A stretch of 64,000 nucleotides of DNA from Georgenia soli (GTDB lineage: Bacteria > Actinomycetota > Actinomycetes > Actinomycetales > Actinomycetaceae), in the NCBI RefSeq assembly GCF_002563695.1, contig NZ_PDJI01000004.1:3286001-3350000 (forward strand). Reading direction: 5' to 3'. The position numbers and the translations under genes are program-made. Position 1 is the stretch's first letter. Each line of letters begins with the position of its first letter. Positions 1-64,000 of this stretch are shown here, in pieces. The notes under the pieces are model-generated. The model worked only from the letters and a program-made list of their open reading frames with translations, was not told the DNA's origin and made no database searches.

Positions 1-58
1 TGGGGGGTTCCTCCGTCGTGTCCGCGGATCCCGCGGTGTCCAGCTCGACCTCGCTCAT
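1..58 (-). CDS. N-terminus of an unidentified protein, cut by window edge
   Basis: A reading frame starts with ATG at 58 and leaves the window at base 1. Only about 19 residues are visible (MSEVELDTAGSADTTEEPP), an acidic, low-complexity start that cannot be assigned to a family. There is no Shine-Dalgarno, but a CACGAT box lies 7 nt upstream of the ATG, the spacing seen at other leaderless starts in this window. It would be divergent from zwf. The call rests on the start context only. Confidence 0.4.
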   Translation of the reverse strand, partial: MSEVELDTAGSADTTEEPP

Positions 59-120
59 GAGGACGATCGTGGCACGGCGGTGCGCCCGTCGCCCGCCGCG
101 ACGCCTCTGCGCCGCCCGCG

Positions 121-126
121 TACGTT
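121..126 (+). promoter_or_regulatory. -10 box of zwf (leaderless)
   Basis: TACGTT lies 6 nt before the GTG start at 133, with no ribosome-binding site between. The transcript should begin at or next to the start codon. Confidence 0.55.
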
Positions 127-132
127 GGCCCC

Positions 133-1569
133 GTGAGCACATCCACCGGCCCCCACACGCTTCCGGACTCCGTCGTCATCGTCCTCTTCGGAGCAACCGG
201 GGACCTGGCGGGGCGCATGGTGCTCCCGGCCGTCCACGAGGTCCACGAGCGCGGCCTCATGCCGGAGCACTGGCGCCTCGTCGGCTGCGCGGCCGAGGCC
301 CTGGACGAGGAGGCCTTCCGCGACCGCGTCGAGGAGGTCCTGGACCGCAGCGACGTCGGCAGGCCCTCCGACTGGGCCACGGTGCGCCCGCAGATCCGCT
401 ACGCGGCCGGGGAGTTCGGCCCCGACGACCCCGGCGAGCTGCCCCGCATCCTCGGCGAGGTCCGTGACGAGCTCGCCCGGGAGAGCGGCAGCGAGCCGCT
501 CGTCCTGCACTTCCTCGCGGTGCCCCCCGTCGCCTTCCGGTCGATCGCCCGCGGGCTCGGGGCCCACGGCCTGGCGGAGGGGGCACGCGTCGTCTTCGAG
601 AAGCCCTTCGGCACGTCGCTGGAGTCGTTCGAGAGCCTCGACGCCGCGGTGAAGGAGGTGCTCCAGGAGGACCAGATCTTCCGCATCGACCACTTCCTCG
701 GCAAGGAGGGCGTGCAGACCATCTACGTCCTGCGTTTCGCCAACCAGCTCTTCGGCTCGGAGTGGTCGCGGGCGAGCGTCGACCAGGTCCAGATCGACGT
801 GCCCGAGGACCTGGACGTCGCCAACCGCATCGGCTTCTACGAGGCCACCGGTGCCGCGCTCGACATGATCGTCACCCACCTCTTCCAGGTGGCCGGGCAG
901 GTGGCGATGGAGCCTCCTGCCGACCTGCGCGACCCCACCTCCGTGCTGGACGCCCGCGAGACGGTGCTCCGCGCGTTCCGCCCGCTGGACCCGACGCAGG
1001 ACGTGGTCCTCGGCCAGTTCGACGGCTACCGGGACATCGACGGCGCCGCGCCCGACTCGAGGCAGGACACCTTCGCGGCCGTGCGGCTGTGGGTGGACAC
1101 CGAGCGCTGGCGCGGCGTGCCGTTCCTGCTGCGCACGGGCAAGCGCATGGCCCGCCGGACGCAGCGGATCACCCTGGTGCTCAAGCCGCCGTTCGGGCCG
1201 CTCGCCAGGGAGCTGGACACCCCGAACACCATCGAGATCTGTTTCAGCGGCGACGGCGAGATCCAGCTGGGCATCACCGTGAAGACGCCCGGGCCGGACC
1301 TGAGCTACTCCTCCGGCAAGGCCGTGCTCGAGCTGGACGACGTGCCGGGCGGGGAGCCGATCTCGCCGTACGCCTCGCTGATCCACGACGCCCTCATCGG
1401 GGACCGTTCCTTGTTCACGACGGCGGAGGGGCTGCGGGCCGCCTTCACCGCCTTCGCCCCGCTCCAGGGCCCGGAACGTCCCGACCCGCTCCCGTACGAG
1501 CCGGGCTCGTGGGGTCCCGAGGAGGCCCGCCGGCTCGCCCAGCCGCACCGGTGGATGCTGGGGGAGTAG
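133..1569 (+). CDS. zwf: Glucose-6-phosphate 1-dehydrogenase
   Basis: Cytosolic enzyme oxidising glucose-6-phosphate to 6-phosphogluconolactone with NADP, the entry to the oxidative pentose phosphate pathway. The 478-aa product has the N-terminal nucleotide-binding motif FGATGDLAGRM (about residues 17-27) and the active-site segment RIDHFLGKEGVQ (about 183-194), where most family members have RIDHYLGKE. The C-terminal G6PD domain is complete to the stop. GTG at 133 is chosen because it follows a -10 box by 6 nt and the family's N-terminus begins there. It stands alone, not in the usual transaldolase-zwf-opcA cluster, so it may be the second zwf of the genome, like zwf1 of mycobacteria (inference). 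Confidence 0.95.
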   Translation: MSTSTGPHTLPDSVVIVLFGATGDLAGRMVLPAVHEVHERGLMPEHWRLVGCAAEALDEEAFRDRVEEVLDRSDVGRPSDWATVRPQIRYAAGEFGPDDPGELPRILGEVRDELARESGSEPLVLHFLAVPPVAFRSIARGLGAHGLAEGARVVFEKPFGTSLESFESLDAAVKEVLQEDQIFRIDHFLGKEGVQTIYVLRFANQLFGSEWSRASVDQVQIDVPEDLDVANRIGFYEATGAALDMIVTHLFQVAGQVAMEPPADLRDPTSVLDARETVLRAFRPLDPTQDVVLGQFDGYRDIDGAAPDSRQDTFAAVRLWVDTERWRGVPFLLRTGKRMARRTQRITLVLKPPFGPLARELDTPNTIEICFSGDGEIQLGITVKTPGPDLSYSSGKAVLELDDVPGGEPISPYASLIHDALIGDRSLFTTAEGLRAAFTAFAPLQGPERPDPLPYEPGSWGPEEARRLAQPHRWMLGE

Positions 1570-1591
1570 GTGCTCGACGAGTAGCGCGTCC

Positions 1592-1608
1592 TGACGTGGC
1601 GCACGTCA
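1592..1608. promoter_or_regulatory. 17-bp palindrome downstream of zwf
   Basis: TGACGTG-GCG-CACGTCA is a perfect 7-bp inverted repeat just after the zwf stop. It could bind a dimeric regulator or help end transcription. A TACGGT box follows at about 1619 but no start codon sits at leaderless distance. Confidence 0.35.
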
Positions 1609-1633
1609 CGCGTCGGGTACGGTGGGGCCCGCA

Positions 1634-1655
1634 CCTGGCTCAACGGCGAGCCAGG
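1634..1655. terminator. Hairpin between convergent zwf and DUF2505 gene
   Basis: CCTGGCTC and GAGCCAGG form an 8-bp stem around a 6-nt loop. There is no T-tract. The position between two convergent genes suggests a bidirectional terminator. Confidence 0.45.
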
Positions 1656-1660
1656 CGCCT

Positions 1661-1684
1661 TGACCGGTCAGTCCTGACCGGTCA
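1661..1684. repeat. Two tandem TGACCGGTCA palindromes
   Basis: The 10-bp palindrome TGACCGGTCA occurs at 1661-1670 and 1675-1684, so the whole 24 bp is also a perfect inverted repeat with an 11-bp arm. The second copy contains the DUF2505 stop codon. It may be a terminator hairpin or a TetR-type operator pair. Confidence 0.45.
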
Positions 1685-2179
1685 GTGACGGGCCGCGAGA
1701 TGCTCGAGACCGAGACGGCGCTCGACGGCGACGACCTGGTCCACGGTCCCCACCGCCGCCTTCTCGATCGGCTCGCCGAACAGCGGCACGGAGGCCGACA
1801 CGTCGCCGTCGTAGGTCTGCTCGCACCCGGCCATCGTCGGAGCGAGCCGCTGGGTGCCGGAGATCCGCGCCGGCACGCCCTGGATGTCGACGGACATCGT
1901 CGCGGTGCGGCTGCCGTCCGCGGCCGGGGCCTGCCACGCCTCGACCAGACGGACCTCGAGGGAGTCGCCCACCAGGGAGCGCAGCGCGGTCGGCACCGAC
2001 GCCGTCGGAAGCTCGGCCCGCGTGGTCACGGTGAAGGCCGCGCCGTCACGGACCACCTCGCACGTCGTGCTCAGGGCCCCCGCCTCGGTCATCTTGCGCT
2101 CGACGAACTCCCGGGTCGACAGCATCGCCGCCACGGTCTCGACGTCGGCGGGGTAGGCGGTGGTGGCGGTGAAGCGCAC
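1682..2179 (-). CDS. DUF2505 family protein
   Basis: A 165-aa protein matching the actinobacterial DUF2505 family, thought to adopt a START/SRPBCC-like lipid-binding fold. The function is unknown. It begins VRFTATTAYPADVETVAAML and contains the family-typical segment RISGTQRLAPTMAGCEQTYDGDVSASVPLFG and ends with a helix near VDQVVAVERRLG. There is no signal peptide or membrane segment. The GTG start at 2179 is preferred over in-frame upstream starts because GGAG lies about 7 nt before it and homologues start here. It is divergent from pdtaS and convergent with zwf. Confidence 0.85.
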   Translation of the reverse strand: MRFTATTAYPADVETVAAMLSTREFVERKMTEAGALSTTCEVVRDGAAFTVTTRAELPTASVPTALRSLVGDSLEVRLVEAWQAPAADGSRTATMSVDIQGVPARISGTQRLAPTMAGCEQTYDGDVSASVPLFGEPIEKAAVGTVDQVVAVERRLGLEHLAARH

Positions 2180-2287
2180 GGTGAGCTCCTTCTCGGGCGG
2201 CCGACGCCAGCGTAGCGGCCACCAGGGCGGTGGGCCCCGCGGCAGGCGGCGGGTCCGGGGTCGGCCCGGCGGGCAGCTCGCAGGCCC

Positions 2288-2293
2288 TAGTCT
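2288..2293 (+). promoter_or_regulatory. -10 box of pdtaS (leaderless)
   Basis: TAGTCT is separated by 7 nt from the GTG start at 2301. No convincing Shine-Dalgarno is present. Confidence 0.55.
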
Positions 2294-2300
2294 GGGGAGC

Positions 2301-3788
2301 GTGCCCACCACGCTCGCCAACATGATCGTGCAGTCCGGACAGGTCGATGAACGCGACGCCGAGTGGCTCCACCAGCTCGTCGGCGACTGGCAGGTCATCG
2401 CCGACCTCGCGTTCGCCGACCTTGTCCTGTGGCTGCCCACCGATGACGACGACTTCATCGTCGCGGCGCACTGCCGGCCCTCCACCGCCGCCACGGTCCA
2501 CTACGAGGACATCGTCGGGCAGCGCCCGTCGCCGGTGCGGCGGGACCTGATGCGCCAGACCGTGCTCGACCGCGGCATCCACGTCCGGGCGGACCCGCAC
2601 GGCCGGGGGTCCGACGCCATGCGCGAGGTGGTGCTCCCGGTGGTCCACGAGGACCGCGTCCTCGGCGTGCTCACCCGCGAGGTGGCTCTCCCCACCTCCC
2701 GTGTGCCGTCCCGGCTCGACGTGTCCTACATCGAGATCGCGGACGTCCTGTGCGGGATGATCAGCCGCGGGGAGTTCCCGCAGGAGGGCGCCCCCACCAG
2801 CGCCCGGCGGGGCGCGCCCCGCGTCGGCGACGGCCTGCTGCGTCTGGACCCCGAGGGCCGGGTGGTCTACGCCAGCCCGAACGCGCTGAGCAACTTCCAC
2901 CGGCTCGGGGTCATCGGTGAGCTCAAGGGCCAGGTGCTGGCCGAGGTGGTCACCGAGCTCATCGAGGACCACACGGCGGTCGAGGAGACGATGGCCGTGG
3001 TCGTGATGGGCCGCGCGGCCTGGCGCACCGAGATCGAGGCGCGAGGGGTGACCCTCTCGCTCCGGGCCGTCCCGCTCACCGACCACGGCGAACGGCGGGG
3101 GGCGCTCCTGCTCTGCCGCGACGTCTCCGAGGTCCGCCGGCGCGAGCGCGAGCTCATGACGAAGGACGCCACCATCCGGGAGATCCACCACCGGGTGAAG
3201 AACAACCTCCAGACAGTCTCGGCGCTGCTGCGGCTGCAGGCCCGGCGCAGCGGCAACCCGGAGACGAAGGCGGCGCTGGACGAGGCGGAGCGGCGCGTCT
3301 CGACGATAGCGCTGGTGCACGAGACCCTCTCGCAGAACATCGACGAGGTGGTCGACTTCGACGAGGTGTTCGGCCGGCTGCTGCGCCTGGCCGCCGACGT
3401 CGCGTCTCCCGACTCCTCGGTCCGCACCGTGGTGGACGGGACCTTCGGGGCGGTCGGCGCCGAGGCCGCCACCTCGCTGGCCGTGGTGCTCACCGAGCTG
3501 GTCTCCAACGCCGTCGAGCACGGGCTGGCGGGCCGGTCCGGGACGGTCTCCGTCACCGCGTCGCGCTCGGGCGCCGAGCTCGACGTGCGGGTGTGCGACG
3601 ACGGTCTGGGCATCGAGGACGGCCGCGTGCTCGCCGGCCTGGGCACCCAGATCGTCGAGACGCTGGTGACCGGCGAGCTGCGCGGGTCCATCGACTGGCG
3701 GCGCCGCCCCGAGGGAGGCACGGTGGTCGACCTGCACGCGCGGCTGGGCACAGCCACCCTCGACGCGACGGCAGGTCAGCGGCGGTAG
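2301..3788 (+). CDS. pdtaS: Sensor histidine kinase PdtaS
   Basis: A 495-aa soluble kinase matching mycobacterial PdtaS (Rv3220c type). That kinase phosphorylates the ANTAR RNA-binding regulator PdtaR, and in mycobacteria responds to copper and nitric oxide (family knowledge). Domain order: a GAF-like sensor (about 1-160), a PAS-like domain starting near DGLLRLDPEGRVVYASPNALS (about 175-280), an HWE/HisKA_2 dimerisation domain with the phospho-acceptor region REIHHRVKNNLQTVSALLRL (His near 295), and a C-terminal HATPase with TELVSNAVEHG and DDGLGIEDG. No membrane segment. GTG at 2301 fits both homologue length and the -10 box. pdtaR is not in the window, so it would act in trans. The convergent whiB1 neighbour matches the mycobacterial arrangement. 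Confidence 0.92.
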   Translation: MPTTLANMIVQSGQVDERDAEWLHQLVGDWQVIADLAFADLVLWLPTDDDDFIVAAHCRPSTAATVHYEDIVGQRPSPVRRDLMRQTVLDRGIHVRADPHGRGSDAMREVVLPVVHEDRVLGVLTREVALPTSRVPSRLDVSYIEIADVLCGMISRGEFPQEGAPTSARRGAPRVGDGLLRLDPEGRVVYASPNALSNFHRLGVIGELKGQVLAEVVTELIEDHTAVEETMAVVVMGRAAWRTEIEARGVTLSLRAVPLTDHGERRGALLLCRDVSEVRRRERELMTKDATIREIHHRVKNNLQTVSALLRLQARRSGNPETKAALDEAERRVSTIALVHETLSQNIDEVVDFDEVFGRLLRLAADVASPDSSVRTVVDGTFGAVGAEAATSLAVVLTELVSNAVEHGLAGRSGTVSVTASRSGAELDVRVCDDGLGIEDGRVLAGLGTQIVETLVTGELRGSIDWRRRPEGGTVVDLHARLGTATLDATAGQRR

Positions 3789-3838
3789 GCCGGCGGCGGT
3801 AGGCCGGACGGGGCCCGGAAAGTCGACCCCGGAAAGAC

Positions 3839-3870
3839 GACGACGCCGCCGGTCTCCCGGCGGCGTCGTT
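3839..3870. terminator. Bidirectional terminator between pdtaS and whiB1
   Basis: CGACGCCGCCGG (3841-3852) and CCGGCGGCGTCG (3857-3868) form a 12-bp stem with a TCTC loop, extended by flanking A-T and G-T pairs. It serves both convergent genes. Confidence 0.75.
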
Positions 3871-3891
3871 CAGTCTCGGCTGTGCGTGAGG

Positions 3892-4140
3892 TCAGCCTGC
3901 GCGGCGTGCGCGTGCGGTACGGCGCTTGAGCGAGCGGCGCTCGTCCTCGCTCAGGCCGCCCCAGACCCCGGAGTCCTGCCCCGTCTCCAGCGCCCACTTC
4001 AGGCACGTGTCGACGACGGTGCACTTCTGGCACACGGCCTTTGCCTCCTCGATCTGCACCAAGGCCGGGCCCGTGTTCCCGATGGGGAAGAACAGCTCGG
4101 GGTCTTCGGTGAGGCAGGCGGCGCGGTGACGCCAATCCAT
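3892..4140 (-). CDS. whiB1: WhiB-family iron-sulfur regulator WhiB1
   Basis: An 82-aa transcription regulator of the Wbl family that binds a nitric-oxide-sensitive [4Fe-4S] cluster and, in mycobacteria, partners sigma factor A (family knowledge). All four cluster ligands are visible: Cys9, Cys37, Cys40 and Cys46, the last three as CxxC-x5-C. The GVWGG turn (about 58-62) and the basic C-terminal tail RRSLKRRTARARR follow. ATG at 4140 is chosen because AAGGAG sits about 7 nt upstream and MDWRHRA is the WhiB1 N-terminus. An in-frame ATG at 4182 would add 14 residues homologues lack. It is convergent with pdtaS. Confidence 0.95.
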   Translation of the reverse strand: MDWRHRAACLTEDPELFFPIGNTGPALVQIEEAKAVCQKCTVVDTCLKWALETGQDSGVWGGLSEDERRSLKRRTARARRAG

Positions 4141-4295
4141 ACGGGTCTCCTTAGCGCATGCGTCGAACCACGAGATCTGCAAGGGAAGCAGCGGTCCGAC
4201 GCGACGGGTTCAACTGCTGCACCCAACCCTGACACGCGGTACCACCGGCGACAAGAGGTTTCCGGAAAATGGCTGGCCGGTAAACCGCGTGGCTT

Positions 4296-4312
4296 TCGTC
4301 ACACTGTGACGA
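4296..4312. promoter_or_regulatory. Perfect 17-bp palindrome between whiB1 and the 4378 gene
   Basis: TCGTCACA-C-TGTGACGA has two perfect 8-bp arms around one base. It lies about 155 bp upstream of whiB1 and 66 bp upstream of the divergent gene, so it could control either. It resembles inverted halves of a CRP site but with different spacing, so the regulator is not assigned. Confidence 0.5.
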
Positions 4313-4364
4313 GCCCCTCGCGGCGACCCGGTCGCCGCCTCGTCAGAGCCTCTGCGTCGGTGCG

Positions 4365-4370
4365 TACGCT
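4365..4370 (+). promoter_or_regulatory. -10 box of the 4378 gene (leaderless)
   Basis: TACGCT is 7 nt before the GTG at 4378, and there is no Shine-Dalgarno. This box decides the start of the gene. Confidence 0.55.
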
Positions 4371-4377
4371 CGGATCT

Positions 4378-4818
4378 GTGACCAACGAACCACTTTCCGG
4401 ACGTCTCCAGGCTGAGAAGGGCGGCCGTCGCGTCCCGTGGCCGCTGCGCGCAGCGGGTGCCCTGGTGCTGGTCGAGGCGCTCGTCCTCGTCGGTATGGCC
4501 GTCGTTCTCGTCACGGATGTGGTAAGGGGGGTGGCCCCGGACGTCTTCTCGGCCCTGGCCCTCGCCGTCTTCTTCGTCGGCTTCGCCGCGATGCTGGCCG
4601 GGTCGGTCCGGGCACTGTGGCGCGGTCAGCGCTGGGGCCGAGGTCCGGTCATCACGTGGCAGGTCCTGCAGGCGGCCAGCGCCCTGACGCTCACCGGGGT
4701 CCAGACCGCGCTCGTCGTCCTCGCCGTCCTGGTCGCCGCGGCAGCGGTCGCCGGCGTGCTGTGGCCGAGTGCGCGCGACTACGCCTCCGGGACCCGGGCC
4801 CCCGGCGCCGTCGTCTGA
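4378..4818 (+). CDS. Small membrane protein of unknown function
   Basis: A 146-aa protein with about four predicted transmembrane helices: AAGALVLVEALVLVGMAVVLV (roughly 25-45), the FSALALAVFFVGFAAMLAGS segment, one around ITWQVLQAASALTLT, and the LVVLAVLVAAAAVAGVL segment. The N-terminus is short and basic. No family is recognised with confidence; similar small actinobacterial membrane proteins are annotated as hypothetical. The GTG start follows a -10 box by 7 nt. The last 40 bp overlap the end of the convergent FHA-FtsK gene, inside a 15-bp tandem duplication. Confidence 0.7.
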   Translation: MTNEPLSGRLQAEKGGRRVPWPLRAAGALVLVEALVLVGMAVVLVTDVVRGVAPDVFSALALAVFFVGFAAMLAGSVRALWRGQRWGRGPVITWQVLQAASALTLTGVQTALVVLAVLVAAAAVAGVLWPSARDYASGTRAPGAVV

Positions 4819-7800
4819 AGCGCCGTCGTCTGAAGCGCCGGGGCCGGTGGCGCGGGCGCGTCGGCCGGCGTCGCCACCTGCAGCGCCAGCGCTCGCCCGC
4901 GGGTGACGAGGACGCCCCGGCCCGGGTGCAGCGGCCTCGCGGGGTCCGCCGCGGTCGAGAGGTCCACGTCGGTGAGCTGGGTCGTGGCCGGGTGCGACGG
5001 GCGCAGCAGCAGCAGGGTCGCGGTCGAGCGCCACGTGGCCAGCGGGCCCCGGTAGGCACCGACCACCGGCTCCGGCCGCGCCGCGGCCACCACCACGAGG
5101 TCCCGGCGGGAGGCGAGCCGCTGCCCGAGCTCCTCGAGCGCGGGGGAGGCCCACCGGTCGACGTCGTCCACGACCAGCACGGCGGGTCCCGCCGGAAGGT
5201 CGCCGGGCTGCCCGACGGCGACGGCCCGGCCGCCCAGCTGCTGCCGCAGCAGCGACAGGGTGGTCGTCCGGCCGCTGCCCGGCGGCCCGACGACGAGCAG
5301 CACCTCGCCCGGTTCGCAACGGAGGCCGACGGGTCCGCCGTCGTCCCCGCCGCGCCCCAGCAGGACGGTGGCGCCGTGCGGTGGCTCGGCCTGCGGCACC
5401 TCGTCCGGCACCGGCTCGCCGGGCGGCAGCTCACCCGGCGGAAGCCCGTCCCGTGAGAGCTCGGCGAGCGAGACACGCTCGGGAAGCGGGGCCACCCGCA
5501 GGATCCCAGGTTCGGCGGGCCCGAGGTCGACGGCTCCGGTGACGGCGACCTGCACGGCGGTCGCGCGGCCCGGTTCCAGCAGCACGCCCCGTCCGGGGAC
5601 AGGATCCCCTCCGTGCAGGTCGCGCGGGACGCCCGCGAGCAGCGCTTCCGTCTCGTCCCTGGGTGCCAGGACCACGCGCGTCCGTACCGACTCCGTCCAC
5701 CGGGCGGCGAGCAGCGACGGCGGCCCGGACAGCGCCGTGGCGACGCCGGCCCGCCTGCCGTCGCGCAGCGCCCGGGCGAGCAGCTGCAGCCCCTGCCCGG
5801 GGCCGGCGACCTGGTCGAGCCGCTCGGCGACCGCCTCGGCGTCGTCGACGACGAGCAGCTGCGGGGCCGTCTCCGCCTCCAGCCGCTCGAGCAGGCGGGC
5901 GGCACGCCGCGGGTCGTCGCTCCCGGTGACGGTCCCGAGGGTTGGGCCGGCGAGGTCCGCGAAGCGGTGCGGCCCCGCGGCGAGGACGTGGACCACCGCC
6001 CTGGCGCGCAGGGCGGAGGCGACGACGCTGCGCAGCGTCTCGGTCCGCCCGGTGCCAGGGCCACCGACCACCAGGAGGGCCGACGGCCGCCACACCCACA
6101 CGCCGAGGCGCTGCTCGTCGGGCAGGTCGCTGACGCCGAGCACGAGCCCGGACCGCGGGTCGGCGGTCCCGGCACCGTCGGCGTGAGGGCGGGAGGGCCG
6201 GGCACTGTCCGGACCCGCCGGCCCGGCAGCGTCCGCCTCCAGGCCGGCCAGCTCCACCCGGCGGGGCAGGGCGGGCGCCCAGGGGCGCCCGGGGACCTCC
6301 CGCACCTCCGCGCCCGCGGAGTCCCACGCGGACTCCCACGCCTCGCGAGCGGCACGGACGGCCCTCCCGGCCCAGCCGTCGTCGCCGCACCACGGCGCCT
6401 GGACGGTGCGCAGCGTGTCGGTCCGCACGAGCGCCCGGCCCGGCACCGGCGGGAGGTCCGCGGCGCCCGAGGTGCCCACGACATCCTGGGACTCCGCAGC
6501 CTCGAGCACCCGCAGGCAGATCCGCACCGTGAGGTTGGCGCGCACGTCGGCAGATACGGCGCCCCCGGGGCGCTGCGTGGCGAGGACCAGGTGGATGCCG
6601 AGCGAGCGTCCCTGGGCCGCGAGCCGGACGAGGGCGTCGAGCAGGTCGGGGTGGCTGTCGGCCAGCGCCCGGAACTCGTCGACCACGACCACCAGGCGGG
6701 GCAGCGGCTCGGCCGGGCGGGCGGCCAGGTAGGCGGCCAGGTCCTTGGCGCCGGCGTCGGCGAGCAGCCGCTCGCGCCTCCTGACCTCCGCGCGCAGGCT
6801 GGCCAGCGCGCGGACGGTGGCGGCCGGCTCGAGGTCGGTCAGCACGCCCGCGGTGTGCGGCAGCCCTGCCAGCCCGGCGAACGTCGCGCCACCCTTGTAG
6901 TCGACGAGGACGAGCTGGAGCCGGTCCGGCGGGTGACGCAGCGCCAGGGCCAGCAGCCAGGCCAGGAGCAGCTCGGACTTCCCCGATCCGGTGGTGCCGG
7001 CGAGAAGGGCGTGCGGGCCGTGCACCACCAGGTCGATCTCGACGGTCCCCGCCTCGTCCACCCCGAGGGGTGCCGCGAGACCGGGGTGCGGCACGGCCCA
7101 CTGCCGGCGGACGACGGCAGGGTCGTCCGCAGGTCCTTCCCCGAGCAGGTCGGCCAGGTGGACCTGCCGCGGCAGTGCGGTCGTGGACGCGGTCGCCCCC
7201 CGGGCGAGCAGGCCGGCCGCGGCGGCCGCCCACGCTGGCGAGATGCCGGGCCGGTCGACGGTGACCACGCGCGTGCACCAGGCGGGGACCTCCTGCACGG
7301 ACCTGGCGAGCACCACGTGCACCGAGGCCTGGGCGTCGCCCGTGGCCGGCGGTCCCTCGGCGGGGGTGTCCGCCGTCCGGGACGGGTCCGCGGACCGGGG
7401 AGCATCCGCGGGTCCCGGCGCCACGAGGACCGTGAGCCGCCGCGGTGCCCCGGCCGGTCCGAGCCGCCGCGGGCCGCCGCCGGGTAACGAGGGAAGGTCG
7501 ACGCGCAGGTCCCCGTGCCAGGTGGCCAGCTGGCACGCCAGCCACCAGGCCGCCGCGGTGACGTGCCCCGGCCGCCCGACCAGAGCGACCCGGTCGCCGT
7601 CGCCCAGGACGAGGCCCGCGCCGGGACGGCTCGCCGAGACCGTGGCCCGCAGCTCCTCGCCGGCCGGCAGCCGGGCCACGGCCGCCGCGGCGTGCAGGAG
7701 GAGCGCGGCAGGGTCGGGCAGCTCCGGGGCGCGGGGACGCCGGACGGCCACCACGGTGGCCGCGAGGAGGACCACCGGCACCGCGAGGATCGCCCACCGC

Positions 7801-8387
7801 CACGGTCCGGCCCCGCTGGAGACCAGCAGCGGCACCATGGTCAGGCACGCGAGCAGCGGCAGCGCCATCCTGACCCAGTCCCGCCCCTCCGGCGCCCGGG
7901 ACGGTTCCGGTGCGGCCGGCGCCCGCAGGTCCTCGGGCCGACGGCGGACCTGGAGCACCGTCGCCCCCAGCCGCAGGTTTGTCCCCTCCGGCAGCTCGCG
8001 CCACCGCGGCGGGAGGGGACGGGTCCGCGCCCGCAGGAGGGCGCGGGAGAGCGCGGGCGGGAGCCTGCGGGTGAGTGACAGGAGAACGCGGGGCTGCGGC
8101 CGCGCGCGCGACGGGTGGGTGCGCCGTCGGCCCAGGCGCGAGGGGGCACGCCACCGGGTGCCGTTGGCGGAGCCGTGGTCCCGCGCCTCGAACCGTCCCC
8201 GGCGCTCGCGGACCTCGAGATGGCGGCGGGAGACGAGCGGGTCGGTCAGCGGCAGGTCAGCCGCGCCGCGCCCCACCTCCGCAGGCTCGGGTCCCAGCCC
8301 GAGGCACCACCCGGTGTCCGGGCCCGCCACCACCGCGAGGTGCCAGGGCGAGCGCAGGGCGGTCCGCGGGTCGGGGTGGTGCGTCAT
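4779..8387 (-). CDS. FHA domain protein with three FtsK/SpoIIIE ATPase modules
   Basis: About 1202 aa. An N-terminal FHA phosphothreonine-binding domain is visible (GR at 39-40, SRRH at 53-56, NGT at 75-77). Two hydrophobic helices follow near MALPLLACLTMVPLLVS and WAILAVPVVLLAATVVAV. Three P-loop modules come next: GTTGSGKS near 466 (with VVVVDEF as Walker B and FtsK-type LATQRPGG), GGPGTGRTE near 779 and GPPGSGRTT near 1037. The order resembles EccC of type VII secretion, but EccC lacks the FHA domain, and no esx, eccB or eccD gene is in the window. The second and third P-loops end GR(T), lacking the usual GK, so they may be degenerate. ATG at 8387 is chosen with a weak CACCCT box 6 nt upstream. 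Its role as a translocase is inferred. Confidence 0.85.
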   Translation of the reverse strand: MTHHPDPRTALRSPWHLAVVAGPDTGWCLGLGPEPAEVGRGAADLPLTDPLVSRRHLEVRERRGRFEARDHGSANGTRWRAPSRLGRRRTHPSRARPQPRVLLSLTRRLPPALSRALLRARTRPLPPRWRELPEGTNLRLGATVLQVRRRPEDLRAPAAPEPSRAPEGRDWVRMALPLLACLTMVPLLVSSGAGPWRWAILAVPVVLLAATVVAVRRPRAPELPDPAALLLHAAAAVARLPAGEELRATVSASRPGAGLVLGDGDRVALVGRPGHVTAAAWWLACQLATWHGDLRVDLPSLPGGGPRRLGPAGAPRRLTVLVAPGPADAPRSADPSRTADTPAEGPPATGDAQASVHVVLARSVQEVPAWCTRVVTVDRPGISPAWAAAAAGLLARGATASTTALPRQVHLADLLGEGPADDPAVVRRQWAVPHPGLAAPLGVDEAGTVEIDLVVHGPHALLAGTTGSGKSELLLAWLLALALRHPPDRLQLVLVDYKGGATFAGLAGLPHTAGVLTDLEPAATVRALASLRAEVRRRERLLADAGAKDLAAYLAARPAEPLPRLVVVVDEFRALADSHPDLLDALVRLAAQGRSLGIHLVLATQRPGGAVSADVRANLTVRICLRVLEAAESQDVVGTSGAADLPPVPGRALVRTDTLRTVQAPWCGDDGWAGRAVRAAREAWESAWDSAGAEVREVPGRPWAPALPRRVELAGLEADAAGPAGPDSARPSRPHADGAGTADPRSGLVLGVSDLPDEQRLGVWVWRPSALLVVGGPGTGRTETLRSVVASALRARAVVHVLAAGPHRFADLAGPTLGTVTGSDDPRRAARLLERLEAETAPQLLVVDDAEAVAERLDQVAGPGQGLQLLARALRDGRRAGVATALSGPPSLLAARWTESVRTRVVLAPRDETEALLAGVPRDLHGGDPVPGRGVLLEPGRATAVQVAVTGAVDLGPAEPGILRVAPLPERVSLAELSRDGLPPGELPPGEPVPDEVPQAEPPHGATVLLGRGGDDGGPVGLRCEPGEVLLVVGPPGSGRTTTLSLLRQQLGGRAVAVGQPGDLPAGPAVLVVDDVDRWASPALEELGQRLASRRDLVVVAAARPEPVVGAYRGPLATWRSTATLLLLRPSHPATTQLTDVDLSTAADPARPLHPGRGVLVTRGRALALQVATPADAPAPPAPALQTTALQTTAPGARVPEA
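4805..4834. repeat. 15-bp direct repeat at a convergent gene overlap
   Basis: GCGCCGTCGTCTGAA occurs twice in tandem (4805-4819, 4820-4834) with a partial third copy. It spans the stop codon of the 4378 gene and adds an ALQTT duplication near the C-terminus of the FHA-FtsK protein. Confidence 0.8.
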
Positions 8388-8469
8388 GGCGCCAGGGTGG
8401 CCGGTGGGTCGGCCGGGCGGCCGGCGCCCTGTGGACACCGGCCGCCCGGGGGAGCGCTGTGGAAACGGT

Positions 8470-11082
8470 TCAGGCGGCCAGCGCCGCGACCGGCGGCGTG
8501 CGCACCGCCGAGCGTGCCGGGAGCACCGAGGCGCCGAGCCCGGCGACCAGCGCCACGACGGCCACCGCGCTGAGGTGCAGCCACGGCACCGCGAGGGTGA
8601 CGTCGCCGGTGGCCCCCAGGAGCACCGCGGACCCGGCCCACCCGTACAGCGTCCCGAGCACCGCGCCGAGGGACGTGCCGACGAGGGCGATCAGCGCGCC
8701 CTCGACCATCAGCGTCCCGCGCAGCTGCGACCGGGTCAGGCCCACCGCCCGCAGCAGGGCGTGCTCGTGGCGCCGCTCGATCACGGACAGCGACAGCGTG
8801 TTCGCGACGCCCACCAGCGCGATCAGCACCGCCACGCCGAGGAGGCCGACCACGATCGCCAGGAGCGTGTCGATGACCTCCGTGTAGATCTGCCGCTCGG
8901 CGGCGAGCCCGGTCACGTACGGGACCACGCCGTCGCTCGCCTCCACCACGGCGTCCTGCACGTCGCGCACCCGCTCGGCGGCCGGTGCGTCGTCGGCGAG
9001 GCGGGCCCACACCCCCACGACGGGTGCGCCGGGTGCCAGCTCCTGGAGCGTGGGTGCCGCCACGACGGCCAGCGTGCCGGCGGGGACGACGATGACGGTC
9101 CGGGTCACCCGGGCCTGGCCGGTGCCGACGACGACGTCCTTCCCGGTCGTGAGCCCGGCGGTCTCGGCGACCCTGTCCCCGAGGAGGAGCGTGTCGTCGT
9201 CGAGCTCTGAGAAGAGGGCCGGGTCGCGCACGACCTCGACGGCGCGGGCCGGGTCGATGCCGAGCACCTCCAGCTCGGTGGCCGTGGCGCCGGTGCCGAG
9301 CTGCACCAAGGCCCTCGTCACCGGTGTCGCGACGGACACGTCCTCGACGTCGCGCACCGCGGTGAGGTGGGCGGCGGTGACCGTCTCGCCCTCCACGAGG
9401 ACGTCGACGGGGAAGGTCTCGGCGAGGGCGCGGTCCAGGCTGGTGCGTGCGGTGGCGGCGCCCGTGGCCATCATGACCACCAGCGCGACGCCGATGACCA
9501 GCGCGGACGCCGTCGCCGAGGTCCGGCGCGGGTTGCGCGTCGAATTCACGGTGGCGAGCTGCGCCGTGGCGCGGTGCCGGCCGGCGAGGGCGGTCAGCGC
9601 CCGGCCGACGACGGCGACGGCACGGGGGACGAGGAAGACCGCGCCGACCATGACCCCGGCGAAGGACATGATCCCGCCGGCGACGCCGACCAGGAGCGCG
9701 ACGCCCATGAGGTCGCCGGCGTCGTCCAGGACGAGCATGGCCGTGCTGGCGCCGCCGAGGAGGAGGGCGCCGAGCGTGCCGAGGACGACGGCGGACCACC
9801 GGCGCACCCGGCCGCCGCCCGCCCGGGACGCCGGGTCGGGCGCCGGGCGCAGCGCGGAGAGGGGCGCCACCCGCGTCGCCGTCCGCGCCGGTGCGAGCGC
9901 GGCGAGCACGGTGACGGCGGTGCCGGTCAGCAGCGGGACCGCCAGCACCGGCAGGGTCAGCGGGACGGTCGGGGCCACCTCCACCCCCAGGTCGGCACCC
10001 TGGAGGAACCACAGGGCGCCCTGACCGAGCGCCAGGCCGAGGAGCAGCCCGGCCGCGGACGCGACGACGCCGAGCACGCCCGCCTCCAGGAGCACCGAGC
10101 GGTGCACCTGCGCCTTGGTGGCGCCGACGCAGCGCAGCAGCGCGAGGGTGCGGGCCCGCTGCGCCACGAGCACCTGGAACGTGTTCGCGATGACGAGGGC
10201 GGCGACGAACATGGCCACCGCCGCGAAGGCGAGCACGAAGTACGTCAGGGTCTGCGCCTGCCCGGTCAGCTCCGCCGTCTTCGCCTCGGCCTCCTCGACG
10301 GTGGTGCGCACGTCGGCCTGCGGCAGCGCCGCCCGCACCGCCGCGGCCACCTGCTCGTCGCTGCTGCCGGCGGCGCCCGCCACGAGCACCTCCGCGTAGC
10401 GCAGCTCACCCTCCGGCGTGGCCGCCGCGGCCCACGCCTCCGCCTGCCCGCGGGGGACGAGGACGGTGGAGGCCGAGCCGAGGATGGCCTGCGGGTCACG
10501 GACGAGGCCCGTGACGGTCAGCTCGTCCGAGACCACCTCCCAGGTGCCCTCGGACGAGGACCCGGAAGCGTCGCTGGGGCCGCCGTCGGACGTGCCGGTC
10601 GTCGTCGCGGGGGCGAGCTCCTCGTGCTCGAGCCGGACCACGTCCCCGACCCCGACGCCGAGGCGTTCCGCCGTCGACGACGTCAGCGCGGCCTCGCCGG
10701 CGGCTCCGGGAAGGCCCCCCTCGACCGGGTCGAAGACCTGCAGCGCCTCGTGCGAGGCGACCGGGGTGACGAGCGCCGCGTCCTGCTCGCCGCCGGCGCG
10801 CACCTGCGCGTAGAGCTGCAGCACGCCGTCGGCCGCGGCGACCTCCGCCAGCCCGGCGACGGAGGCGACGTCCTCGGGACCGAGGGGACGGTCGTCCGTG
10901 CCGCGCGCGACGACCGCCGCGTCCGCCAGCGACGCGGTGACGGTGCGGTAGGTGGTGTCGCGCGCGAGGACGCCGGCCAGCAGCGTCGCGGCGACGAAGG
11001 CCGTGGCGACGACGACGGCCACCCCGGCCGCGGCGAGGCGCCGCGCGCCGGTGCGCATCTGGGAGATCGTCAGCCGGATCAT
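8470..11082 (-). CDS. ABC transporter permease, FtsX/MacB type
   Basis: An 870-aa integral membrane permease of the FtsX family. It starts with an N-terminal helix (AAGVAVVVATAFVAATLLAG) and a large extracellular MacB-like domain, then FtsX block one (about 280-400, including RTLALLRCVGATKAQV). A second helix pair and extracellular domain follow, then FtsX block two at the C-terminus (RHEHALLRAVGLTRSQLRG). This doubled layout is typical of actinobacterial exporters of antibiotics, peptides or lipoproteins. Its ATG overlaps the TGA of the ATPase gene by 4 bp, so the two are translationally coupled. A NarL/DesK system lies just upstream on the same strand and may control it (inference). The substrate cannot be read from sequence. 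Confidence 0.92.
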   Translation of the reverse strand: MIRLTISQMRTGARRLAAAGVAVVVATAFVAATLLAGVLARDTTYRTVTASLADAAVVARGTDDRPLGPEDVASVAGLAEVAAADGVLQLYAQVRAGGEQDAALVTPVASHEALQVFDPVEGGLPGAAGEAALTSSTAERLGVGVGDVVRLEHEELAPATTTGTSDGGPSDASGSSSEGTWEVVSDELTVTGLVRDPQAILGSASTVLVPRGQAEAWAAAATPEGELRYAEVLVAGAAGSSDEQVAAAVRAALPQADVRTTVEEAEAKTAELTGQAQTLTYFVLAFAAVAMFVAALVIANTFQVLVAQRARTLALLRCVGATKAQVHRSVLLEAGVLGVVASAAGLLLGLALGQGALWFLQGADLGVEVAPTVPLTLPVLAVPLLTGTAVTVLAALAPARTATRVAPLSALRPAPDPASRAGGGRVRRWSAVVLGTLGALLLGGASTAMLVLDDAGDLMGVALLVGVAGGIMSFAGVMVGAVFLVPRAVAVVGRALTALAGRHRATAQLATVNSTRNPRRTSATASALVIGVALVVMMATGAATARTSLDRALAETFPVDVLVEGETVTAAHLTAVRDVEDVSVATPVTRALVQLGTGATATELEVLGIDPARAVEVVRDPALFSELDDDTLLLGDRVAETAGLTTGKDVVVGTGQARVTRTVIVVPAGTLAVVAAPTLQELAPGAPVVGVWARLADDAPAAERVRDVQDAVVEASDGVVPYVTGLAAERQIYTEVIDTLLAIVVGLLGVAVLIALVGVANTLSLSVIERRHEHALLRAVGLTRSQLRGTLMVEGALIALVGTSLGAVLGTLYGWAGSAVLLGATGDVTLAVPWLHLSAVAVVALVAGLGASVLPARSAVRTPPVAALAA

Positions 11083-11828
11083 CGGGCGACCGCCTCGACG
11101 GGGCGCAGCGCCTCGAGGCCGGTGAGGACGGACTCGGGGGTGGGGTCGGTGATCTCCCCGGCCAGGCGCCCGTCGGCGATGAGGACGACGCGCTGCGCGT
11201 AGGAGGCGGCGGCCGGGTCGTGCGTGACCATGACCACCGTCTGGCCGAGCTCGCGCACGCAGGTGCGCAGGAAGGACAGCACCTCGGCGCCGGCCCGGGA
11301 GTCGAGGTTGCCGGTCGGCTCGTCGGCGAAGACCACGTCCGGGCGGGTGACGAGCGCCCGGGCGATGGCCACCCGCTGCTGCTGGCCGCCCGAGAGCTCG
11401 GCGGGGCGGTGGCTCAGCCGCTCACGCAGCCCGAGGATGTCGACGAGGGTGGCCATCCACTCCCGGTCCGGCGCCCGCCCGGCCAGCTCGCACGGCAGCG
11501 TGATGTTCTGCTCGGCGGTGTACATCGGCAGCAGGTTGAAGGACTGGAAGACGAAGCCGACGCGCTCGCGGCGCAGCAGGGTCAGCCGCCGGTCGTCGAG
11601 CGCCCCCAGGTCCGTCTCGCCGAGGTGGACGCGCCCGCCGCTGGGCTCGTCCAGGCCTGCCAGCAGGTGCATGAGCGTGGACTTGCCCGAGCCGGACGGC
11701 CCCATGATCGCGGTGAAGGCACCTGCCTCGAAGGCGACGTCGACGCCGCGCAGCGCGTGGACGGCGACGTCGCCGCGTCCGTAGACCTTCGTCAGACCTG
11801 TGGCGCGGACGGCTGGAAGCGGGCTCAT
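11079..11828 (-). CDS. ABC transporter ATP-binding protein, MacB/LolD type
   Basis: A 249-aa ATPase that powers the FtsX-type permease encoded next to it. Walker [17 protein letters not shown], signature [15 protein letters not shown], Walker [14 protein letters not shown] and the switch His in MVTHDP are all intact. The ADEPTGNLD form is characteristic of the MacB/LolD subfamily. ATG at 11828 has AAGGAG about 7 nt upstream and gives the family N-terminus [17 protein letters not shown]. Longer in-frame starts exist but lack support. The stop overlaps the permease start. Confidence 0.94.
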
Positions 11829-11989
11829 GTGCGGCTCCTTGACGGCGGGTGCGCGCGGCACGGGAGGCCGCGCGGCCGGGAGCGTCCCCGGCACCGACGA
11901 CGCTACGGACGGCCCGCGGCGCCGTCGTCGGGCCGGGGGCTGGTCCTGACGTCATGCCGTGGTCGGACCCGCCGGCGCCGTCGTCCGCC

Positions 11990-12682
11990 TCAGGACCCGG
12001 GGGTGACCAGTCCCGTCTCGTACGCGACGACGACGGCCTGGACCCGGTCCCGGGCGCCGAGCTTGGCCAGCACGCGGCCCACGTGCGTCTTGACCGTCGC
12101 CTCCGCGACGAAGAGCTCGCCGGCGATCTCGGTGTTGGACCGCCCGCGCGCCATGAGCACGAGCACCTCGCGCTCGCGGTCGGTGAGCGACTCCAGGACC
12201 GCGGGCGGGGTCCGCTGCTCGTCGGGGAGCACGTCGGCGAGGTGCTCGATGAGCCGGCGGGTGGACGAGGGCGCGATGACGGCGTCGCCGCGGTGGACGG
12301 TGCGGATGGCGGCGAGCATCTCCTCGGGCGGGGCGTCCTTGAGGAGGAACCCGCTGGCGCCGGCCTTGATCGCCTGGAGCACGTACTCGTCCAGGTCGAA
12401 GGTGGTGAGGATGATGACCTTCGGCGCCACGCCGGCCGGCCCGGGCGCGCCGGTCAGCTCCGCGGTGGCGGCGAGGCCGTCCATGGCCGGCATGCGCACG
12501 TCCATCAGCACCACGTCCACCGGGTGGGAGCCCAGCAGCCGCAGCGCCTGGGCGCCGTCGCCGGCCTCGACCACCACGTCCATGTCCGGCTGCGAGCCGA
12601 TCACCATGGCGAACCCGGCCCGGACCAGCTGCTGGTCGTCCACCAGGGCGACGCGGATGGTGGCGGTCTCGGTCGTGGTCAT
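11990..12682 (-). CDS. Response regulator, NarL/LuxR family
   Basis: A 230-aa DNA-binding response regulator. The receiver domain (about 8-130) has the acidic pocket VDDQ, the phospho-acceptor Asp in VVLMDVRMPAMDG and the Lys of FLLKDAPPEE. A LuxR-type helix-turn-helix follows, beginning LTDREREVLVLMARG and including EATVKTHVGRVLAKLGARDR. Its ATG overlaps the stop of the upstream kinase gene by 4 bp (ATGA), forming one operon. The pair precedes the MacB-type exporter genes on the same strand, suggesting a stress- or antibiotic-responsive unit. The trigger is unknown. Confidence 0.94.
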   Translation of the reverse strand: MTTTETATIRVALVDDQQLVRAGFAMVIGSQPDMDVVVEAGDGAQALRLLGSHPVDVVLMDVRMPAMDGLAATAELTGAPGPAGVAPKVIILTTFDLDEYVLQAIKAGASGFLLKDAPPEEMLAAIRTVHRGDAVIAPSSTRRLIEHLADVLPDEQRTPPAVLESLTDREREVLVLMARGRSNTEIAGELFVAEATVKTHVGRVLAKLGARDRVQAVVVAYETGLVTPGS

Positions 12683-13932
12683 GGGCGGTCTCCGGAGGTG
12701 CTGGACGGGGCGTGGGCCGGCCGCGGCCCGCCGGGGCCGGGCAGCGGGATCTCGGCACGCACACGGTATCCGCCGCCCGGACGCGGGCCCGCGTCGAGGG
12801 TCCCGCCGAACAGGGCGGCACGCTCGCGCATGCCCACCAGGCCCTGCCCGCGGCCGTCGGAGGTGGCGGCGGCGCCGCGGCCGTCGTCGTCCACCTGGAC
12901 GCGCAGGAGCTGGGGCGAGCGGTGCAGGGCGACGGTCACCCGGGCCTCCGGCCCGCCGTGCTTGAGGACGTTGGTCAGCGCCTCCTGGACGATCCGGTAC
13001 ACGCTCAGCCCGGCACCGGGCGGCAGCGGGCCGCCGCCGCCGGTGCGCACCACGGAGACCGCCAGCCCGGTCGCGCGCACCTGCTCGACGAGGCGGTCCA
13101 GGTCGGCGTCGTCGGGCTGGGGGAGTCGCTCGGTCGCGTCCTCGGTGCGCAGGACCCCGAGGATCCGGCGCATGTCCGCCAGGGCGCCTCGTCCCATGTC
13201 GGAGATCGTGCGCAGGGCGCGCTCGGCCGCCTCGGGGTCGGTCCGGGCGGCGTAGCGTCCGCCGTCGGCCTGGGCGATGACGACCGAGAGGGAGTGGGCG
13301 ACGACGTCGTGCATCTCGCGGGCGATGCGCGTGCGCTCGGCGGCGGTGGCGAGACGCACCTCCTGGTCGCGCTCGACCTCGAGGCGCCGGGCCCGTTCCA
13401 TGAGTGCCTCGAGCCGCTCGAGCCGGCTGCGGCGGCTCACGGCGACCGCCCAGGTCGCGAAGACCATCCCGGCCACCGCGAGCGTCCACAGGACGACGGC
13501 GGACCACAGGAAGTACCCCGGGAGGTAGACGCCGAACGCGACCCCGAGCAGCAGCGCGCCGGCCAGCGCGCCGAGCAGGCCCGCGCGGCGGGCCCAGCGC
13601 GGGCCGTAGACGGTCACCGAGTACAGCGAGACGAGCACCAGGATGTCGACGGGCAGGATCATGAACCCGACGAGCAGGTGGACCAGCGCCGCGGCGTAGA
13701 CGACGATCGCCGACGCCGCCGGCCGGGTGCGCTGCCAGGCCAGCGCCGCCGGCATGAGGATCGACGCCGCGACCCCGATCGCCGGCACCGACGGGGTCCC
13801 GTAGCTCATGGCCGTCGCCGCGGACGGCAGGCCGAGGAGGAACAGGACGGCCAGCGCCAGCAGCGAGTCGACGGTCATGCGCCGGGTGCGAGGGTCGCGG
13901 AGCCGCTCACGCACGCCCGCGATCGTTCCCAT
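12679..13932 (-). CDS. Sensor histidine kinase, DesK/NarL type
   Basis: A 417-aa membrane kinase. The N-terminal half carries five or six hydrophobic helices (from about SLLALAVLFLLGLPSAATAM to VLWTLAVAGMVFATWAVAV), with no obvious extracellular sensor domain, as in DesK-like sensors of membrane state. A HisKA_3 domain with phospho-acceptor His in RTRIAREMHDVVAHSLSVV follows, then an HATPase with EALTNVLKHG, VDDDGRG and GLVGMRERAALFGG. A TAGGCT box lies 8 nt before the ATG at 13932, so the message may be leaderless. It is co-transcribed with the downstream regulator gene. Confidence 0.92.
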   Translation of the reverse strand: MGTIAGVRERLRDPRTRRMTVDSLLALAVLFLLGLPSAATAMSYGTPSVPAIGVAASILMPAALAWQRTRPAASAIVVYAAALVHLLVGFMILPVDILVLVSLYSVTVYGPRWARRAGLLGALAGALLLGVAFGVYLPGYFLWSAVVLWTLAVAGMVFATWAVAVSRRSRLERLEALMERARRLEVERDQEVRLATAAERTRIAREMHDVVAHSLSVVIAQADGGRYAARTDPEAAERALRTISDMGRGALADMRRILGVLRTEDATERLPQPDDADLDRLVEQVRATGLAVSVVRTGGGGPLPPGAGLSVYRIVQEALTNVLKHGGPEARVTVALHRSPQLLRVQVDDDGRGAAATSDGRGQGLVGMRERAALFGGTLDAGPRPGGGYRVRAEIPLPGPGGPRPAHAPSSTSGDRP

Positions 13933-14029
13933 GGCCCCCGAGCCTAGGAGCTCGGCGGACGACGGCGGATCATCCGCGGGGCGGACCCGGCAGCCCCCGG
14001 GTCATACCCCGGTCGCGGTCGCCCGGCCC

Positions 14030-15886
14030 TCAGGCGGCCAGTGCCGGTTCGGGCCGGCGCTCCTCCGACGCCGCCAGCAGGGCCGCGTAGCGGCCGCCCG
14101 CCGCCGCGAGGGTCTCGTGGTCACCGAGCTCGACGACGCGTCCGCCGTCGAGGACCGCGATGAGGTCGGCGTCGCGCACGGTGGAGAGGCGGTGGGCGAC
14201 GGTGATGGTGGTACGGCCGCGGCTGACGACGTCCAGGGCGGCCTGCACCTGGCGCTCGGTGCGGGTGTCCAGCGCACTGGTCGCCTCGTCCAGGACGAGC
14301 ACCCGGGGGTCGCGCAGCAGGGTCCGGGCGACGGCGAGCCGCTGCTTCTCACCGCCGGAGAAGCGGTGGCCGCGCGCCCCGACGAGGGTGTCGTAGCCGT
14401 CCGGCAGGGAGGTGACGAGGTCGTGCACCTGCGCCGCGCGGGCGGCCTCCTCGATCTCGGCGTCGGTGGCGTCCGGGCGTGCGTACCGCAGGTTCTCGCG
14501 GACGCTGGCGTGCAGCAGGTAGGTCTCCTGCGGGACGAGGCCGACGATCTCGGCGAGGGTGCTCAGCCGCAGGTCGCGCACGTCGACCCCGTCGATGCTC
14601 ACCCGCCCGGCCGACGGGTCGCGCAGCCGCCCCACCAGGGAGGCGAGGGTCGTCTTCCCGGCCCCGGTGGCGCCCACCAGCGCCAGGCGGGTGCCGGCGG
14701 GGACCGTCAGGTCGACCTGGTCGAGCGCGGGCCGCCCGGCGCCGGGGTAGGTGAGGCTGACGCCCTCGAACCGGACCGTGCCGCGGACCTCGGCCGGGTC
14801 GAGCTCGACGGGCTGCGCCGGGTCCGCGATGTCGACGGGGAGGTCGAGATACTCGAAGATCCGGCTGAAGAGCGCCAGCGAGCTGGTCACCTGCACCCCC
14901 ACGTCGAGCACGCCCATGAGCGGGCGGAACAGCCCGGCCTGCAGGGCGGTGAACGCGACCAGGGTGCCGATGGTCATCCCGCCCGAGGTGGCCGGGAGAC
15001 CGGCCGCGAGGTAGATGAGCGCGGGGATCGCGGCGAAGATGACGCTCATCGTCGCCATGCGCCAGCGGCCCGCGAGCTCGGCGCGGACCTCGAGGTCCAG
15101 CAGGCCCTCCGACCCGGCGCGGAACCGGTCGGAGAGCACGGGCCCGGTGCCCATGGTCTTGCCCAGCAGCACCCCGCTGACCGAGAGCGACTCCTCGACC
15201 TGGCCGTGCAGGTCGGCGAGCGCGCGCTGGCGCCGCGCCGTGACGGCCCGCCGCATGAGCGCCACGCGGCGGGTGAGCCAGATCGCCGGCGGCAGCACGA
15301 CGAGGGAGAGCAGCGACAGGCGCCAACTCAGGGCGGCCATGGCCACGGCGGTCCCGACGGCCGTGGTGACGTTGGACGCGACCGACGTGGCCGCTGTCGT
15401 CACCACGGACTGCATGGCGCCGATGTCGTGCGTCAGGCGTGACTGGACCTCGCCGCCGCGCGTGCGGGTGAAGAAGTCGAGGGACTGGCGCTGCAGGTGC
15501 ACGAAGACGTCGGTGCGCAGGCCGTGCATCACGCGCTGGCCCACCGTGGTGGACAGCCAGGTCTGGACGACACCGAGCACCGAGCCGACCACGGTGACCG
15601 CGAGCATGCCGGCGACGAGGAGCATCAGGAGCGGGACGTCCTGGCGGGGGATCGCCTCGTCGATGACGCGGCGGGTGAGGAAGGGCATGGCGAGCCCGAC
15701 GGCGGAGGCGGCCACGATGAGCCCGGCGACGACGGCCAGGCGGCCGGCGTGCGGGCGGAAGAGCCCGCCGATGCGGCGCAGGCTGACCGGGTGGGACTCG
15801 AGCTGGGCGAGGTCCTTCGGGTCCTTGCGGGCGGGGGAGTCCCCGCGGCGGCCGCCTCGGGGCGGCCCGGCGATGACGTCGCTCAT
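14030..15886 (-). CDS. Multidrug-type ABC half-transporter (fused permease-ATPase)
   Basis: A 618-aa exporter half with a transmembrane domain of six helices (about 45-330) and an ATPase domain. The latter has Walker A GATGAGKTTLASLVGRL, Q-loop VPQETYLLH, signature RFSGGEKQRLAVARTLL, Walker B VLVLDEATSALD and switch His in VAHRLSTVRD. It probably works as a homodimer in the cytoplasmic membrane. ATG at 15886 is chosen: GAGG lies 8 nt upstream, while the in-frame ATGs at 15892 and 15895 lie within or against that site. It is divergent from a MarR gene whose predicted operator sits in the intergenic space, so drug- or metabolite-induced expression is likely (inference). Confidence 0.93.
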   Translation of the reverse strand: MSDVIAGPPRGGRRGDSPARKDPKDLAQLESHPVSLRRIGGLFRPHAGRLAVVAGLIVAASAVGLAMPFLTRRVIDEAIPRQDVPLLMLLVAGMLAVTVVGSVLGVVQTWLSTTVGQRVMHGLRTDVFVHLQRQSLDFFTRTRGGEVQSRLTHDIGAMQSVVTTAATSVASNVTTAVGTAVAMAALSWRLSLLSLVVLPPAIWLTRRVALMRRAVTARRQRALADLHGQVEESLSVSGVLLGKTMGTGPVLSDRFRAGSEGLLDLEVRAELAGRWRMATMSVIFAAIPALIYLAAGLPATSGGMTIGTLVAFTALQAGLFRPLMGVLDVGVQVTSSLALFSRIFEYLDLPVDIADPAQPVELDPAEVRGTVRFEGVSLTYPGAGRPALDQVDLTVPAGTRLALVGATGAGKTTLASLVGRLRDPSAGRVSIDGVDVRDLRLSTLAEIVGLVPQETYLLHASVRENLRYARPDATDAEIEEAARAAQVHDLVTSLPDGYDTLVGARGHRFSGGEKQRLAVARTLLRDPRVLVLDEATSALDTRTERQVQAALDVVSRGRTTITVAHRLSTVRDADLIAVLDGGRVVELGDHETLAAAGGRYAALLAASEERRPEPALAA

Positions 15887-15924
15887 GGACATCACCTCGA
15901 TTCAGTCTCGGAAACATGCTGAGG

Positions 15925-15943
15925 TTACCTCACAATGAGGTAA
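15925..15943. promoter_or_regulatory. MarR-family operator between exporter and regulator
   Basis: TTACCTCA-CAA-TGAGGTAA is a perfect inverted repeat with 8-bp arms and a 3-bp spacer, a typical MarR dimer site. It lies 15 bp upstream of the marR -10 box and 39 bp upstream of the exporter start, so one site could repress both. An overlapping GAGGT-T-ACCTC palindrome starts at 15921. Confidence 0.8.
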
Positions 15944-15957
15944 GCCGGCCACCGCGG

Positions 15958-15963
15958 TAGGGT
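15958..15963 (+). promoter_or_regulatory. -10 box of the MarR gene (leaderless)
   Basis: TAGGGT is followed by 6 nt and the ATG at 15970, and no Shine-Dalgarno is present. Confidence 0.55.
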
Positions 15964-15969
15964 GCCGCC

Positions 15970-19371
<3,402 letters not shown>

Positions 19372-19407
19372 GGGCCCCCGCGGCGCCTCCCGCGGCGGCG
19401 CGCGTGG

Positions 19408-20697
19408 TCAGAGGAGGGGCCCGAGCGGCCGGAGGAGGCGCTCGACGACGCGGCGCGTCAGCCCGCGCTGCTCCCACTCCTCGAGCGTCAGCTCGCGGCA
19501 GTTGCCGAGGTCCGTGGCGAAGATCTTCTCCATCTGCGCGGCGAGGTCGTCGTCGTAGAGCTCGAGGTTGATCTCGAAGTTCCCGGTCATGGAGAGCCGG
19601 TCGATGTTCGTGGTGCCCACGGTCGTCCAGCGGCCGTCCACGGTCATCGTCTTCGCGTGCACCATCGCGTCCTGGAAGAGCCAGATGCTGACCCCCGCCT
19701 CGAGCAGGCGCGTGTAGTAGGTGCGGGCGGCCCAGTCCGCCAGGATGTGGTTGGAGTACTCGGGGATGAGGACGCGCACGTCGACACCGCGGCGGGCGGC
19801 CGAGATGAGGGCGTTGAGGATCTCCCGGTCCGGGATGAAGTAGCCCTGCGTGATGTAGACGTGGTGCTCGGCGCGGTCGATCGCCTCGAGGTAGATGCCG
19901 CGGACGGGGAAGATCAGGCGGGCGGGCGCGTTCTGCGCGGCACGGATCCGCGCGTCCCACGACCGCGCCCCGCGGTCCGGGATCTCGGGGTGGCGCTTGT
20001 GGCGGTGGTCGTTCCAGAAGTCGACGAAGGCGTTCTCCAGCTCCCACGCCGAGGGCCCGTCCACCCGCAGGTGGGTGTCCCGCCACGACGTGGCGTACAG
20101 GTCGCCGATGTTGTACCCGCCCACGTAGCCGGTCACCCCGTCGACGACCAGGATCTTGCGGTGGTCGCGCCCCGTCTTGCGCAGGTTGAACGTCAGCAGG
20201 CCCGGCCGGAAGAACGGGAACCTCAGCACGTGCAGGTTCGGCAGGTCGGGGAACTGCTTGAACCGGGGGGAGACCACCGTGTTGCCCCAGCTGTCGAACA
20301 CGATGAAGACCTCGACCCCGCGCCGGGCGGCCGCGAGGAGGGCGTCCTTGAACCGGCGCCCGGTCGCGTCGGACTTCCAGATGAAGGTCTCGAAGTAGAC
20401 GGTGCGCTCGGCGGAGTCGATGCGGGCCAGCATGTCCTCGTAGAGGTCGGCGCCGTAGGTGAAGGTGGTGACGAAGGAGTCCGCGACGGGCACCCGCGCC
20501 GGCTCCGTGCGGGGGAACTCGCCCGACGGCGGCTGACGCAGCTTGCGGACGCGGTCCACCGTCAGCACGGTCGCCACGGCGGCCGCCTGCAGCGTGACCA
20601 CCCCGGTCACGTACCACCGCGCCGCGCGCCACACGTCCCGGGCCCCGACGTGCGGGAGTCTGAGGATGGCGCCGACGGCGCGCTGACGGAGCGACAT
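19408..20697 (-). CDS. Cardiolipin synthase-type phospholipase D protein
   Basis: A 429-aa membrane-anchored protein with one N-terminal helix (VVTLQAAAVATVLTVDRV, about 30-48) and two phospholipase D catalytic motifs of the HxKx4D type: DHRKILVVDG with GYVGGYN, and HAKTMTVDG with TTVGTTN. The pair is characteristic of ClsA/B cardiolipin synthases, which condense two phosphatidylglycerols, although actinobacteria often use a CDP-alcohol type enzyme for cardiolipin, so another phosphatidyl transfer is possible. ATG at 20697 is chosen because TAGGTT stands exactly 7 nt upstream; a longer frame would add 12 unsupported residues. Confidence 0.9.
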   Translation of the reverse strand: MSLRQRAVGAILRLPHVGARDVWRAARWYVTGVVTLQAAAVATVLTVDRVRKLRQPPSGEFPRTEPARVPVADSFVTTFTYGADLYEDMLARIDSAERTVYFETFIWKSDATGRRFKDALLAAARRGVEVFIVFDSWGNTVVSPRFKQFPDLPNLHVLRFPFFRPGLLTFNLRKTGRDHRKILVVDGVTGYVGGYNIGDLYATSWRDTHLRVDGPSAWELENAFVDFWNDHRHKRHPEIPDRGARSWDARIRAAQNAPARLIFPVRGIYLEAIDRAEHHVYITQGYFIPDREILNALISAARRGVDVRVLIPEYSNHILADWAARTYYTRLLEAGVSIWLFQDAMVHAKTMTVDGRWTTVGTTNIDRLSMTGNFEINLELYDDDLAAQMEKIFATDLGNCRELTLEEWEQRGLTRRVVERLLRPLGPLL

Positions 20698-20704
20698 GAC
20701 CACA

Positions 20705-20710
20705 AACCTA
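20705..20710 (-). promoter_or_regulatory. -10 box of the phospholipase D gene (leaderless)
   Basis: On the minus strand TAGGTT is followed by 7 nt and the ATG at 20697. Confidence 0.55.
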
Positions 20711-20801
20711 GGGCACCGCGCCGTCCGGATCATCGTGAAAGCGCTGAGGTGCCGCGGCTGCGGCCCGGTGCCGTCCGGCGGCGCGCGGGCGCGGGCGAGG
20801 T

Positions 20802-20807
20802 GATACT
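20802..20807 (+). promoter_or_regulatory. -10 box of the 20814 gene (leaderless)
   Basis: GATACT, preceded by T, lies 6 nt before the ATG at 20814. It is a weaker match than its neighbours but has the same spacing. Confidence 0.45.
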
Positions 20808-20813
20808 GGGCCG

Positions 20814-21233
20814 ATGATCTCCCTCGAGCTCGCCCGGGCCCTGCAGGAGGCGGGGCTGCGGTGGCGGCCGGCGGCCGGCGACCGCTTCTCGATCGACCAG
20901 CCCGACCTGGCCGACGACGTCTTCACGATCTCGGAGATGACCGTCGAGGCGAGGACGTACCCCACCGGGACGATCCTGGGTTTCAACGGCACCACCGAGT
21001 GGGCGCTCGACTCCGTGACTCTCGAGCAGACCGTCTGGCGCCCGCGCGAGGACCAGCTCCGCGAGCTGCTCGGCACCACCTTCCGCCGGCTCGAGCGCGA
21101 CGACGGCGCCTACCGCGTCCACGCGCGGTTCCCCGCCGGCACGGGCACCGAGGACGTCGAGCACGCCGCCGTGGAGCCCGCCGACGCGTACGGCGCGGCG
21201 CTCCTGGACCTCATCGCCAGGTCGTCGGGCTGA
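20814..21233 (+). CDS. Conserved actinobacterial protein of unknown function
   Basis: A 139-aa soluble protein beginning MISLELARALQEAGLRWRPA. It has the regular pattern of a compact alpha/beta domain, with a conserved-looking centre (DDVFTISEMTVEARTYPTGTILGFNGTTEWALDS split by charged residues) and an alanine-rich C-terminal helix. Similar proteins beside gatCAB or ligA in actinobacteria are sometimes labelled as pilus-assembly related, but nothing here supports that. No signal peptide, membrane helix or catalytic motif is seen. The function is not assigned. Confidence 0.75.
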   Translation: MISLELARALQEAGLRWRPAAGDRFSIDQPDLADDVFTISEMTVEARTYPTGTILGFNGTTEWALDSVTLEQTVWRPREDQLRELLGTTFRRLERDDGAYRVHARFPAGTGTEDVEHAAVEPADAYGAALLDLIARSSG

Positions 21234-21271
21234 CCTCCGGGCCGGCTTCACCCCGCGCCCGCCGGGCCACG

Positions 21272-21277
21272 TAGAAT
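21272..21277 (+). promoter_or_regulatory. -10 box of gatCAB (leaderless)
   Basis: TAGAAT, the best -10 match of the leaderless set, is 7 nt before the gatC ATG at 21285. Confidence 0.6.
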
Positions 21278-21284
21278 CGCCGCC

Positions 21285-21584
21285 ATGTCCACCATCTCTT
21301 CCGACGAGGTCGCGCGCGTCGCGGCCCTGGCACGGATCGCGCTGACCGACGAGGAGATCGACCGGCTCGCCGGCGAGCTCGACGTCATCGCCGGCGCCGT
21401 CGCCCGGGTCAACGAGGTCGCCACCCCCGACGTGCCCGCCACCTCCCACCCGATCCCGCTGACCAACGTCTGGCGCGAGGACGAGGTGGTCGAGACCCTC
21501 GACGTCGACGCCGTCATGGCCGCCGCGCCGGAGGCGAGCGACGGCATGTTCGCCGTGCCGCAGATCCTCGGGGAGGACGCATGA
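21285..21584 (+). CDS. gatC: Asp-tRNA(Asn)/Glu-tRNA(Gln) amidotransferase subunit GatC
   Basis: A 99-aa stabilising subunit of the GatCAB complex, which converts mischarged Glu-tRNA(Gln) (and Asp-tRNA(Asn)) to the amide forms. It shows the family helix pattern [33 protein letters not shown] and the extended belt region with [15 protein letters not shown] that wraps GatA and GatB. The gene heads the gatC-gatA-gatB operon and overlaps gatA by 4 bp. The start is set by a -10 box 7 nt upstream. Confidence 0.96.
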
Positions 21585-23089
21585 GCGACCTCACCCGCCG
21601 CACCGCCGCCGAGCTCGCCGAGCTCCTCCGCTCCCGGGAGGTCTCCAGCGTCGAGGTGACGCAGGCGCACCTGGACCGCATGGCCGCCGTCGAGGGCGCC
21701 GTCGGTGCCTTCCTGCACACCAACACCGAGGAGGCGCTCGCCGCGGCCGCCGAGGTGGACGCCCGCCGGTCCGCGGGGGAGGATCTGCCCGAGCTGGCCG
21801 GCGTGCCGATCGCCGTCAAGGACGTCGTCGTCACCAAGGGCCAGGTCACCACCGCCGCGTCGAAGATCCTCGAGGGCTGGGTGCCGCCCTACGACGCGAC
21901 CCTGGTGCGCAAGCTGCGCGAGGCGGGCCTGCCGATCCTCGGCAAGACCAACATGGACGAGTTCGCCATGGGGTCCAGCACGGAGCACTCCGCGTTCGGG
22001 CCCACCCGCAACCCGTGGGACCTCGAGCGGATCCCCGGCGGCTCCGGGGGCGGGTCGGCGGCCGCCGTCGCCGCCTTCGAGGCCCCGCTCGCCATCGGCA
22101 CGGACACGGGCGGGTCCATCCGCCAGCCCGCCGCCGTCACCGGCACCGTCGGCGCCAAGCCCACCTACGGCGGCGTCTCCCGCTACGGCCTCATCGCCAT
22201 GGCGTCCTCGCTCGACCAGGCCGGTCCCGTCTCCCGCACGGTGCTCGACTCGGCGCTGCTGCACGAGGTCATCGGCGGTCACGACCCCCTCGACTCCACC
22301 TCGCTCACCGACCCGGTCGGCGGGCTGGCCGAGGCGGCGCGCTCGCGCGACCTCGCCGGCGTGCGCGTCGGCATCGTCTCCGAGCTGGGTGGGGAGGGCT
22401 ACCAGCCGGGCGTCCGGGCCAGCTTCGAGCACGCGGTGGAGCTGCTCCGCTCCGCCGGCGCCGAGATCGTCGAGGTCTCCTGCCCGAGCTTCGACTACGC
22501 CCTGGCGGCCTACTACCTGATCATGCCCGCGGAGGCGTCCTCGAACCTGGCGAAGTTCGACGGCATGCGCTTCGGGCTGCGCGTGGAGCCGGAGAGCGGG
22601 CCGGTGACCGCCGAGACGGTGATGGCCGCGACCCGTGGCGCCGGCTTCGGCGACGAGGTCAAGCGCCGCATCATCCTCGGCACCCACGCCCTCTCGGCCG
22701 GGTACTACGACGCCTACTACGGCTCGGCGCAGAAGGTGCGCACGCTCATCCAGCGCGACTTCGCGGCGGCCTTCGCCGACGCCGACGTGCTCGTCTCCCC
22801 GACGTCCCCCACCACGGCGTTCCGGTTCGGGGAGAAGCTCGACGACCCGCTGGCCATGTACCTCAACGACATCGCCACCATCCCCGCCAACCTCGCCGGC
22901 GTGCCCGGCCTGTCGCTGCCCTCGGGCCTGAGCGACGACGGCCTGCCGGTCGGGTTCCAGATCCTCGCGCCGGCCCGCGAGGACGCGCGCATGTACCGGG
23001 TCGGCGGCGTGCTCGAGCGCCTGCTGACCGCCGAGTGGGGCGGGCCCCTCCTCGACCGGGCCCCCGAGCTGGAGGTGAGCTCCCGATGA
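21581..23089 (+). CDS. gatA: Amidotransferase subunit GatA (amidase)
   Basis: A 502-aa glutaminase subunit that frees ammonia from glutamine for the GatB site. The amidase Ser-cisSer-Lys triad is visible: Lys in [13 protein letters not shown], cis-Ser in [15 protein letters not shown] and the nucleophile Ser in [12 protein letters not shown]. Full length for the family. The ATG overlaps the gatC stop and the TGA overlaps gatB, so all three are translationally coupled. Confidence 0.97.
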
Positions 23090-24591
23090 GCACGCAGACC
23101 GAGACCCTGGTCGACTACGACGAGGCGGTGCGCAAGTACGACCCGGTGCTGGGCATCGAGGTGCACGTGGAGCTGGGCACCGCGTCGAAGATGTTCGACG
23201 GTGCGCCGCAGACCTTCGGCTCCGCGCCGAACACCGCGGTGACGCCCGTCTCCCTCGGGCTGCCGGGCGCGCTGCCGGTCGTGAACGGCAAGGCCGTCGA
23301 GTACGCCGTGCGCATCGGCCTGGCGCTGAACTGCGAGATCGCGGAGTCCTGCCGCTTCGCCCGGAAGAACTACTTCTACCCGGACGTGCCGAAGAACTTC
23401 CAGACCTCCCAGTACGACGAGCCGATCGCGCACGACGGCTACCTCGACGTCGAGCTCTCGGACGGCGAGATCTTCCGGGTGCAGATCGAGCGCGCCCACA
23501 TGGAGGAGGACGCCGGCAAGAACACCCACGTCGGCGGCGCCACCGGCCGCATCCACGGGGCGACGCACTCGCTCGTCGACTACAACCGCGCCGGCATCCC
23601 CCTGGTGGAGATCGTCACCCGGCCGATCGAGGGCGCCGGCGAGCGCGCCCCCGAGGTGGCCCGCGCCTACGTCAACGCCCTGCGCGACATCTTCCGCACC
23701 CTCGGCGTGTCGGAGGCCCGGATGGAGCGGGGCAACGTCCGCGCCGACGTCAACGTCTCCCTGCGCGCGAACCCGACCGACCCGCTGGGGACCCGGACGG
23801 AGACCAAGAACGTCAACTCGTTCCGGTCGATCGAGCGCGCCGTGCGCCACGAGATCTCCCGCCAGGCGGGGATCCTCGACGCCGGCGGCGCCGTGGTGCA
23901 GGAGACCCGGCACTGGCACGAGGACACCGGCACGACGTCACCGGGCCGCGTGAAGTCCGACGCCGAGGACTACCGCTACTTCCCCGAGCCCGACCTGGTG
24001 CCGATCGCACCGGCGCGCGAGTGGGTCGAGGAGATCCGGGCGAGCCTGCCTGAGCTCCCGGCCGTCCGCCGTCGCCGGCTGCAGGGCGAGTGGGGCTTCT
24101 CCGACGCGGAGATGCGCGACCTCGTCAACGCCGGCGCCGGTGAGCTCGTCGAGGCCACCGTCGCCGCGGGCGCCTCGCCCGCCGCCGCGCGCAAGTGGTG
24201 GATGGGGGAGCTCTCCCGCACCGCCAAGGCGGACGGCGTGAGCCTGGAGGAGCTGTCCGTCACCCCGGCCCAGGTGGCCGAGCTCGCGGCGCTCGTCGAC
24301 GCCGGCCGGATCAACGACAAGCTGGCGAAGCAGGTGCTCGCGGGCGTGCTCGCCGGCGAGGGGTCGCCGGAGGAGGTCGTCGTCGCCCGGGGCCTGGAGG
24401 TCGTCTCGGACGACGGCGCTCTCGAGGCCGCCGTGGACGAGGCGCTCGCCGCCAACCCCGACGTCGTCGAGAAGATCCGCGGCGGCAAGGTGCAGGCGGC
24501 CGGCGCGATCGTCGGCGCGGTGATGAAGGCGACGCGCGGCCAGGCGGACGCCGCCCGCGTCCGCGAGATCCTCATGGCGCGTATCGGCTGA
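23086..24591 (+). CDS. gatB: Amidotransferase subunit GatB
   Basis: A 501-aa subunit that phosphorylates and amidates the tRNA-bound glutamate. Typical GatB segments are present: [16 protein letters not shown] near the start, the [17 protein letters not shown] motif, [13 protein letters not shown] and [14 protein letters not shown]. The C-terminal YqeY-like tRNA-binding domain ends in [24 protein letters not shown] at 23086 overlaps the gatA stop and homologues begin similarly. It ends the operon; a 19-bp tandem repeat tract starts 26 bp downstream. Confidence 0.97.
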
Positions 24592-24617
24592 CCATCCCTC
24601 CCCCACGCCCCCACACG

Positions 24618-24861
24618 GTGAGAGGTCAAGTTCTCCCTGAGAAGTCATCTCCTCCGTGAGGCGGGATCGCGGTGACCACGCGGCACCTGGGTGAGGACGT
24701 GACCTCTCGGCGAGAACGCGCCGCCTCCGTGAGGACGTGACCTCTCGGCGAGGACGTGACCTCTCGGCGAGAACGTGGCACCTCGGTGAGGACGTGACCT
24801 CTCGGCGAGAACATGACCACTCGCTGAGAGCGCGGGGTTGCGGTGAGAACGTGACGTCTCG
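24618..24861. repeat. Thirteen tandem degenerate 19-bp repeats
   Basis: Twelve units of 19 bp and one of 16 bp (24656-24671) run head to tail after gatB. The best-conserved unit, GTGAGGACGTGACCTCTCG, is perfect at 24691, 24729 and 24786, with one change at 24748. The units at 24710, 24767, 24805 and 24843 vary it as GCGAGAACGTG-type sequence, and the first units are the most diverged. Each unit has a weak GAG...CTC dyad. As 19 is not a multiple of 3 and the frame is interrupted, it is not a coding repeat. It fills most of the 450-bp gap between gatB and the malic enzyme. The function is unknown. Confidence 0.9.
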
Positions 24862-25041
24862 CGGCCGGGGCGAGTGACGGCGGCGGGTCCTTCCTTCGGG
24901 GTCCGCCGTCGTCGTCGGGCGTGGGCCCGGTGCCGACGGGGCCGCCTCGCGGTGACCCGCGCCGCCGCTCGACCGGGTGTGGCGCGGGTTACGATTCAGC
25001 GCGATTCAGCGCACGTCCCGACCCGCCCGGAAGGCACTCCC
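24862..25041 (+). promoter_or_regulatory. Upstream region of malic enzyme 1
   Basis: A TACGAT box at 24990-24995, with a TCGACC-like element 15 bp upstream, is a candidate promoter. A perfect 10-bp tandem repeat, GATTCAGCGC twice (24993-25012), lies over the expected transcription start and could bind a regulator. A Shine-Dalgarno GGAAGG precedes the ATG at 25042. No gene is seen in this stretch. Confidence 0.4.
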
Positions 25042-26508
25042 ATGGCAATGCCCAGTCCCAGCTACACGATCACCCTGCGGGTGGAGGTGCCGGCGTCGCA
25101 GCGGGCGACGAGCACGGTGGTGGCGGCGGTGGCCGAGGCCGGCGCCGCGGTGATGGGCGTGGACATCGTCCACTCCTCCACGACGAAGCTCACGGTCGAC
25201 GTCACCTGCGACACGGTCGACGGCGAGCACGGCGAGCGCGTGCGCGACGCCCTGAACGCTCTCGACGGCGTGCACGTGCTGAAGATGTCCGACTCGACGT
25301 TCCTCATGCACCTCGGCGGCAAGATCGAGGTCAGCCTCAAGGTGCCGCTGAAGACGCGGCGCGACCTCTCCCGCGCCTACACCCCCGGTGTCGCCCGGGT
25401 CTGCACCGCCATCGCCGAGAAGCCCGAGGACGCGCGCCGCCTGACGATCAAGCGCAACACCGTCGCCGTCGTCACGGACGGCACCGCGGTGCTCGGGCTC
25501 GGGGACATCGGCCCCGCCGCCGCCCTGCCGGTGATGGAGGGCAAGGCGGCGCTGTTCAAGGAGTTCGGCCACGTGGACGCGTGGCCCGTGTGCCTGGACA
25601 CCAAGGACACCGAGGAGATCATCTCCATCGTCAAGGCCATGGCCCCGGTGTACGGGGGCATCAACCTCGAGGACATCTCGGCGCCGCGGTGCTTCGAGAT
25701 CGAGGCCCGGCTGCGCGAGGAGCTGGACATCCCGGTCTTCCACGACGACCAGCACGGCACCGCCATCGTGGTGCTGGCGGCGCTGATCAACGCGCTGAAG
25801 GTGACCGGGAAGTCGATGGAGGACGTGCGCGTCGTCGTCTCCGGCGTGGGAGCGGCGGGATCGGCCATCATCAAGCTGCTCAAGGCGCAGGGTGCTCGGC
25901 ACATCGTCGCCTTCGGCCGCGGGGGAGCGCTGCACCGGGCGGCCGCCGACGGCGACGAGCACCGCAGGTTGATCGCCGACAACACCAACGAGGACGGTTT
26001 CAGCGGGACCCTGAAGGAGGGGCTGGTGGGGGCGGACGTCTTCATCGGCGTCTCCGCGGGGAACATCCTCACCGGCGCCGACGTCGCGACGATGAACGAC
26101 GGCGCGATCGTCTTCGCCCTGGCGAACCCGACGCCTGAGGTCGACCCGATCGAGGCGGGGGAGACGGCCGCCGTCGTGGCCACGGGACGCAGCGACTACC
26201 CGAACCAGATCAACAACGTCCTCGCCTTCCCCGGTCTCTTCCGCGGGCTCCTGGACGTCGGCGCCACGCACATCTCCCCGGAGCTGCTGCGCGTGGCGGC
26301 GGTCGCGATCGCCGGTGTGGTCTCCGACGACGAGCTGAACCCGGGCTTCATCATCCCCGGCGTGTTCGACGTCCGCGTGGCCGAGGCGGTGGCAGAGGCC
26401 GTGCGCACGGAGGCGCAGCGCCACCTCGACCAGCAGCGTGCCGAGGGCGACGGGAGCCCGATCGCGGCCGGCCCCGGCACGGACGCGAAGGCCGTCCAGG
26501 CGGGCTGA
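25042..26508 (+). CDS. NAD-dependent malic enzyme with N-terminal ACT domain (copy 1)
   Basis: Oxidatively decarboxylates malate to pyruvate. The 488-aa product starts with an ACT-like regulatory domain ([21 protein letters not shown], about 5-85), then the malic N-domain ([39 protein letters not shown]) and an NAD-binding domain ([17 protein letters not shown]). ATG at 25042 has GGAAGG 7-8 nt upstream. A second, very similar gene lies 7.2 kb away; the two share a 257-bp stretch of complete identity (25291-25547), pointing to recent gene conversion. The tail after residue about 455 differs fully between copies. This copy stands alone and is probably the constitutive one (inference). Confidence 0.94.
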
Positions 26509-26583
26509 GCCCGCCGCCCGGGGCGGGCCGCCCGGGCAGGCGTGACGGCGCCTGCCGCCCGGGCGGGCCGCCCGGAGCACGGC

Positions 26584-26615
26584 GAAGGGCCCCGGCCGTC
26601 CGGCCGGGGCCCTTC
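26584..26615. terminator. Bidirectional terminator between malic enzyme 1 and doxX gene
   Basis: GAAGGGCCCCGGCC (26584-26597) pairs with GGCCGGGGCCCTTC (26602-26615), a perfect 14-bp stem with a 4-nt loop. A second GC-rich dyad (GGGCAGGCG...CGCCTGCC) lies just before it, at about 26533-26560. Confidence 0.85.
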
Positions 26616-26669
26616 GTGGTGACGGTGACGGGTCGTGCCCGCCTCTGGCGGTGGGCTCGTCGAGATGGT

Positions 26670-27212
26670 TCAGCGCAGCCAGCTGTTGCCGACCTTGCCG
26701 GCCCACCACTTGCCCAGGCCCCAGGTGTCGCCCGAGAGGGTGACCGCCGAGATGATCAGCAGCATCGCCTCGACCCAGTGGGAGTCGGTGATGGGGTTGG
26801 TGCCGCCGAGGGCCAGGGGCAGCTCTGCCATGTACATGAAGAGCATGAGCAGGGAGCCGGTGACCGCGGCGATCTTCAGGCCCGCGCCGGTCATCATCGC
26901 GACACCGATGCCGAGCAGACCGGCCATGAAGAGGGCGTCGCCGAAGGGGTTGACGAAGACCTGGAAGAGACCGGAGAACGGGCCCTCGATGCCCTTGATG
27001 AAGCCCTGGGCGGGGGTGCCGCCGTTGATCCAGGCACGCTCGGCCGGGGTCATGTACCCCAGGCCGAACAGCTTGTCGATGAAGGCCCAGAGGAAGACCC
27101 AGCCGATGATGATGCGGCCGACCGCGAGGGTCTTGCGCGCCGCCGACGAGGTGATGATGTCTTCCTGCAGGGTGACGTCGCGTTCGGTGCGGCGCGGGGT
27201 CGTGGTAGCCAT
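26670..27212 (-). CDS. DoxX-family membrane protein
   Basis: A 180-aa membrane protein with four predicted helices: VGRIIIGWVFLWAFIDKLFG, FMAGLLGIGVAMMTG, IAAVTGSLLMLFMYMAELPLAL and AMLLIISAVTLSG. The FxxxGxxK-like IDKLFGLGYMTP region is typical of DoxX/thiosulfate-quinone-oxidoreductase-like subunits. Some DoxX proteins act in redox protection, but no partner oxidoreductase is adjacent. ATG at 27212 has AAGGAGA upstream. It is divergent from the urate cluster. Confidence 0.88.
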   Translation of the reverse strand: MATTTPRRTERDVTLQEDIITSSAARKTLAVGRIIIGWVFLWAFIDKLFGLGYMTPAERAWINGGTPAQGFIKGIEGPFSGLFQVFVNPFGDALFMAGLLGIGVAMMTGAGLKIAAVTGSLLMLFMYMAELPLALGGTNPITDSHWVEAMLLIISAVTLSGDTWGLGKWWAGKVGNSWLR

Positions 27213-27316
27213 CGTGCTCTCCTTCGAGCGTCGTGCTGTTGGGGGGGTCGAGCCGGGTTGTTTGCCCTTGACAAGAGCATGGGGCACCCAAATGTCCGGT
27301 TCCTGGGGCTTACGTC

Positions 27317-27346
27317 CCGTTCGCGCAGGAAGGTGCGCGCGAACGG
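27317..27346. promoter_or_regulatory. 10-bp inverted repeat between doxX and uraD
   Basis: CCGTTCGCGC and GCGCGAACGG flank a 10-nt spacer. It is too far from a stop codon to be an obvious terminator, and could be an operator for either divergent gene. Confidence 0.35.
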
Positions 27347-27416
27347 CTGGCCAACGCCCTCGGCGGCTTCCGTCATCTGGGCCCGCGATCGCCTTGACAG
27401 ACGACAGACGCTGGAG

Positions 27417-27444
27417 TTGACTCTCTCTACATGGAAGGTAACTT
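27417..27444 (+). promoter_or_regulatory. Promoter of uraD-uraH-uox-permease operon
   Basis: TTGACT (27417-27422), 16 bp, TAACTT (27439-27444). The predicted IclR operator overlaps the end of the -10 box, as at the hyi and malate synthase promoters. A perfect ATGGAAG-GTAA-CTTCCAT dyad (27431-27448) overlaps it. Confidence 0.55.
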
Positions 27445-27457
27445 CCATATCGCGGAA
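27443..27457. promoter_or_regulatory. Predicted IclR operator at uraD
   Basis: TTCCATATCGCGGAA, a TTCC-N7-GGAA dyad. It shares the core TATCGCG with the hyi site. It lies over the -10 / start of the uraD promoter, a repressing position. Confidence 0.7.
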
Positions 27458-27481
27458 TCGATGGGGATGACGGAGGGTGTC

Positions 27482-27985
27482 ATGCAGGCCACCGGGCTGG
27501 ACCGCCTGAACGCGGCGGACGCGGACGAGGCGCGGGCGCTGCTGCTGGCGTGCGCGGCCGTTCCGCGCTGGGCCGACGAGGTGGTGCGCGGGCGACCATA
27601 CGCCTCCCTCGAGGACGTTCTCGACGCCGCCCGCAAGGTGGCCGACCCGTGGACCGACGAGGAGATCGACGCCGCCCTCGCCCGCCACCCGCGGATCGGC
27701 GAGCGTGCCGCCGGCGGGGACCGGGACGCCGAGCACTCACGCCGCGAGCAGGCCGGCGTGGCCGGGGCGGACGGCGACGTCGTGCGCCGGCTGGCGGAGG
27801 GCAACCGTGCGTACGAGCAGCGCTTCGGGCACGTCTTCCTCATCAGGGCCGCAGGCCGGGGCCCGGAGGAGATCCTCGCGGCGCTCGACGAGCGCCTGGA
27901 CAACGACCCCGCGACGGAACGCCGGATCGCTGCGGAGCAGCTCCGCGAGATCGCGGTCCTCAGACTCGAAGGAGAGCTCTCGTGA
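27482..27985 (+). CDS. uraD: OHCU decarboxylase UraD
   Basis: Decarboxylates 2-oxo-4-hydroxy-4-carboxy-5-ureidoimidazoline to S-allantoin, the third step of urate breakdown. The 167-aa protein has the catalytic motif with His69 in ARHPRIGERAAG and the conserved FGHVFLIRAAGR segment. ATG at 27482 is preferred because GGAGG lies 6 nt upstream; the in-frame ATG at 27431 lies inside the promoter/operator. It overlaps uraH by 4 bp and opens the operon. Confidence 0.95.
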   Translation: MQATGLDRLNAADADEARALLLACAAVPRWADEVVRGRPYASLEDVLDAARKVADPWTDEEIDAALARHPRIGERAAGGDRDAEHSRREQAGVAGADGDVVRRLAEGNRAYEQRFGHVFLIRAAGRGPEEILAALDERLDNDPATERRIAAEQLREIAVLRLEGELS

Positions 27986-28320
27986 CCTCGCACGTCACCA
28001 CCCACGTCCTCGACGCCGTCGCAGGCGTCCCCGCAGCCGGCATCGGCGTCCGGCTCTCGCGGCACGACGCGGACGCCCTCACCGAGGTGGCCTCCGGCGT
28101 CACCGACGAGGACGGCCGCATCCGCGACCTCGGGCCGGAGCGCCTCGACGCCGGGACCTACCGCATCGTCTTCGCGACCGGGGAGTACTTCGCCGCCCGC
28201 GAGCAGCGCACCTTCTACCCGCAGGTCACCATCGACTTCGCCGTGGAGGACGGGCAGGGCCACTACCACGTGCCGATCCTCCTCAGCCCGTTCGCGTACT
28301 CCACCTACCGCGGGAGCTGA
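27982..28320 (+). CDS. uraH: 5-hydroxyisourate hydrolase (transthyretin-like)
   Basis: Hydrolyses 5-hydroxyisourate to OHCU, the step before UraD. The 112-aa protein shows both family signatures: the N-terminal HVTTHVLDAVAGVPA with catalytic His, and the C-terminal tetrapeptide YRGS. FYPQVTIDF and YHVPILLSPFAYSTY are typical. GTG at 27982 overlaps the uraD stop (GTGA) and has GAAGGAG upstream. A 16-bp tandem repeat lies between it and uox. Confidence 0.95.
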   Translation: MTSHVTTHVLDAVAGVPAAGIGVRLSRHDADALTEVASGVTDEDGRIRDLGPERLDAGTYRIVFATGEYFAAREQRTFYPQVTIDFAVEDGQGHYHVPILLSPFAYSTYRGS

Positions 28321-28465
28321 GGCCCCCTCCTGCCCACGCCTACCGCCCGTCCCGAGGCCGGGAGGAGCGGGACGCCCCCGCGTCGAGCGCGCACCACGCC
28401 GGTGCCGGGGGCGACGGCGGACCCGGACCGCACCGGCGGGCCCACTCTCCGGGGGGCCCGGGGAC

Positions 28466-28545
28466 CTCACCGGCGGGCCCGCTCACCGGCGGGCCCGCTC
28501 ACCGGCGGGCCCGCTCACCGGCGGGCCCGCTCACCGGCGGGCCCG
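28466..28545. repeat. Five perfect 16-bp tandem repeats with internal palindromes
   Basis: CTCACCGGCGGGCCCG is repeated five times without a mismatch; diverged copies lie at about 28430-28465. Successive units create the 10-bp palindrome GCGGGCCCGC, so the transcript could fold into alternative GC hairpins. The array sits in the 277-bp gap between uraH and uox, which otherwise holds only the uox ribosome-binding site. It may separate uox expression from uraDH (inference). Confidence 0.92.
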
Positions 28546-28597
28546 GCGCCCGCACCGGACCACGACGTCGCAGAAACACCTATCGAAGGAGCTAGAC

Positions 28598-29557
28598 ATG
28601 AGCGACACCCTCACCAACCCCGCGACCGGCGACGGCGTCGAGGCGGCCGGCTCGATCGTGCTGGGGGACAACCAGTACGGCAAGGCCGAGGTCCGCCTCG
28701 TCCGCGTCGACCGCGACAAGCCGCGTCACCGCGTCACCGAGCTCTCGGTCACCTCTCAGCTGCGGGGTGACTTCACGGTCGCCCACACCGAGGGCGACAA
28801 CTCGCCCGTGGTGGCGACGGACACCCAGAAGAACACGGTCTTCGCCCTCGCCGGCGAGGGCATCTCCTCCCCGGAGGAGTTCGCGATGCGGCTCGCGGAG
28901 CACTTCACCTCCTCCTTCGACTGGGTCACCGGCGGGCGCTGGGGCGTGAAGGAGTACACCTGGGAGCACATCCCGACGTCCCTGACCAACAACGCCGCCG
29001 ACGGCGAGCACAACCACGCCTTCGTCAAGGGCGGGACCGAGACCCGCACCGCCGTCGTCCAGCGGGACGGCGACGAGGTCTTCGTCGTCGCCGGGCTCGA
29101 GGACCTGAAGGTCCTGAAGTCGACCGGCTCGGAGTTCCACGGGTTCCCGCGCGACCGCTACACCACCCTGGTCGAGACGAACGACCGCATCCTCGCGACC
29201 TCGGTGACCGCCCGGTGGCGGTACCTGCGCACCGACATCGACTTCAACGCGGCCTACGACGACGTGCGCCGGATCCTCCTGGAGACCTTCGCCGACGTCC
29301 ACTCCCTCGCCCTGCAGCAGACGCTGTACCAGATGGGCGCCAAGGTCCTCGAGGCGCACCCGGAGATCGGCGAGATCAAGTTCTCGATGCCGAACCTGCA
29401 CCACTTCGTCGTGGACTTCGAGCCCTTCGGTCTGGAGAACCCGAACGAGGTCTTCTACGCGGCCGACCGGCCCTACGGCCTCATCGAGGGCGAGGTGAAG
29501 CGTTCCGACGTCGCCCCCGAGCCCCGCGCCTGGGCGACCGTGACGGGCTTCTGCTGA
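28598..29557 (+). CDS. uox: Urate oxidase (uricase)
   Basis: Cofactor-free enzyme that oxidises urate to 5-hydroxyisourate. The 319-aa product shows the active-site Lys in DNQYGKAEVRL (Lys29), the Thr-Asp pair in VVATDTQKNTVFALA (Thr74) and the C-terminal NLHHFVVDFEPFG region carrying the catalytic-relay His. Length fits the family (about 300). GAAGGAG lies 6 nt before the ATG. It is placed before an NCS2 permease and after uraDH, completing urate to allantoin. Confidence 0.97.
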   Translation: MSDTLTNPATGDGVEAAGSIVLGDNQYGKAEVRLVRVDRDKPRHRVTELSVTSQLRGDFTVAHTEGDNSPVVATDTQKNTVFALAGEGISSPEEFAMRLAEHFTSSFDWVTGGRWGVKEYTWEHIPTSLTNNAADGEHNHAFVKGGTETRTAVVQRDGDEVFVVAGLEDLKVLKSTGSEFHGFPRDRYTTLVETNDRILATSVTARWRYLRTDIDFNAAYDDVRRILLETFADVHSLALQQTLYQMGAKVLEAHPEIGEIKFSMPNLHHFVVDFEPFGLENPNEVFYAADRPYGLIEGEVKRSDVAPEPRAWATVTGFC

Positions 29558-29599
29558 CGAGGCCCGGCCCCACCTGACCCGAGTCCAGGGAGCACGGAC

Positions 29600-31372
29600 A
29601 TGACTGACACGACAGCAACCGTCGAGCCGCCCACGGTGGCCCGCCCGGAGGACGAGCGGTACTCCGTCGGGAGGACCTTCCTCTACGGCCTCCAGCACAT
29701 CATGACGATGTACGGCGGCGTCATCGCCCCGCCGATCATCGTCGGGCAGGCCGCGGGCCTGGACGGCGCGCAGATCGGGCTCCTGGTCTCGGCCGCGCTC
29801 CTGGTCAGCGGTGCCGCCACGATCCTCCAGACCGTCGGCATCCCGTTCTTCGGGTCCCAGCTGCCGCTCGTCCAGGGGATCTCCTTCGCCTCCGTCTCCA
29901 CGATGGTGGCGGTGGCGACCGGCGACGGCGGACTGCCCGCCGTCTTCGGCGCGATCATCGTGGCCGGTCTGGTGGGGCTGGCGATCTCGCCCTTCTTCGC
30001 CCAGGTGATCCGGTTCTTCCCGCCCGTCGTCACCGGGACGATCATCACCGTGATCGGCATCTCGCTGCTGCCGGTGGCGGTGCGCTGGGTGATGGGCTCG
30101 AACCAGGACGCCCCCGACTGGGGATCGACGGCGAACATCGGCCTGGCGATCTTCACCCTCGTGGTCGTCCTCCTGCTCAGCCGGTTCCTCCAGGGCACGA
30201 TCTCGCGCCTGTCCATCCTGCTCGGCCTCGTCATCGGCACCCTCGCGGCCGGCGTGGTCGGGATGGCGGACTTCTCCGCCATCGCGCAGGGGCCGACGGT
30301 GGCCCTGCCGACGCCGTTCGCCTTCGGCATGCCGGTCTTCGAGGCCGGCGCGATCATCTCGATGATCATCGTGATCCTCGTGATCATGACCGAGACGACG
30401 GCGGACGTCATCGCCGTCGGCGAGGTCGTGGGGTCGAAGGTGGACGCCCGCCGCGTGGGCGACGGCCTGCGCGCCGACATGATCGCCACCACCCTGGCGC
30501 CGTTGCTGAACAGCTTCCCGGCGAGCGCCTTCGCGCAGAACGTGGGCCTGGTGGCCATCACCGGCATCAAGAGCCGCTGGGCCGTGGCGGCCGGCGGGTC
30601 CGTGCTCTTCGTGCTCGGGCTGCTGCCCGTGCTCGGGCGCGTCGTGGCCGCGATCCCGATGCCCGTGCTGGGCGGGGCGGGGATCGTGCTGTTCGGGTCC
30701 GTCGCCGCCTCCGGGATCCGCACCCTGTCGAAGGTGAAGTACGACAACAACCTCAACCTCACCCTCGTGGCGGTCGCCATCTCCTTCGGCGTCATCCCGA
30801 TCGCCGTGCCGACCTTCTACGACGCCTTCCCGCAGTGGGTCGGGATGGTCTTCCACTCCGGCATCTCGGCGGCGTCCGTGGTGGCGGTGCTGCTCAACAT
30901 CCTCTTCAACGAGGTCCGCTGGGGCCGCGCGAAGGACCCGTCCGTGTTCACGGCCGGCTCCTCGGCCCGGCTGGTGGTCGCGGAGGAGCAGGAGGCACGC
31001 CGCGTGGAGTACTACGGGCTGCTCGACGCGCAGCGCTCCGGGTCCTGGCGGGCGCGCCGTGACGCCGAGCTCCGGGCCCGGGCGCGCAGCGGGCACGGCC
31101 GGCGTTCGGGGTCGCTCTCCGCGATCGACCTCGACTGCGACGGCATCCCGGACATCCTCCAGATCCGGAACCGGCAGCGTGCGGCGGGCTCACCCGCCGG
31201 CGCCGCGGGAGGGGCGGAGCCGTCCCGCGCGCGTCACCTCGGCACCGGCCCGGCCGACGGCGGAGCGGCCGATGCCGGTCCCGCCACCGCTGGCGTGGCC
31301 ACCGCCGGTGCGGCCACCGCTGGTCCGGCCGCCGTGGGACCGGCCCACGCCCGGGCGGCCGAGCTCGGATGA
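29600..31372 (+). CDS. NCS2-family purine (urate/xanthine) permease with unusual C-terminal tail
   Basis: A membrane symporter of the nucleobase-cation symporter 2 family. Residues 25-440 form the usual 12-14 helix core, including the signature QNVGLVAITG (about 312-321) and GGSVLFVLGLLPVLG. The operon context makes urate the best substrate guess, with xanthine or uracil possible. The protein is 590 aa, about 100-150 longer than usual. The extra tail has a basic Arg-rich stretch (WRARRDAELRARARSGHGRR), a D-x-D-x-D-G-I-P-D motif (residues 510-518) resembling a calcium-binding loop, then low-complexity Ala/Gly repeats. GGGAG precedes the ATG. Confidence 0.9.
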   Translation: MTDTTATVEPPTVARPEDERYSVGRTFLYGLQHIMTMYGGVIAPPIIVGQAAGLDGAQIGLLVSAALLVSGAATILQTVGIPFFGSQLPLVQGISFASVSTMVAVATGDGGLPAVFGAIIVAGLVGLAISPFFAQVIRFFPPVVTGTIITVIGISLLPVAVRWVMGSNQDAPDWGSTANIGLAIFTLVVVLLLSRFLQGTISRLSILLGLVIGTLAAGVVGMADFSAIAQGPTVALPTPFAFGMPVFEAGAIISMIIVILVIMTETTADVIAVGEVVGSKVDARRVGDGLRADMIATTLAPLLNSFPASAFAQNVGLVAITGIKSRWAVAAGGSVLFVLGLLPVLGRVVAAIPMPVLGGAGIVLFGSVAASGIRTLSKVKYDNNLNLTLVAVAISFGVIPIAVPTFYDAFPQWVGMVFHSGISAASVVAVLLNILFNEVRWGRAKDPSVFTAGSSARLVVAEEQEARRVEYYGLLDAQRSGSWRARRDAELRARARSGHGRRSGSLSAIDLDCDGIPDILQIRNRQRAAGSPAGAAGGAEPSRARHLGTGPADGGAADAGPATAGVATAGAATAGPAAVGPAHARAAELG

Positions 31373-31398
31373 TCGCCCGCGGCGCCGCGTCGCTGCCG

Positions 31399-32151
31399 TC
31401 AGCGCACGCTGATGAGCTGGCCGGCCACCTGGTCGGCCAGCTCGTGCAGCACCGGCAGGGCCCGCTCGCCGAACTCGTACGTGACGCGGGCGGCCGGGCC
31501 GGAGACGGAGACCGCGGACGGCGTCGGGGCGTCGGGCACCGCGACGGCGAAGCACCGCACGCCGATCTCCTGCTCGCCGTCGTCGACGGCGTAGCCCTGC
31601 GCGCGGATCTTGTCGAGCTCGGTGAGAAGGTCCTCGACGTTCGTGATGGTCGCCTCCGTGGCCGGCGGCATGCCGGTGCGGGCGACGATCTCGCGCACGG
31701 TGGCGTCCGGCAGCTGGGCCAGCACCATCTTGCCCACGCCGGTGCTGTGGCAGTAGACGCGGCGGCCCACCTCGGTGAACATGCGCATCGAGTGCGGCGA
31801 GGCCGCCTGGGCCACGTAGACCGCCATGTCGCGGTCGATCATCGCCATGTTCGCCGTCTCGCCCAGCTCCCGGGCCACCCGCTCGAGGTGGGGGCGGGCG
31901 CCCGCACCCAGCTGGCGGCCGGCGCTCTCGCCCAGGCGAATCAGCCTCGGGCCCAGCGTGTAGCGGCGCGACGGCAGCTGGCGGGCGTAGCCCCGGCCCA
32001 CCAGGGTCCGCATGAGACGGTGGATGGTGGGCAGCGGCAGGCCGGAGCTGGTGGCCAGCTCGCTCAGCCCGGCGGCGCCGCCCAGGTCGGTCATGATCTC
32101 CAGCAGGTCGATCGCCCGGTCAACCGACTGGACCCCGTTGCCCTCGGTCAC
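31399..32151 (-). CDS. IclR-family transcriptional regulator of the purine/glyoxylate genes
   Basis: A 250-aa regulator with an N-terminal winged helix (VQSVDRAIDLLEIM, LPLPTIHRLMRTLVGRGY, about 5-70) and an IclR effector domain (about 85-250) with YCHSTGVGKMVLAQ, RGQGYAVDDGEQEIGVRCFAV-type and VSVSGPAARVT segments. It resembles AllR/GclR, whose effectors are allantoin or glyoxylate (family knowledge); the effector here is inferred. GTG at 32151 has AGGAGG 7 nt upstream. It is divergent from malic enzyme 2, and a TTTC-N7-GAAA dyad lies between them. The same dyad type recurs at four other promoters in the window. Confidence 0.93.
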   Translation of the reverse strand: MTEGNGVQSVDRAIDLLEIMTDLGGAAGLSELATSSGLPLPTIHRLMRTLVGRGYARQLPSRRYTLGPRLIRLGESAGRQLGAGARPHLERVARELGETANMAMIDRDMAVYVAQAASPHSMRMFTEVGRRVYCHSTGVGKMVLAQLPDATVREIVARTGMPPATEATITNVEDLLTELDKIRAQGYAVDDGEQEIGVRCFAVAVPDAPTPSAVSVSGPAARVTYEFGERALPVLHELADQVAGQLISVR

Positions 32152-32222
32152 GGTTCTGCCTCCTGTCGTGCACCGGCGCGGGGCGCCCGGTGCGTCACGG
32201 CCGCGTCTCGACCGCGCGGAAG

Positions 32223-32242
32223 TAGTGTTTCACATGTCGAAA
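32223..32242. promoter_or_regulatory. Predicted IclR operator and -10 box at malic enzyme 2
   Basis: TTTCACATGTCGAAA (32228-32242) is a TTTC-N7-GAAA dyad. It overlaps the last base of a TAGTGT box (32223-32228) facing the malic enzyme gene. The site lies in the 126-bp gap between divergent iclR and malic enzyme genes, so it may serve autoregulation too. Confidence 0.65.
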
Positions 32243-32277
32243 TCGTTGCCCACTGTTGTTGAGAGGAAATCGGTCAC

Positions 32278-33753
32278 ATGGGTCTGCCAAGTCCTAGCTA
32301 CACGATCACCCTGCGGGTGGAGGTGCCGGCGTCGCACCGCGCCACGAGCACGGTGGTGTCGGCGGTGGCCGAGGCCGGAGCCGCGGTCATGGGCGTCGAC
32401 ATCGTCCAGTCCACGAGCACGAAGATCGTCGTCGACGTCACCTGCGACACCGTCGACGGCGAGCACGGCGAGCAGGTGCGCGACGCACTGAACGCCATCC
32501 AGGGCGTGCGGGTGCAGAAGATGTCGGACTCGACGTTCCTCATGCACCTCGGCGGCAAGATCGAGGTCAGCCTCAAGGTGCCGCTGAAGACGCGGCGCGA
32601 CCTCTCCCGCGCCTACACCCCCGGTGTCGCCCGGGTCTGCACCGCCATCGCCGAGAAGCCCGAGGACGCGCGCCGCCTGACGATCAAGCGCAACACCGTC
32701 GCCGTCGTCACGGACGGCACCGCGGTGCTCGGGCTCGGGGACATCGGCCCCGCCGCCGCCCTGCCGGTGATGGAGGGCAAGGCCGCCCTGTTCAAGGAGT
32801 TCGCGAACGTGGACGCCTGGCCGGTGTGTCTGGACACCAAGGACACCGAGGAGATCATCTCGATCGTCAAGGCCATGGCCCCGGTGTACGGCGGGGTGAA
32901 CCTGGAGGACATCTCCGCCCCCCGCTGCTTCGAGATCGAGGCCCGCCTGCGCGAGGAGCTGGACATCCCCGTCTTCCACGACGACCAGCACGGCACCGCC
33001 ATCGTGGTGCTGGCGGCGCTGATCAACGCGCTCAAGGTCGTGGGCAAGAAGATGGAGGACGTGCGCATCGTCGTCTCCGGCGTCGGCGCCGCGGGCACCG
33101 CGATCATCAAGCTGCTCATGGCCCAGGGTGCGCGGAACGTCATCGGCTTCGACCGTCGCGGCGCCCTGCACCCCGGCGTGCGCAACGGTGACGGCCACCG
33201 GAACTGGATCATCGACAACGCGAACCCGGAGGGCTTCGTCGGCACCCTCAAGGAGGGCCTGGCCGGCGCGGACGTCTTCATCGGCGTCTCCGCGGGCAAC
33301 ATCCTCACCGGCGCCGACGTGGCGACCATGAACGACGGGGCGATCGTGTTCGCCCTGGCGAACCCGACCCCCGAGGTCGACCCGATCGAGGCGGGGGAGA
33401 CGGCCGCCGTCGTGGCCACGGGACGCAGCGACTACCCGAACCAGATCAACAACGTCCTCGCCTTCCCCGGGCTCTTCCGCGGCCTGCTCGACGCGGGCGC
33501 CACCAAGATCTCGCCGGAGCTGCTCCGGGTGGCGGCCGTGGCGATCGCCGAGGTGGTCTCCGAGGAGGAGCTCAACCCGGCCTTCATCATCCCCGGCGTC
33601 TTCGACGTCCGCGTGGCCGAGGCCGTGGCCGACGCCGTGCGTACCGAGGCCCAGCGCGACCTCGCCGAGCAGGCCGAGGCGGCCGGCGACGTCGGGAGCG
33701 CGGAGCAGGGGACCGGCACGCGGCCCGCCGAGCCCGTCGGGGCCGCCCGATGA
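32278..33753 (+). CDS. NAD-dependent malic enzyme with N-terminal ACT domain (copy 2)
   Basis: A 491-aa close paralogue of the enzyme at 25042, with the same ACT domain ([19 protein letters not shown]), malic domain and NAD-binding domain ([17 protein letters not shown]). Position and operator tie it to glyoxylate use: malate synthase makes malate from glyoxylate and acetyl-CoA, and this enzyme would send it on to pyruvate (inference). A 257-bp stretch (32527-32783) is identical in DNA to copy 1, while flanking parts differ. The start is ATG at 32278; only a weak GAGAGGA-like element lies upstream. Its stop overlaps the DUF6986 gene by 4 bp. Confidence 0.93.
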   Translation: MGLPSPSYTITLRVEVPASHRATSTVVSAVAEAGAAVMGVDIVQSTSTKIVVDVTCDTVDGEHGEQVRDALNAIQGVRVQKMSDSTFLMHLGGKIEVSLKVPLKTRRDLSRAYTPGVARVCTAIAEKPEDARRLTIKRNTVAVVTDGTAVLGLGDIGPAAALPVMEGKAALFKEFANVDAWPVCLDTKDTEEIISIVKAMAPVYGGVNLEDISAPRCFEIEARLREELDIPVFHDDQHGTAIVVLAALINALKVVGKKMEDVRIVVSGVGAAGTAIIKLLMAQGARNVIGFDRRGALHPGVRNGDGHRNWIIDNANPEGFVGTLKEGLAGADVFIGVSAGNILTGADVATMNDGAIVFALANPTPEVDPIEAGETAAVVATGRSDYPNQINNVLAFPGLFRGLLDAGATKISPELLRVAAVAIAEVVSEEELNPAFIIPGVFDVRVAEAVADAVRTEAQRDLAEQAEAAGDVGSAEQGTGTRPAEPVGAAR

Positions 33754-35021
33754 GCACCACCCTGGACGAGGGTGCCCTGCGCGCCGTCGAGGACCTCCTC
33801 GCCCCGGTCGACGCCCGGCTCGACCGGGACTACCCCGGTGACGACGTCAGCCGCCAGCCCGTCCACACCGTCTACGTCCCGGCGGACCGGTACGGCGTCG
33901 GGCTGGCGCGGGACTGGGGGGAGCAGGCTCGGGCCGCCCTAGAGCGGGCCGGCGGGACCGAGGCCCTCCTCGAGGCGGCACGGGTGCCCGCGGACCTGCG
34001 CGACGCCGTCGCCGCACAGGTGGCGAGCAAGCTCGAGTGCGAGCCGGTCGAGGACCTGCGCATCGACCTCGAGGACGGCTACGGCGACCACGGCGACGCC
34101 GAGGACGACGTGGCGGTCGCCGCCGGGCGCACCCTGCGGACCGAGCTCGAGCAGGGGGTCGCGACGCCGTTCGTGGGCATCCGGTTCAAGAGCTTCGAAC
34201 GGCCGACCAGGCGCCGGGGCCTGCGCACGCTCGACCTGTTCCTCACCACGCTGCTCGAGGGCGGCGACCTCCCGGACGGGCTCCTGCTCACCCTGCCGAA
34301 GGTCACCGCCGTCGAGCAGGTCGAGGCGATGGTCGCCGTCTGCGACCGGATCGAGCAGGCGCACGGGCTGCCGGCCGGCCGCCTCGGGTTCGAGGTGCAG
34401 GTGGAGACGCCCCAGTCGATCCTCGGCCCGGACGGCACCGCGCTGGTGGCGCGGATGGTGCACGCGGGGGAGGGGCGGGTCACCGGGCTGCACTACGGCA
34501 CCTACGACTACTCGGCGTCCCTCGGCATCTCCGCCGCCCAGCAGTCGATGGAGCACCCGGCGGCCGACCACGCCAAGGCCGTCATGCAGCTCGCGGCCGC
34601 GGGCACGGGTGTCCGCCTCTCCGACGGGTCCACCAACGTGCTGCCGGTCGGCGAGCCGGAGGACGTGCGCTCGGCCTGGGCGCTGCACGCCAGACTGGTC
34701 CGCCGTTCGCTCGAGCGCGGGTACTACCAGGGTTGGGACCTGCACCCGGCCCAGCTGCCCAGCCGGTTCGCCGCGACCTACACCTTCTACCGGGAGGGGA
34801 CGGCCGCGGCCGCGGCGCGGCTGCGCGCCTACCTCGCCCGGGAGGAGGGGGCCGTCATGGACGAGCCGGCCACCGCCCGCGCGCTGGCGTGGTTCCTCCA
34901 GCGCGGCCTGGACTGCGGCGCGGTCCTGGGCGAGGAGCTGGCCGCGGCCGGTGTCGACCCGAGCGCGCTCGGTGCGCTGCTGAGGCCGCGCGCCGACGCG
35001 GAGGCCGGCACCCCGGCCTGA
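33750..35021 (+). CDS. DUF6986 / HpcH-type aldolase-like protein
   Basis: A 423-aa protein related to the HpcH/HpaI and citrate-lyase-beta TIM barrels. Visible core parts are DLRIDLEDGYGDHGDAEDD, PFVGIRFKSFERPTRRR, LLLTLPKVTAVEQVEAM and LGFEVQVETPQSILGPDG, which supply the acidic metal and Arg substrate-binding residues of that superfamily. Such genes are common beside allantoin and glyoxylate genes in actinobacteria, and a malyl- or glyoxylate-type C-C lyase is a reasonable guess, but the substrate is unknown. The ATG overlaps the malic enzyme stop, so the pair is coupled. Confidence 0.85.
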   Translation: MSTTLDEGALRAVEDLLAPVDARLDRDYPGDDVSRQPVHTVYVPADRYGVGLARDWGEQARAALERAGGTEALLEAARVPADLRDAVAAQVASKLECEPVEDLRIDLEDGYGDHGDAEDDVAVAAGRTLRTELEQGVATPFVGIRFKSFERPTRRRGLRTLDLFLTTLLEGGDLPDGLLLTLPKVTAVEQVEAMVAVCDRIEQAHGLPAGRLGFEVQVETPQSILGPDGTALVARMVHAGEGRVTGLHYGTYDYSASLGISAAQQSMEHPAADHAKAVMQLAAAGTGVRLSDGSTNVLPVGEPEDVRSAWALHARLVRRSLERGYYQGWDLHPAQLPSRFAATYTFYREGTAAAAARLRAYLAREEGAVMDEPATARALAWFLQRGLDCGAVLGEELAAAGVDPSALGALLRPRADAEAGTPA

Positions 35022-35050
35022 CGCTCCGCGGCGCGCCGGCCGCGGTCATC

Positions 35051-35089
35051 GCTACAAGAACGGTGCGGATACCGCACCGTTCTTGTAGC
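35051..35089. terminator. Perfect 18-bp inverted repeat after the DUF6986 gene
   Basis: GCTACAAGAACGGTGCGG (35051-35068), ATA, CCGCACCGTTCTTGTAGC (35072-35089). The arms match without error. It lacks a T-tract and, unlike other terminators here, half the stem is not GC-rich. Terminator is the default reading; a recombination or regulator site is possible. Confidence 0.6.
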
Positions 35090-35220
35090 GGTTCTGTCTC
35101 TGCCTGGGCGACGCGGGGTGCTCTCGAGGCCGGTAGCGTCGTCGGTCCGACGCCGTGAGCGCGGACCCGGGGGCGGGCTGCTGAGCCCACGCGACCGGTC
35201 GTCTGGAACCGCACGTGACA

Positions 35221-35252
35221 GAGCCCGGCGGGGGTTGACCCCCGCCGGGCTC
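35221..35252. terminator. Terminator hairpin that contains the hyi -35 box
   Basis: GAGCCCGGCGGGGG pairs with CCCCCGCCGGGCTC, a perfect 14-bp stem with a TTGA loop followed by TTCT. The TTGACC -35 box of the hyi promoter occupies the loop and first stem bases, so terminator and promoter overlap. Confidence 0.7.
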
Positions 35253-35263
35253 TTCTCTACTCT
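35235..35263 (+). promoter_or_regulatory. Promoter of hyi-glxR-gcl-glycerate kinase-allB
   Basis: TTGACC (35235-35240), 17 bp, TACTCT (35258-35263). Spacing and layout match the malate synthase promoter, including two operator-like dyads starting at the end of the -10 box. Confidence 0.7.
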
Positions 35264-35298
35264 TTCAGCAAGAGGAACTGACATTCCGTATCGCGAAA
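35263..35298. promoter_or_regulatory. Tandem predicted IclR operators at hyi
   Basis: TTTCAGCAAGAGGAA (35263-35277) and TTCCGTATCGCGAAA (35284-35298), both TTYC-N7-GRAA dyads. Their starts are 21 bp apart, two helical turns. They cover the transcription start and leader. Confidence 0.75.
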
Positions 35299-35309
35299 GA
35301 GGTTGCCAG

Positions 35310-36140
35310 ATGGCTTCGCAGATCCCCTACACGGTGAACGCCTCGATCCTGCTCACCGGCCTGCCGCTGCTGGAGCGCCCGGCGGCGGTCGGGGCCGCGG
35401 GGTTCGGCGGCGTGGAGCTGTGGTGGCCGTTCCCCACCGCGACCCCGGACGCGGACGAGGTGGACGCCCTCGTGCGCGCCCTCGAGCAGGCCGACGTCCA
35501 GCTGACCGGGCTGAACTTCCTCGCGGGCGACATGCCCGCCGGTGACCGCGGCCTCGTCTCCTGGCCGGGTCGTGAGGAGGAGCTGCGCGCCAACCTCGAC
35601 GTCGTCACCGCGATCGGCGAGCGCACCGGGTGCCGCGCGTTCAACGCGCTGTACGGCAACCGCGTCGAGGGCGCCGACCCGGCCGCCCAGGACGACCTCG
35701 GCGCCGAGAACCTGCACCTGGCCGCGCAGGCCGTGGCGCGCATCGGCGGCACCGTGCTGCTCGAGCCCGTCTCCGGCACCCCGGCGTACCCGCTGAAGAC
35801 CTCCGCCGACGCCGTCGCCGTCATCGACCGCGTGGCCTCCGAGCACGGCTCGACCAACATCGGGCTCCTCCTCGACGTCTACCACCTCTCCGTCAACGGC
35901 GCGGACGTCGACGCCGAGATCGCGGCCTACCGCGACCGCGTCGCCCACGTGCAGATCGCCGACGCCCCCGGCCGCGGCGCCCCCGGCAGCGGTGACCTCC
36001 CGATCACCCGGTGGATCGAGGACCTCCGCGCCGGCGGCTACGCCGGCCCGGTCGGCCTGGAGTACAAGACCGACGACGCCGACCCGTTCGCCTGGCTCCC
36101 GCGCGGCGAGCGCGCGGCCGAGCCCGCCGTCGCCCGCTGA
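35310..36140 (+). CDS. hyi: Hydroxypyruvate isomerase
   Basis: A 276-aa TIM-barrel enzyme that interconverts hydroxypyruvate and tartronate semialdehyde in the glyoxylate carboligase pathway. It shows the family N-terminus YTVNASILLTGLPLLERP, the WWPFPTATP loop, a metal-site Glu in VLLEPVSGTPAYPL and LLLDVYHLSVNG with HVQIADAPGRGAPGSGD. ATG at 35310 has AGAGG 7 nt upstream. First gene of a five-gene operon with spacing of 84 bp or less. Confidence 0.93.
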   Translation: MASQIPYTVNASILLTGLPLLERPAAVGAAGFGGVELWWPFPTATPDADEVDALVRALEQADVQLTGLNFLAGDMPAGDRGLVSWPGREEELRANLDVVTAIGERTGCRAFNALYGNRVEGADPAAQDDLGAENLHLAAQAVARIGGTVLLEPVSGTPAYPLKTSADAVAVIDRVASEHGSTNIGLLLDVYHLSVNGADVDAEIAAYRDRVAHVQIADAPGRGAPGSGDLPITRWIEDLRAGGYAGPVGLEYKTDDADPFAWLPRGERAAEPAVAR

Positions 36141-36150
36141 AGGAGAAGAC

Positions 36151-37080
36151 ATGACCGCCACGCACACGACCCGCAGCACCGACAGTGAGGGGACCACGAT
36201 GACCCGCATCGCGTTCATCGGCCTCGGCATCATGGGCAGCCCCATGGCCGTCCACCTGCAGAACGCCGGCCACCAGGTGACCGGCTACAACCGCAGTCCC
36301 GAGAAGACCCGGCCGCTGGTGGAGGCGGGCGGCACGGCCGCCACCTCGGTGGCCGAGGCCGTGGCCGACGCCGACGTCGTCGCCCTGATGGTCCCCGACT
36401 CCCCGGACGTCGCCGAGGTCCTCACCGGCGAGGGCGGCGTCCTGGACTCCGCCAAGTCCGGCGCCCTCATCATCGACTTCTCCACCATCCGGCCGGACGT
36501 CACCGTGGAGCTGGCCGAGCAGGCCCGCGCCAAGGGCTTCCGCATGATCGACGCCCCGGTCTCCGGCGGCGAGGCCGGCGCGAAGAACGCCGCGCTGTCG
36601 ATCATGGTCGGCGGTTCCGAGGAGGACTTCGAGGCGGCCCGGCCCGTGCTCGACGTCGTCGGCAAGACCGTCGTGCACGTCGGCCCCACGGGCTCCGGCC
36701 AGACCGTCAAGGCCGCCAACCAGCTCATCGTGGCCGGCAACATCGGCCTGCTGGCCGAGGCGATCGTCTTCCTCGAGGCCTACGGCGTCGACACCGCCGC
36801 CGCCGTGCAGGTGCTCGGCGGCGGCCTGGCCGGCTCCGCCGTGCTGAACCAGAAGGCCGAGAAGATGCTCGACCGCTCCTTCGAGCCGGGGTTCCGCATC
36901 GACCTGCACCACAAGGACCTCGGCATCGTCACCTCCGCGGCCCGCGAGGCCGGCGTCACCATCCCGCTCGGTGCCGTCGTCGCGCAGCTGATGCAGGCCG
37001 CCCGTGCGGGCGGCGACGGATCCCTCGACCACTCCGCCCTCTTCCGCACCGTCGCCCGGCTCTCCGGCCGCGACTCCTGA
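36151..37080 (+). CDS. glxR: Tartronate semialdehyde reductase (2-hydroxy-3-oxopropionate reductase)
   Basis: A 309-aa beta-hydroxyacid dehydrogenase that reduces tartronate semialdehyde, made by Gcl, to D-glycerate. Visible parts are the dinucleotide motif [17 protein letters not shown], the substrate motif [22 protein letters not shown] and the catalytic Lys in [20 protein letters not shown] at 36151 has AAGGAG upstream; ATG at 36199, also with a purine-rich lead, is an alternative that would trim 16 residues before the fold. It lies between hyi and gcl. Confidence 0.94.
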
Positions 37081-37165
37081 CCCACCGACGCACGCCGGCC
37101 GGCGCACCGACGCCGGCCGGGCGTGCCTCCGAGCCTCCCGACCAACGAAGATCCAGGAGCACCCG

Positions 37166-38941
<1,776 letters not shown>

Positions 38942-38945
38942 GCCC

Positions 38946-40091
38946 ATGAAGGTGCTCCTCGCCCCTGACAAGTTCAAGGGGTCCCTCACCGCGGCCGACG
39001 TCGCCGCGCACCTGGCGGCCGGCCTGCGCCGTGCGCTCCCGGGCGTCGAGGTCGACGAGCTGCCCGTGGCGGACGGGGGCGAGGGCACCGTCGAGGCGGC
39101 CCTGGCGGCCGGCTTCACCCCGGTGGGGCTGGCCGCCACGGGCCCGCTGGGCGAGCGGGTCGACACCCGGTACGCGGTGCGCGGGTCGACCGCGGTCATC
39201 GAGATGGCCGCCGTCACCGGCCTGGAGATGGTCGAGCCCGACGACGCGACGGCCCGCACCGCCACGTCGCGCGGCCTCGGCGAGCTCGTGGCCCACGCGC
39301 TCGACCACGGCGCGACCACCCTGGTGGTCGGCGTGGGCGGCTCCGCCAGCACCGACGGCGGGGCCGGCATGCTCGCCGCGCTCGGGGCCCGGCTCACCGG
39401 CCCCGACGGGGAGCTCGCAGACGGCGGGGACGCGCTGCGCGCCGTCACCTCCGTCGATCTCTCCGGCCTCCACCCACGCCTGGCGACGGCGGAGCTCGTG
39501 CTGGCCTCCGACGTCGACAACCCCCTGCTCGGGGCCAACGGCGCCGCCGCCGTGTACGGGCCCCAGAAGGGCGCCGACCCGGCCGCCGTCGCCGACCTCG
39601 AGGCGGGCCTCGCCGCGTGGGTCGACGTCCTGGAGCGCGCGGGCGTCGACCGGGCGCGCGAGCGCGCCGGCGCTCCCGGGGCGGGCGCCGCCGGGGGAGT
39701 GGGCTACGCCTGCCTGCTCCTCGGCGCCACCCGGCGCCCCGGCGTCGAGGTCGTGCTCGACCTCACCGGCTTCGACCGCCGGCTCGCCGGCGTCGACCTC
39801 GTCGTCACCGGCGAGGGCAGCCTCGACGAGCAGTCGCTGGCCGGCAAGACTCCCATGGGGGTGGCCGACGCTGCCGCGACCCACGCCGTACCGACCGTGG
39901 CGGTGTGCGGACGCACCACGCTCACGCCCGAGCAGGCCCGGGACGCCGGCATCGAGGCCGTGCACGCCCTGACCGACATCGAGCCCGACGTGAGGCGCTG
40001 CATCTCCCACGCCGGCGAGCTCCTGGAGCAGCTCGCCGCGCGGGTAGCCGCCCCGCTGCTGGCCCCCCGACACGAAACGGTGGACTCATGA
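38946..40091 (+). CDS. Glycerate kinase
   Basis: A 381-aa kinase of the GlxK/GarK family that phosphorylates D-glycerate, probably to 2-phosphoglycerate, delivering glyoxylate carbon to glycolysis. The family N-terminus [55 protein letters not shown] and [21 protein letters not shown] are intact. It starts 4 bp after gcl and overlaps allB by 4 bp. Confidence 0.95.
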
Positions 40092-41467
40092 ACGCCTCCG
40101 ACCTGACCGCCCTGCGCCCGCTCGACGCCGCCGCCGTGCAGCACGACCTGGTGGTCCGCGCCGCCCGCGCCGTCACCCCCGAGGGCGTGCGGCCCGTCGA
40201 GGTGGGTGTGAAGGACGGCGTCATCTCCGCCGTCGAGCCGCTCGGTGCCGGCCTCGCCGCAGCCACGGTGCTCGACCTTGCCGAGGACGAGGTCCTGCTG
40301 CCCGGCCTGGTGGACTCTCACGTGCACGTCAACGAGCCGGGCCGGACCGAGTGGGAGGGCTTCGAGTCCGCCACCCGGGCCGCGGCCGCCGGCGGCGTGA
40401 CGACCATCGTCGACATGCCGCTCAACTCCGTGCCGCCCACCACCGACGTGCCGGCCCTCGAGGCCAAGCGGGCCGAGGCGCGCCGGACGGCCTACGTCGA
40501 CGTCGGCTTCTGGGGCGGGGCCGTGCCCGGCAACACCGCCGACCTGCGCCCGCTGCACGACGAGGGCGTCTTCGGGTTCAAGTGCTTCCTCATCGACTCC
40601 GGGGTGCCCGAGTTCGGGCACCTCGAGCCGGAGGAGCTGGAGCGCGACCTGGCGGAGATCGCCCGGTTCGACGGCCTCATGATCGTCCACGCCGAGGACC
40701 CCGCCGTCATCGGCTCCGCGCCCCACGCCCACGGCCCGCGCTACGCCGACTTCCTCGCCTCCCGCCCGCGCCAGGCGGAGGAGCAGGCCATCGCCACGGT
40801 CATCGAGGCCGCGCGCCGCACCGGGGCCCGCGTCCACATCCTCCATCTGTCCGACGCCGCCGCGCTGCCCATGATCGCCGCGGCCCGCGCCGAGGGGGTG
40901 CGGCTCACGGTCGAGACCTGCCCGCACTACCTCACCCTCACGGCCGAGGAGGTCGCCGACGGCGCGACGGCGTTCAAGTGCTGCCCCCCCATCCGTGAGG
41001 AGGCCAACCGCGACGCGCTGTGGCAGGGCCTGCTGGACGGCACGATCGACATCGTGGTCACCGACCACTCGCCCTCGACCCTCGACCTCAAGGCTCTCGA
41101 CACCGGCGACTTCGGCGTCGCGTGGGGCGGGGTGGCCTCGATCCAGCTCGGTCTCGCCGCGGTCTGGACGGAGGCCCGCGCACGCGGCGTCGGCCTCGAG
41201 CAGGTCGTGCGCTGGATGTCCGCCGGGCCCGCAGCGCTGGTGGGGCTGCGGACCAAGGGCGCCATCGCCGTCGGCAGGCAGGCGGACCTCGCGGTGCTCG
41301 CCCCGGAGGAGGAGTTCGAGGTGGACGCCGCCCGCCTCCACCACCGCAACCCCATCACCCCCTACGCCGGGCGACGGCTCGCCGGCGTCGTGCGCCGCAC
41401 GCTGCTGCGCGGGCAGGAGATCGGCGCCGAGCCCGCGGGCACGCTGCTGCGCCGGGGCGAGGCCTGA
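40088..41467 (+). CDS. allB: Allantoinase
   Basis: Opens the allantoin ring to allantoate, linking the urate genes to the glyoxylate branch. The 459-aa cyclic amidohydrolase has the metal motif [18 protein letters not shown], the carbamylated Lys region [16 protein letters not shown], metal His in LMIVHAEDP and [10 protein letters not shown], and the catalytic Asp in VVTDHSPS. These segments match AllB better than dihydropyrimidinase or dihydroorotase. Last gene of the operon. Enzymes taking allantoate to glyoxylate are not in the window. Confidence 0.94.
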
Positions 41468-41507
41468 ACCTCACCGGCGGCGCGGCCTGACCGCGCACCA
41501 CAGACCA

Positions 41508-41561
41508 CCCGGGAGCGGGCACGGCCGTGCCGCCACACCGCGGCCGCCGCCCGCTCCCGGG
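41508..41561. terminator. Long-loop hairpin after allB
   Basis: CCCGGGAGCGGGC (41508-41520) and GCCCGCTCCCGGG (41549-41561) form a 13-bp stem round a 28-nt loop. No T-tract. It probably ends the hyi-allB operon. Confidence 0.6.
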
Positions 41562-41677
41562 GGAGACTGCCGACGCGCCGGACCCGCTACGGGAGACGGA
41601 CCGCTCGCAACGGAACAGACTGGTCCCACGGACCCGCAGGACGCACGACCGAGACCGACCTCGAAGGAGCACGGAAC

Positions 41678-42154
41678 ATGACGAAGCTGAACCCCGGCGA
41701 CACCGCCCCCGACTTCACCCTGCCGACCGCCGACGGCAGGACCGTCTCGCTCGCCGAGCTGCGCTCGAGCGCCGGCAGCGGCGTGATCGTGTACTTCTAC
41801 CCCAAGGCGGCCACCCCGGGCTGCACCACCGAGGCCTGCGACTTCCGTGACAACCTGGCCTCCCTCGCGGGGGCGGGCTACGCCGTCGTGGGTATCTCGG
41901 CGGACCCGATCGAGGACCTGCGGGCCTTCGCCGACGCCGAGCAGCTGACCTTCCCGCTCGCCTCCGACGCCGACCACGCCGTCGCCGACGCCTACGGCAC
42001 CTGGGGCCCGAAGACGTTCGACGGACGCACCTTCGACGGCGTGCACCGCTCCACCTTCGTCGTGGACACGGACGGGACCGTCCGCGCCGCCTACTACGAC
42101 GTGCAGGCCCAGGGGCACGTCGCCGCCCTGCGCGAGTCGCTCGTCGCCGTCTGA
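41678..42154 (+). CDS. bcp: Thiol peroxidase, BCP/PrxQ-type peroxiredoxin
   Basis: A 158-aa cytosolic peroxidase for hydrogen and organic peroxides. The active-site motif YPKAATPGCTTEACDFRD gives peroxidatic Cys49 and resolving Cys54, the 2-Cys PrxQ arrangement. GAAGGAG precedes the ATG at 41678. It lies alone between the allB operon and malate synthase. Flavin glycolate or urate oxidation yields peroxide, so a protective role is possible (inference). Confidence 0.93.
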   Translation: MTKLNPGDTAPDFTLPTADGRTVSLAELRSSAGSGVIVYFYPKAATPGCTTEACDFRDNLASLAGAGYAVVGISADPIEDLRAFADAEQLTFPLASDADHAVADAYGTWGPKTFDGRTFDGVHRSTFVVDTDGTVRAAYYDVQAQGHVAALRESLVAV

Positions 42155-42222
42155 CAGGGTCGGGCCTGACGGGCTCGGCGGCGTCCGGCAGGGTCGGCGC
42201 TGGCGGGCTCGGCGGCGTCCGG
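42155..42222. repeat. 34-bp tandem duplication after bcp
   Basis: Two copies (42155-42188 and 42189-42222) differ at about three positions. The core GGGCTCGGCGGCGTCCGGC is perfect in both. Confidence 0.8.
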
Positions 42223-42307
42223 CGGGGCGGACCGCGGCCCGGCGCACGGCGCTCCGTCGGGGGGTGCACGGCGCCCCGTCGCGGCGCGCCCGTGGCGTGG
42301 ACCCGCG

Positions 42308-42336
42308 TTGACCCGCTGCGGGGCGCCGCCTACTGT
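42308..42336 (+). promoter_or_regulatory. Promoter of malate synthase
   Basis: TTGACC (42308-42313), 17 bp, TACTGT (42331-42336). It is the same layout as the hyi promoter. Confidence 0.7.
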
Positions 42337-42371
42337 TTCACTAGGAAGAGATTCCGTTCCGTATCGTGAAA
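42336..42371. promoter_or_regulatory. Predicted IclR operators at malate synthase
   Basis: TTCCGTATCGTGAAA (42357-42371) differs from the proximal hyi operator by one base. A half-matching TTTC site starts 21 bp upstream at 42336, the same spacing as at hyi. Confidence 0.75.
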
Positions 42372-42382
42372 GAGAGCGCAAC

Positions 42383-43969
42383 GTGGCAACTCCGGACGGC
42401 CTGACGATCACCGGCGAGATGGGCGAGCGGTACGAGGAGGTGCTGACCCCGGCGGCGCTGGAGCTGATCGCCTCGCTGCACCGGCAGCTGAACGCCCGTC
42501 GCCTCGAGCTCCTCGAGGCGCGCGCACGCCGCGTGGCGGACCTGGCGAACGGCGGCACCCTCGACTTCCTCGCCGAGACCGCGCACATCCGCGAGGACGA
42601 CTCCTGGCAGGTCGCCCCGCCCGCCCCCGGCCTGGTCGACCGCCGCGTCGAGATCACCGGCCCCACCGACCGGAAGATGACGATCAACGCGCTGAACTCC
42701 GGCGCCAAGGCGTGGCTGGCCGACCACGAGGACGCCAACACCCCGCAGTGGAGCGCCGTGGTCGGCGGGCAGCTCAACCTGCTCGACGCCATCAACCGCA
42801 CCATCGACTTCACCGCCGAGAACGGCAAGACCTACGCCCTGAAGCCGGACGAGGAGCTGGCCACGATCATCGTGCGCCCCCGCGGCTGGCACCTGCCGGA
42901 GAAGCACATCCTCGTCGACGGCGAGCAGACGTCCGGCTCCCTCGTCGACTTCGCGCTCTACATCGCCACCGCCGGCCTGCGGCAGATCGAGAAGGGCCTC
43001 GGCCCGTACTTCTACCTGCCGAAGATGGAGTCCCACCTCGAGGCGCGCCTGTGGAACGACGCGTTCAACATCGCCCAGGACGCGCTCGGCATCCCGCGCG
43101 GCACGGTGCGGGCCACCGTGCTCATCGAGACCTACCCCGCCGCGTTCGAGATGGAGGAGATCCTCTACGAGCTGCGCGAGCACTCCTCGGGCCTGAACGC
43201 CGGCCGCTGGGACTACATGTTCTCGGTCATCAAGTCCTTCCGGACGCGCGGCAAGGACTTCCTGCTGCCCGACCGCAACGCCGTGACGATGACCGTGCCG
43301 TTCATGCGCGCCTACACCGAGCTGCTCGTGCGCACCTGCCACAAGCGCGGCGCCCACGCGATCGGCGGCATGGCGGCCTTCATCCCCAGCAGGGACGAGG
43401 AGGTCAACAAGGCCGCGTTCGAGAAGGTGCGCGCGGACAAGACCCGCGAGGCGAACGACGGCTTCGACGGCTCCTGGGTGGCCCACCCGGGCATGGTCGA
43501 GGTCTGCAAGGAGGTCTTCACCTCCGTGCTCGGTGACCGCCCCAACCAGCTCGACAAGAAGCGCGAGGACGTCCACGTCACCGCCGCCCAGCTCCTCGAC
43601 GTCGCCAGCACGCCGGGCGAGGTCACGGAGGCGGGCCTGCGCAACAACATCTCCGTGGGCATCCAGTACCTGCAGGCGTGGCTCGGAGGCCTGGGCGCCG
43701 TCGCCATCTTCAACCTCATGGAGGACGCCGCGACGGCGGAGATCTCACGCTCGCAGGTCTGGCAGTGGCTGCACAACGACATCACGCTCGCCGACACCGG
43801 CCACCGGGTCACCCGCGAGCTCATCGACCGGATCGTCGAGGAGGAGATCGCCAAGCTCCCCGGTGACCCGGCCGACTACGAGGAGGCGCGGCAGACCTTC
43901 CTCGAGGTCGCCGTCGCCGACGAGTACGCGGACTTCCTCACCCTGCCGGCGTACGAGCGCATGGCCTGA
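42383..43969 (+). CDS. aceB: Malate synthase A
   Basis: Condenses glyoxylate with acetyl-CoA to malate. The 528-aa protein matches the A isoform, not the 720-aa G form. Visible are the [23 protein letters not shown] segment, [12 protein letters not shown] with catalytic Arg, the metal Glu in [19 protein letters not shown], and the catalytic Asp near the C-terminus in [23 protein letters not shown] at 42383 is the first start after the operator, with a weak AGAGAG site. Isocitrate lyase is not adjacent, so it serves glyoxylate from urate/glycolate rather than only the glyoxylate shunt (inference). Confidence 0.96.
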
Positions 43970-43977
43970 CCACGCCC

Positions 43978-44007
43978 GCCGGCGGGCCGGGAGACCGGCC
44001 CGCCGGC
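43978..44007. terminator. Terminator after malate synthase
   Basis: GCCGGCGGGCCGG and CCGGCCCGCCGGC form a perfect 13-bp stem with a GAGA loop, 9 bp after the stop. Confidence 0.75.
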
Positions 44008-44081
44008 GCGCCCGCACGCGCAGGCCCGGGCATGCTGTACGGGCACGACCCGCGTCGTTCGTCAACGAGGAGGTTGCGACC

Positions 44082-45587
44082 ATGACGTCCACCGACACCG
44101 CCGCCGTGCCCACCGGCAGGGCGGCCGCCGACGCCCTCGGCCGCGTCACCGCCGAGCTCTCCGGCGCGCTCGGCGCGGAGCAGGTGATCACCGACCGTCA
44201 GCGCCTGCGCACGTACGAGTGCGACGGGCTGGCCCAGTACAAGGTTGTCCCGGGACTCGTGGTGCTCGCGCGCGACGCCGACGACGTGGCCGCCGCGGTC
44301 GGTGCGTGCGCCCGGCACGGGGTCCCGTTCGTGGCCCGCGGCTCCGGGACCGGCCTGTCCGGCGGGGCCCTGCCGCAGGCGGAGGGCGTCCTGATCGTCA
44401 TGTCGCAGATGCGGCAGATCAGGGAGATCGACGCCGCCAACCAGCGGGCCGTCGTCGACCCGGGCGTCATCAACCTGGCGCTCACCCGCGAGACCACCCC
44501 GGACGGCTACTACTTCGCCCCGGACCCCTCCAGCCAGTCGGTGTGCTCCATCGGCGGCAACGTCGCCGAGAACTCCGGCGGCGCGCACTGCCTGAAGTAC
44601 GGCTTCACCACCAACCACGTGACGGGGCTGGACCTGGTGACGCCCGCCGGCGAGCACGTGGAGATCGGCGGCAAGGCGCCCGACCCGCCCGGCTACGACC
44701 TGCTCGGCGCCCTCGTCGGCTCCGAGGGCACCCTCGGCATCGTCACCGAGGTCACCGTCCGCCTGACCCGGCTGCCGCAGGAGGTCCAGACGGTCCTGGC
44801 GGGCTTCCGCTCCACGGACGACGCCGGAGCCGCCACCTCCGCCATCATCGCCGCCGGCGTCATCCCGGCCGCGATCGAGATGATGGACGCCCTGTCCATC
44901 GAGGCCGCCGAGAAGGCGGTCGCCTGCGGGTACCCCGCGGGCGCCGGGGCGGTGCTGGTCGTCGAGGTCGACGGCGCGGCCGCCGACGTCGCCGGCGAGC
45001 TGGCCGAGGTGCTGCGCCACTGCGAGGCGAACGGCGCCTTCGAGACGCGCATCGCCGCCGACGACGTCGAGCGCGCCCTGATCTGGAAGGGCCGCAAGTC
45101 GGCCTTCGCGGCCGTCGGCCGGATCAGCCCCGACTACATCGTCCAGGACGGGGTCATCCCCCGCACCGCCCTGCCCCAGGTGCTGCGCCAGATCGCCGAC
45201 CTCGCCGCCGAGCGCGGGGTGCGGGTGGCCAACGTCTTCCACGCCGGGGACGGCAACCTCCACCCGCTGGTGCTCTTCGACGACGCCGAGGAGGGCGCCG
45301 CCGAGCGTGCCGAGGAGGTCGCCGGCGGCATCCTCGAGCTGTGCATCGCCAACGGCGGCTCCATCACCGGCGAGCACGGCGTGGGCTCCGACAAGGCCAG
45401 GTACATGCCGAAGATGTTCACCGAGGAGGACCTCGACACCATGCAGGCCGTGCGCTGCGCGTTCGACCCCGACAACATCTCGAACCCGGGCAAGGTCTTC
45501 CCCACCCCGCGCCTGTGCGGGGAGCGGCCCGGGCGGCGCCAGGGCGCCCACCCGCTGCAGGAGGCCGGACTGGCGGAGGTCTTCTGA
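44082..45587 (+). CDS. glcD: Glycolate oxidase subunit GlcD (FAD-linked)
   Basis: A 501-aa catalytic flavoprotein of the GlcDEF complex, which oxidises glycolate to glyoxylate. The PCMH FAD domain (about 50-230) has PFVARGSGTGLSGGALP and PDPSSQSVCSIGGNVAENSGG. The C-terminal FAD-oxidase domain has VANVFHAGDGNLHPL and the conserved GSITGEHGVGSDKARYMP. GAGGAGG lies 6 nt before the ATG. A D-lactate oxidase is the main alternative, but the glcE and glcF neighbours and glyoxylate context favour glycolate. It overlaps glcE by 1 bp. Confidence 0.93.
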   Translation: MTSTDTAAVPTGRAAADALGRVTAELSGALGAEQVITDRQRLRTYECDGLAQYKVVPGLVVLARDADDVAAAVGACARHGVPFVARGSGTGLSGGALPQAEGVLIVMSQMRQIREIDAANQRAVVDPGVINLALTRETTPDGYYFAPDPSSQSVCSIGGNVAENSGGAHCLKYGFTTNHVTGLDLVTPAGEHVEIGGKAPDPPGYDLLGALVGSEGTLGIVTEVTVRLTRLPQEVQTVLAGFRSTDDAGAATSAIIAAGVIPAAIEMMDALSIEAAEKAVACGYPAGAGAVLVVEVDGAAADVAGELAEVLRHCEANGAFETRIAADDVERALIWKGRKSAFAAVGRISPDYIVQDGVIPRTALPQVLRQIADLAAERGVRVANVFHAGDGNLHPLVLFDDAEEGAAERAEEVAGGILELCIANGGSITGEHGVGSDKARYMPKMFTEEDLDTMQAVRCAFDPDNISNPGKVFPTPRLCGERPGRRQGAHPLQEAGLAEVF

Positions 45588-46882
45588 TGGCCGCGCGAAC
45601 CGGCGCGGCCGCCGCCCACCAGGGCGACGCCCGGGCCGCCGGCCTGGACCTGACGGCCCTGGCCCGAAGCCTCGACGGCGCCGGCGAGGTCCGCGAGGCC
45701 GGCCCGGACGACGTCGTCGACGGCGTCCCCGCGGCGGCCGTCGCCCGGCCAACCACGGTCGAGGGAGTGTCCGCGGTCCTTCGCGAGGCCACCGCCCAGG
45801 GCATGGTCACGGTCGCACGGGGCGCGGGCACCGCGCTGACGTGGGGCTGCCCGCCCGAGCGGGCCGACCTGCTCCTCGACACCACCGGGCTCGACCGGCT
45901 GGTCGAGCACGAGGCGGGCGACCTCGTCGTCGTCGCCGAGGCGGGCCTGGCCCTGCGCGACCTGCAGGAGCACGTCGGCCGGGCCGGGCAGGAGCTCGTC
46001 GCCGACGTCCCGCGCGAGCGCCTCGAGGGCGGCTCCACCGTCGGCGGGGCGCTGGCGACCGGTGCCTCCGGCCCCCGGCGCCTCCAGCGGCTGGCGCTGC
46101 GCGACCTGGTGCTGGGCACCACCGTCGTGCTCGCCGACGGCACCGTCGCGACGTCGGGCGGCAAGGTCGTCAAGAACGTGGCCGGGTACGACCTGGCCAA
46201 GCTGATGACCGGTTCCTTCGGCACGCTCGGCGTCGTCGTCCGCGCCGCGTTCCGCCTGCACCCGGTGCGCCCGGACCGCGCGTTCGTCCTGCGCACCGGC
46301 CCGCTGGAGGAGGTCGCGGACCTCGCCCGCGCCGTCGTCGCCTCCCAGCTGGCGCCCGCCGCCGTCGAGCTCGACCGACCCGCCGGCAGCGACGAGGCCA
46401 GCCTCGCGGTGCTCCTCGAGGGCACCGGCGACGCCGTCGCCGCCCGCGCCGCCGACACGGCCGCCCTCGTGGGCGGGGCCGTGGGGGAGGAGCCGTCCTG
46501 GTGGGGGCGCCTGCCCGGGGGCGACAGCCTGGCCAAGGCGACGGCGACCCTCGTCGGGGTGAAGGACCTGCTCCTGGCGGCGCGTGCCGCCGAGCAGGCC
46601 CACGGCGCGGCCGTCGCGCTACGCGGCTCCGCCGTCGGCGTGCTCCACGCGGGCGTGACCGCGCCCGGCGCCGGGGCCCTGGCGGGTGTCGTCGCCGGGC
46701 TGCGGGCCGCCGCCCCGAGCCCCCGGGAGGGGACGGTGACCGTGCTGACGGTGCCGGCCGAGCTGCGTGAGGGGCTCGACGTGTGGGGCCCGGTCGGCGG
46801 GCTCGACCTCATGCGCAGCATCAAGGAACGACTGGACCCCGGCCGGAACCTCGCGCCCGGCCGCTTCGTGGGAGGCATCTGA
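45587..46882 (+). CDS. glcE: Glycolate oxidase subunit GlcE (FAD-binding)
   Basis: A 431-aa second FAD-binding subunit, with the shortened PCMH domain VARGAGTALTWG, LEGGSTVGGALATGASGPRRLQR and KVVKNVAGYDLAKLMTGSFGTLGV, diagnostic of GlcE. The C-terminal end LMRSIKERLDPGRNLAPGRF is also typical. The ATG overlaps the glcD TGA (TGATG) and the TGA overlaps glcF in the same way, so the three are translated together. Confidence 0.93.
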   Translation: MAARTGAAAAHQGDARAAGLDLTALARSLDGAGEVREAGPDDVVDGVPAAAVARPTTVEGVSAVLREATAQGMVTVARGAGTALTWGCPPERADLLLDTTGLDRLVEHEAGDLVVVAEAGLALRDLQEHVGRAGQELVADVPRERLEGGSTVGGALATGASGPRRLQRLALRDLVLGTTVVLADGTVATSGGKVVKNVAGYDLAKLMTGSFGTLGVVVRAAFRLHPVRPDRAFVLRTGPLEEVADLARAVVASQLAPAAVELDRPAGSDEASLAVLLEGTGDAVAARAADTAALVGGAVGEEPSWWGRLPGGDSLAKATATLVGVKDLLLAARAAEQAHGAAVALRGSAVGVLHAGVTAPGAGALAGVVAGLRAAAPSPREGTVTVLTVPAELREGLDVWGPVGGLDLMRSIKERLDPGRNLAPGRFVGGI

Positions 46883-48369
46883 TGACCGTCGAGACGCCCA
46901 AGGGCCAGATGGGGGACGCGCAGCCGGCCCAGGCGGGCACCACGCTGCCCGACGTGCTCGGGATGGCCGCCTTCGACGACCACCACCCGCCCGCGCGGGA
47001 CCTGATCGACGACTGCGTGCACTGCGGTTTCTGCCTGCCCGCGTGCCCCACCTACACCCTGTGGGGCGAGGAGATGGACTCCCCGCGTGGGCGCATCTAC
47101 CTCATGAAGCAGGGCCTCGAGGGCGAGCCGATGAGCCCCTCCATGGTCCAGCACATCGACAGGTGCCTTGGCTGCATGGCCTGCGTGACGGCCTGCCCGT
47201 CCGGCGTGCAGTACGACAAGCTCATCGAGGCGACCCGCCAGCAGGTCGAGCGGCGGGGCTCCCAGCACCGGTCGCTGGCCGACCGTGCCCTGCGCGAGGG
47301 AATCTTCCAGCTCTTCCCGCGGCCCGGCCGGCTGCGCCTCGTGCGCGGCCCGCTGGCGCTGTACCAGAAGAGCGGGCTGAGCCGGCTCGTGCGCGGCTCG
47401 AAGGTGCTCGAGAAGATCTCGCCCACCCTCGCGACCATGGAGGCGATCGCGCCGCCGATCGAGCGCCGGGTGAGGATCCCCGCCTACCTGCCCGCCAAGG
47501 GGCAGCGGCGCATGACCGTCGGGCTCCTGCTGGGCTGCGTGCAGCGCGAGTTCTACCCCGGCGTCAACGCCGCCACCGTGCGGGTGCTGAACATGGAGGG
47601 CTGCGACGTCGTCACCCCGCCGACGCAGGGCTGCTGCGGCGCGCTGTCGGTCCACGCCGGCCGGGAGGACGAGGGGCTGCGTTACGCACGCAACCTCATC
47701 GACACCTTCTCCGAGTCCGGCGTCGAGCGCATCGTCGTCAACTCCGCCGGCTGCGGCTCCACCATGAAGGACTACGCCCACCTGCTGGCTGACGACCCGG
47801 CCTACGCCGAGCGCGCCCGTGCCTTCTCGGAGAAGGTCCGCGACATCTCCGAGATCCTCGTCGAGCTGGGGCCGGTGGCCCCGCGCCACCCGCTGCCGGT
47901 GACCATCGCCTACCACGACGCCTGCCACCTCTCGCACGCGCAGAAGGTCCGCTCCCAGCCGCGCCAGCTGCTCCGCGGGATCCCCGGCCTGACGATCAAG
48001 GAGATCGCCGAGGGTGACCTGTGCTGCGGGTCCGCCGGCATCTACAACCTCGTCAACCCCGGCCCCGCGCGCGAGCTCGGAGACCGCAAGGCCACGAACG
48101 TCGCCGCCACCGAGGCGGAGCTGCTCGTCACGTCCAACCCCGGGTGCCTGCTGCAGATCACCGACGCGCTCGGGCGTCAGGGCAAGCACATCTCGACCGC
48201 GCACATGATCCTCGTGCTCGACGCGTCGCTGCTGGGCAAGGACGTGGACACCCTCCTGCAGGAGGCGCCCTCCGCCACCCGGCCGGCCGCGCCAGAGCCG
48301 GAGCCGACGACGCCGGAGGCGCGCTCCGGCGGGTGCGCGTGCGGGAAGCCGGGCGGCTGCGGCGGCTGA
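46882..48369 (+). CDS. glcF: Glycolate oxidase iron-sulfur subunit GlcF
   Basis: A 495-aa electron-transfer subunit. Two CxxCxxCxxxCP [4Fe-4S] motifs are visible at Cys45/48/51/55 and Cys95/98/101/105. Two CCG domains follow (PTQGCCGAL and GDLCCGSAGIY), which bind further Fe-S or contact the quinone acceptor. Normal members end near AHMILVLDASLLG; this one adds about 45 residues, Pro-rich then Cys/Gly-rich (GGCACGKPGGCGG). GGAGG precedes the ATG. Last gene of glcDEF. Confidence 0.94.
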   Translation: MTVETPKGQMGDAQPAQAGTTLPDVLGMAAFDDHHPPARDLIDDCVHCGFCLPACPTYTLWGEEMDSPRGRIYLMKQGLEGEPMSPSMVQHIDRCLGCMACVTACPSGVQYDKLIEATRQQVERRGSQHRSLADRALREGIFQLFPRPGRLRLVRGPLALYQKSGLSRLVRGSKVLEKISPTLATMEAIAPPIERRVRIPAYLPAKGQRRMTVGLLLGCVQREFYPGVNAATVRVLNMEGCDVVTPPTQGCCGALSVHAGREDEGLRYARNLIDTFSESGVERIVVNSAGCGSTMKDYAHLLADDPAYAERARAFSEKVRDISEILVELGPVAPRHPLPVTIAYHDACHLSHAQKVRSQPRQLLRGIPGLTIKEIAEGDLCCGSAGIYNLVNPGPARELGDRKATNVAATEAELLVTSNPGCLLQITDALGRQGKHISTAHMILVLDASLLGKDVDTLLQEAPSATRPAAPEPEPTTPEARSGGCACGKPGGCGG

Positions 48370-48457
48370 GGCTGCGCCGTCGGCCGTGCAGGCGGTACGC
48401 CGCGCGGCTGTCCGGCGACCTGTCCGCAGGCGGGCGTGCCCCGCTCTCCGAACGGAA

Positions 48458-48491
48458 GAGGCCCCGTCCAGCAGGTGCTGGACGGGGCCTC
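48458..48491. terminator. Bidirectional terminator between glcF and the permease
   Basis: A 15-bp perfect stem (48458-48472 with 48477-48491) begins GAGGCCCCGTCCAGC and closes on an AGGT loop. It lies between convergent genes. Confidence 0.85.
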
Positions 48492-48521
48492 TCACCGCGT
48501 GGTGGCGGCTCGTGGAGCGCG

Positions 48522-50339
48522 TCAGGCCTTGACGAGCTGCAGCTCCGGGTTCGGTGCGTCGGTCTTCGTCGCGATCTTCCACGCCGTGACCGCCAGGGCA
48601 ACCAGCACGGCGAGGAAGACGATCAGCCCGGCGTTGAGCCCGATGCCGAAGATCCACATGTACCCGATGGACCCAGCTGCCAGGCAGTAGTACGTCATCG
48701 GGATGATCGTCTTGCGGATGAGGTCGCCCTCCCGGCCGAGCAGGCCGACGGTGGCGGCCGCCGCGACGACGTTGTGGACCGCCACCATGTTGCCGGCGGC
48801 GCCACCGACGGCCTGGATCGCCACCACGGTCTCGGGGCTGGAGGCCCCGATGCCCTCGCCGGTGGAGAACTGGAAGAGGGCGAACATCATGTTGGACACG
48901 GTGTTCGACCCGGCGACGAAGGCGCCGAGAGCACCGATGAACGGCGCGAGGATCGGCCAGTTCTCCCCGGTGACGTTGGCGGCTGCCTCGGCGAGGGTGA
49001 TGGGCATCGAGTCGTACCCGGCGCCGTTGTAGTCACCGCCGGAGTTGATGAAGATGCGCACGAGCGGAAGTGCGCACAGGAGGGCGACGGCCGCCCCGGC
49101 CAGCTGTCCGCTCGCCACCTTCCACGAGGCGGCGATCTGCTTGCCGGTCATCCGGTGCAGGACGTAGGTGACCAGGCAGGCCAGCAGGAAGATCGCGCCG
49201 GGGGAGTAGATGAGGTCCATGTTCTGGGAGATCCCGGACCCGAAGATGTCGTTGACCTTGATGACGGCCGGGCCGGTCAGGAACGCCTTGACCGTGGGGA
49301 CGTTGCGGGTCAGCAGCAGCAGCGCCGCGACGATGACGTACGGGCTCCATGCCAGGGCGATCGGCATCTTCTTGGTCAGCGTGGCGGCCTCGGCGTCGGG
49401 GTTCACCGAACCCATCCACCGGTCGCTCCAGCGCTCGCGGGGCGGGAAGTCCCAGACGTCCTTGGGCATGAGGAAGCCCTTGGAGGACGTGTACATCACC
49501 AGGACGAGGCCGAGGAAGCCTCCGATCATCGACGGGAACTCGGGACCGAGCACGTACGCGACGGTGACGTAGGGGACGATCATGGCGAGGGCCGCGTAGA
49601 CGGTGAACGGTGCGACTGCCAGACCGGCACGGAAGCTGCGCTTCTCGCCGAAGAAGCCTGTCATGAGGCAGACGAGGAAGAGCGGCACCAGGATCCCGAC
49701 GATCGCGTGGATCGTCGCGACCTGGGTGGCCGTGTGGGCCACGAAGCCGGCGTGGTCCAGGCCGAGCTCGTCCGCCCTCGCCTGGACGTTGGGCACGAAG
49801 GCGCCGTCGGTGCCTGCGAGGCCCGTGCCGACGCCGGTGATCATGGGGGTGCCGACGGCACCGAAGCTCACCGGGGTGGACTGGATGATGAGGCCCGCCA
49901 TCACGGCCGCCATCGCGGGGAAGCCGAGGGCCAGCATCAGGGGAGCGACCACCGCCGCGGGCGTGCCGAACCCGGCGGCGCCCTCGATGAAGGAGCCGAA
50001 GAGCCAGGCGACGATGACGACCTGGACGCGGCGGTCGGCGCTGATCGTGGTGAAGCCGGCGCGGATCGACTGCAGCGCGCCGCTCTTGGTGATCGTCTCG
50101 AGCAGCAGGAGGGCGCCGAACACGATCCAGAGCAGGCCGATCGCGATGAGAAGCCCCTGGACGACGGAGGCGCCGATCGTCGTCCAGCTCATCTTCCAGA
50201 CGGTCAGGGCGATGACGACCACGACCGCGAGGCCGACGGGCATCGCGTACTTGGCCGGCCATCTCAGCCAGAGCAGGAGAGTGCCGACCACGAGGATCGG
50301 CAGGAGGGCGAGCAGAGCGAGTACTGCGAGGTTGTCCAT
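48522..50339 (-). CDS. LctP-family permease, probable glycolate/lactate transporter
   Basis: A 605-aa membrane protein with 12-14 hydrophobic helices, of the L-lactate permease family that includes E. coli LldP and the glycolate permease GlcA. Family segments include [38 protein letters not shown], and [21 protein letters not shown], with [16 protein letters not shown] between. Convergence with glcDEF and a predicted IclR operator upstream favour glycolate, with lactate possible (inference). ATG at 50339 follows GGAGG by 4 nt; the upstream in-frame ATG lacks a site. Confidence 0.92.
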
Positions 50340-50380
50340 GAGACCTCCAGGTGCCGGCACCATCGCCGGAGTTGCACGGG

Positions 50381-50395
50381 TTCCACATTATGGAA
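50381..50395. promoter_or_regulatory. Predicted IclR operator at the LctP permease
   Basis: TTCCACATTATGGAA, a TTCC-N7-GGAA dyad 42 bp upstream of the permease start. It is the most symmetric member of the set. On the minus strand it contains a CATAAT -10-like box. Confidence 0.65.
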
Positions 50396-50427
50396 AAGCA
50401 AGTCCACGCCTGAGTTCGGACAGAACC

Positions 50428-50452
50428 GTACCGGTATTGCGTACGCCGGTAC
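50428..50452. promoter_or_regulatory. GTACCGG-N11-CCGGTAC palindrome upstream of the LctP permease
   Basis: A perfect 7-bp inverted repeat about 90 bp upstream of the permease gene, on the side towards the rrn operon. It is a possible second operator; no regulator is assigned. Confidence 0.4.
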
Positions 50453-50531
50453 AGAGAAACCGCCCCAGGGAGTCCCGTAACCGTGGCGGCTCGGCCCCGT
50501 CGGCGTGTGATCGGGGTCATGGGTTGGTGGT

Positions 50532-50561
50532 TTGACCGTGGGTTCTGGGGCTGCTTAATAT
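50532..50561 (+). promoter_or_regulatory. rRNA promoter P1
   Basis: TTGACC (50532-50537), 18 bp, TAATAT (50556-50561), about 505 bp upstream of 16S. Confidence 0.6.
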
Positions 50562-50719
50562 TGGTGAGCCCTGCCAGGGAGGCACGGACACCGTGAGGGT
50601 GGCCGGTCCCGGGGGGAGTCCTGGTTCTGATGCGTGGTTTTGTGCTGCGCGGGGTGCTGGGGGATGCCTGGCCGGTTTGTCGGTCTCGTCGGATGTGTTC
50701 CGGATTACTCCGGAGTGAT

Positions 50720-50749
50720 TTGGTGGGGCGGGCGCGGATGGGTTAGGTT
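50720..50749 (+). promoter_or_regulatory. Possible rRNA promoter P2
   Basis: TTGGTG (50720-50725), 18 bp, TAGGTT (50744-50749). A weaker candidate, nearer the 16S gene. Confidence 0.35.
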
Positions 50750-51065
50750 TGAGAGGTTGCCCCGGTGGGGGTTCGGGACTGAGGGTTCCGGGTTTCCGCG
50801 GTGTGTGTCTGTTCTTTGAGAACTCAACAGTGTGCCAAGTTTTTGATGCCATTTGAATTCTGGGTGTCATGGCTGGTCCGTCGTCTGGCGGGTCTGGTTG
50901 TGGTGTCTGGGGTTTTGTTTTGTTTTGGTTTGCGTGCCTGGTCCTGCTCCGTCTGGTCTGGGTGCGTTGGCCTGGATTGGCCCCTTGTCCTGCTTTTTGG
51001 GTGGGTGGGGGGTTCTCCGTATGGATTGTCGGGGCGCGCCTTCGGGTGTGGTTCGGCGTTTGTTT
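50750..51065 (+). promoter_or_regulatory. 16S rRNA leader with boxA-like element
   Basis: No protein gene is seen in the 700 bp between the permease and 16S. The leader has TGTTCTTTGA (50810-50819), a boxA-like antitermination site, inside the phrase TTGAGAACTCAACAGTGTG, and GC-rich stretches that would pair with the spacer for processing. A matching TTGAGAACT precedes 23S at 52860. Confidence 0.7.
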
Positions 51066-56007
<4,942 letters not shown>

Positions 56008-56115
56008 CAACACCAACACGTGTTGGAAGAAACGAAGTATTGCTACGCGTCCACTGTGCGGTTCCCGAGATACGCACCACCCGTCGTCCTCGGCGGGGGC
56101 TGATATCTCCATAGA

Positions 56116-56234
56116 GTTACGGCGGTCATAGCGAGGGGGAAACGCCCGGTCCCATTCCGAACCCGGAAGCTAAGCCCCTCAGCGCCGATGGTACTGCACG
56201 GGAGACTGTGTGGGAGAGTAGGACACCGCCGAAC
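56116..56234 (+). rRNA. rrf: 5S ribosomal RNA
   Basis: About 119 nt. The pairing ends TTACGGCGGTCATAGCG and GGACACCGCCGAAC, and the core CCCGGTCCCATTCCGAACC, identify it. It is 108 nt after 23S in the same operon. Confidence 0.96.
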
Positions 56235-56242
56235 ACCCATTC

Positions 56243-56280
56243 CAGAAATGGCCCTCACCACCAGGTGAGGGCCATTTCTG
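56243..56280 (+). terminator. rRNA operon terminator
   Basis: CAGAAATGGCCCTCACC pairs with GGTGAGGGCCATTTCTG, a perfect 17-bp stem with an ACCA loop, 8 bp after 5S. Confidence 0.9.
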
Positions 56281-56317
56281 CATTCCGGATCACATTGCTT
56301 GTGTGCGGAAGAGGGAT

Positions 56318-56455
56318 TGGCGGGCGGCGCGAGGTTCACCGTGTGCGGGCAACGACCATTGGCGGGCGGCGACCTTCGGCGGGCGGCGCAAGATCTGCCT
56401 TGTGCGCGGGCGACGACCTTTGGCAGGCGGCGCAAGATCCGCCGCCGCCGTCCCG
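56318..56455. repeat. Degenerate GGCGGGCGGCG repeats between 5S and ilvD
   Basis: Four diverged copies begin near 56319, 56360, 56377 and 56424 with TGGCGGGCGGCG-like sequence. The fuller ones continue GCAAGATCTGCC and GTGCGGGCGACGACC, giving a unit of about 43 bp. No ORF of coding character is seen. The repeat ends 40 bp before the ilvD -10 box. Confidence 0.7.
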
Positions 56456-56494
56456 AAGTTCGGCCCGTGGCCGTGAGCGGCTGAGGGCCGGTCC

Positions 56495-56500
56495 TAGACT
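56495..56500 (+). promoter_or_regulatory. -10 box of ilvD (leaderless)
   Basis: TAGACT is followed by 6 nt and the ATG at 56507. Confidence 0.6.
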
Positions 56501-56506
56501 CGGCGC

Positions 56507-58216
56507 ATGAGCACTGACGCCAAGTCCGCACCGGACATCAAACCCCGCAGCCGCACGGTGACCGACGGCCTCGAAGCGACCGCGTCACGCGGGATGCTGC
56601 GCGCCGTCGGCATGGGCGACGAGGACTTCGCGAAGCCGCAGATCGGGATCGCGAGCTCGTGGAACGAGATCACGCCGTGCAACCTGTCGCTCGACCGGCT
56701 GGCCCAGGCCGCGAAGGACGGCGTCCACGCGGGCGGTGGCTTCCCGCTGGAGTTCGGGACGATCTCGGTGTCGGACGGCATCTCCATGGGGCACGAGGGC
56801 ATGCACTTCTCTCTCGTCTCGAGGGACGTCATCGCGGACTCGGTCGAGACCGTGATGATGGCGGAGCGGCTCGACGGGTCGGTCCTGCTCGCCGGGTGCG
56901 ACAAGTCGCTGCCCGGCATGCTCATGGCGGCCGCCCGCCTCGACCTCGCGAGCGTGTTCATCTACGCCGGCACGATCATGCCGGGCTGGGTCAAGCTCTC
57001 GGACGGCACCGAGAAGGACGTCACCATCATCGACGCCTTCGAGGCGGTCGGCGCCTGCTCCCGCGGCCTGATGAGCCGCGAGGACGTGGACCGCATCGAG
57101 CGTGCGATCTGCCCGGGCGAGGGCGCCTGCGGTGGCTACTACACCGCGAACACGATGGCGACCGTCGCCGAGGCCATCGGCATGTCGATTCCCGGCTCCG
57201 CCACACCGCCCTCCGCCGACCGTCGGCGCGACGCCGACGCACGTCGCGCCGGGGAGGCTGTCGTCGAGCTCCTGCGCCAGGGGATCACCAGCCGGGACAT
57301 CATGACCAAGGCTGCCTTCGAGAACGCCATCGCCGTTGTCCAGGCCTTCGGCGGCTCCACCAACGCGGTCCTGCACCTCCTCGCGATCGCTCACGAGGCC
57401 GACGTCGACCTCACGCTGGACGACTTCGCGCGCATCGGCGCGAAGGTGCCGCACATCGCGAACCTCAAGCCGTACGGCCAGTACGTCATGAACGACGTCG
57501 ACCGGGTCGGCGGAATCCAGGTCGTCATGAAGCAGCTGCTCGACGCCGGCCTGCTGGACGGCGACTGCCTGACGGTGACCGGCAGGACCGTCGCGGAGAA
57601 CCTCGAGCGGCTGAGCCCGCCCAGGCCCGACGGGAAGGTGCTGCGCTCCACCGAGGAGCCGATCGCCGCCACCGGTGGCATCACCGTCCTGCACGGCTCG
57701 CTCGCCCCCGAGGGTGCCGTGGTGAAGTCGGCCGGGTTCGAGACGGACGTGTTCGAGGGGACCGCGCGGGTCTTCGACCGGGAGCGCGCCGCGATGGACG
57801 CGCTGGAGGACGGCACCATCACGCACGGTGACGTCGTCGTCATCCGGTACGAGGGCCCCAAGGGCGGCCCGGGCATGCGCGAGATGCTCGCCATCACCGG
57901 GGCGATCAAGGGCGCCGACCTCGGCAAGGACGTGCTCCTCATGACCGACGGCCGTTTCTCCGGCGGGACGACGGGCCTGTGCGTCGGGCACATCGCGCCG
58001 GAGGCGGTCGACGGCGGCCCGATCGCGTTCGTGCGCGACGGCGACCGGATCCGCCTCGACGTCGCCGCCGGCACGCTGGATCTCCTCGTCGACGAGGACG
58101 AGCTTGCGCGCCGTCGGGAAGGGTGGGAGCCCCTGCCCCCCAAGTTCACGCGCGGCGTCCTCGGCAAGTACACGAAGCTGGTCAAGTCCGCGTCCCGTGG
58201 AGCGATCCTCGAGTAG
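56507..58216 (+). CDS. ilvD: Dihydroxy-acid dehydratase
   Basis: Dehydrates dihydroxy-acids to 2-keto acids in valine and isoleucine synthesis. The 569-aa protein carries the Fe-S cysteines in [28 protein letters not shown]... and [17 protein letters not shown], the Mg-binding region, and the C-terminal [18 protein letters not shown] signature. Length is normal. It is 5 kb upstream of ilvBN and separately transcribed, from a leaderless promoter. Confidence 0.97.
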
Positions 58217-58244
58217 CCCACGGCTGCCGCTCACGGCCCGGACC

Positions 58245-58279
58245 AGGACGGCCCGCCCCGCCACGGGGCGGGCTGTCCT
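58245..58279 (+). terminator. ilvD terminator
   Basis: AGGACGGCCCGCCCC (58245-58259) and GGGGCGGGCTGTCCT (58265-58279) form a 15-bp stem with one G-T pair and a 5-nt loop. Confidence 0.8.
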
Positions 58280-58322
58280 GCTGTCGGGGCCCGGTGGCGT
58301 GCCGGAAGCGATGTCGTCCGGT

Positions 58323-58399
58323 CGTGGCCCGTGGCCCGTGGCCTGTGGTCCGTGGTCCGTGGCCCGTGGCCCGTGGCCCGTGGTCCGTGGCCCGTGGCG
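58323..58399. repeat. Eleven tandem 7-bp repeats (CGTGGCC)
   Basis: Eleven units run without a gap: seven are exact CGTGGCC, the others CGTGGTC, TGTGGTC or CGTGGCG. The 369 bp between ilvD and the DUF4177 gene otherwise hold only the ilvD terminator. All three frames stay open through a 7-bp repeat, which explains apparent Pro/Arg-rich frames here; it is not coding. Confidence 0.92.
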
Positions 58400-58585
58400 C
58401 GCGGTGCGGTCCGGCGCCGAGCGGTTCGCTCCCGCACCCCGTTCGCGGTCCCAGAAGGAAGCCGGTGCCGTACCGTCGCAGGAGCCGGCGGGGCGCCTTG
58501 CGAGAACCGCCCGCGGAACCCCGCGGCGCGCCGTTCGTTCCACCGGGGCGGACCACCCAAGGAGGACGCAGTGAAGGAGAAGGCA

Positions 58586-58789
58586 ATGCGGTACGAGTAC
58601 AAGGTCGTCCAGCTCCGCGAGGGCATGATCGGTGGCAAGATCTCGGGCGACAAGCTGGAGAAGACGCTGAACGACCACGCCCGCCAGGGCTGGCAGCTCA
58701 AGGCGATCACCGCCACGGACGTGAAGGGCCGGGTCGGCCCCGGTGGTGTCGAGGGCATCCTCGTCACCTTCGAACGCCCCGCCTCCTGA
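58586..58789 (+). CDS. DUF4177 family small protein
   Basis: A 67-aa soluble protein with the family pattern: MRYEYKVVQLRE at the start, EKTLNDHARQGWQLKAI (the conserved LN..GxxGWxL motif) and EGILVTFERP at the end. Function unknown across the family. ATG at 58586 has AAGGAG 6 nt upstream; GTG at 58571, five residues earlier with AAGGAGG, is equally possible. It has no operon partner. Confidence 0.82.
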   Translation: MRYEYKVVQLREGMIGGKISGDKLEKTLNDHARQGWQLKAITATDVKGRVGPGGVEGILVTFERPAS

Positions 58790-58863
58790 GGGAGACGGCC
58801 CCGGGACGACCGGCCGCCGGGGGAGACGCGGCCGCAGGGGGACGCGCGGCCGCCCGCCTTCCG

Positions 58864-60435
58864 TCACAGGCCGCCGAGCACCTGTGCCAGCAGGATCTTG
58901 ACGACCATCGCGGTCGGGTAGACGAGGGCGTAGCCCAGCGCGACCCGGGGGTCGTGGCCGGTGCGGCCGTTTGCGAAGGCCAGCAGGGCGGGCTGCGTCT
59001 GGGCCCCGGCGATGATGCCGGAGAGACGGGTGCCGCCGGACCGGAACCCCCACCGCATGGACACGTACAGCGAGGCTCCCACCACGGCGGTGACCGCGGC
59101 CCCGAGCACCAGGATGCTCACGACGTCGCCCGAGTCGAACGCGTTGAGGATCTGGCCGCCGGCGTTCGCCCCCGCGTAGGCCAGGAAGATCAGCAGGCCG
59201 ATCTCCGAGAGCACCGCCGTCGCCGTGTGGGGCAGCGACGTCACGACGGGGCCGATCCGGCCGACCCGACCCATCACGAGGCCCACCAGGAGCGTGCCGG
59301 CGGCCGCGCCGATCGTGAAGGTTCCGCCGCCCGGCACGGGCACCGGCAGCTCGCCCAGCAGCAGGCCGGCCACGAGGCCGAGGCCGAGCGCAGCCGGGTT
59401 GATGTCCGACAGGCCGCGCGCGGAGTCACCGAGGTAAGACGTCACGTCGGCGATTCGCTCTCTCGGCGCGACGACGCGGACGCGGTCGCCGAGCTGGAGC
59501 ACCATGCCCGGCACCGCGACCTGGTCGACGTCGCCGCGGCGCACCCGGACGACCGTGGCCTGGAACTTCTCCTCCAGCCCGAGCTGCGCGACCGTCCTGC
59601 CGGCGTGAGCCAGGGTGGAGATCGTGATGCGCCGGTTGTCCAGACGGCTGCGGTCGGCCACGAGATCGTGCGAGGAGAGGTGCCCGAGGTCGGCGACAGC
59701 GGCCCCCACCACGGCCTGAGGTCCGACCACCGTCACGACGTCGCCGCGCGCGAGAACGTGCTCGGACGTGACCGGTTCGGCGGGCCCCTCCTCCGTGTGC
59801 CGGATGCGCGAGAAGCGAAGCTCCCCGCCGTGCCTCTGCTGGATCTGGGCCACGGTCGGTCGGTCGTCACGGTCCACCCGCACGGTACGGTCGACGACGG
59901 GGGAGGGGGCGTCGGTGTCCCGCCCCCGGTGGCGCAGTGCGAGCGAGCAGACCACGAGCATGCCCAGCACCCCGAAGAGGTAGGCGACGGAGTACCCGAC
60001 CGTGGCCTCGGGTGTCCCGCCGGCCGCCGCCAGGGCGGGCGTGTTCGTCAGCGCCCCCGCGAAGGTGCCCGCCACCGTCTCGGGACCGAGCCCGAGCGCC
60101 GTGCCCAGCCCGACGGCGGTCCCGGCGCCGGCCGTCAGCGCCAGCGCGACGGCGAGCATCAGCGGCCAGGCGGTGCGGAGCGCGTGGAAGAAGTTCGGCC
60201 CCGAGGAGATGCCGGTGACGAAGGCGAAGAGAGCGAGCCCGAGGGAGCCCACCACCGGGGGGATCGCGAGCTGGAGGCCCTGGCTCGCGCCCCAGGCGCC
60301 GAGCGCGATGGCTGTGAAGAGGACGGCGGCGGCGCCGAGGGAGATGCCGCGGACGCTCACCCTGCCCACCAGCGCCCCCACGCCTACGACGAGGAAGAGC
60401 AGGACGAGGGGCTGGGCGGCGAGCGTCGCGAGCAT
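58864..60435 (-). CDS. AspT/YidE-type transporter with two TrkA-C domains
   Basis: A 523-aa membrane protein of the aspartate-alanine exchanger family. The N-terminal half has about five helices (LVLLFLVVGVGALVGRVS ... VGYSVAYLFGVLGMLVV). Two cytosolic RCK_C/TrkA-C ligand-binding domains come next (about 195-365, with EHVLARGDVVTVVGP and VLQLGDRVRVVAP). A second helix block carries the repeated GALTNTPALAAAGG / AGAQTQPALLAFANG motifs that mark the family. The substrate is unknown. ATG at 60435 has GGGAG upstream. Confidence 0.9.
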   Translation of the reverse strand: MLATLAAQPLVLLFLVVGVGALVGRVSVRGISLGAAAVLFTAIALGAWGASQGLQLAIPPVVGSLGLALFAFVTGISSGPNFFHALRTAWPLMLAVALALTAGAGTAVGLGTALGLGPETVAGTFAGALTNTPALAAAGGTPEATVGYSVAYLFGVLGMLVVCSLALRHRGRDTDAPSPVVDRTVRVDRDDRPTVAQIQQRHGGELRFSRIRHTEEGPAEPVTSEHVLARGDVVTVVGPQAVVGAAVADLGHLSSHDLVADRSRLDNRRITISTLAHAGRTVAQLGLEEKFQATVVRVRRGDVDQVAVPGMVLQLGDRVRVVAPRERIADVTSYLGDSARGLSDINPAALGLGLVAGLLLGELPVPVPGGGTFTIGAAAGTLLVGLVMGRVGRIGPVVTSLPHTATAVLSEIGLLIFLAYAGANAGGQILNAFDSGDVVSILVLGAAVTAVVGASLYVSMRWGFRSGGTRLSGIIAGAQTQPALLAFANGRTGHDPRVALGYALVYPTAMVVKILLAQVLGGL

Positions 60436-60663
60436 GCTGATGGCTCCCTGGGGGTGCGGTGCAACGGTCTGCACCGGCGTCGGTACGACGTTATCGGGTG
60501 GTTCGTCCGGTGCTGCCGGGCAGGAGGTCACGGGTGCCGTGTCGCGTAGGTCACCCCGCCGCGCACGCGCCGCTCGCGACGTTGGCGGACCGCTCCGGCT
60601 GGCAGCCGTCGCCACGTGGCCCGGCCCGCGACGTTCTCCCTCGACGGCCGTCCGGCAGCGTGT

Positions 60664-60669
60664 CACGCT
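60664..60669 (+). promoter_or_regulatory. -10 box of the pterin dehydratase-VOC gene (leaderless)
   Basis: CACGCT is 6 nt before the ATG at 60676. A weaker match to TANNNT. Confidence 0.4.
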
Positions 60670-60675
60670 GCACGC

Positions 60676-61365
60676 ATGAAGGTTCTCAAGGACGACGACG
60701 TCCAGTCCCGGCCGGGGCTGCAGGACTGGCGGGTGCTGGCGGGCAGGCTCCACGGGTCCTTCCGCACCAGGTCGATGACCCGGGGCATCGAGCTGGTGCG
60801 CCGGATCGGTGAGGTCGCCGAGGAGCTGAACCACCACCCCGACGTCGACCTGCGCTACTACCGCGTCCACGTCACCCTGACGACCCATGCCGTGCACGGC
60901 CTGACCGAGCGGGACGTCACGCTCGCGGGACGCATCAGCGAGGCTGCGGCGGCGATGGACGTCGAGGCGGAGCCGTCGCGGCCCCGCTCGGTGGAGATCG
61001 CGATCGACGCCCTGGACATCCCTGCGGTGATGCCTTTCTGGGAGGCAGTCCTGGGCTACCGGCCGAGGCCGACGCCGACGGCGGAGGGTGAGCCGGCGCA
61101 CGAGGCAGGCTCGGTGGACCTCGAGGACCCGGACGCACGGGCACCAGGTGTGTGGTTCCAGCAGATGGATGCCCCGCGGCCAGGGCGGGGGCGGATCCAT
61201 GTCGACGTCCACGTCCCGCACGACGAGGCCGAGACCCGGGTCCGCGCCGCGCTGGCCGCCGGCGGCCACCTCGTCACCGATGTCTACGCGCCGTCGTGGT
61301 GGGTGCTGGCCGACCCCGAGGGCAACGAGGCGTGCGTGTGCACGTGGCAGGGGCGCGACGACTGA
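60676..61365 (+). CDS. 4a-hydroxytetrahydrobiopterin dehydratase fused to a VOC domain
   Basis: A 229-aa two-domain protein. Residues 1-95 are a pterin-4a-carbinolamine dehydratase, with the active-site pattern EELNHHPDVDLRYYRVHVTLTTH. Residues 105-229 are a glyoxalase/VOC domain (VEIAIDALDIPAVMPFWEAVLGY, HVDVHVP, WWVLADPEGNEACVCTWQ). Aromatic amino-acid hydroxylase is not adjacent, so the substrate of the fusion may not be biopterin. Start from the -10 spacing and the family N-terminus. Confidence 0.87.
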   Translation: MKVLKDDDVQSRPGLQDWRVLAGRLHGSFRTRSMTRGIELVRRIGEVAEELNHHPDVDLRYYRVHVTLTTHAVHGLTERDVTLAGRISEAAAAMDVEAEPSRPRSVEIAIDALDIPAVMPFWEAVLGYRPRPTPTAEGEPAHEAGSVDLEDPDARAPGVWFQQMDAPRPGRGRIHVDVHVPHDEAETRVRAALAAGGHLVTDVYAPSWWVLADPEGNEACVCTWQGRDD

Positions 61366-61449
61366 CGGCCCCGGCGTCCACGAAGCGGATCCGTTCTCCA
61401 CGATGTGAGACGACACCGAGCGGACGTGACGTGTGCCGCACGTCGGGGC

Positions 61450-61455
61450 TATGGT
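61450..61455 (+). promoter_or_regulatory. -10 box of ilvBN (leaderless)
   Basis: TATGGT is 7 nt before the ATG of the leader peptide at 61463, and the transcript should begin at that ATG. Confidence 0.6.
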
Positions 61456-61462
61456 GAGGACC

Positions 61463-61510
61463 ATGCCGTTCCGGACCGTAGTACTTCCTTCGCGCGCAGC
61501 AGCCCGCTGA
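61463..61510 (+). CDS. ilvB attenuation leader peptide
   Basis: A 15-codon reading frame, [15 protein letters not shown], ending TGA at 61508-61510. It holds Val-Val-Leu and Ala-Ala-Ala, residues made by the branched-chain pathway or from pyruvate. A stem (61492-61500 with 61521-61529) covers the last codons and a terminator follows, as in ilvB leaders of Corynebacterium. An in-frame ATG at 61451 would add 4 residues, but it lies in the -10 box. Confidence 0.8.
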
Positions 61511-61565
61511 GCCGGGAACCGCTGCGCGCACCCCTCGACCTCCCTGCCGGGACGAGGGGTTTTTT
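61492..61565 (+). promoter_or_regulatory. ilvB transcription attenuator
   Basis: Stem 1 (GCGCGCAGC 61492-61500 / GCTGCGCGC 61521-61529) overlaps the end of the leader peptide. The terminator stem is ACCCCTCG (61530-61537) / CGAGGGGT (61553-61560), with an inner TCCC/GGGA pair, followed by TTTTTT. Ribosome stalling at Val/Leu codons would disturb stem 1; the exact antiterminator pairing is not resolved. Confidence 0.8.
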
Positions 61566-61619
61566 CATGCCCGGCACGGCACCACGTCAGCACGACCGCC
61601 CGACCTCAGGAGGCACACG

Positions 61620-63467
61620 ATGGCCAAGGCACCGCACCCGGCGCCCCCACGCCCCGCCGCACCGGCGGCCTCTCCCGTCCGGGTGGCCCCCGCGGTAGCG
61701 CCGCGCACGAAGATCACCGAGCCCTCCACGGGCGCCCGCAACATCGTCCGGGCACTGGAGGAACAGGGCGTCGACACGATCTTCGGCATGCCGGGCGGAG
61801 CGATCCTGCCCACCTACGACCCGCTGTACGACTCCACCAAGCTGCGGCACATCCTCGTCCGCCACGAGCAGGGCGCGGGGCACGCCGCGACCGGGTACGC
61901 CGCGGCCACCGGGCGCGTGGGCGTGTGCATGGCGACCTCCGGTCCCGGCGCGACCAACCTCATCACCCCGCTGGCCGACGCGCACATGGACTCCGTGCCG
62001 CTCGTCGCCATCACGGGGCAGGTCGGGGCCTCGATGATCGGCACCGACGCCTTCCAGGAGGCGGACATCGTCGGCGCCACCATGCCGCTGACGAAGCACT
62101 CCTTCCTCGTCACCGACCCCGACGAGATCCCCGCCCGCATCGCGGAGGCCTTCCACATCGCCTCGACCGGCCGGCCCGGCCCGGTGCTCGTCGACATCGC
62201 GAAGTCCGCCCAGCAGGCGACCTCCGACTTCGTCTGGCCGCCCAGGATGGACCTGCCCGGGTACCACCCCGTCACCAAGCCGCACGCCCGGCAGGTCCGT
62301 GAGGCGGCCCGGCTGCTCGCCACGGCCCGCAGGCCGGTCCTGTACGTCGGCGGCGGCGCCGTCCGCGCGAACGCGGCCCGCGAGCTGGCGGAGCTGGTCA
62401 ACCTCTCGGGTGCCGCCGTCGTCACCACGCTCATGGCCCGCGGCGTGGTGCCCGACTCGCACCCGCAGAACCTCGGCATGCCCGGCATGCACGGCACGGT
62501 GCCCGCGGTGGCGGCGCTGCAGAAGGCCGACCTCATCGTCGCGCTCGGCGCCCGCTTCGACGACCGCGTCACCGGCCGGCTCGACAGCTTCGCCCCGAGA
62601 GCGACGATCGTCCACGCGGACATCGACCCCGCCGAGATCTCGAAGAACCGCACGGCGGACGTGCCGATCGTGGGTGACCTCAAGGAGGTCGTCACCGACC
62701 TGACCGTCGAGCTGAGGGCCGCCCACGCCCAGCACGGGCAGCCGGACCTGGAGGGCTGGTGGCAGCAGCTGGACGAGCTGCGCCACACCTACCCGCTCGG
62801 CTGGGCGCCCACCGAGGACGGCCTCATGGCCCCGCAGCACGTCATCTCCCGGCTCGGGGAGATCTCGGGGCCGGAGAGCATCTACGTCTCCGGCGTCGGG
62901 CAGCACCAGATGTGGGCCGCGCAGTTCATCAGCTACGAGCACCCCCGCACCTGGCTCAACTCCGGCGGGCTCGGGACGATGGGCTACGCCGTCCCGGCCG
63001 CCATGGGCGCCAAGGTCGGCCGGCCCGACGCCACGGTGTGGGCCATCGACGGCGACGGCTGCTTCCAGATGACCAACCAGGAGCTGGCCACCTGCGCCCT
63101 GGAGGAGATCCCGATCAAGGTCGCCCTGATCAACAACTCCTCGCTCGGCATGGTGCGGCAGTGGCAGACCCTCTTCTACGAGGGCCGCTACTCCCACACC
63201 GACCTGCACACCGGGCACGAGACCAAGCACATCCCGGACTTCGTCAAGCTCGCCGAGGCCTACGGCTGCGTCGGCCTGCGGTGCACCTCGACCGCCGACG
63301 TCGACGCCACCATCAAGCGGGCCATGGAGATCGACGACCAGCCCGTCGTCGTCGACTTCGTGGTCAGCCGCGACGCGATGGTCTGGCCGATGGTGGCCGC
63401 CGGCGTGAGCAACGACGACATCCAGTACGCACGCGGGATCACCCCGGCGTGGGACCGCGACGAGTGA
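61620..63467 (+). CDS. ilvB: Acetolactate synthase large subunit
   Basis: A ThDP-FAD enzyme that makes acetolactate or acetohydroxybutyrate, the first common step of branched-chain synthesis. The 615-aa protein starts with an Ala/Pro-rich 30-residue extension. The ThDP-activating Glu83 is in [13 protein letters not shown], the FAD region in [16 protein letters not shown], and the ThDP/Mg motif in [17 protein letters not shown]...[12 protein letters not shown]. The ATG at 61620 is 9-10 nt after AGGAGG. ilvN follows after 10 bp. Confidence 0.97.
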
Positions 63468-63477
63468 GGAACGACAG

Positions 63478-64000
63478 ATGAGCAGCAGGCACACCCTCTC
63501 GGTCCTGGTGGAGAACAAGCCGGGCGTCCTCACGCGCGTGTCGGCCCTCTTCGCCAGGCGCGCCTTCAACATCCACTCCCTGGCCGTGGGCCCGACGGAG
63601 CACCCGGAGATCTCCCGGATCACCGTGGTCGTCGACGCCGCGGAGCTGCCCCTGGAGCAGGTGACCAAGCAGCTCAACAAGCTCGTCAACGTCCTCAAGA
63701 TCGTCGAGCTCGAGCCCGACACGTCCGTCCAGCGCGAGCTCCTGCTCGTCAAGGTGCGGGCCGACGACGCCTCCCGGACCGCCGTCCTCCAGGTCGTCGA
63801 GCTCTTCCGCGCGCACGTCGTCGACGTCGCCCCTGACGCGGTAACCATCGAGGCCACCGGGTCGGAGAACAAGATCCGCGCCCTGCTGACCGCGCTCGAG
63901 CCGCACGGCGTGCGCGAGATCGTCCAGTCCGGCGCCGTCGCCATCGCCCGCGGCTCGCGCTCGATGACCGACCGGGCGGTCGAGCGCGCCGTCCGGCCCG
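63478..64000 (+). CDS. ilvN: Acetolactate synthase small subunit, cut by window edge
   Basis: Regulatory subunit that binds valine and activates IlvB. About 174 codons are visible from ATG 63478, with no stop before base 64000; the family usually ends near 165-175, so only the last few residues are missing. The N-terminal ACT domain is clear (HTLSVLVENKPGVLTRVSALF, RRAFNIHSLAVGPTE), followed by the second domain (LLLVKVRADD ... VTIEATGSENKI). GAGGA precedes the ATG. Cotranscribed with ilvB; ilvC would be expected next. Confidence 0.96.
   Translation, partial: MSSRHTLSVLVENKPGVLTRVSALFARRAFNIHSLAVGPTEHPEISRITVVVDAAELPLEQVTKQLNKLVNVLKIVELEPDTSVQRELLLVKVRADDASRTAVLQVVELFRAHVVDVAPDAVTIEATGSENKIRALLTALEPHGVREIVQSGAVAIARGSRSMTDRAVERAVRP

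Follow-up and report, generated by a model that had tools for sequence, protein, structure and literature searches.

Genes for urate oxidation, allantoin breakdown, glyoxylate salvage and glycolate use are found in several presumed operons of the window analysed here (a 64-kb stretch of the Georgenia soli genome), with a gene for an IclR-family regulator among them. The question raised by this locus is whether a single regulator controls the whole set. Very probably, judging from sequence comparison, the AllR-type IclR protein (31399-32151) binds five promoters of the locus together with that of the remote gene allE, most likely as a repressor.

Genes and operator dyads of the locus

The genes concerned are:

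27482..27985, + strand: uraD, OHCU decarboxylase
27982..28320, + strand: hiuH, HIU hydrolase (transthyretin family)
28598..29557, + strand: uricase
29600..31372, + strand: xanthine permease (pbuX/NCS2)
31399..32151, - strand: iclR, IclR-family regulator of AllR type (HTH_IclR, IclR_C), proposed binder of all sites
32278..33753, + strand: malic enzyme
33750..35021, + strand: DUF6986 protein, distant relative of HpcH/HpaI aldolases
35310..36140, + strand: hyi, hydroxypyruvate isomerase-like (scoring 227 bits where the family cut-off is 353)
36199..37080, + strand: glxR, tartronate semialdehyde reductase-like (from its domains; named by neighbourhood)
37166..38941, + strand: gcl, glyoxylate carboligase
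38946..40091, + strand: glxK, glycerate kinase
40088..41467, + strand: allB, allantoinase
41678..42154, + strand: bcp-like peroxiredoxin (AhpC/TSA)
42383..43969, + strand: aceB, malate synthase A
44082..48369, + strand: glcD-glcE-glcF, glycolate oxidase subunits (FAD_binding_4 in glcE, CCG and Fer4 in glcF; glcD named from position and gene order)
48522..50339, - strand: lctP, L-lactate/glycolate permease family

A preliminary description had placed six TTYC-N7-GRAA dyads at five of these promoters, and a pattern search of the window found each of them where it had been reported. The one-base difference between the proximal hyi and aceB sites and the TATCGYG core in the uraD site were likewise as described; a third half-site and the partner dyads had been left out. 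The elements are as follows:

27422..27436, + strand: weaker partner dyad, 21 bp upstream of the uraD dyad, TCTCTCTACATGGAA
27443..27457, + strand: operator dyad before uraD, TTCCATATCGCGGAA, second in the window by matrix score
32228..32242, + strand: operator dyad between iclR and malic enzyme, TTTCACATGTCGAAA, with a third box GGAA at 32218-32221
35263..35277, + strand: distal hyi operator dyad, overlapping the last base of a -10-like hexamer
35284..35298, + strand: proximal hyi operator dyad, 21 bp from the distal one
42336..42349, + strand: shortened element before the aceB dyad, TTTCACTAGGAAGA, conserved as judged by eye
42357..42371, + strand: operator dyad before aceB, TTCCGTATCGTGAAA
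50381..50395, - strand: operator dyad before lctP, TTCCATAATGTGGAA on the gene strand, first in the window by matrix score

The six matches in the window compare with a mean of 0.74 in shuffled sequence (maximum 4 in 100 shuffles). The 4.27-Mb genome holds 35 overlapping matches, equal to 34 places, against 15 for the backward pattern; six of the 34 places fall within one 23-kb stretch, where about 0.2 would be expected by proportion. When a site matrix was built from 45 sites of relatives only, its first six ranks in the window were the six dyads. Rank 7 was the partner dyad upstream of uraD, whose right half is the third box (GGAA-N6-TTCC) and whose score of 11.7 bits does not rise above the top scores of five shuffles (9.3-13.3). 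An element similar to the one preceding the aceB dyad was seen by eye before aceB in five relatives (G001, G002, G005, G006 and G007). When TTYCRTATCGYGRAA was scanned for with up to two mismatches, 14 hits resulted, of which five were known sites.

The dyads had earlier been placed within the core promoter or directly behind it. This is plausible for three promoters, those of uraD, hyi and aceB, where a loose scan found -35/-10-like pairs immediately ahead of the dyads (each with 8 of 12 bases). That scan gave a weak pair for the iclR promoter (7/12 bases) and none for malic enzyme or lctP; a stricter promoter tool applied to 26500-43000 returned none of these promoters and a single hit elsewhere.

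Operator shape and its conservation

Column frequencies of 52 distinct sites give the consensus WTTYCRYW3RYGRAAW, in which the TTYC and GRAA ends were preset by the search pattern, the inner RY-W-RY is the actual result and the outer W was uncounted. This consensus agrees with WTT-11-AAW, the motif class given for group-1 IclR-family regulators, along with a rule of 18-22 bp for tandem sites, in the main text of Suvorova and Gelfand 2021 (PMC8222616). A third half-site in the arrangement GRAA-N6-TTYC-N7-GRAA is exact at 32 of 55 promoter copies, against 6 of 32 other sites; among the same 55 copies, an exact third box stands at N5 in ten and at N9 in four. The three-box form has five placements genome-wide, all at pathway promoters, and its backward pattern has none. 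Just four promoters in the whole genome carry it, namely those of uraD, iclR/malic enzyme, hyi and the remote allE; the lctP dyad has three of the four bases of the box. Three boxes or tandems with 18-22 bp between centres are a frequent arrangement, the hyi tandem being spaced at 21 bp, and neither was found at the aceB promoter of this genome. The 21-bp tandem is kept in all five relatives with hyi at least 80% identical, while four relatives with hyi at 51-55% identity have a single site (two) or no site (two). In relative G007, a tandem site stands ahead of a malate synthase that belongs to a different subfamily (G).

When this genome is taken together with 17 relatives, the site precedes uraD in 10/10 cases, hyi in 7/9, aceB in 8/11 and lctP in 4/4, and it precedes eight inner genes in 0/63. 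A comparison of 80 named loci, a few of which are from the same genomes as the numbered relatives, found it in Streptomyces before iclR (35/37), allB (34/37) and aceB (33/34), the allB and iclR sites being largely identical because the two genes are divergent. Outside Streptomyces, the named loci have the site before uraD (15/15), hyi (18/23), lctP (3/3), iclR (22/41), malic enzyme (12/32) and aceB (9/28). This conservation across genera, together with the site at the iclR promoter, supports the earlier proposal of one operator type linking separate operons.

The same proposal forecast that a genome motif scan would find xdh and the allantoate-hydrolysis genes. The remote allE, a gene of allantoate/ureidoglycine breakdown, has a three-box site at its promoter, and the allantoate part of the forecast therefore holds. 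The xdh part did not: by the strict pattern, to which this verdict is limited, no site was found in 7 kb around each of three xdh-like (MoCoBD_1) genes. The strict site is also absent from a second malate synthase (C4:913679) and from a second malic enzyme (24874-26508). Nine M20 hydrolase matches were considered as the allantoate enzyme; with 1.5-kb flanks, their sole strict site is intragenic and was taken as chance.

The regulator and its mode of action

Both domains of the IclR protein score above cut-off (HTH_IclR 64.9 bits against 22, IclR_C 138.1 bits against 24). Among the 15 genomes with an orthologue of at least 58% identity, this one included, 12 have a site less than 200 bp before iclR; none was found before the orthologues of G058, G040 and G041 (59-62% identity) or before a second copy in G007 (77%). 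With aceB starts anchored by tblastn at all 30 aceB loci, the site was found before the best aceB in 7 of 8 same-genus genomes with the orthologue and in 0 of 10 genomes without it; 6 of 16 best aceB loci in genomes with the orthologue lack it. G008, a genome of the same genus without the orthologue, has no aceB site and no three-box site genome-wide. The iclR-promoter site, the absences in G008 and the published motif class make this protein the best candidate, as had been proposed, and its predicted binding to all of the sites is well supported. Of the glyoxylate-pocket positions (Gly160, Ala161, Asp212, Ser239 and Ser241 in IclR numbering, as listed in a passage of PMC11323563, and matched by counting on an alignment), four of five are kept as G138, D190, S215 and S217, with Val139 replacing Ala161. 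Three of the four residues of the hydrophobic patch are unlike those of E. coli IclR in the alignment.

At five promoters, the protein would bind WTTYCRY-W3-RYGRAAW over the -10 region and immediately behind it. In many cases, an extra GRAA half-site lies six bases beyond the dyad, or a complete second dyad lies 20-21 bp off. Since 20-21 bp is two helical turns, two dimers could sit adjacent on the same side of the helix. In the absence of substrate, the protein would most likely repress uraD-hiuH-uricase-permease, iclR itself and malic enzyme-DUF6986, hyi-glxR-gcl-glxK-allB, aceB-glcDEF and lctP, and the remote allE. Glyoxylate, and perhaps also allantoate, would release it.

It is hardly credible that the palindromes match merely by chance, in promoter DNA that is richer in A and T. 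With a window GC of 72%, promoters probably have a higher AT content than genes, and the TTYC and GRAA halves are themselves AT-rich. In the same regions, however, the N7 dyads outnumber the backward pattern and spacers of 5, 6, 8 and 9 by a factor of 3-22, the positions are conserved, and the three-box control is zero in this genome. Spacer-8 matches are frequent at these promoters and share a half with the N7 site in 15 of 28 cases among relatives and 101 of 135 among named loci. A different reading takes the operators as true and has another IclR paralogue, or a regulator with a like palindrome, bind them, leaving the central iclR in control of just some of the genes. The genome contains 29 HTH_IclR matches, so that another such protein could read the same palindrome; the best-scoring paralogue is 35% identical and another listed one 37%. 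Group-1 motifs are closely alike across orthologous groups, according to the main text of PMC8222616, and three-box matches are numerous in some genomes of the family that have no close orthologue (G009, 16 with a control of 0; G019, 14 with 2; G023, 7 with 0), indicating that the form does not single out this regulator beyond the genus. Nevertheless, the site before iclR itself, in 12/15 genomes and 35/37 Streptomyces loci, and the lack of aceB and three-box sites in G008 make this reading very unlikely.

If the IclR protein is itself the binder, it could still be a glyoxylate-dependent activator or a dual regulator like BhcR rather than a simple repressor. Its best NCBIfam model is BhcR, at 175 bits (cut-off 350), and for BhcR an activating role at the enzyme operon is proposed in a passage of PMC11323563. 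However, at uraD, hyi and aceB the dyad overlaps the -10-like hexamer or comes after it, which is the position of a repressor, while the putative BhcR site is placed upstream of the -35 region (same source), and a passage of PMC12772271 refers to the homologue from Streptomyces coelicolor as a repressor. Activation is thus unlikely, and repression by the IclR protein is preferred.

Relation to known systems and the DUF6986 protein

The earlier reading of the regulon is supported; it left the known Streptomyces counterpart unmentioned. This is AllR of Streptomyces coelicolor, reportedly described by Navone et al. 2015. The DNA binding of Streptomyces AllR is reportedly released by allantoate or glyoxylate. 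The IclR proteins of the Streptomyces loci, which include S. coelicoflavus (L160, 63%) and leave out S. coelicolor itself, are 63-68% identical to the one here and adjoin allantoinase and malate synthase, so that identity and the shared neighbours allB and aceB both indicate orthology. The same TTYC-N7-GRAA stands at nearly all of their iclR and aceB promoters. Here, in contrast to Streptomyces, the site is found in addition before the urate operon, malic enzyme-DUF6986 and the permease; at the few Streptomyces loci available for uraD, the site is found in 0/3.

Other relatives are more distant. E. coli AllR and IclR belong to the same family and, in the portions of the literature drawn on here, control gcl/allantoin or glyoxylate-shunt genes, but their gene sets differ and the protein falls well below their models (100.4 bits against a cut-off of 406 for AllR, NF007548; 136 of 380 bits for the IclR NCBIfam cut-off). 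BhcR of Paracoccus denitrificans is likewise a glyoxylate-sensing IclR-family regulator of glyoxylate use, and may act partly as an activator; unlike the protein here (175.3 bits against 350 for NF045644), it regulates the beta-hydroxyaspartate cycle from a putative site upstream of -35, according to passages of PMC11323563. The three alternating boxes and the tandem dyads 18-22 bp apart resemble PcaU-type operators as described in the main text of PMC8222616. That main text contains neither 'uric' nor 'malate synthase', and the regulon may be in its supplements. In the literature searched, most subscription journals aside, no paper was recognised on this regulon in Georgenia and none naming DUF6986. 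The system is apparently related to the AllR system known from Streptomyces and has an extended set of target genes.

Of the 15 genomes whose iclR orthologue reaches at least 58% identity, 14 have strong matches to DUF6986 (E <1e-100), against 2 of 44 others, and in three other genomes the gene lies directly before allE. A speculative reading, of low probability, makes the protein a so far undescribed enzyme acting at the ureidoglycolate-glyoxylate node. There, it could replace ureidoglycolate lyase, which this genome appears to be without, or condense glyoxylate with a keto acid.

Streptomyces and E. coli already offer examples of such a system. The map drawn here suggests that, in a group of actinobacteria, one regulator could join the oxidation of urate, the breakdown of allantoin, the salvage of glyoxylate and the uptake of glycolate. 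The map led to a remote allantoate gene, and it places DUF6986, an uncharacterised conserved family, in a defined pathway.

Operators and genes of the urate-glyoxylate region

A pattern scan of the window recovered six TTYC-N7-GRAA dyads at exactly the coordinates claimed in the preliminary description, which had assigned them to one IclR operator type at five promoters of a urate-glyoxylate-glycolate regulon. The main features are:

24874-26508: malic enzyme, first copy
27443: dyad at uraD
31399-32151, minus strand: iclR, AllR-type regulator, the proposed binder
32228: dyad at iclR/malic enzyme (mae)
32278-33753: malic enzyme, second copy
33750-35021: DUF6986 protein (HpcH/HpaI-like), strongly conserved
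35049-35091: terminator-like inverted repeat of 20 pairs, between DUF6986 and the hyi promoter
35263 and 35284: dyads at hyi
42357: dyad at malate synthase (aceB)
50381: dyad at the permease gene lctP

Pfam and NCBIfam place uraD, hiuH, uricase and xanthine permease before the IclR regulator, followed by malic enzyme, DUF6986, a hydroxypyruvate isomerase-like protein (under its cut-off), a reductase, glyoxylate carboligase, glycerate kinase, allantoinase, peroxiredoxin, malate synthase A and L-lactate permease; two glycolate-oxidase-like subunits were identified in this way and a third was named from its position. The allantoinase, among the genes from hyi onward, was absent from the preliminary description. 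The two malic enzymes, 87% identical, lie on either side of the urate operon, and only the second is preceded by an operator.

The operator set is real. The six matches in the window compare with a mean of 0.74 and a maximum of 4 in 100 shuffles. The whole genome (4.27 Mb, four contigs) holds 35 matches at 34 places, against 15 for the backward pattern, and the clustering of six of these places within 23 kb departs strongly from a uniform distribution. The other 28 places account for 29 matches, 18 over long coding-like frames and 11 not, three of the latter within tRNA genes. A matrix trained on 45 distinct sites from relatives, with the window excluded, ranked the six dyads 1 to 6 in the window. 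Rank 7 went to 27422, which lies 21 bp from the uraD dyad as a partner. Five shuffles gave top scores of 9.3-13.3, a range that includes the 11.7 of this site, and its distance from the dyad is all that argues for it.

Conservation and the probable regulator

Orthologues of the IclR protein (58-88% identity) were found in 14 of 58 relatives, with weaker ones (44-46%) in three more. In these 17 relatives and the own genome (about 40 kb per locus; 20 kb for G003 and G004, where contigs end), a site lay within 150 bp upstream of uraD in 10/10 cases, lctP in 4/4, hyi in 7/9, aceB in 8/11, iclR in 14/20 (paralogues included) and mae in 9/18 (second copies included). Sites were rare before gcl (1/13), allB (3/11), the xanthine permease gene (2/9) and the DUF6986 gene (1/10), the last three being first operon genes in some genomes, and none preceded hiuH, uox, glxR, glxK, bcp, glcD, glcE or glcF (0/63). 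Among 80 named loci, some from the same genomes, sites preceded iclR in 35/37 Streptomyces and 22/41 others, and aceB in 33/34 and 9/28.

Across 696 kb of the conservation loci, the N7 pattern occurred at 125 matches/Mb, spacers of 5, 6, 8 and 9 at 24-40/Mb and the backward pattern at 5.7/Mb. Spacer 8, too, is frequent at a subset of these promoters (lctP 4/4, Streptomyces iclR 31/37), mostly because such matches share a half with an N7 site (15/28 in relatives, 101/135 in named loci).

The site precedes the best aceB in 10 of 16 genomes with an iclR orthologue (own included) and in none of 10 without; no site was found before second aceB copies in the four examined. G008, of the same genus, lacks an orthologue (best match 37%), and its aceB is 87% identical yet has no upstream site.

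Operator architecture and a remote allE-type gene

An exact third half-site lies six bases outside the dyad at 32 of 55 distinct promoter sites (five bases at 10, nine at 4), and at six bases in 6 of 32 non-promoter sites. The hyi dyads are 21 bp apart in the own genome and the five relatives with hyi of at least 80% identity, and two uraD promoters have dyads 20 bp apart; the aceB promoter deviates, with a conserved shortened element in place of this layout. For the IclR family, both three-box sites and tandem dyads with a spacing of 18-22 bp are already on record (PMC8222616). In the relative G007, a 21-bp tandem operator (L036:4011-4046) precedes the gene for malate synthase G, which has a second AllR-like gene next to it; the operator seems to track function rather than malate synthase subfamily. 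The TTYC-N7-GRAA site also occurs between an amidohydrolase and a deaminase-permease pair in G040 (L052:6748) and, with a small intervening gene, between an amidohydrolase and a permease in Pseudarthrobacter enclensis (L142:16803); these flanking genes possibly serve guanine use.

Genome-wide, GRAA-N6-TTYC-N7-GRAA has five placements (backward control 0): uraD, iclR/mae, hyi twice and C4:3471762-3471786. Since this form was chosen after viewing the window and relatives, the fifth placement is the sole independent outcome. It ends about 54 bp upstream of:

C4:3471840-3472652 (L217:9841-10653), outside the window: allE-type gene (NCBIfam)

The protein passed the cut-offs for (S)-ureidoglycine aminohydrolase (460.7 bits, cut-off 338) and bifunctional allantoicase/(S)-ureidoglycine aminohydrolase (446.7 bits, cut-off 350). 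The nearest relative (allE protein 93% identical) has the same block upstream of the gene with one dyad mismatch; no strict site was found before allE in four other relatives. Among these four, allE directly follows DUF6986 in three (G040, G041, G058) and comes after allB in G052. In all, allE was detected in six of the 59 genomes, each of which also has an iclR orthologue.

Nine genomes of this genus hold 29 three-box placements versus one of the backward pattern, and none was found in the whole genome of G008. As read from coordinates, 28 of the 29 lie at pathway promoters and one, G004 C5:27024, is unassigned. The 28 include two placements upstream of malate synthase G in G007 and four in G003 and G004 that were assigned solely from their neighbourhood. 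Two observations count against specificity outside the genus: at least one match occurs in 40 of 59 genomes, and matches are numerous in G009 (16, control 0), G019 (14, control 2) and G023 (7, control 0), all without a close orthologue, where other IclR regulators may use the form. Several other genomes have about as many matches as controls.

An open pathway step, a predicted ligand and the proposed regulon

DUF6986 is found in 14 of 15 genomes with an iclR orthologue versus 2 of 44 others; the name had no match in the literature searched. A search of the own genome for ureidoglycolate lyase (PF04115) gave no match, while the E. coli positive control was detected. This leaves one pathway step open, for which DUF6986 is one candidate.

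In Streptomyces, release is reportedly by allantoate. The E. coli IclR residues contacting glyoxylate oxygens, as listed in PMC11323563, map to G138, V139, D190, S215 and S217. Four of the five are identical (the fifth is Ala to Val), so glyoxylate would probably release this regulator from DNA.

This kind of system is already known. Within limited literature searches, its reach in this lineage to urate oxidation, malic enzyme-DUF6986, glycolate oxidase and the permease was not found described, nor was the membership of the remote allE. The conserved promoter sites and the tie of the aceB site to the iclR orthologue make the proposal of one regulon under a shared operator well supported.
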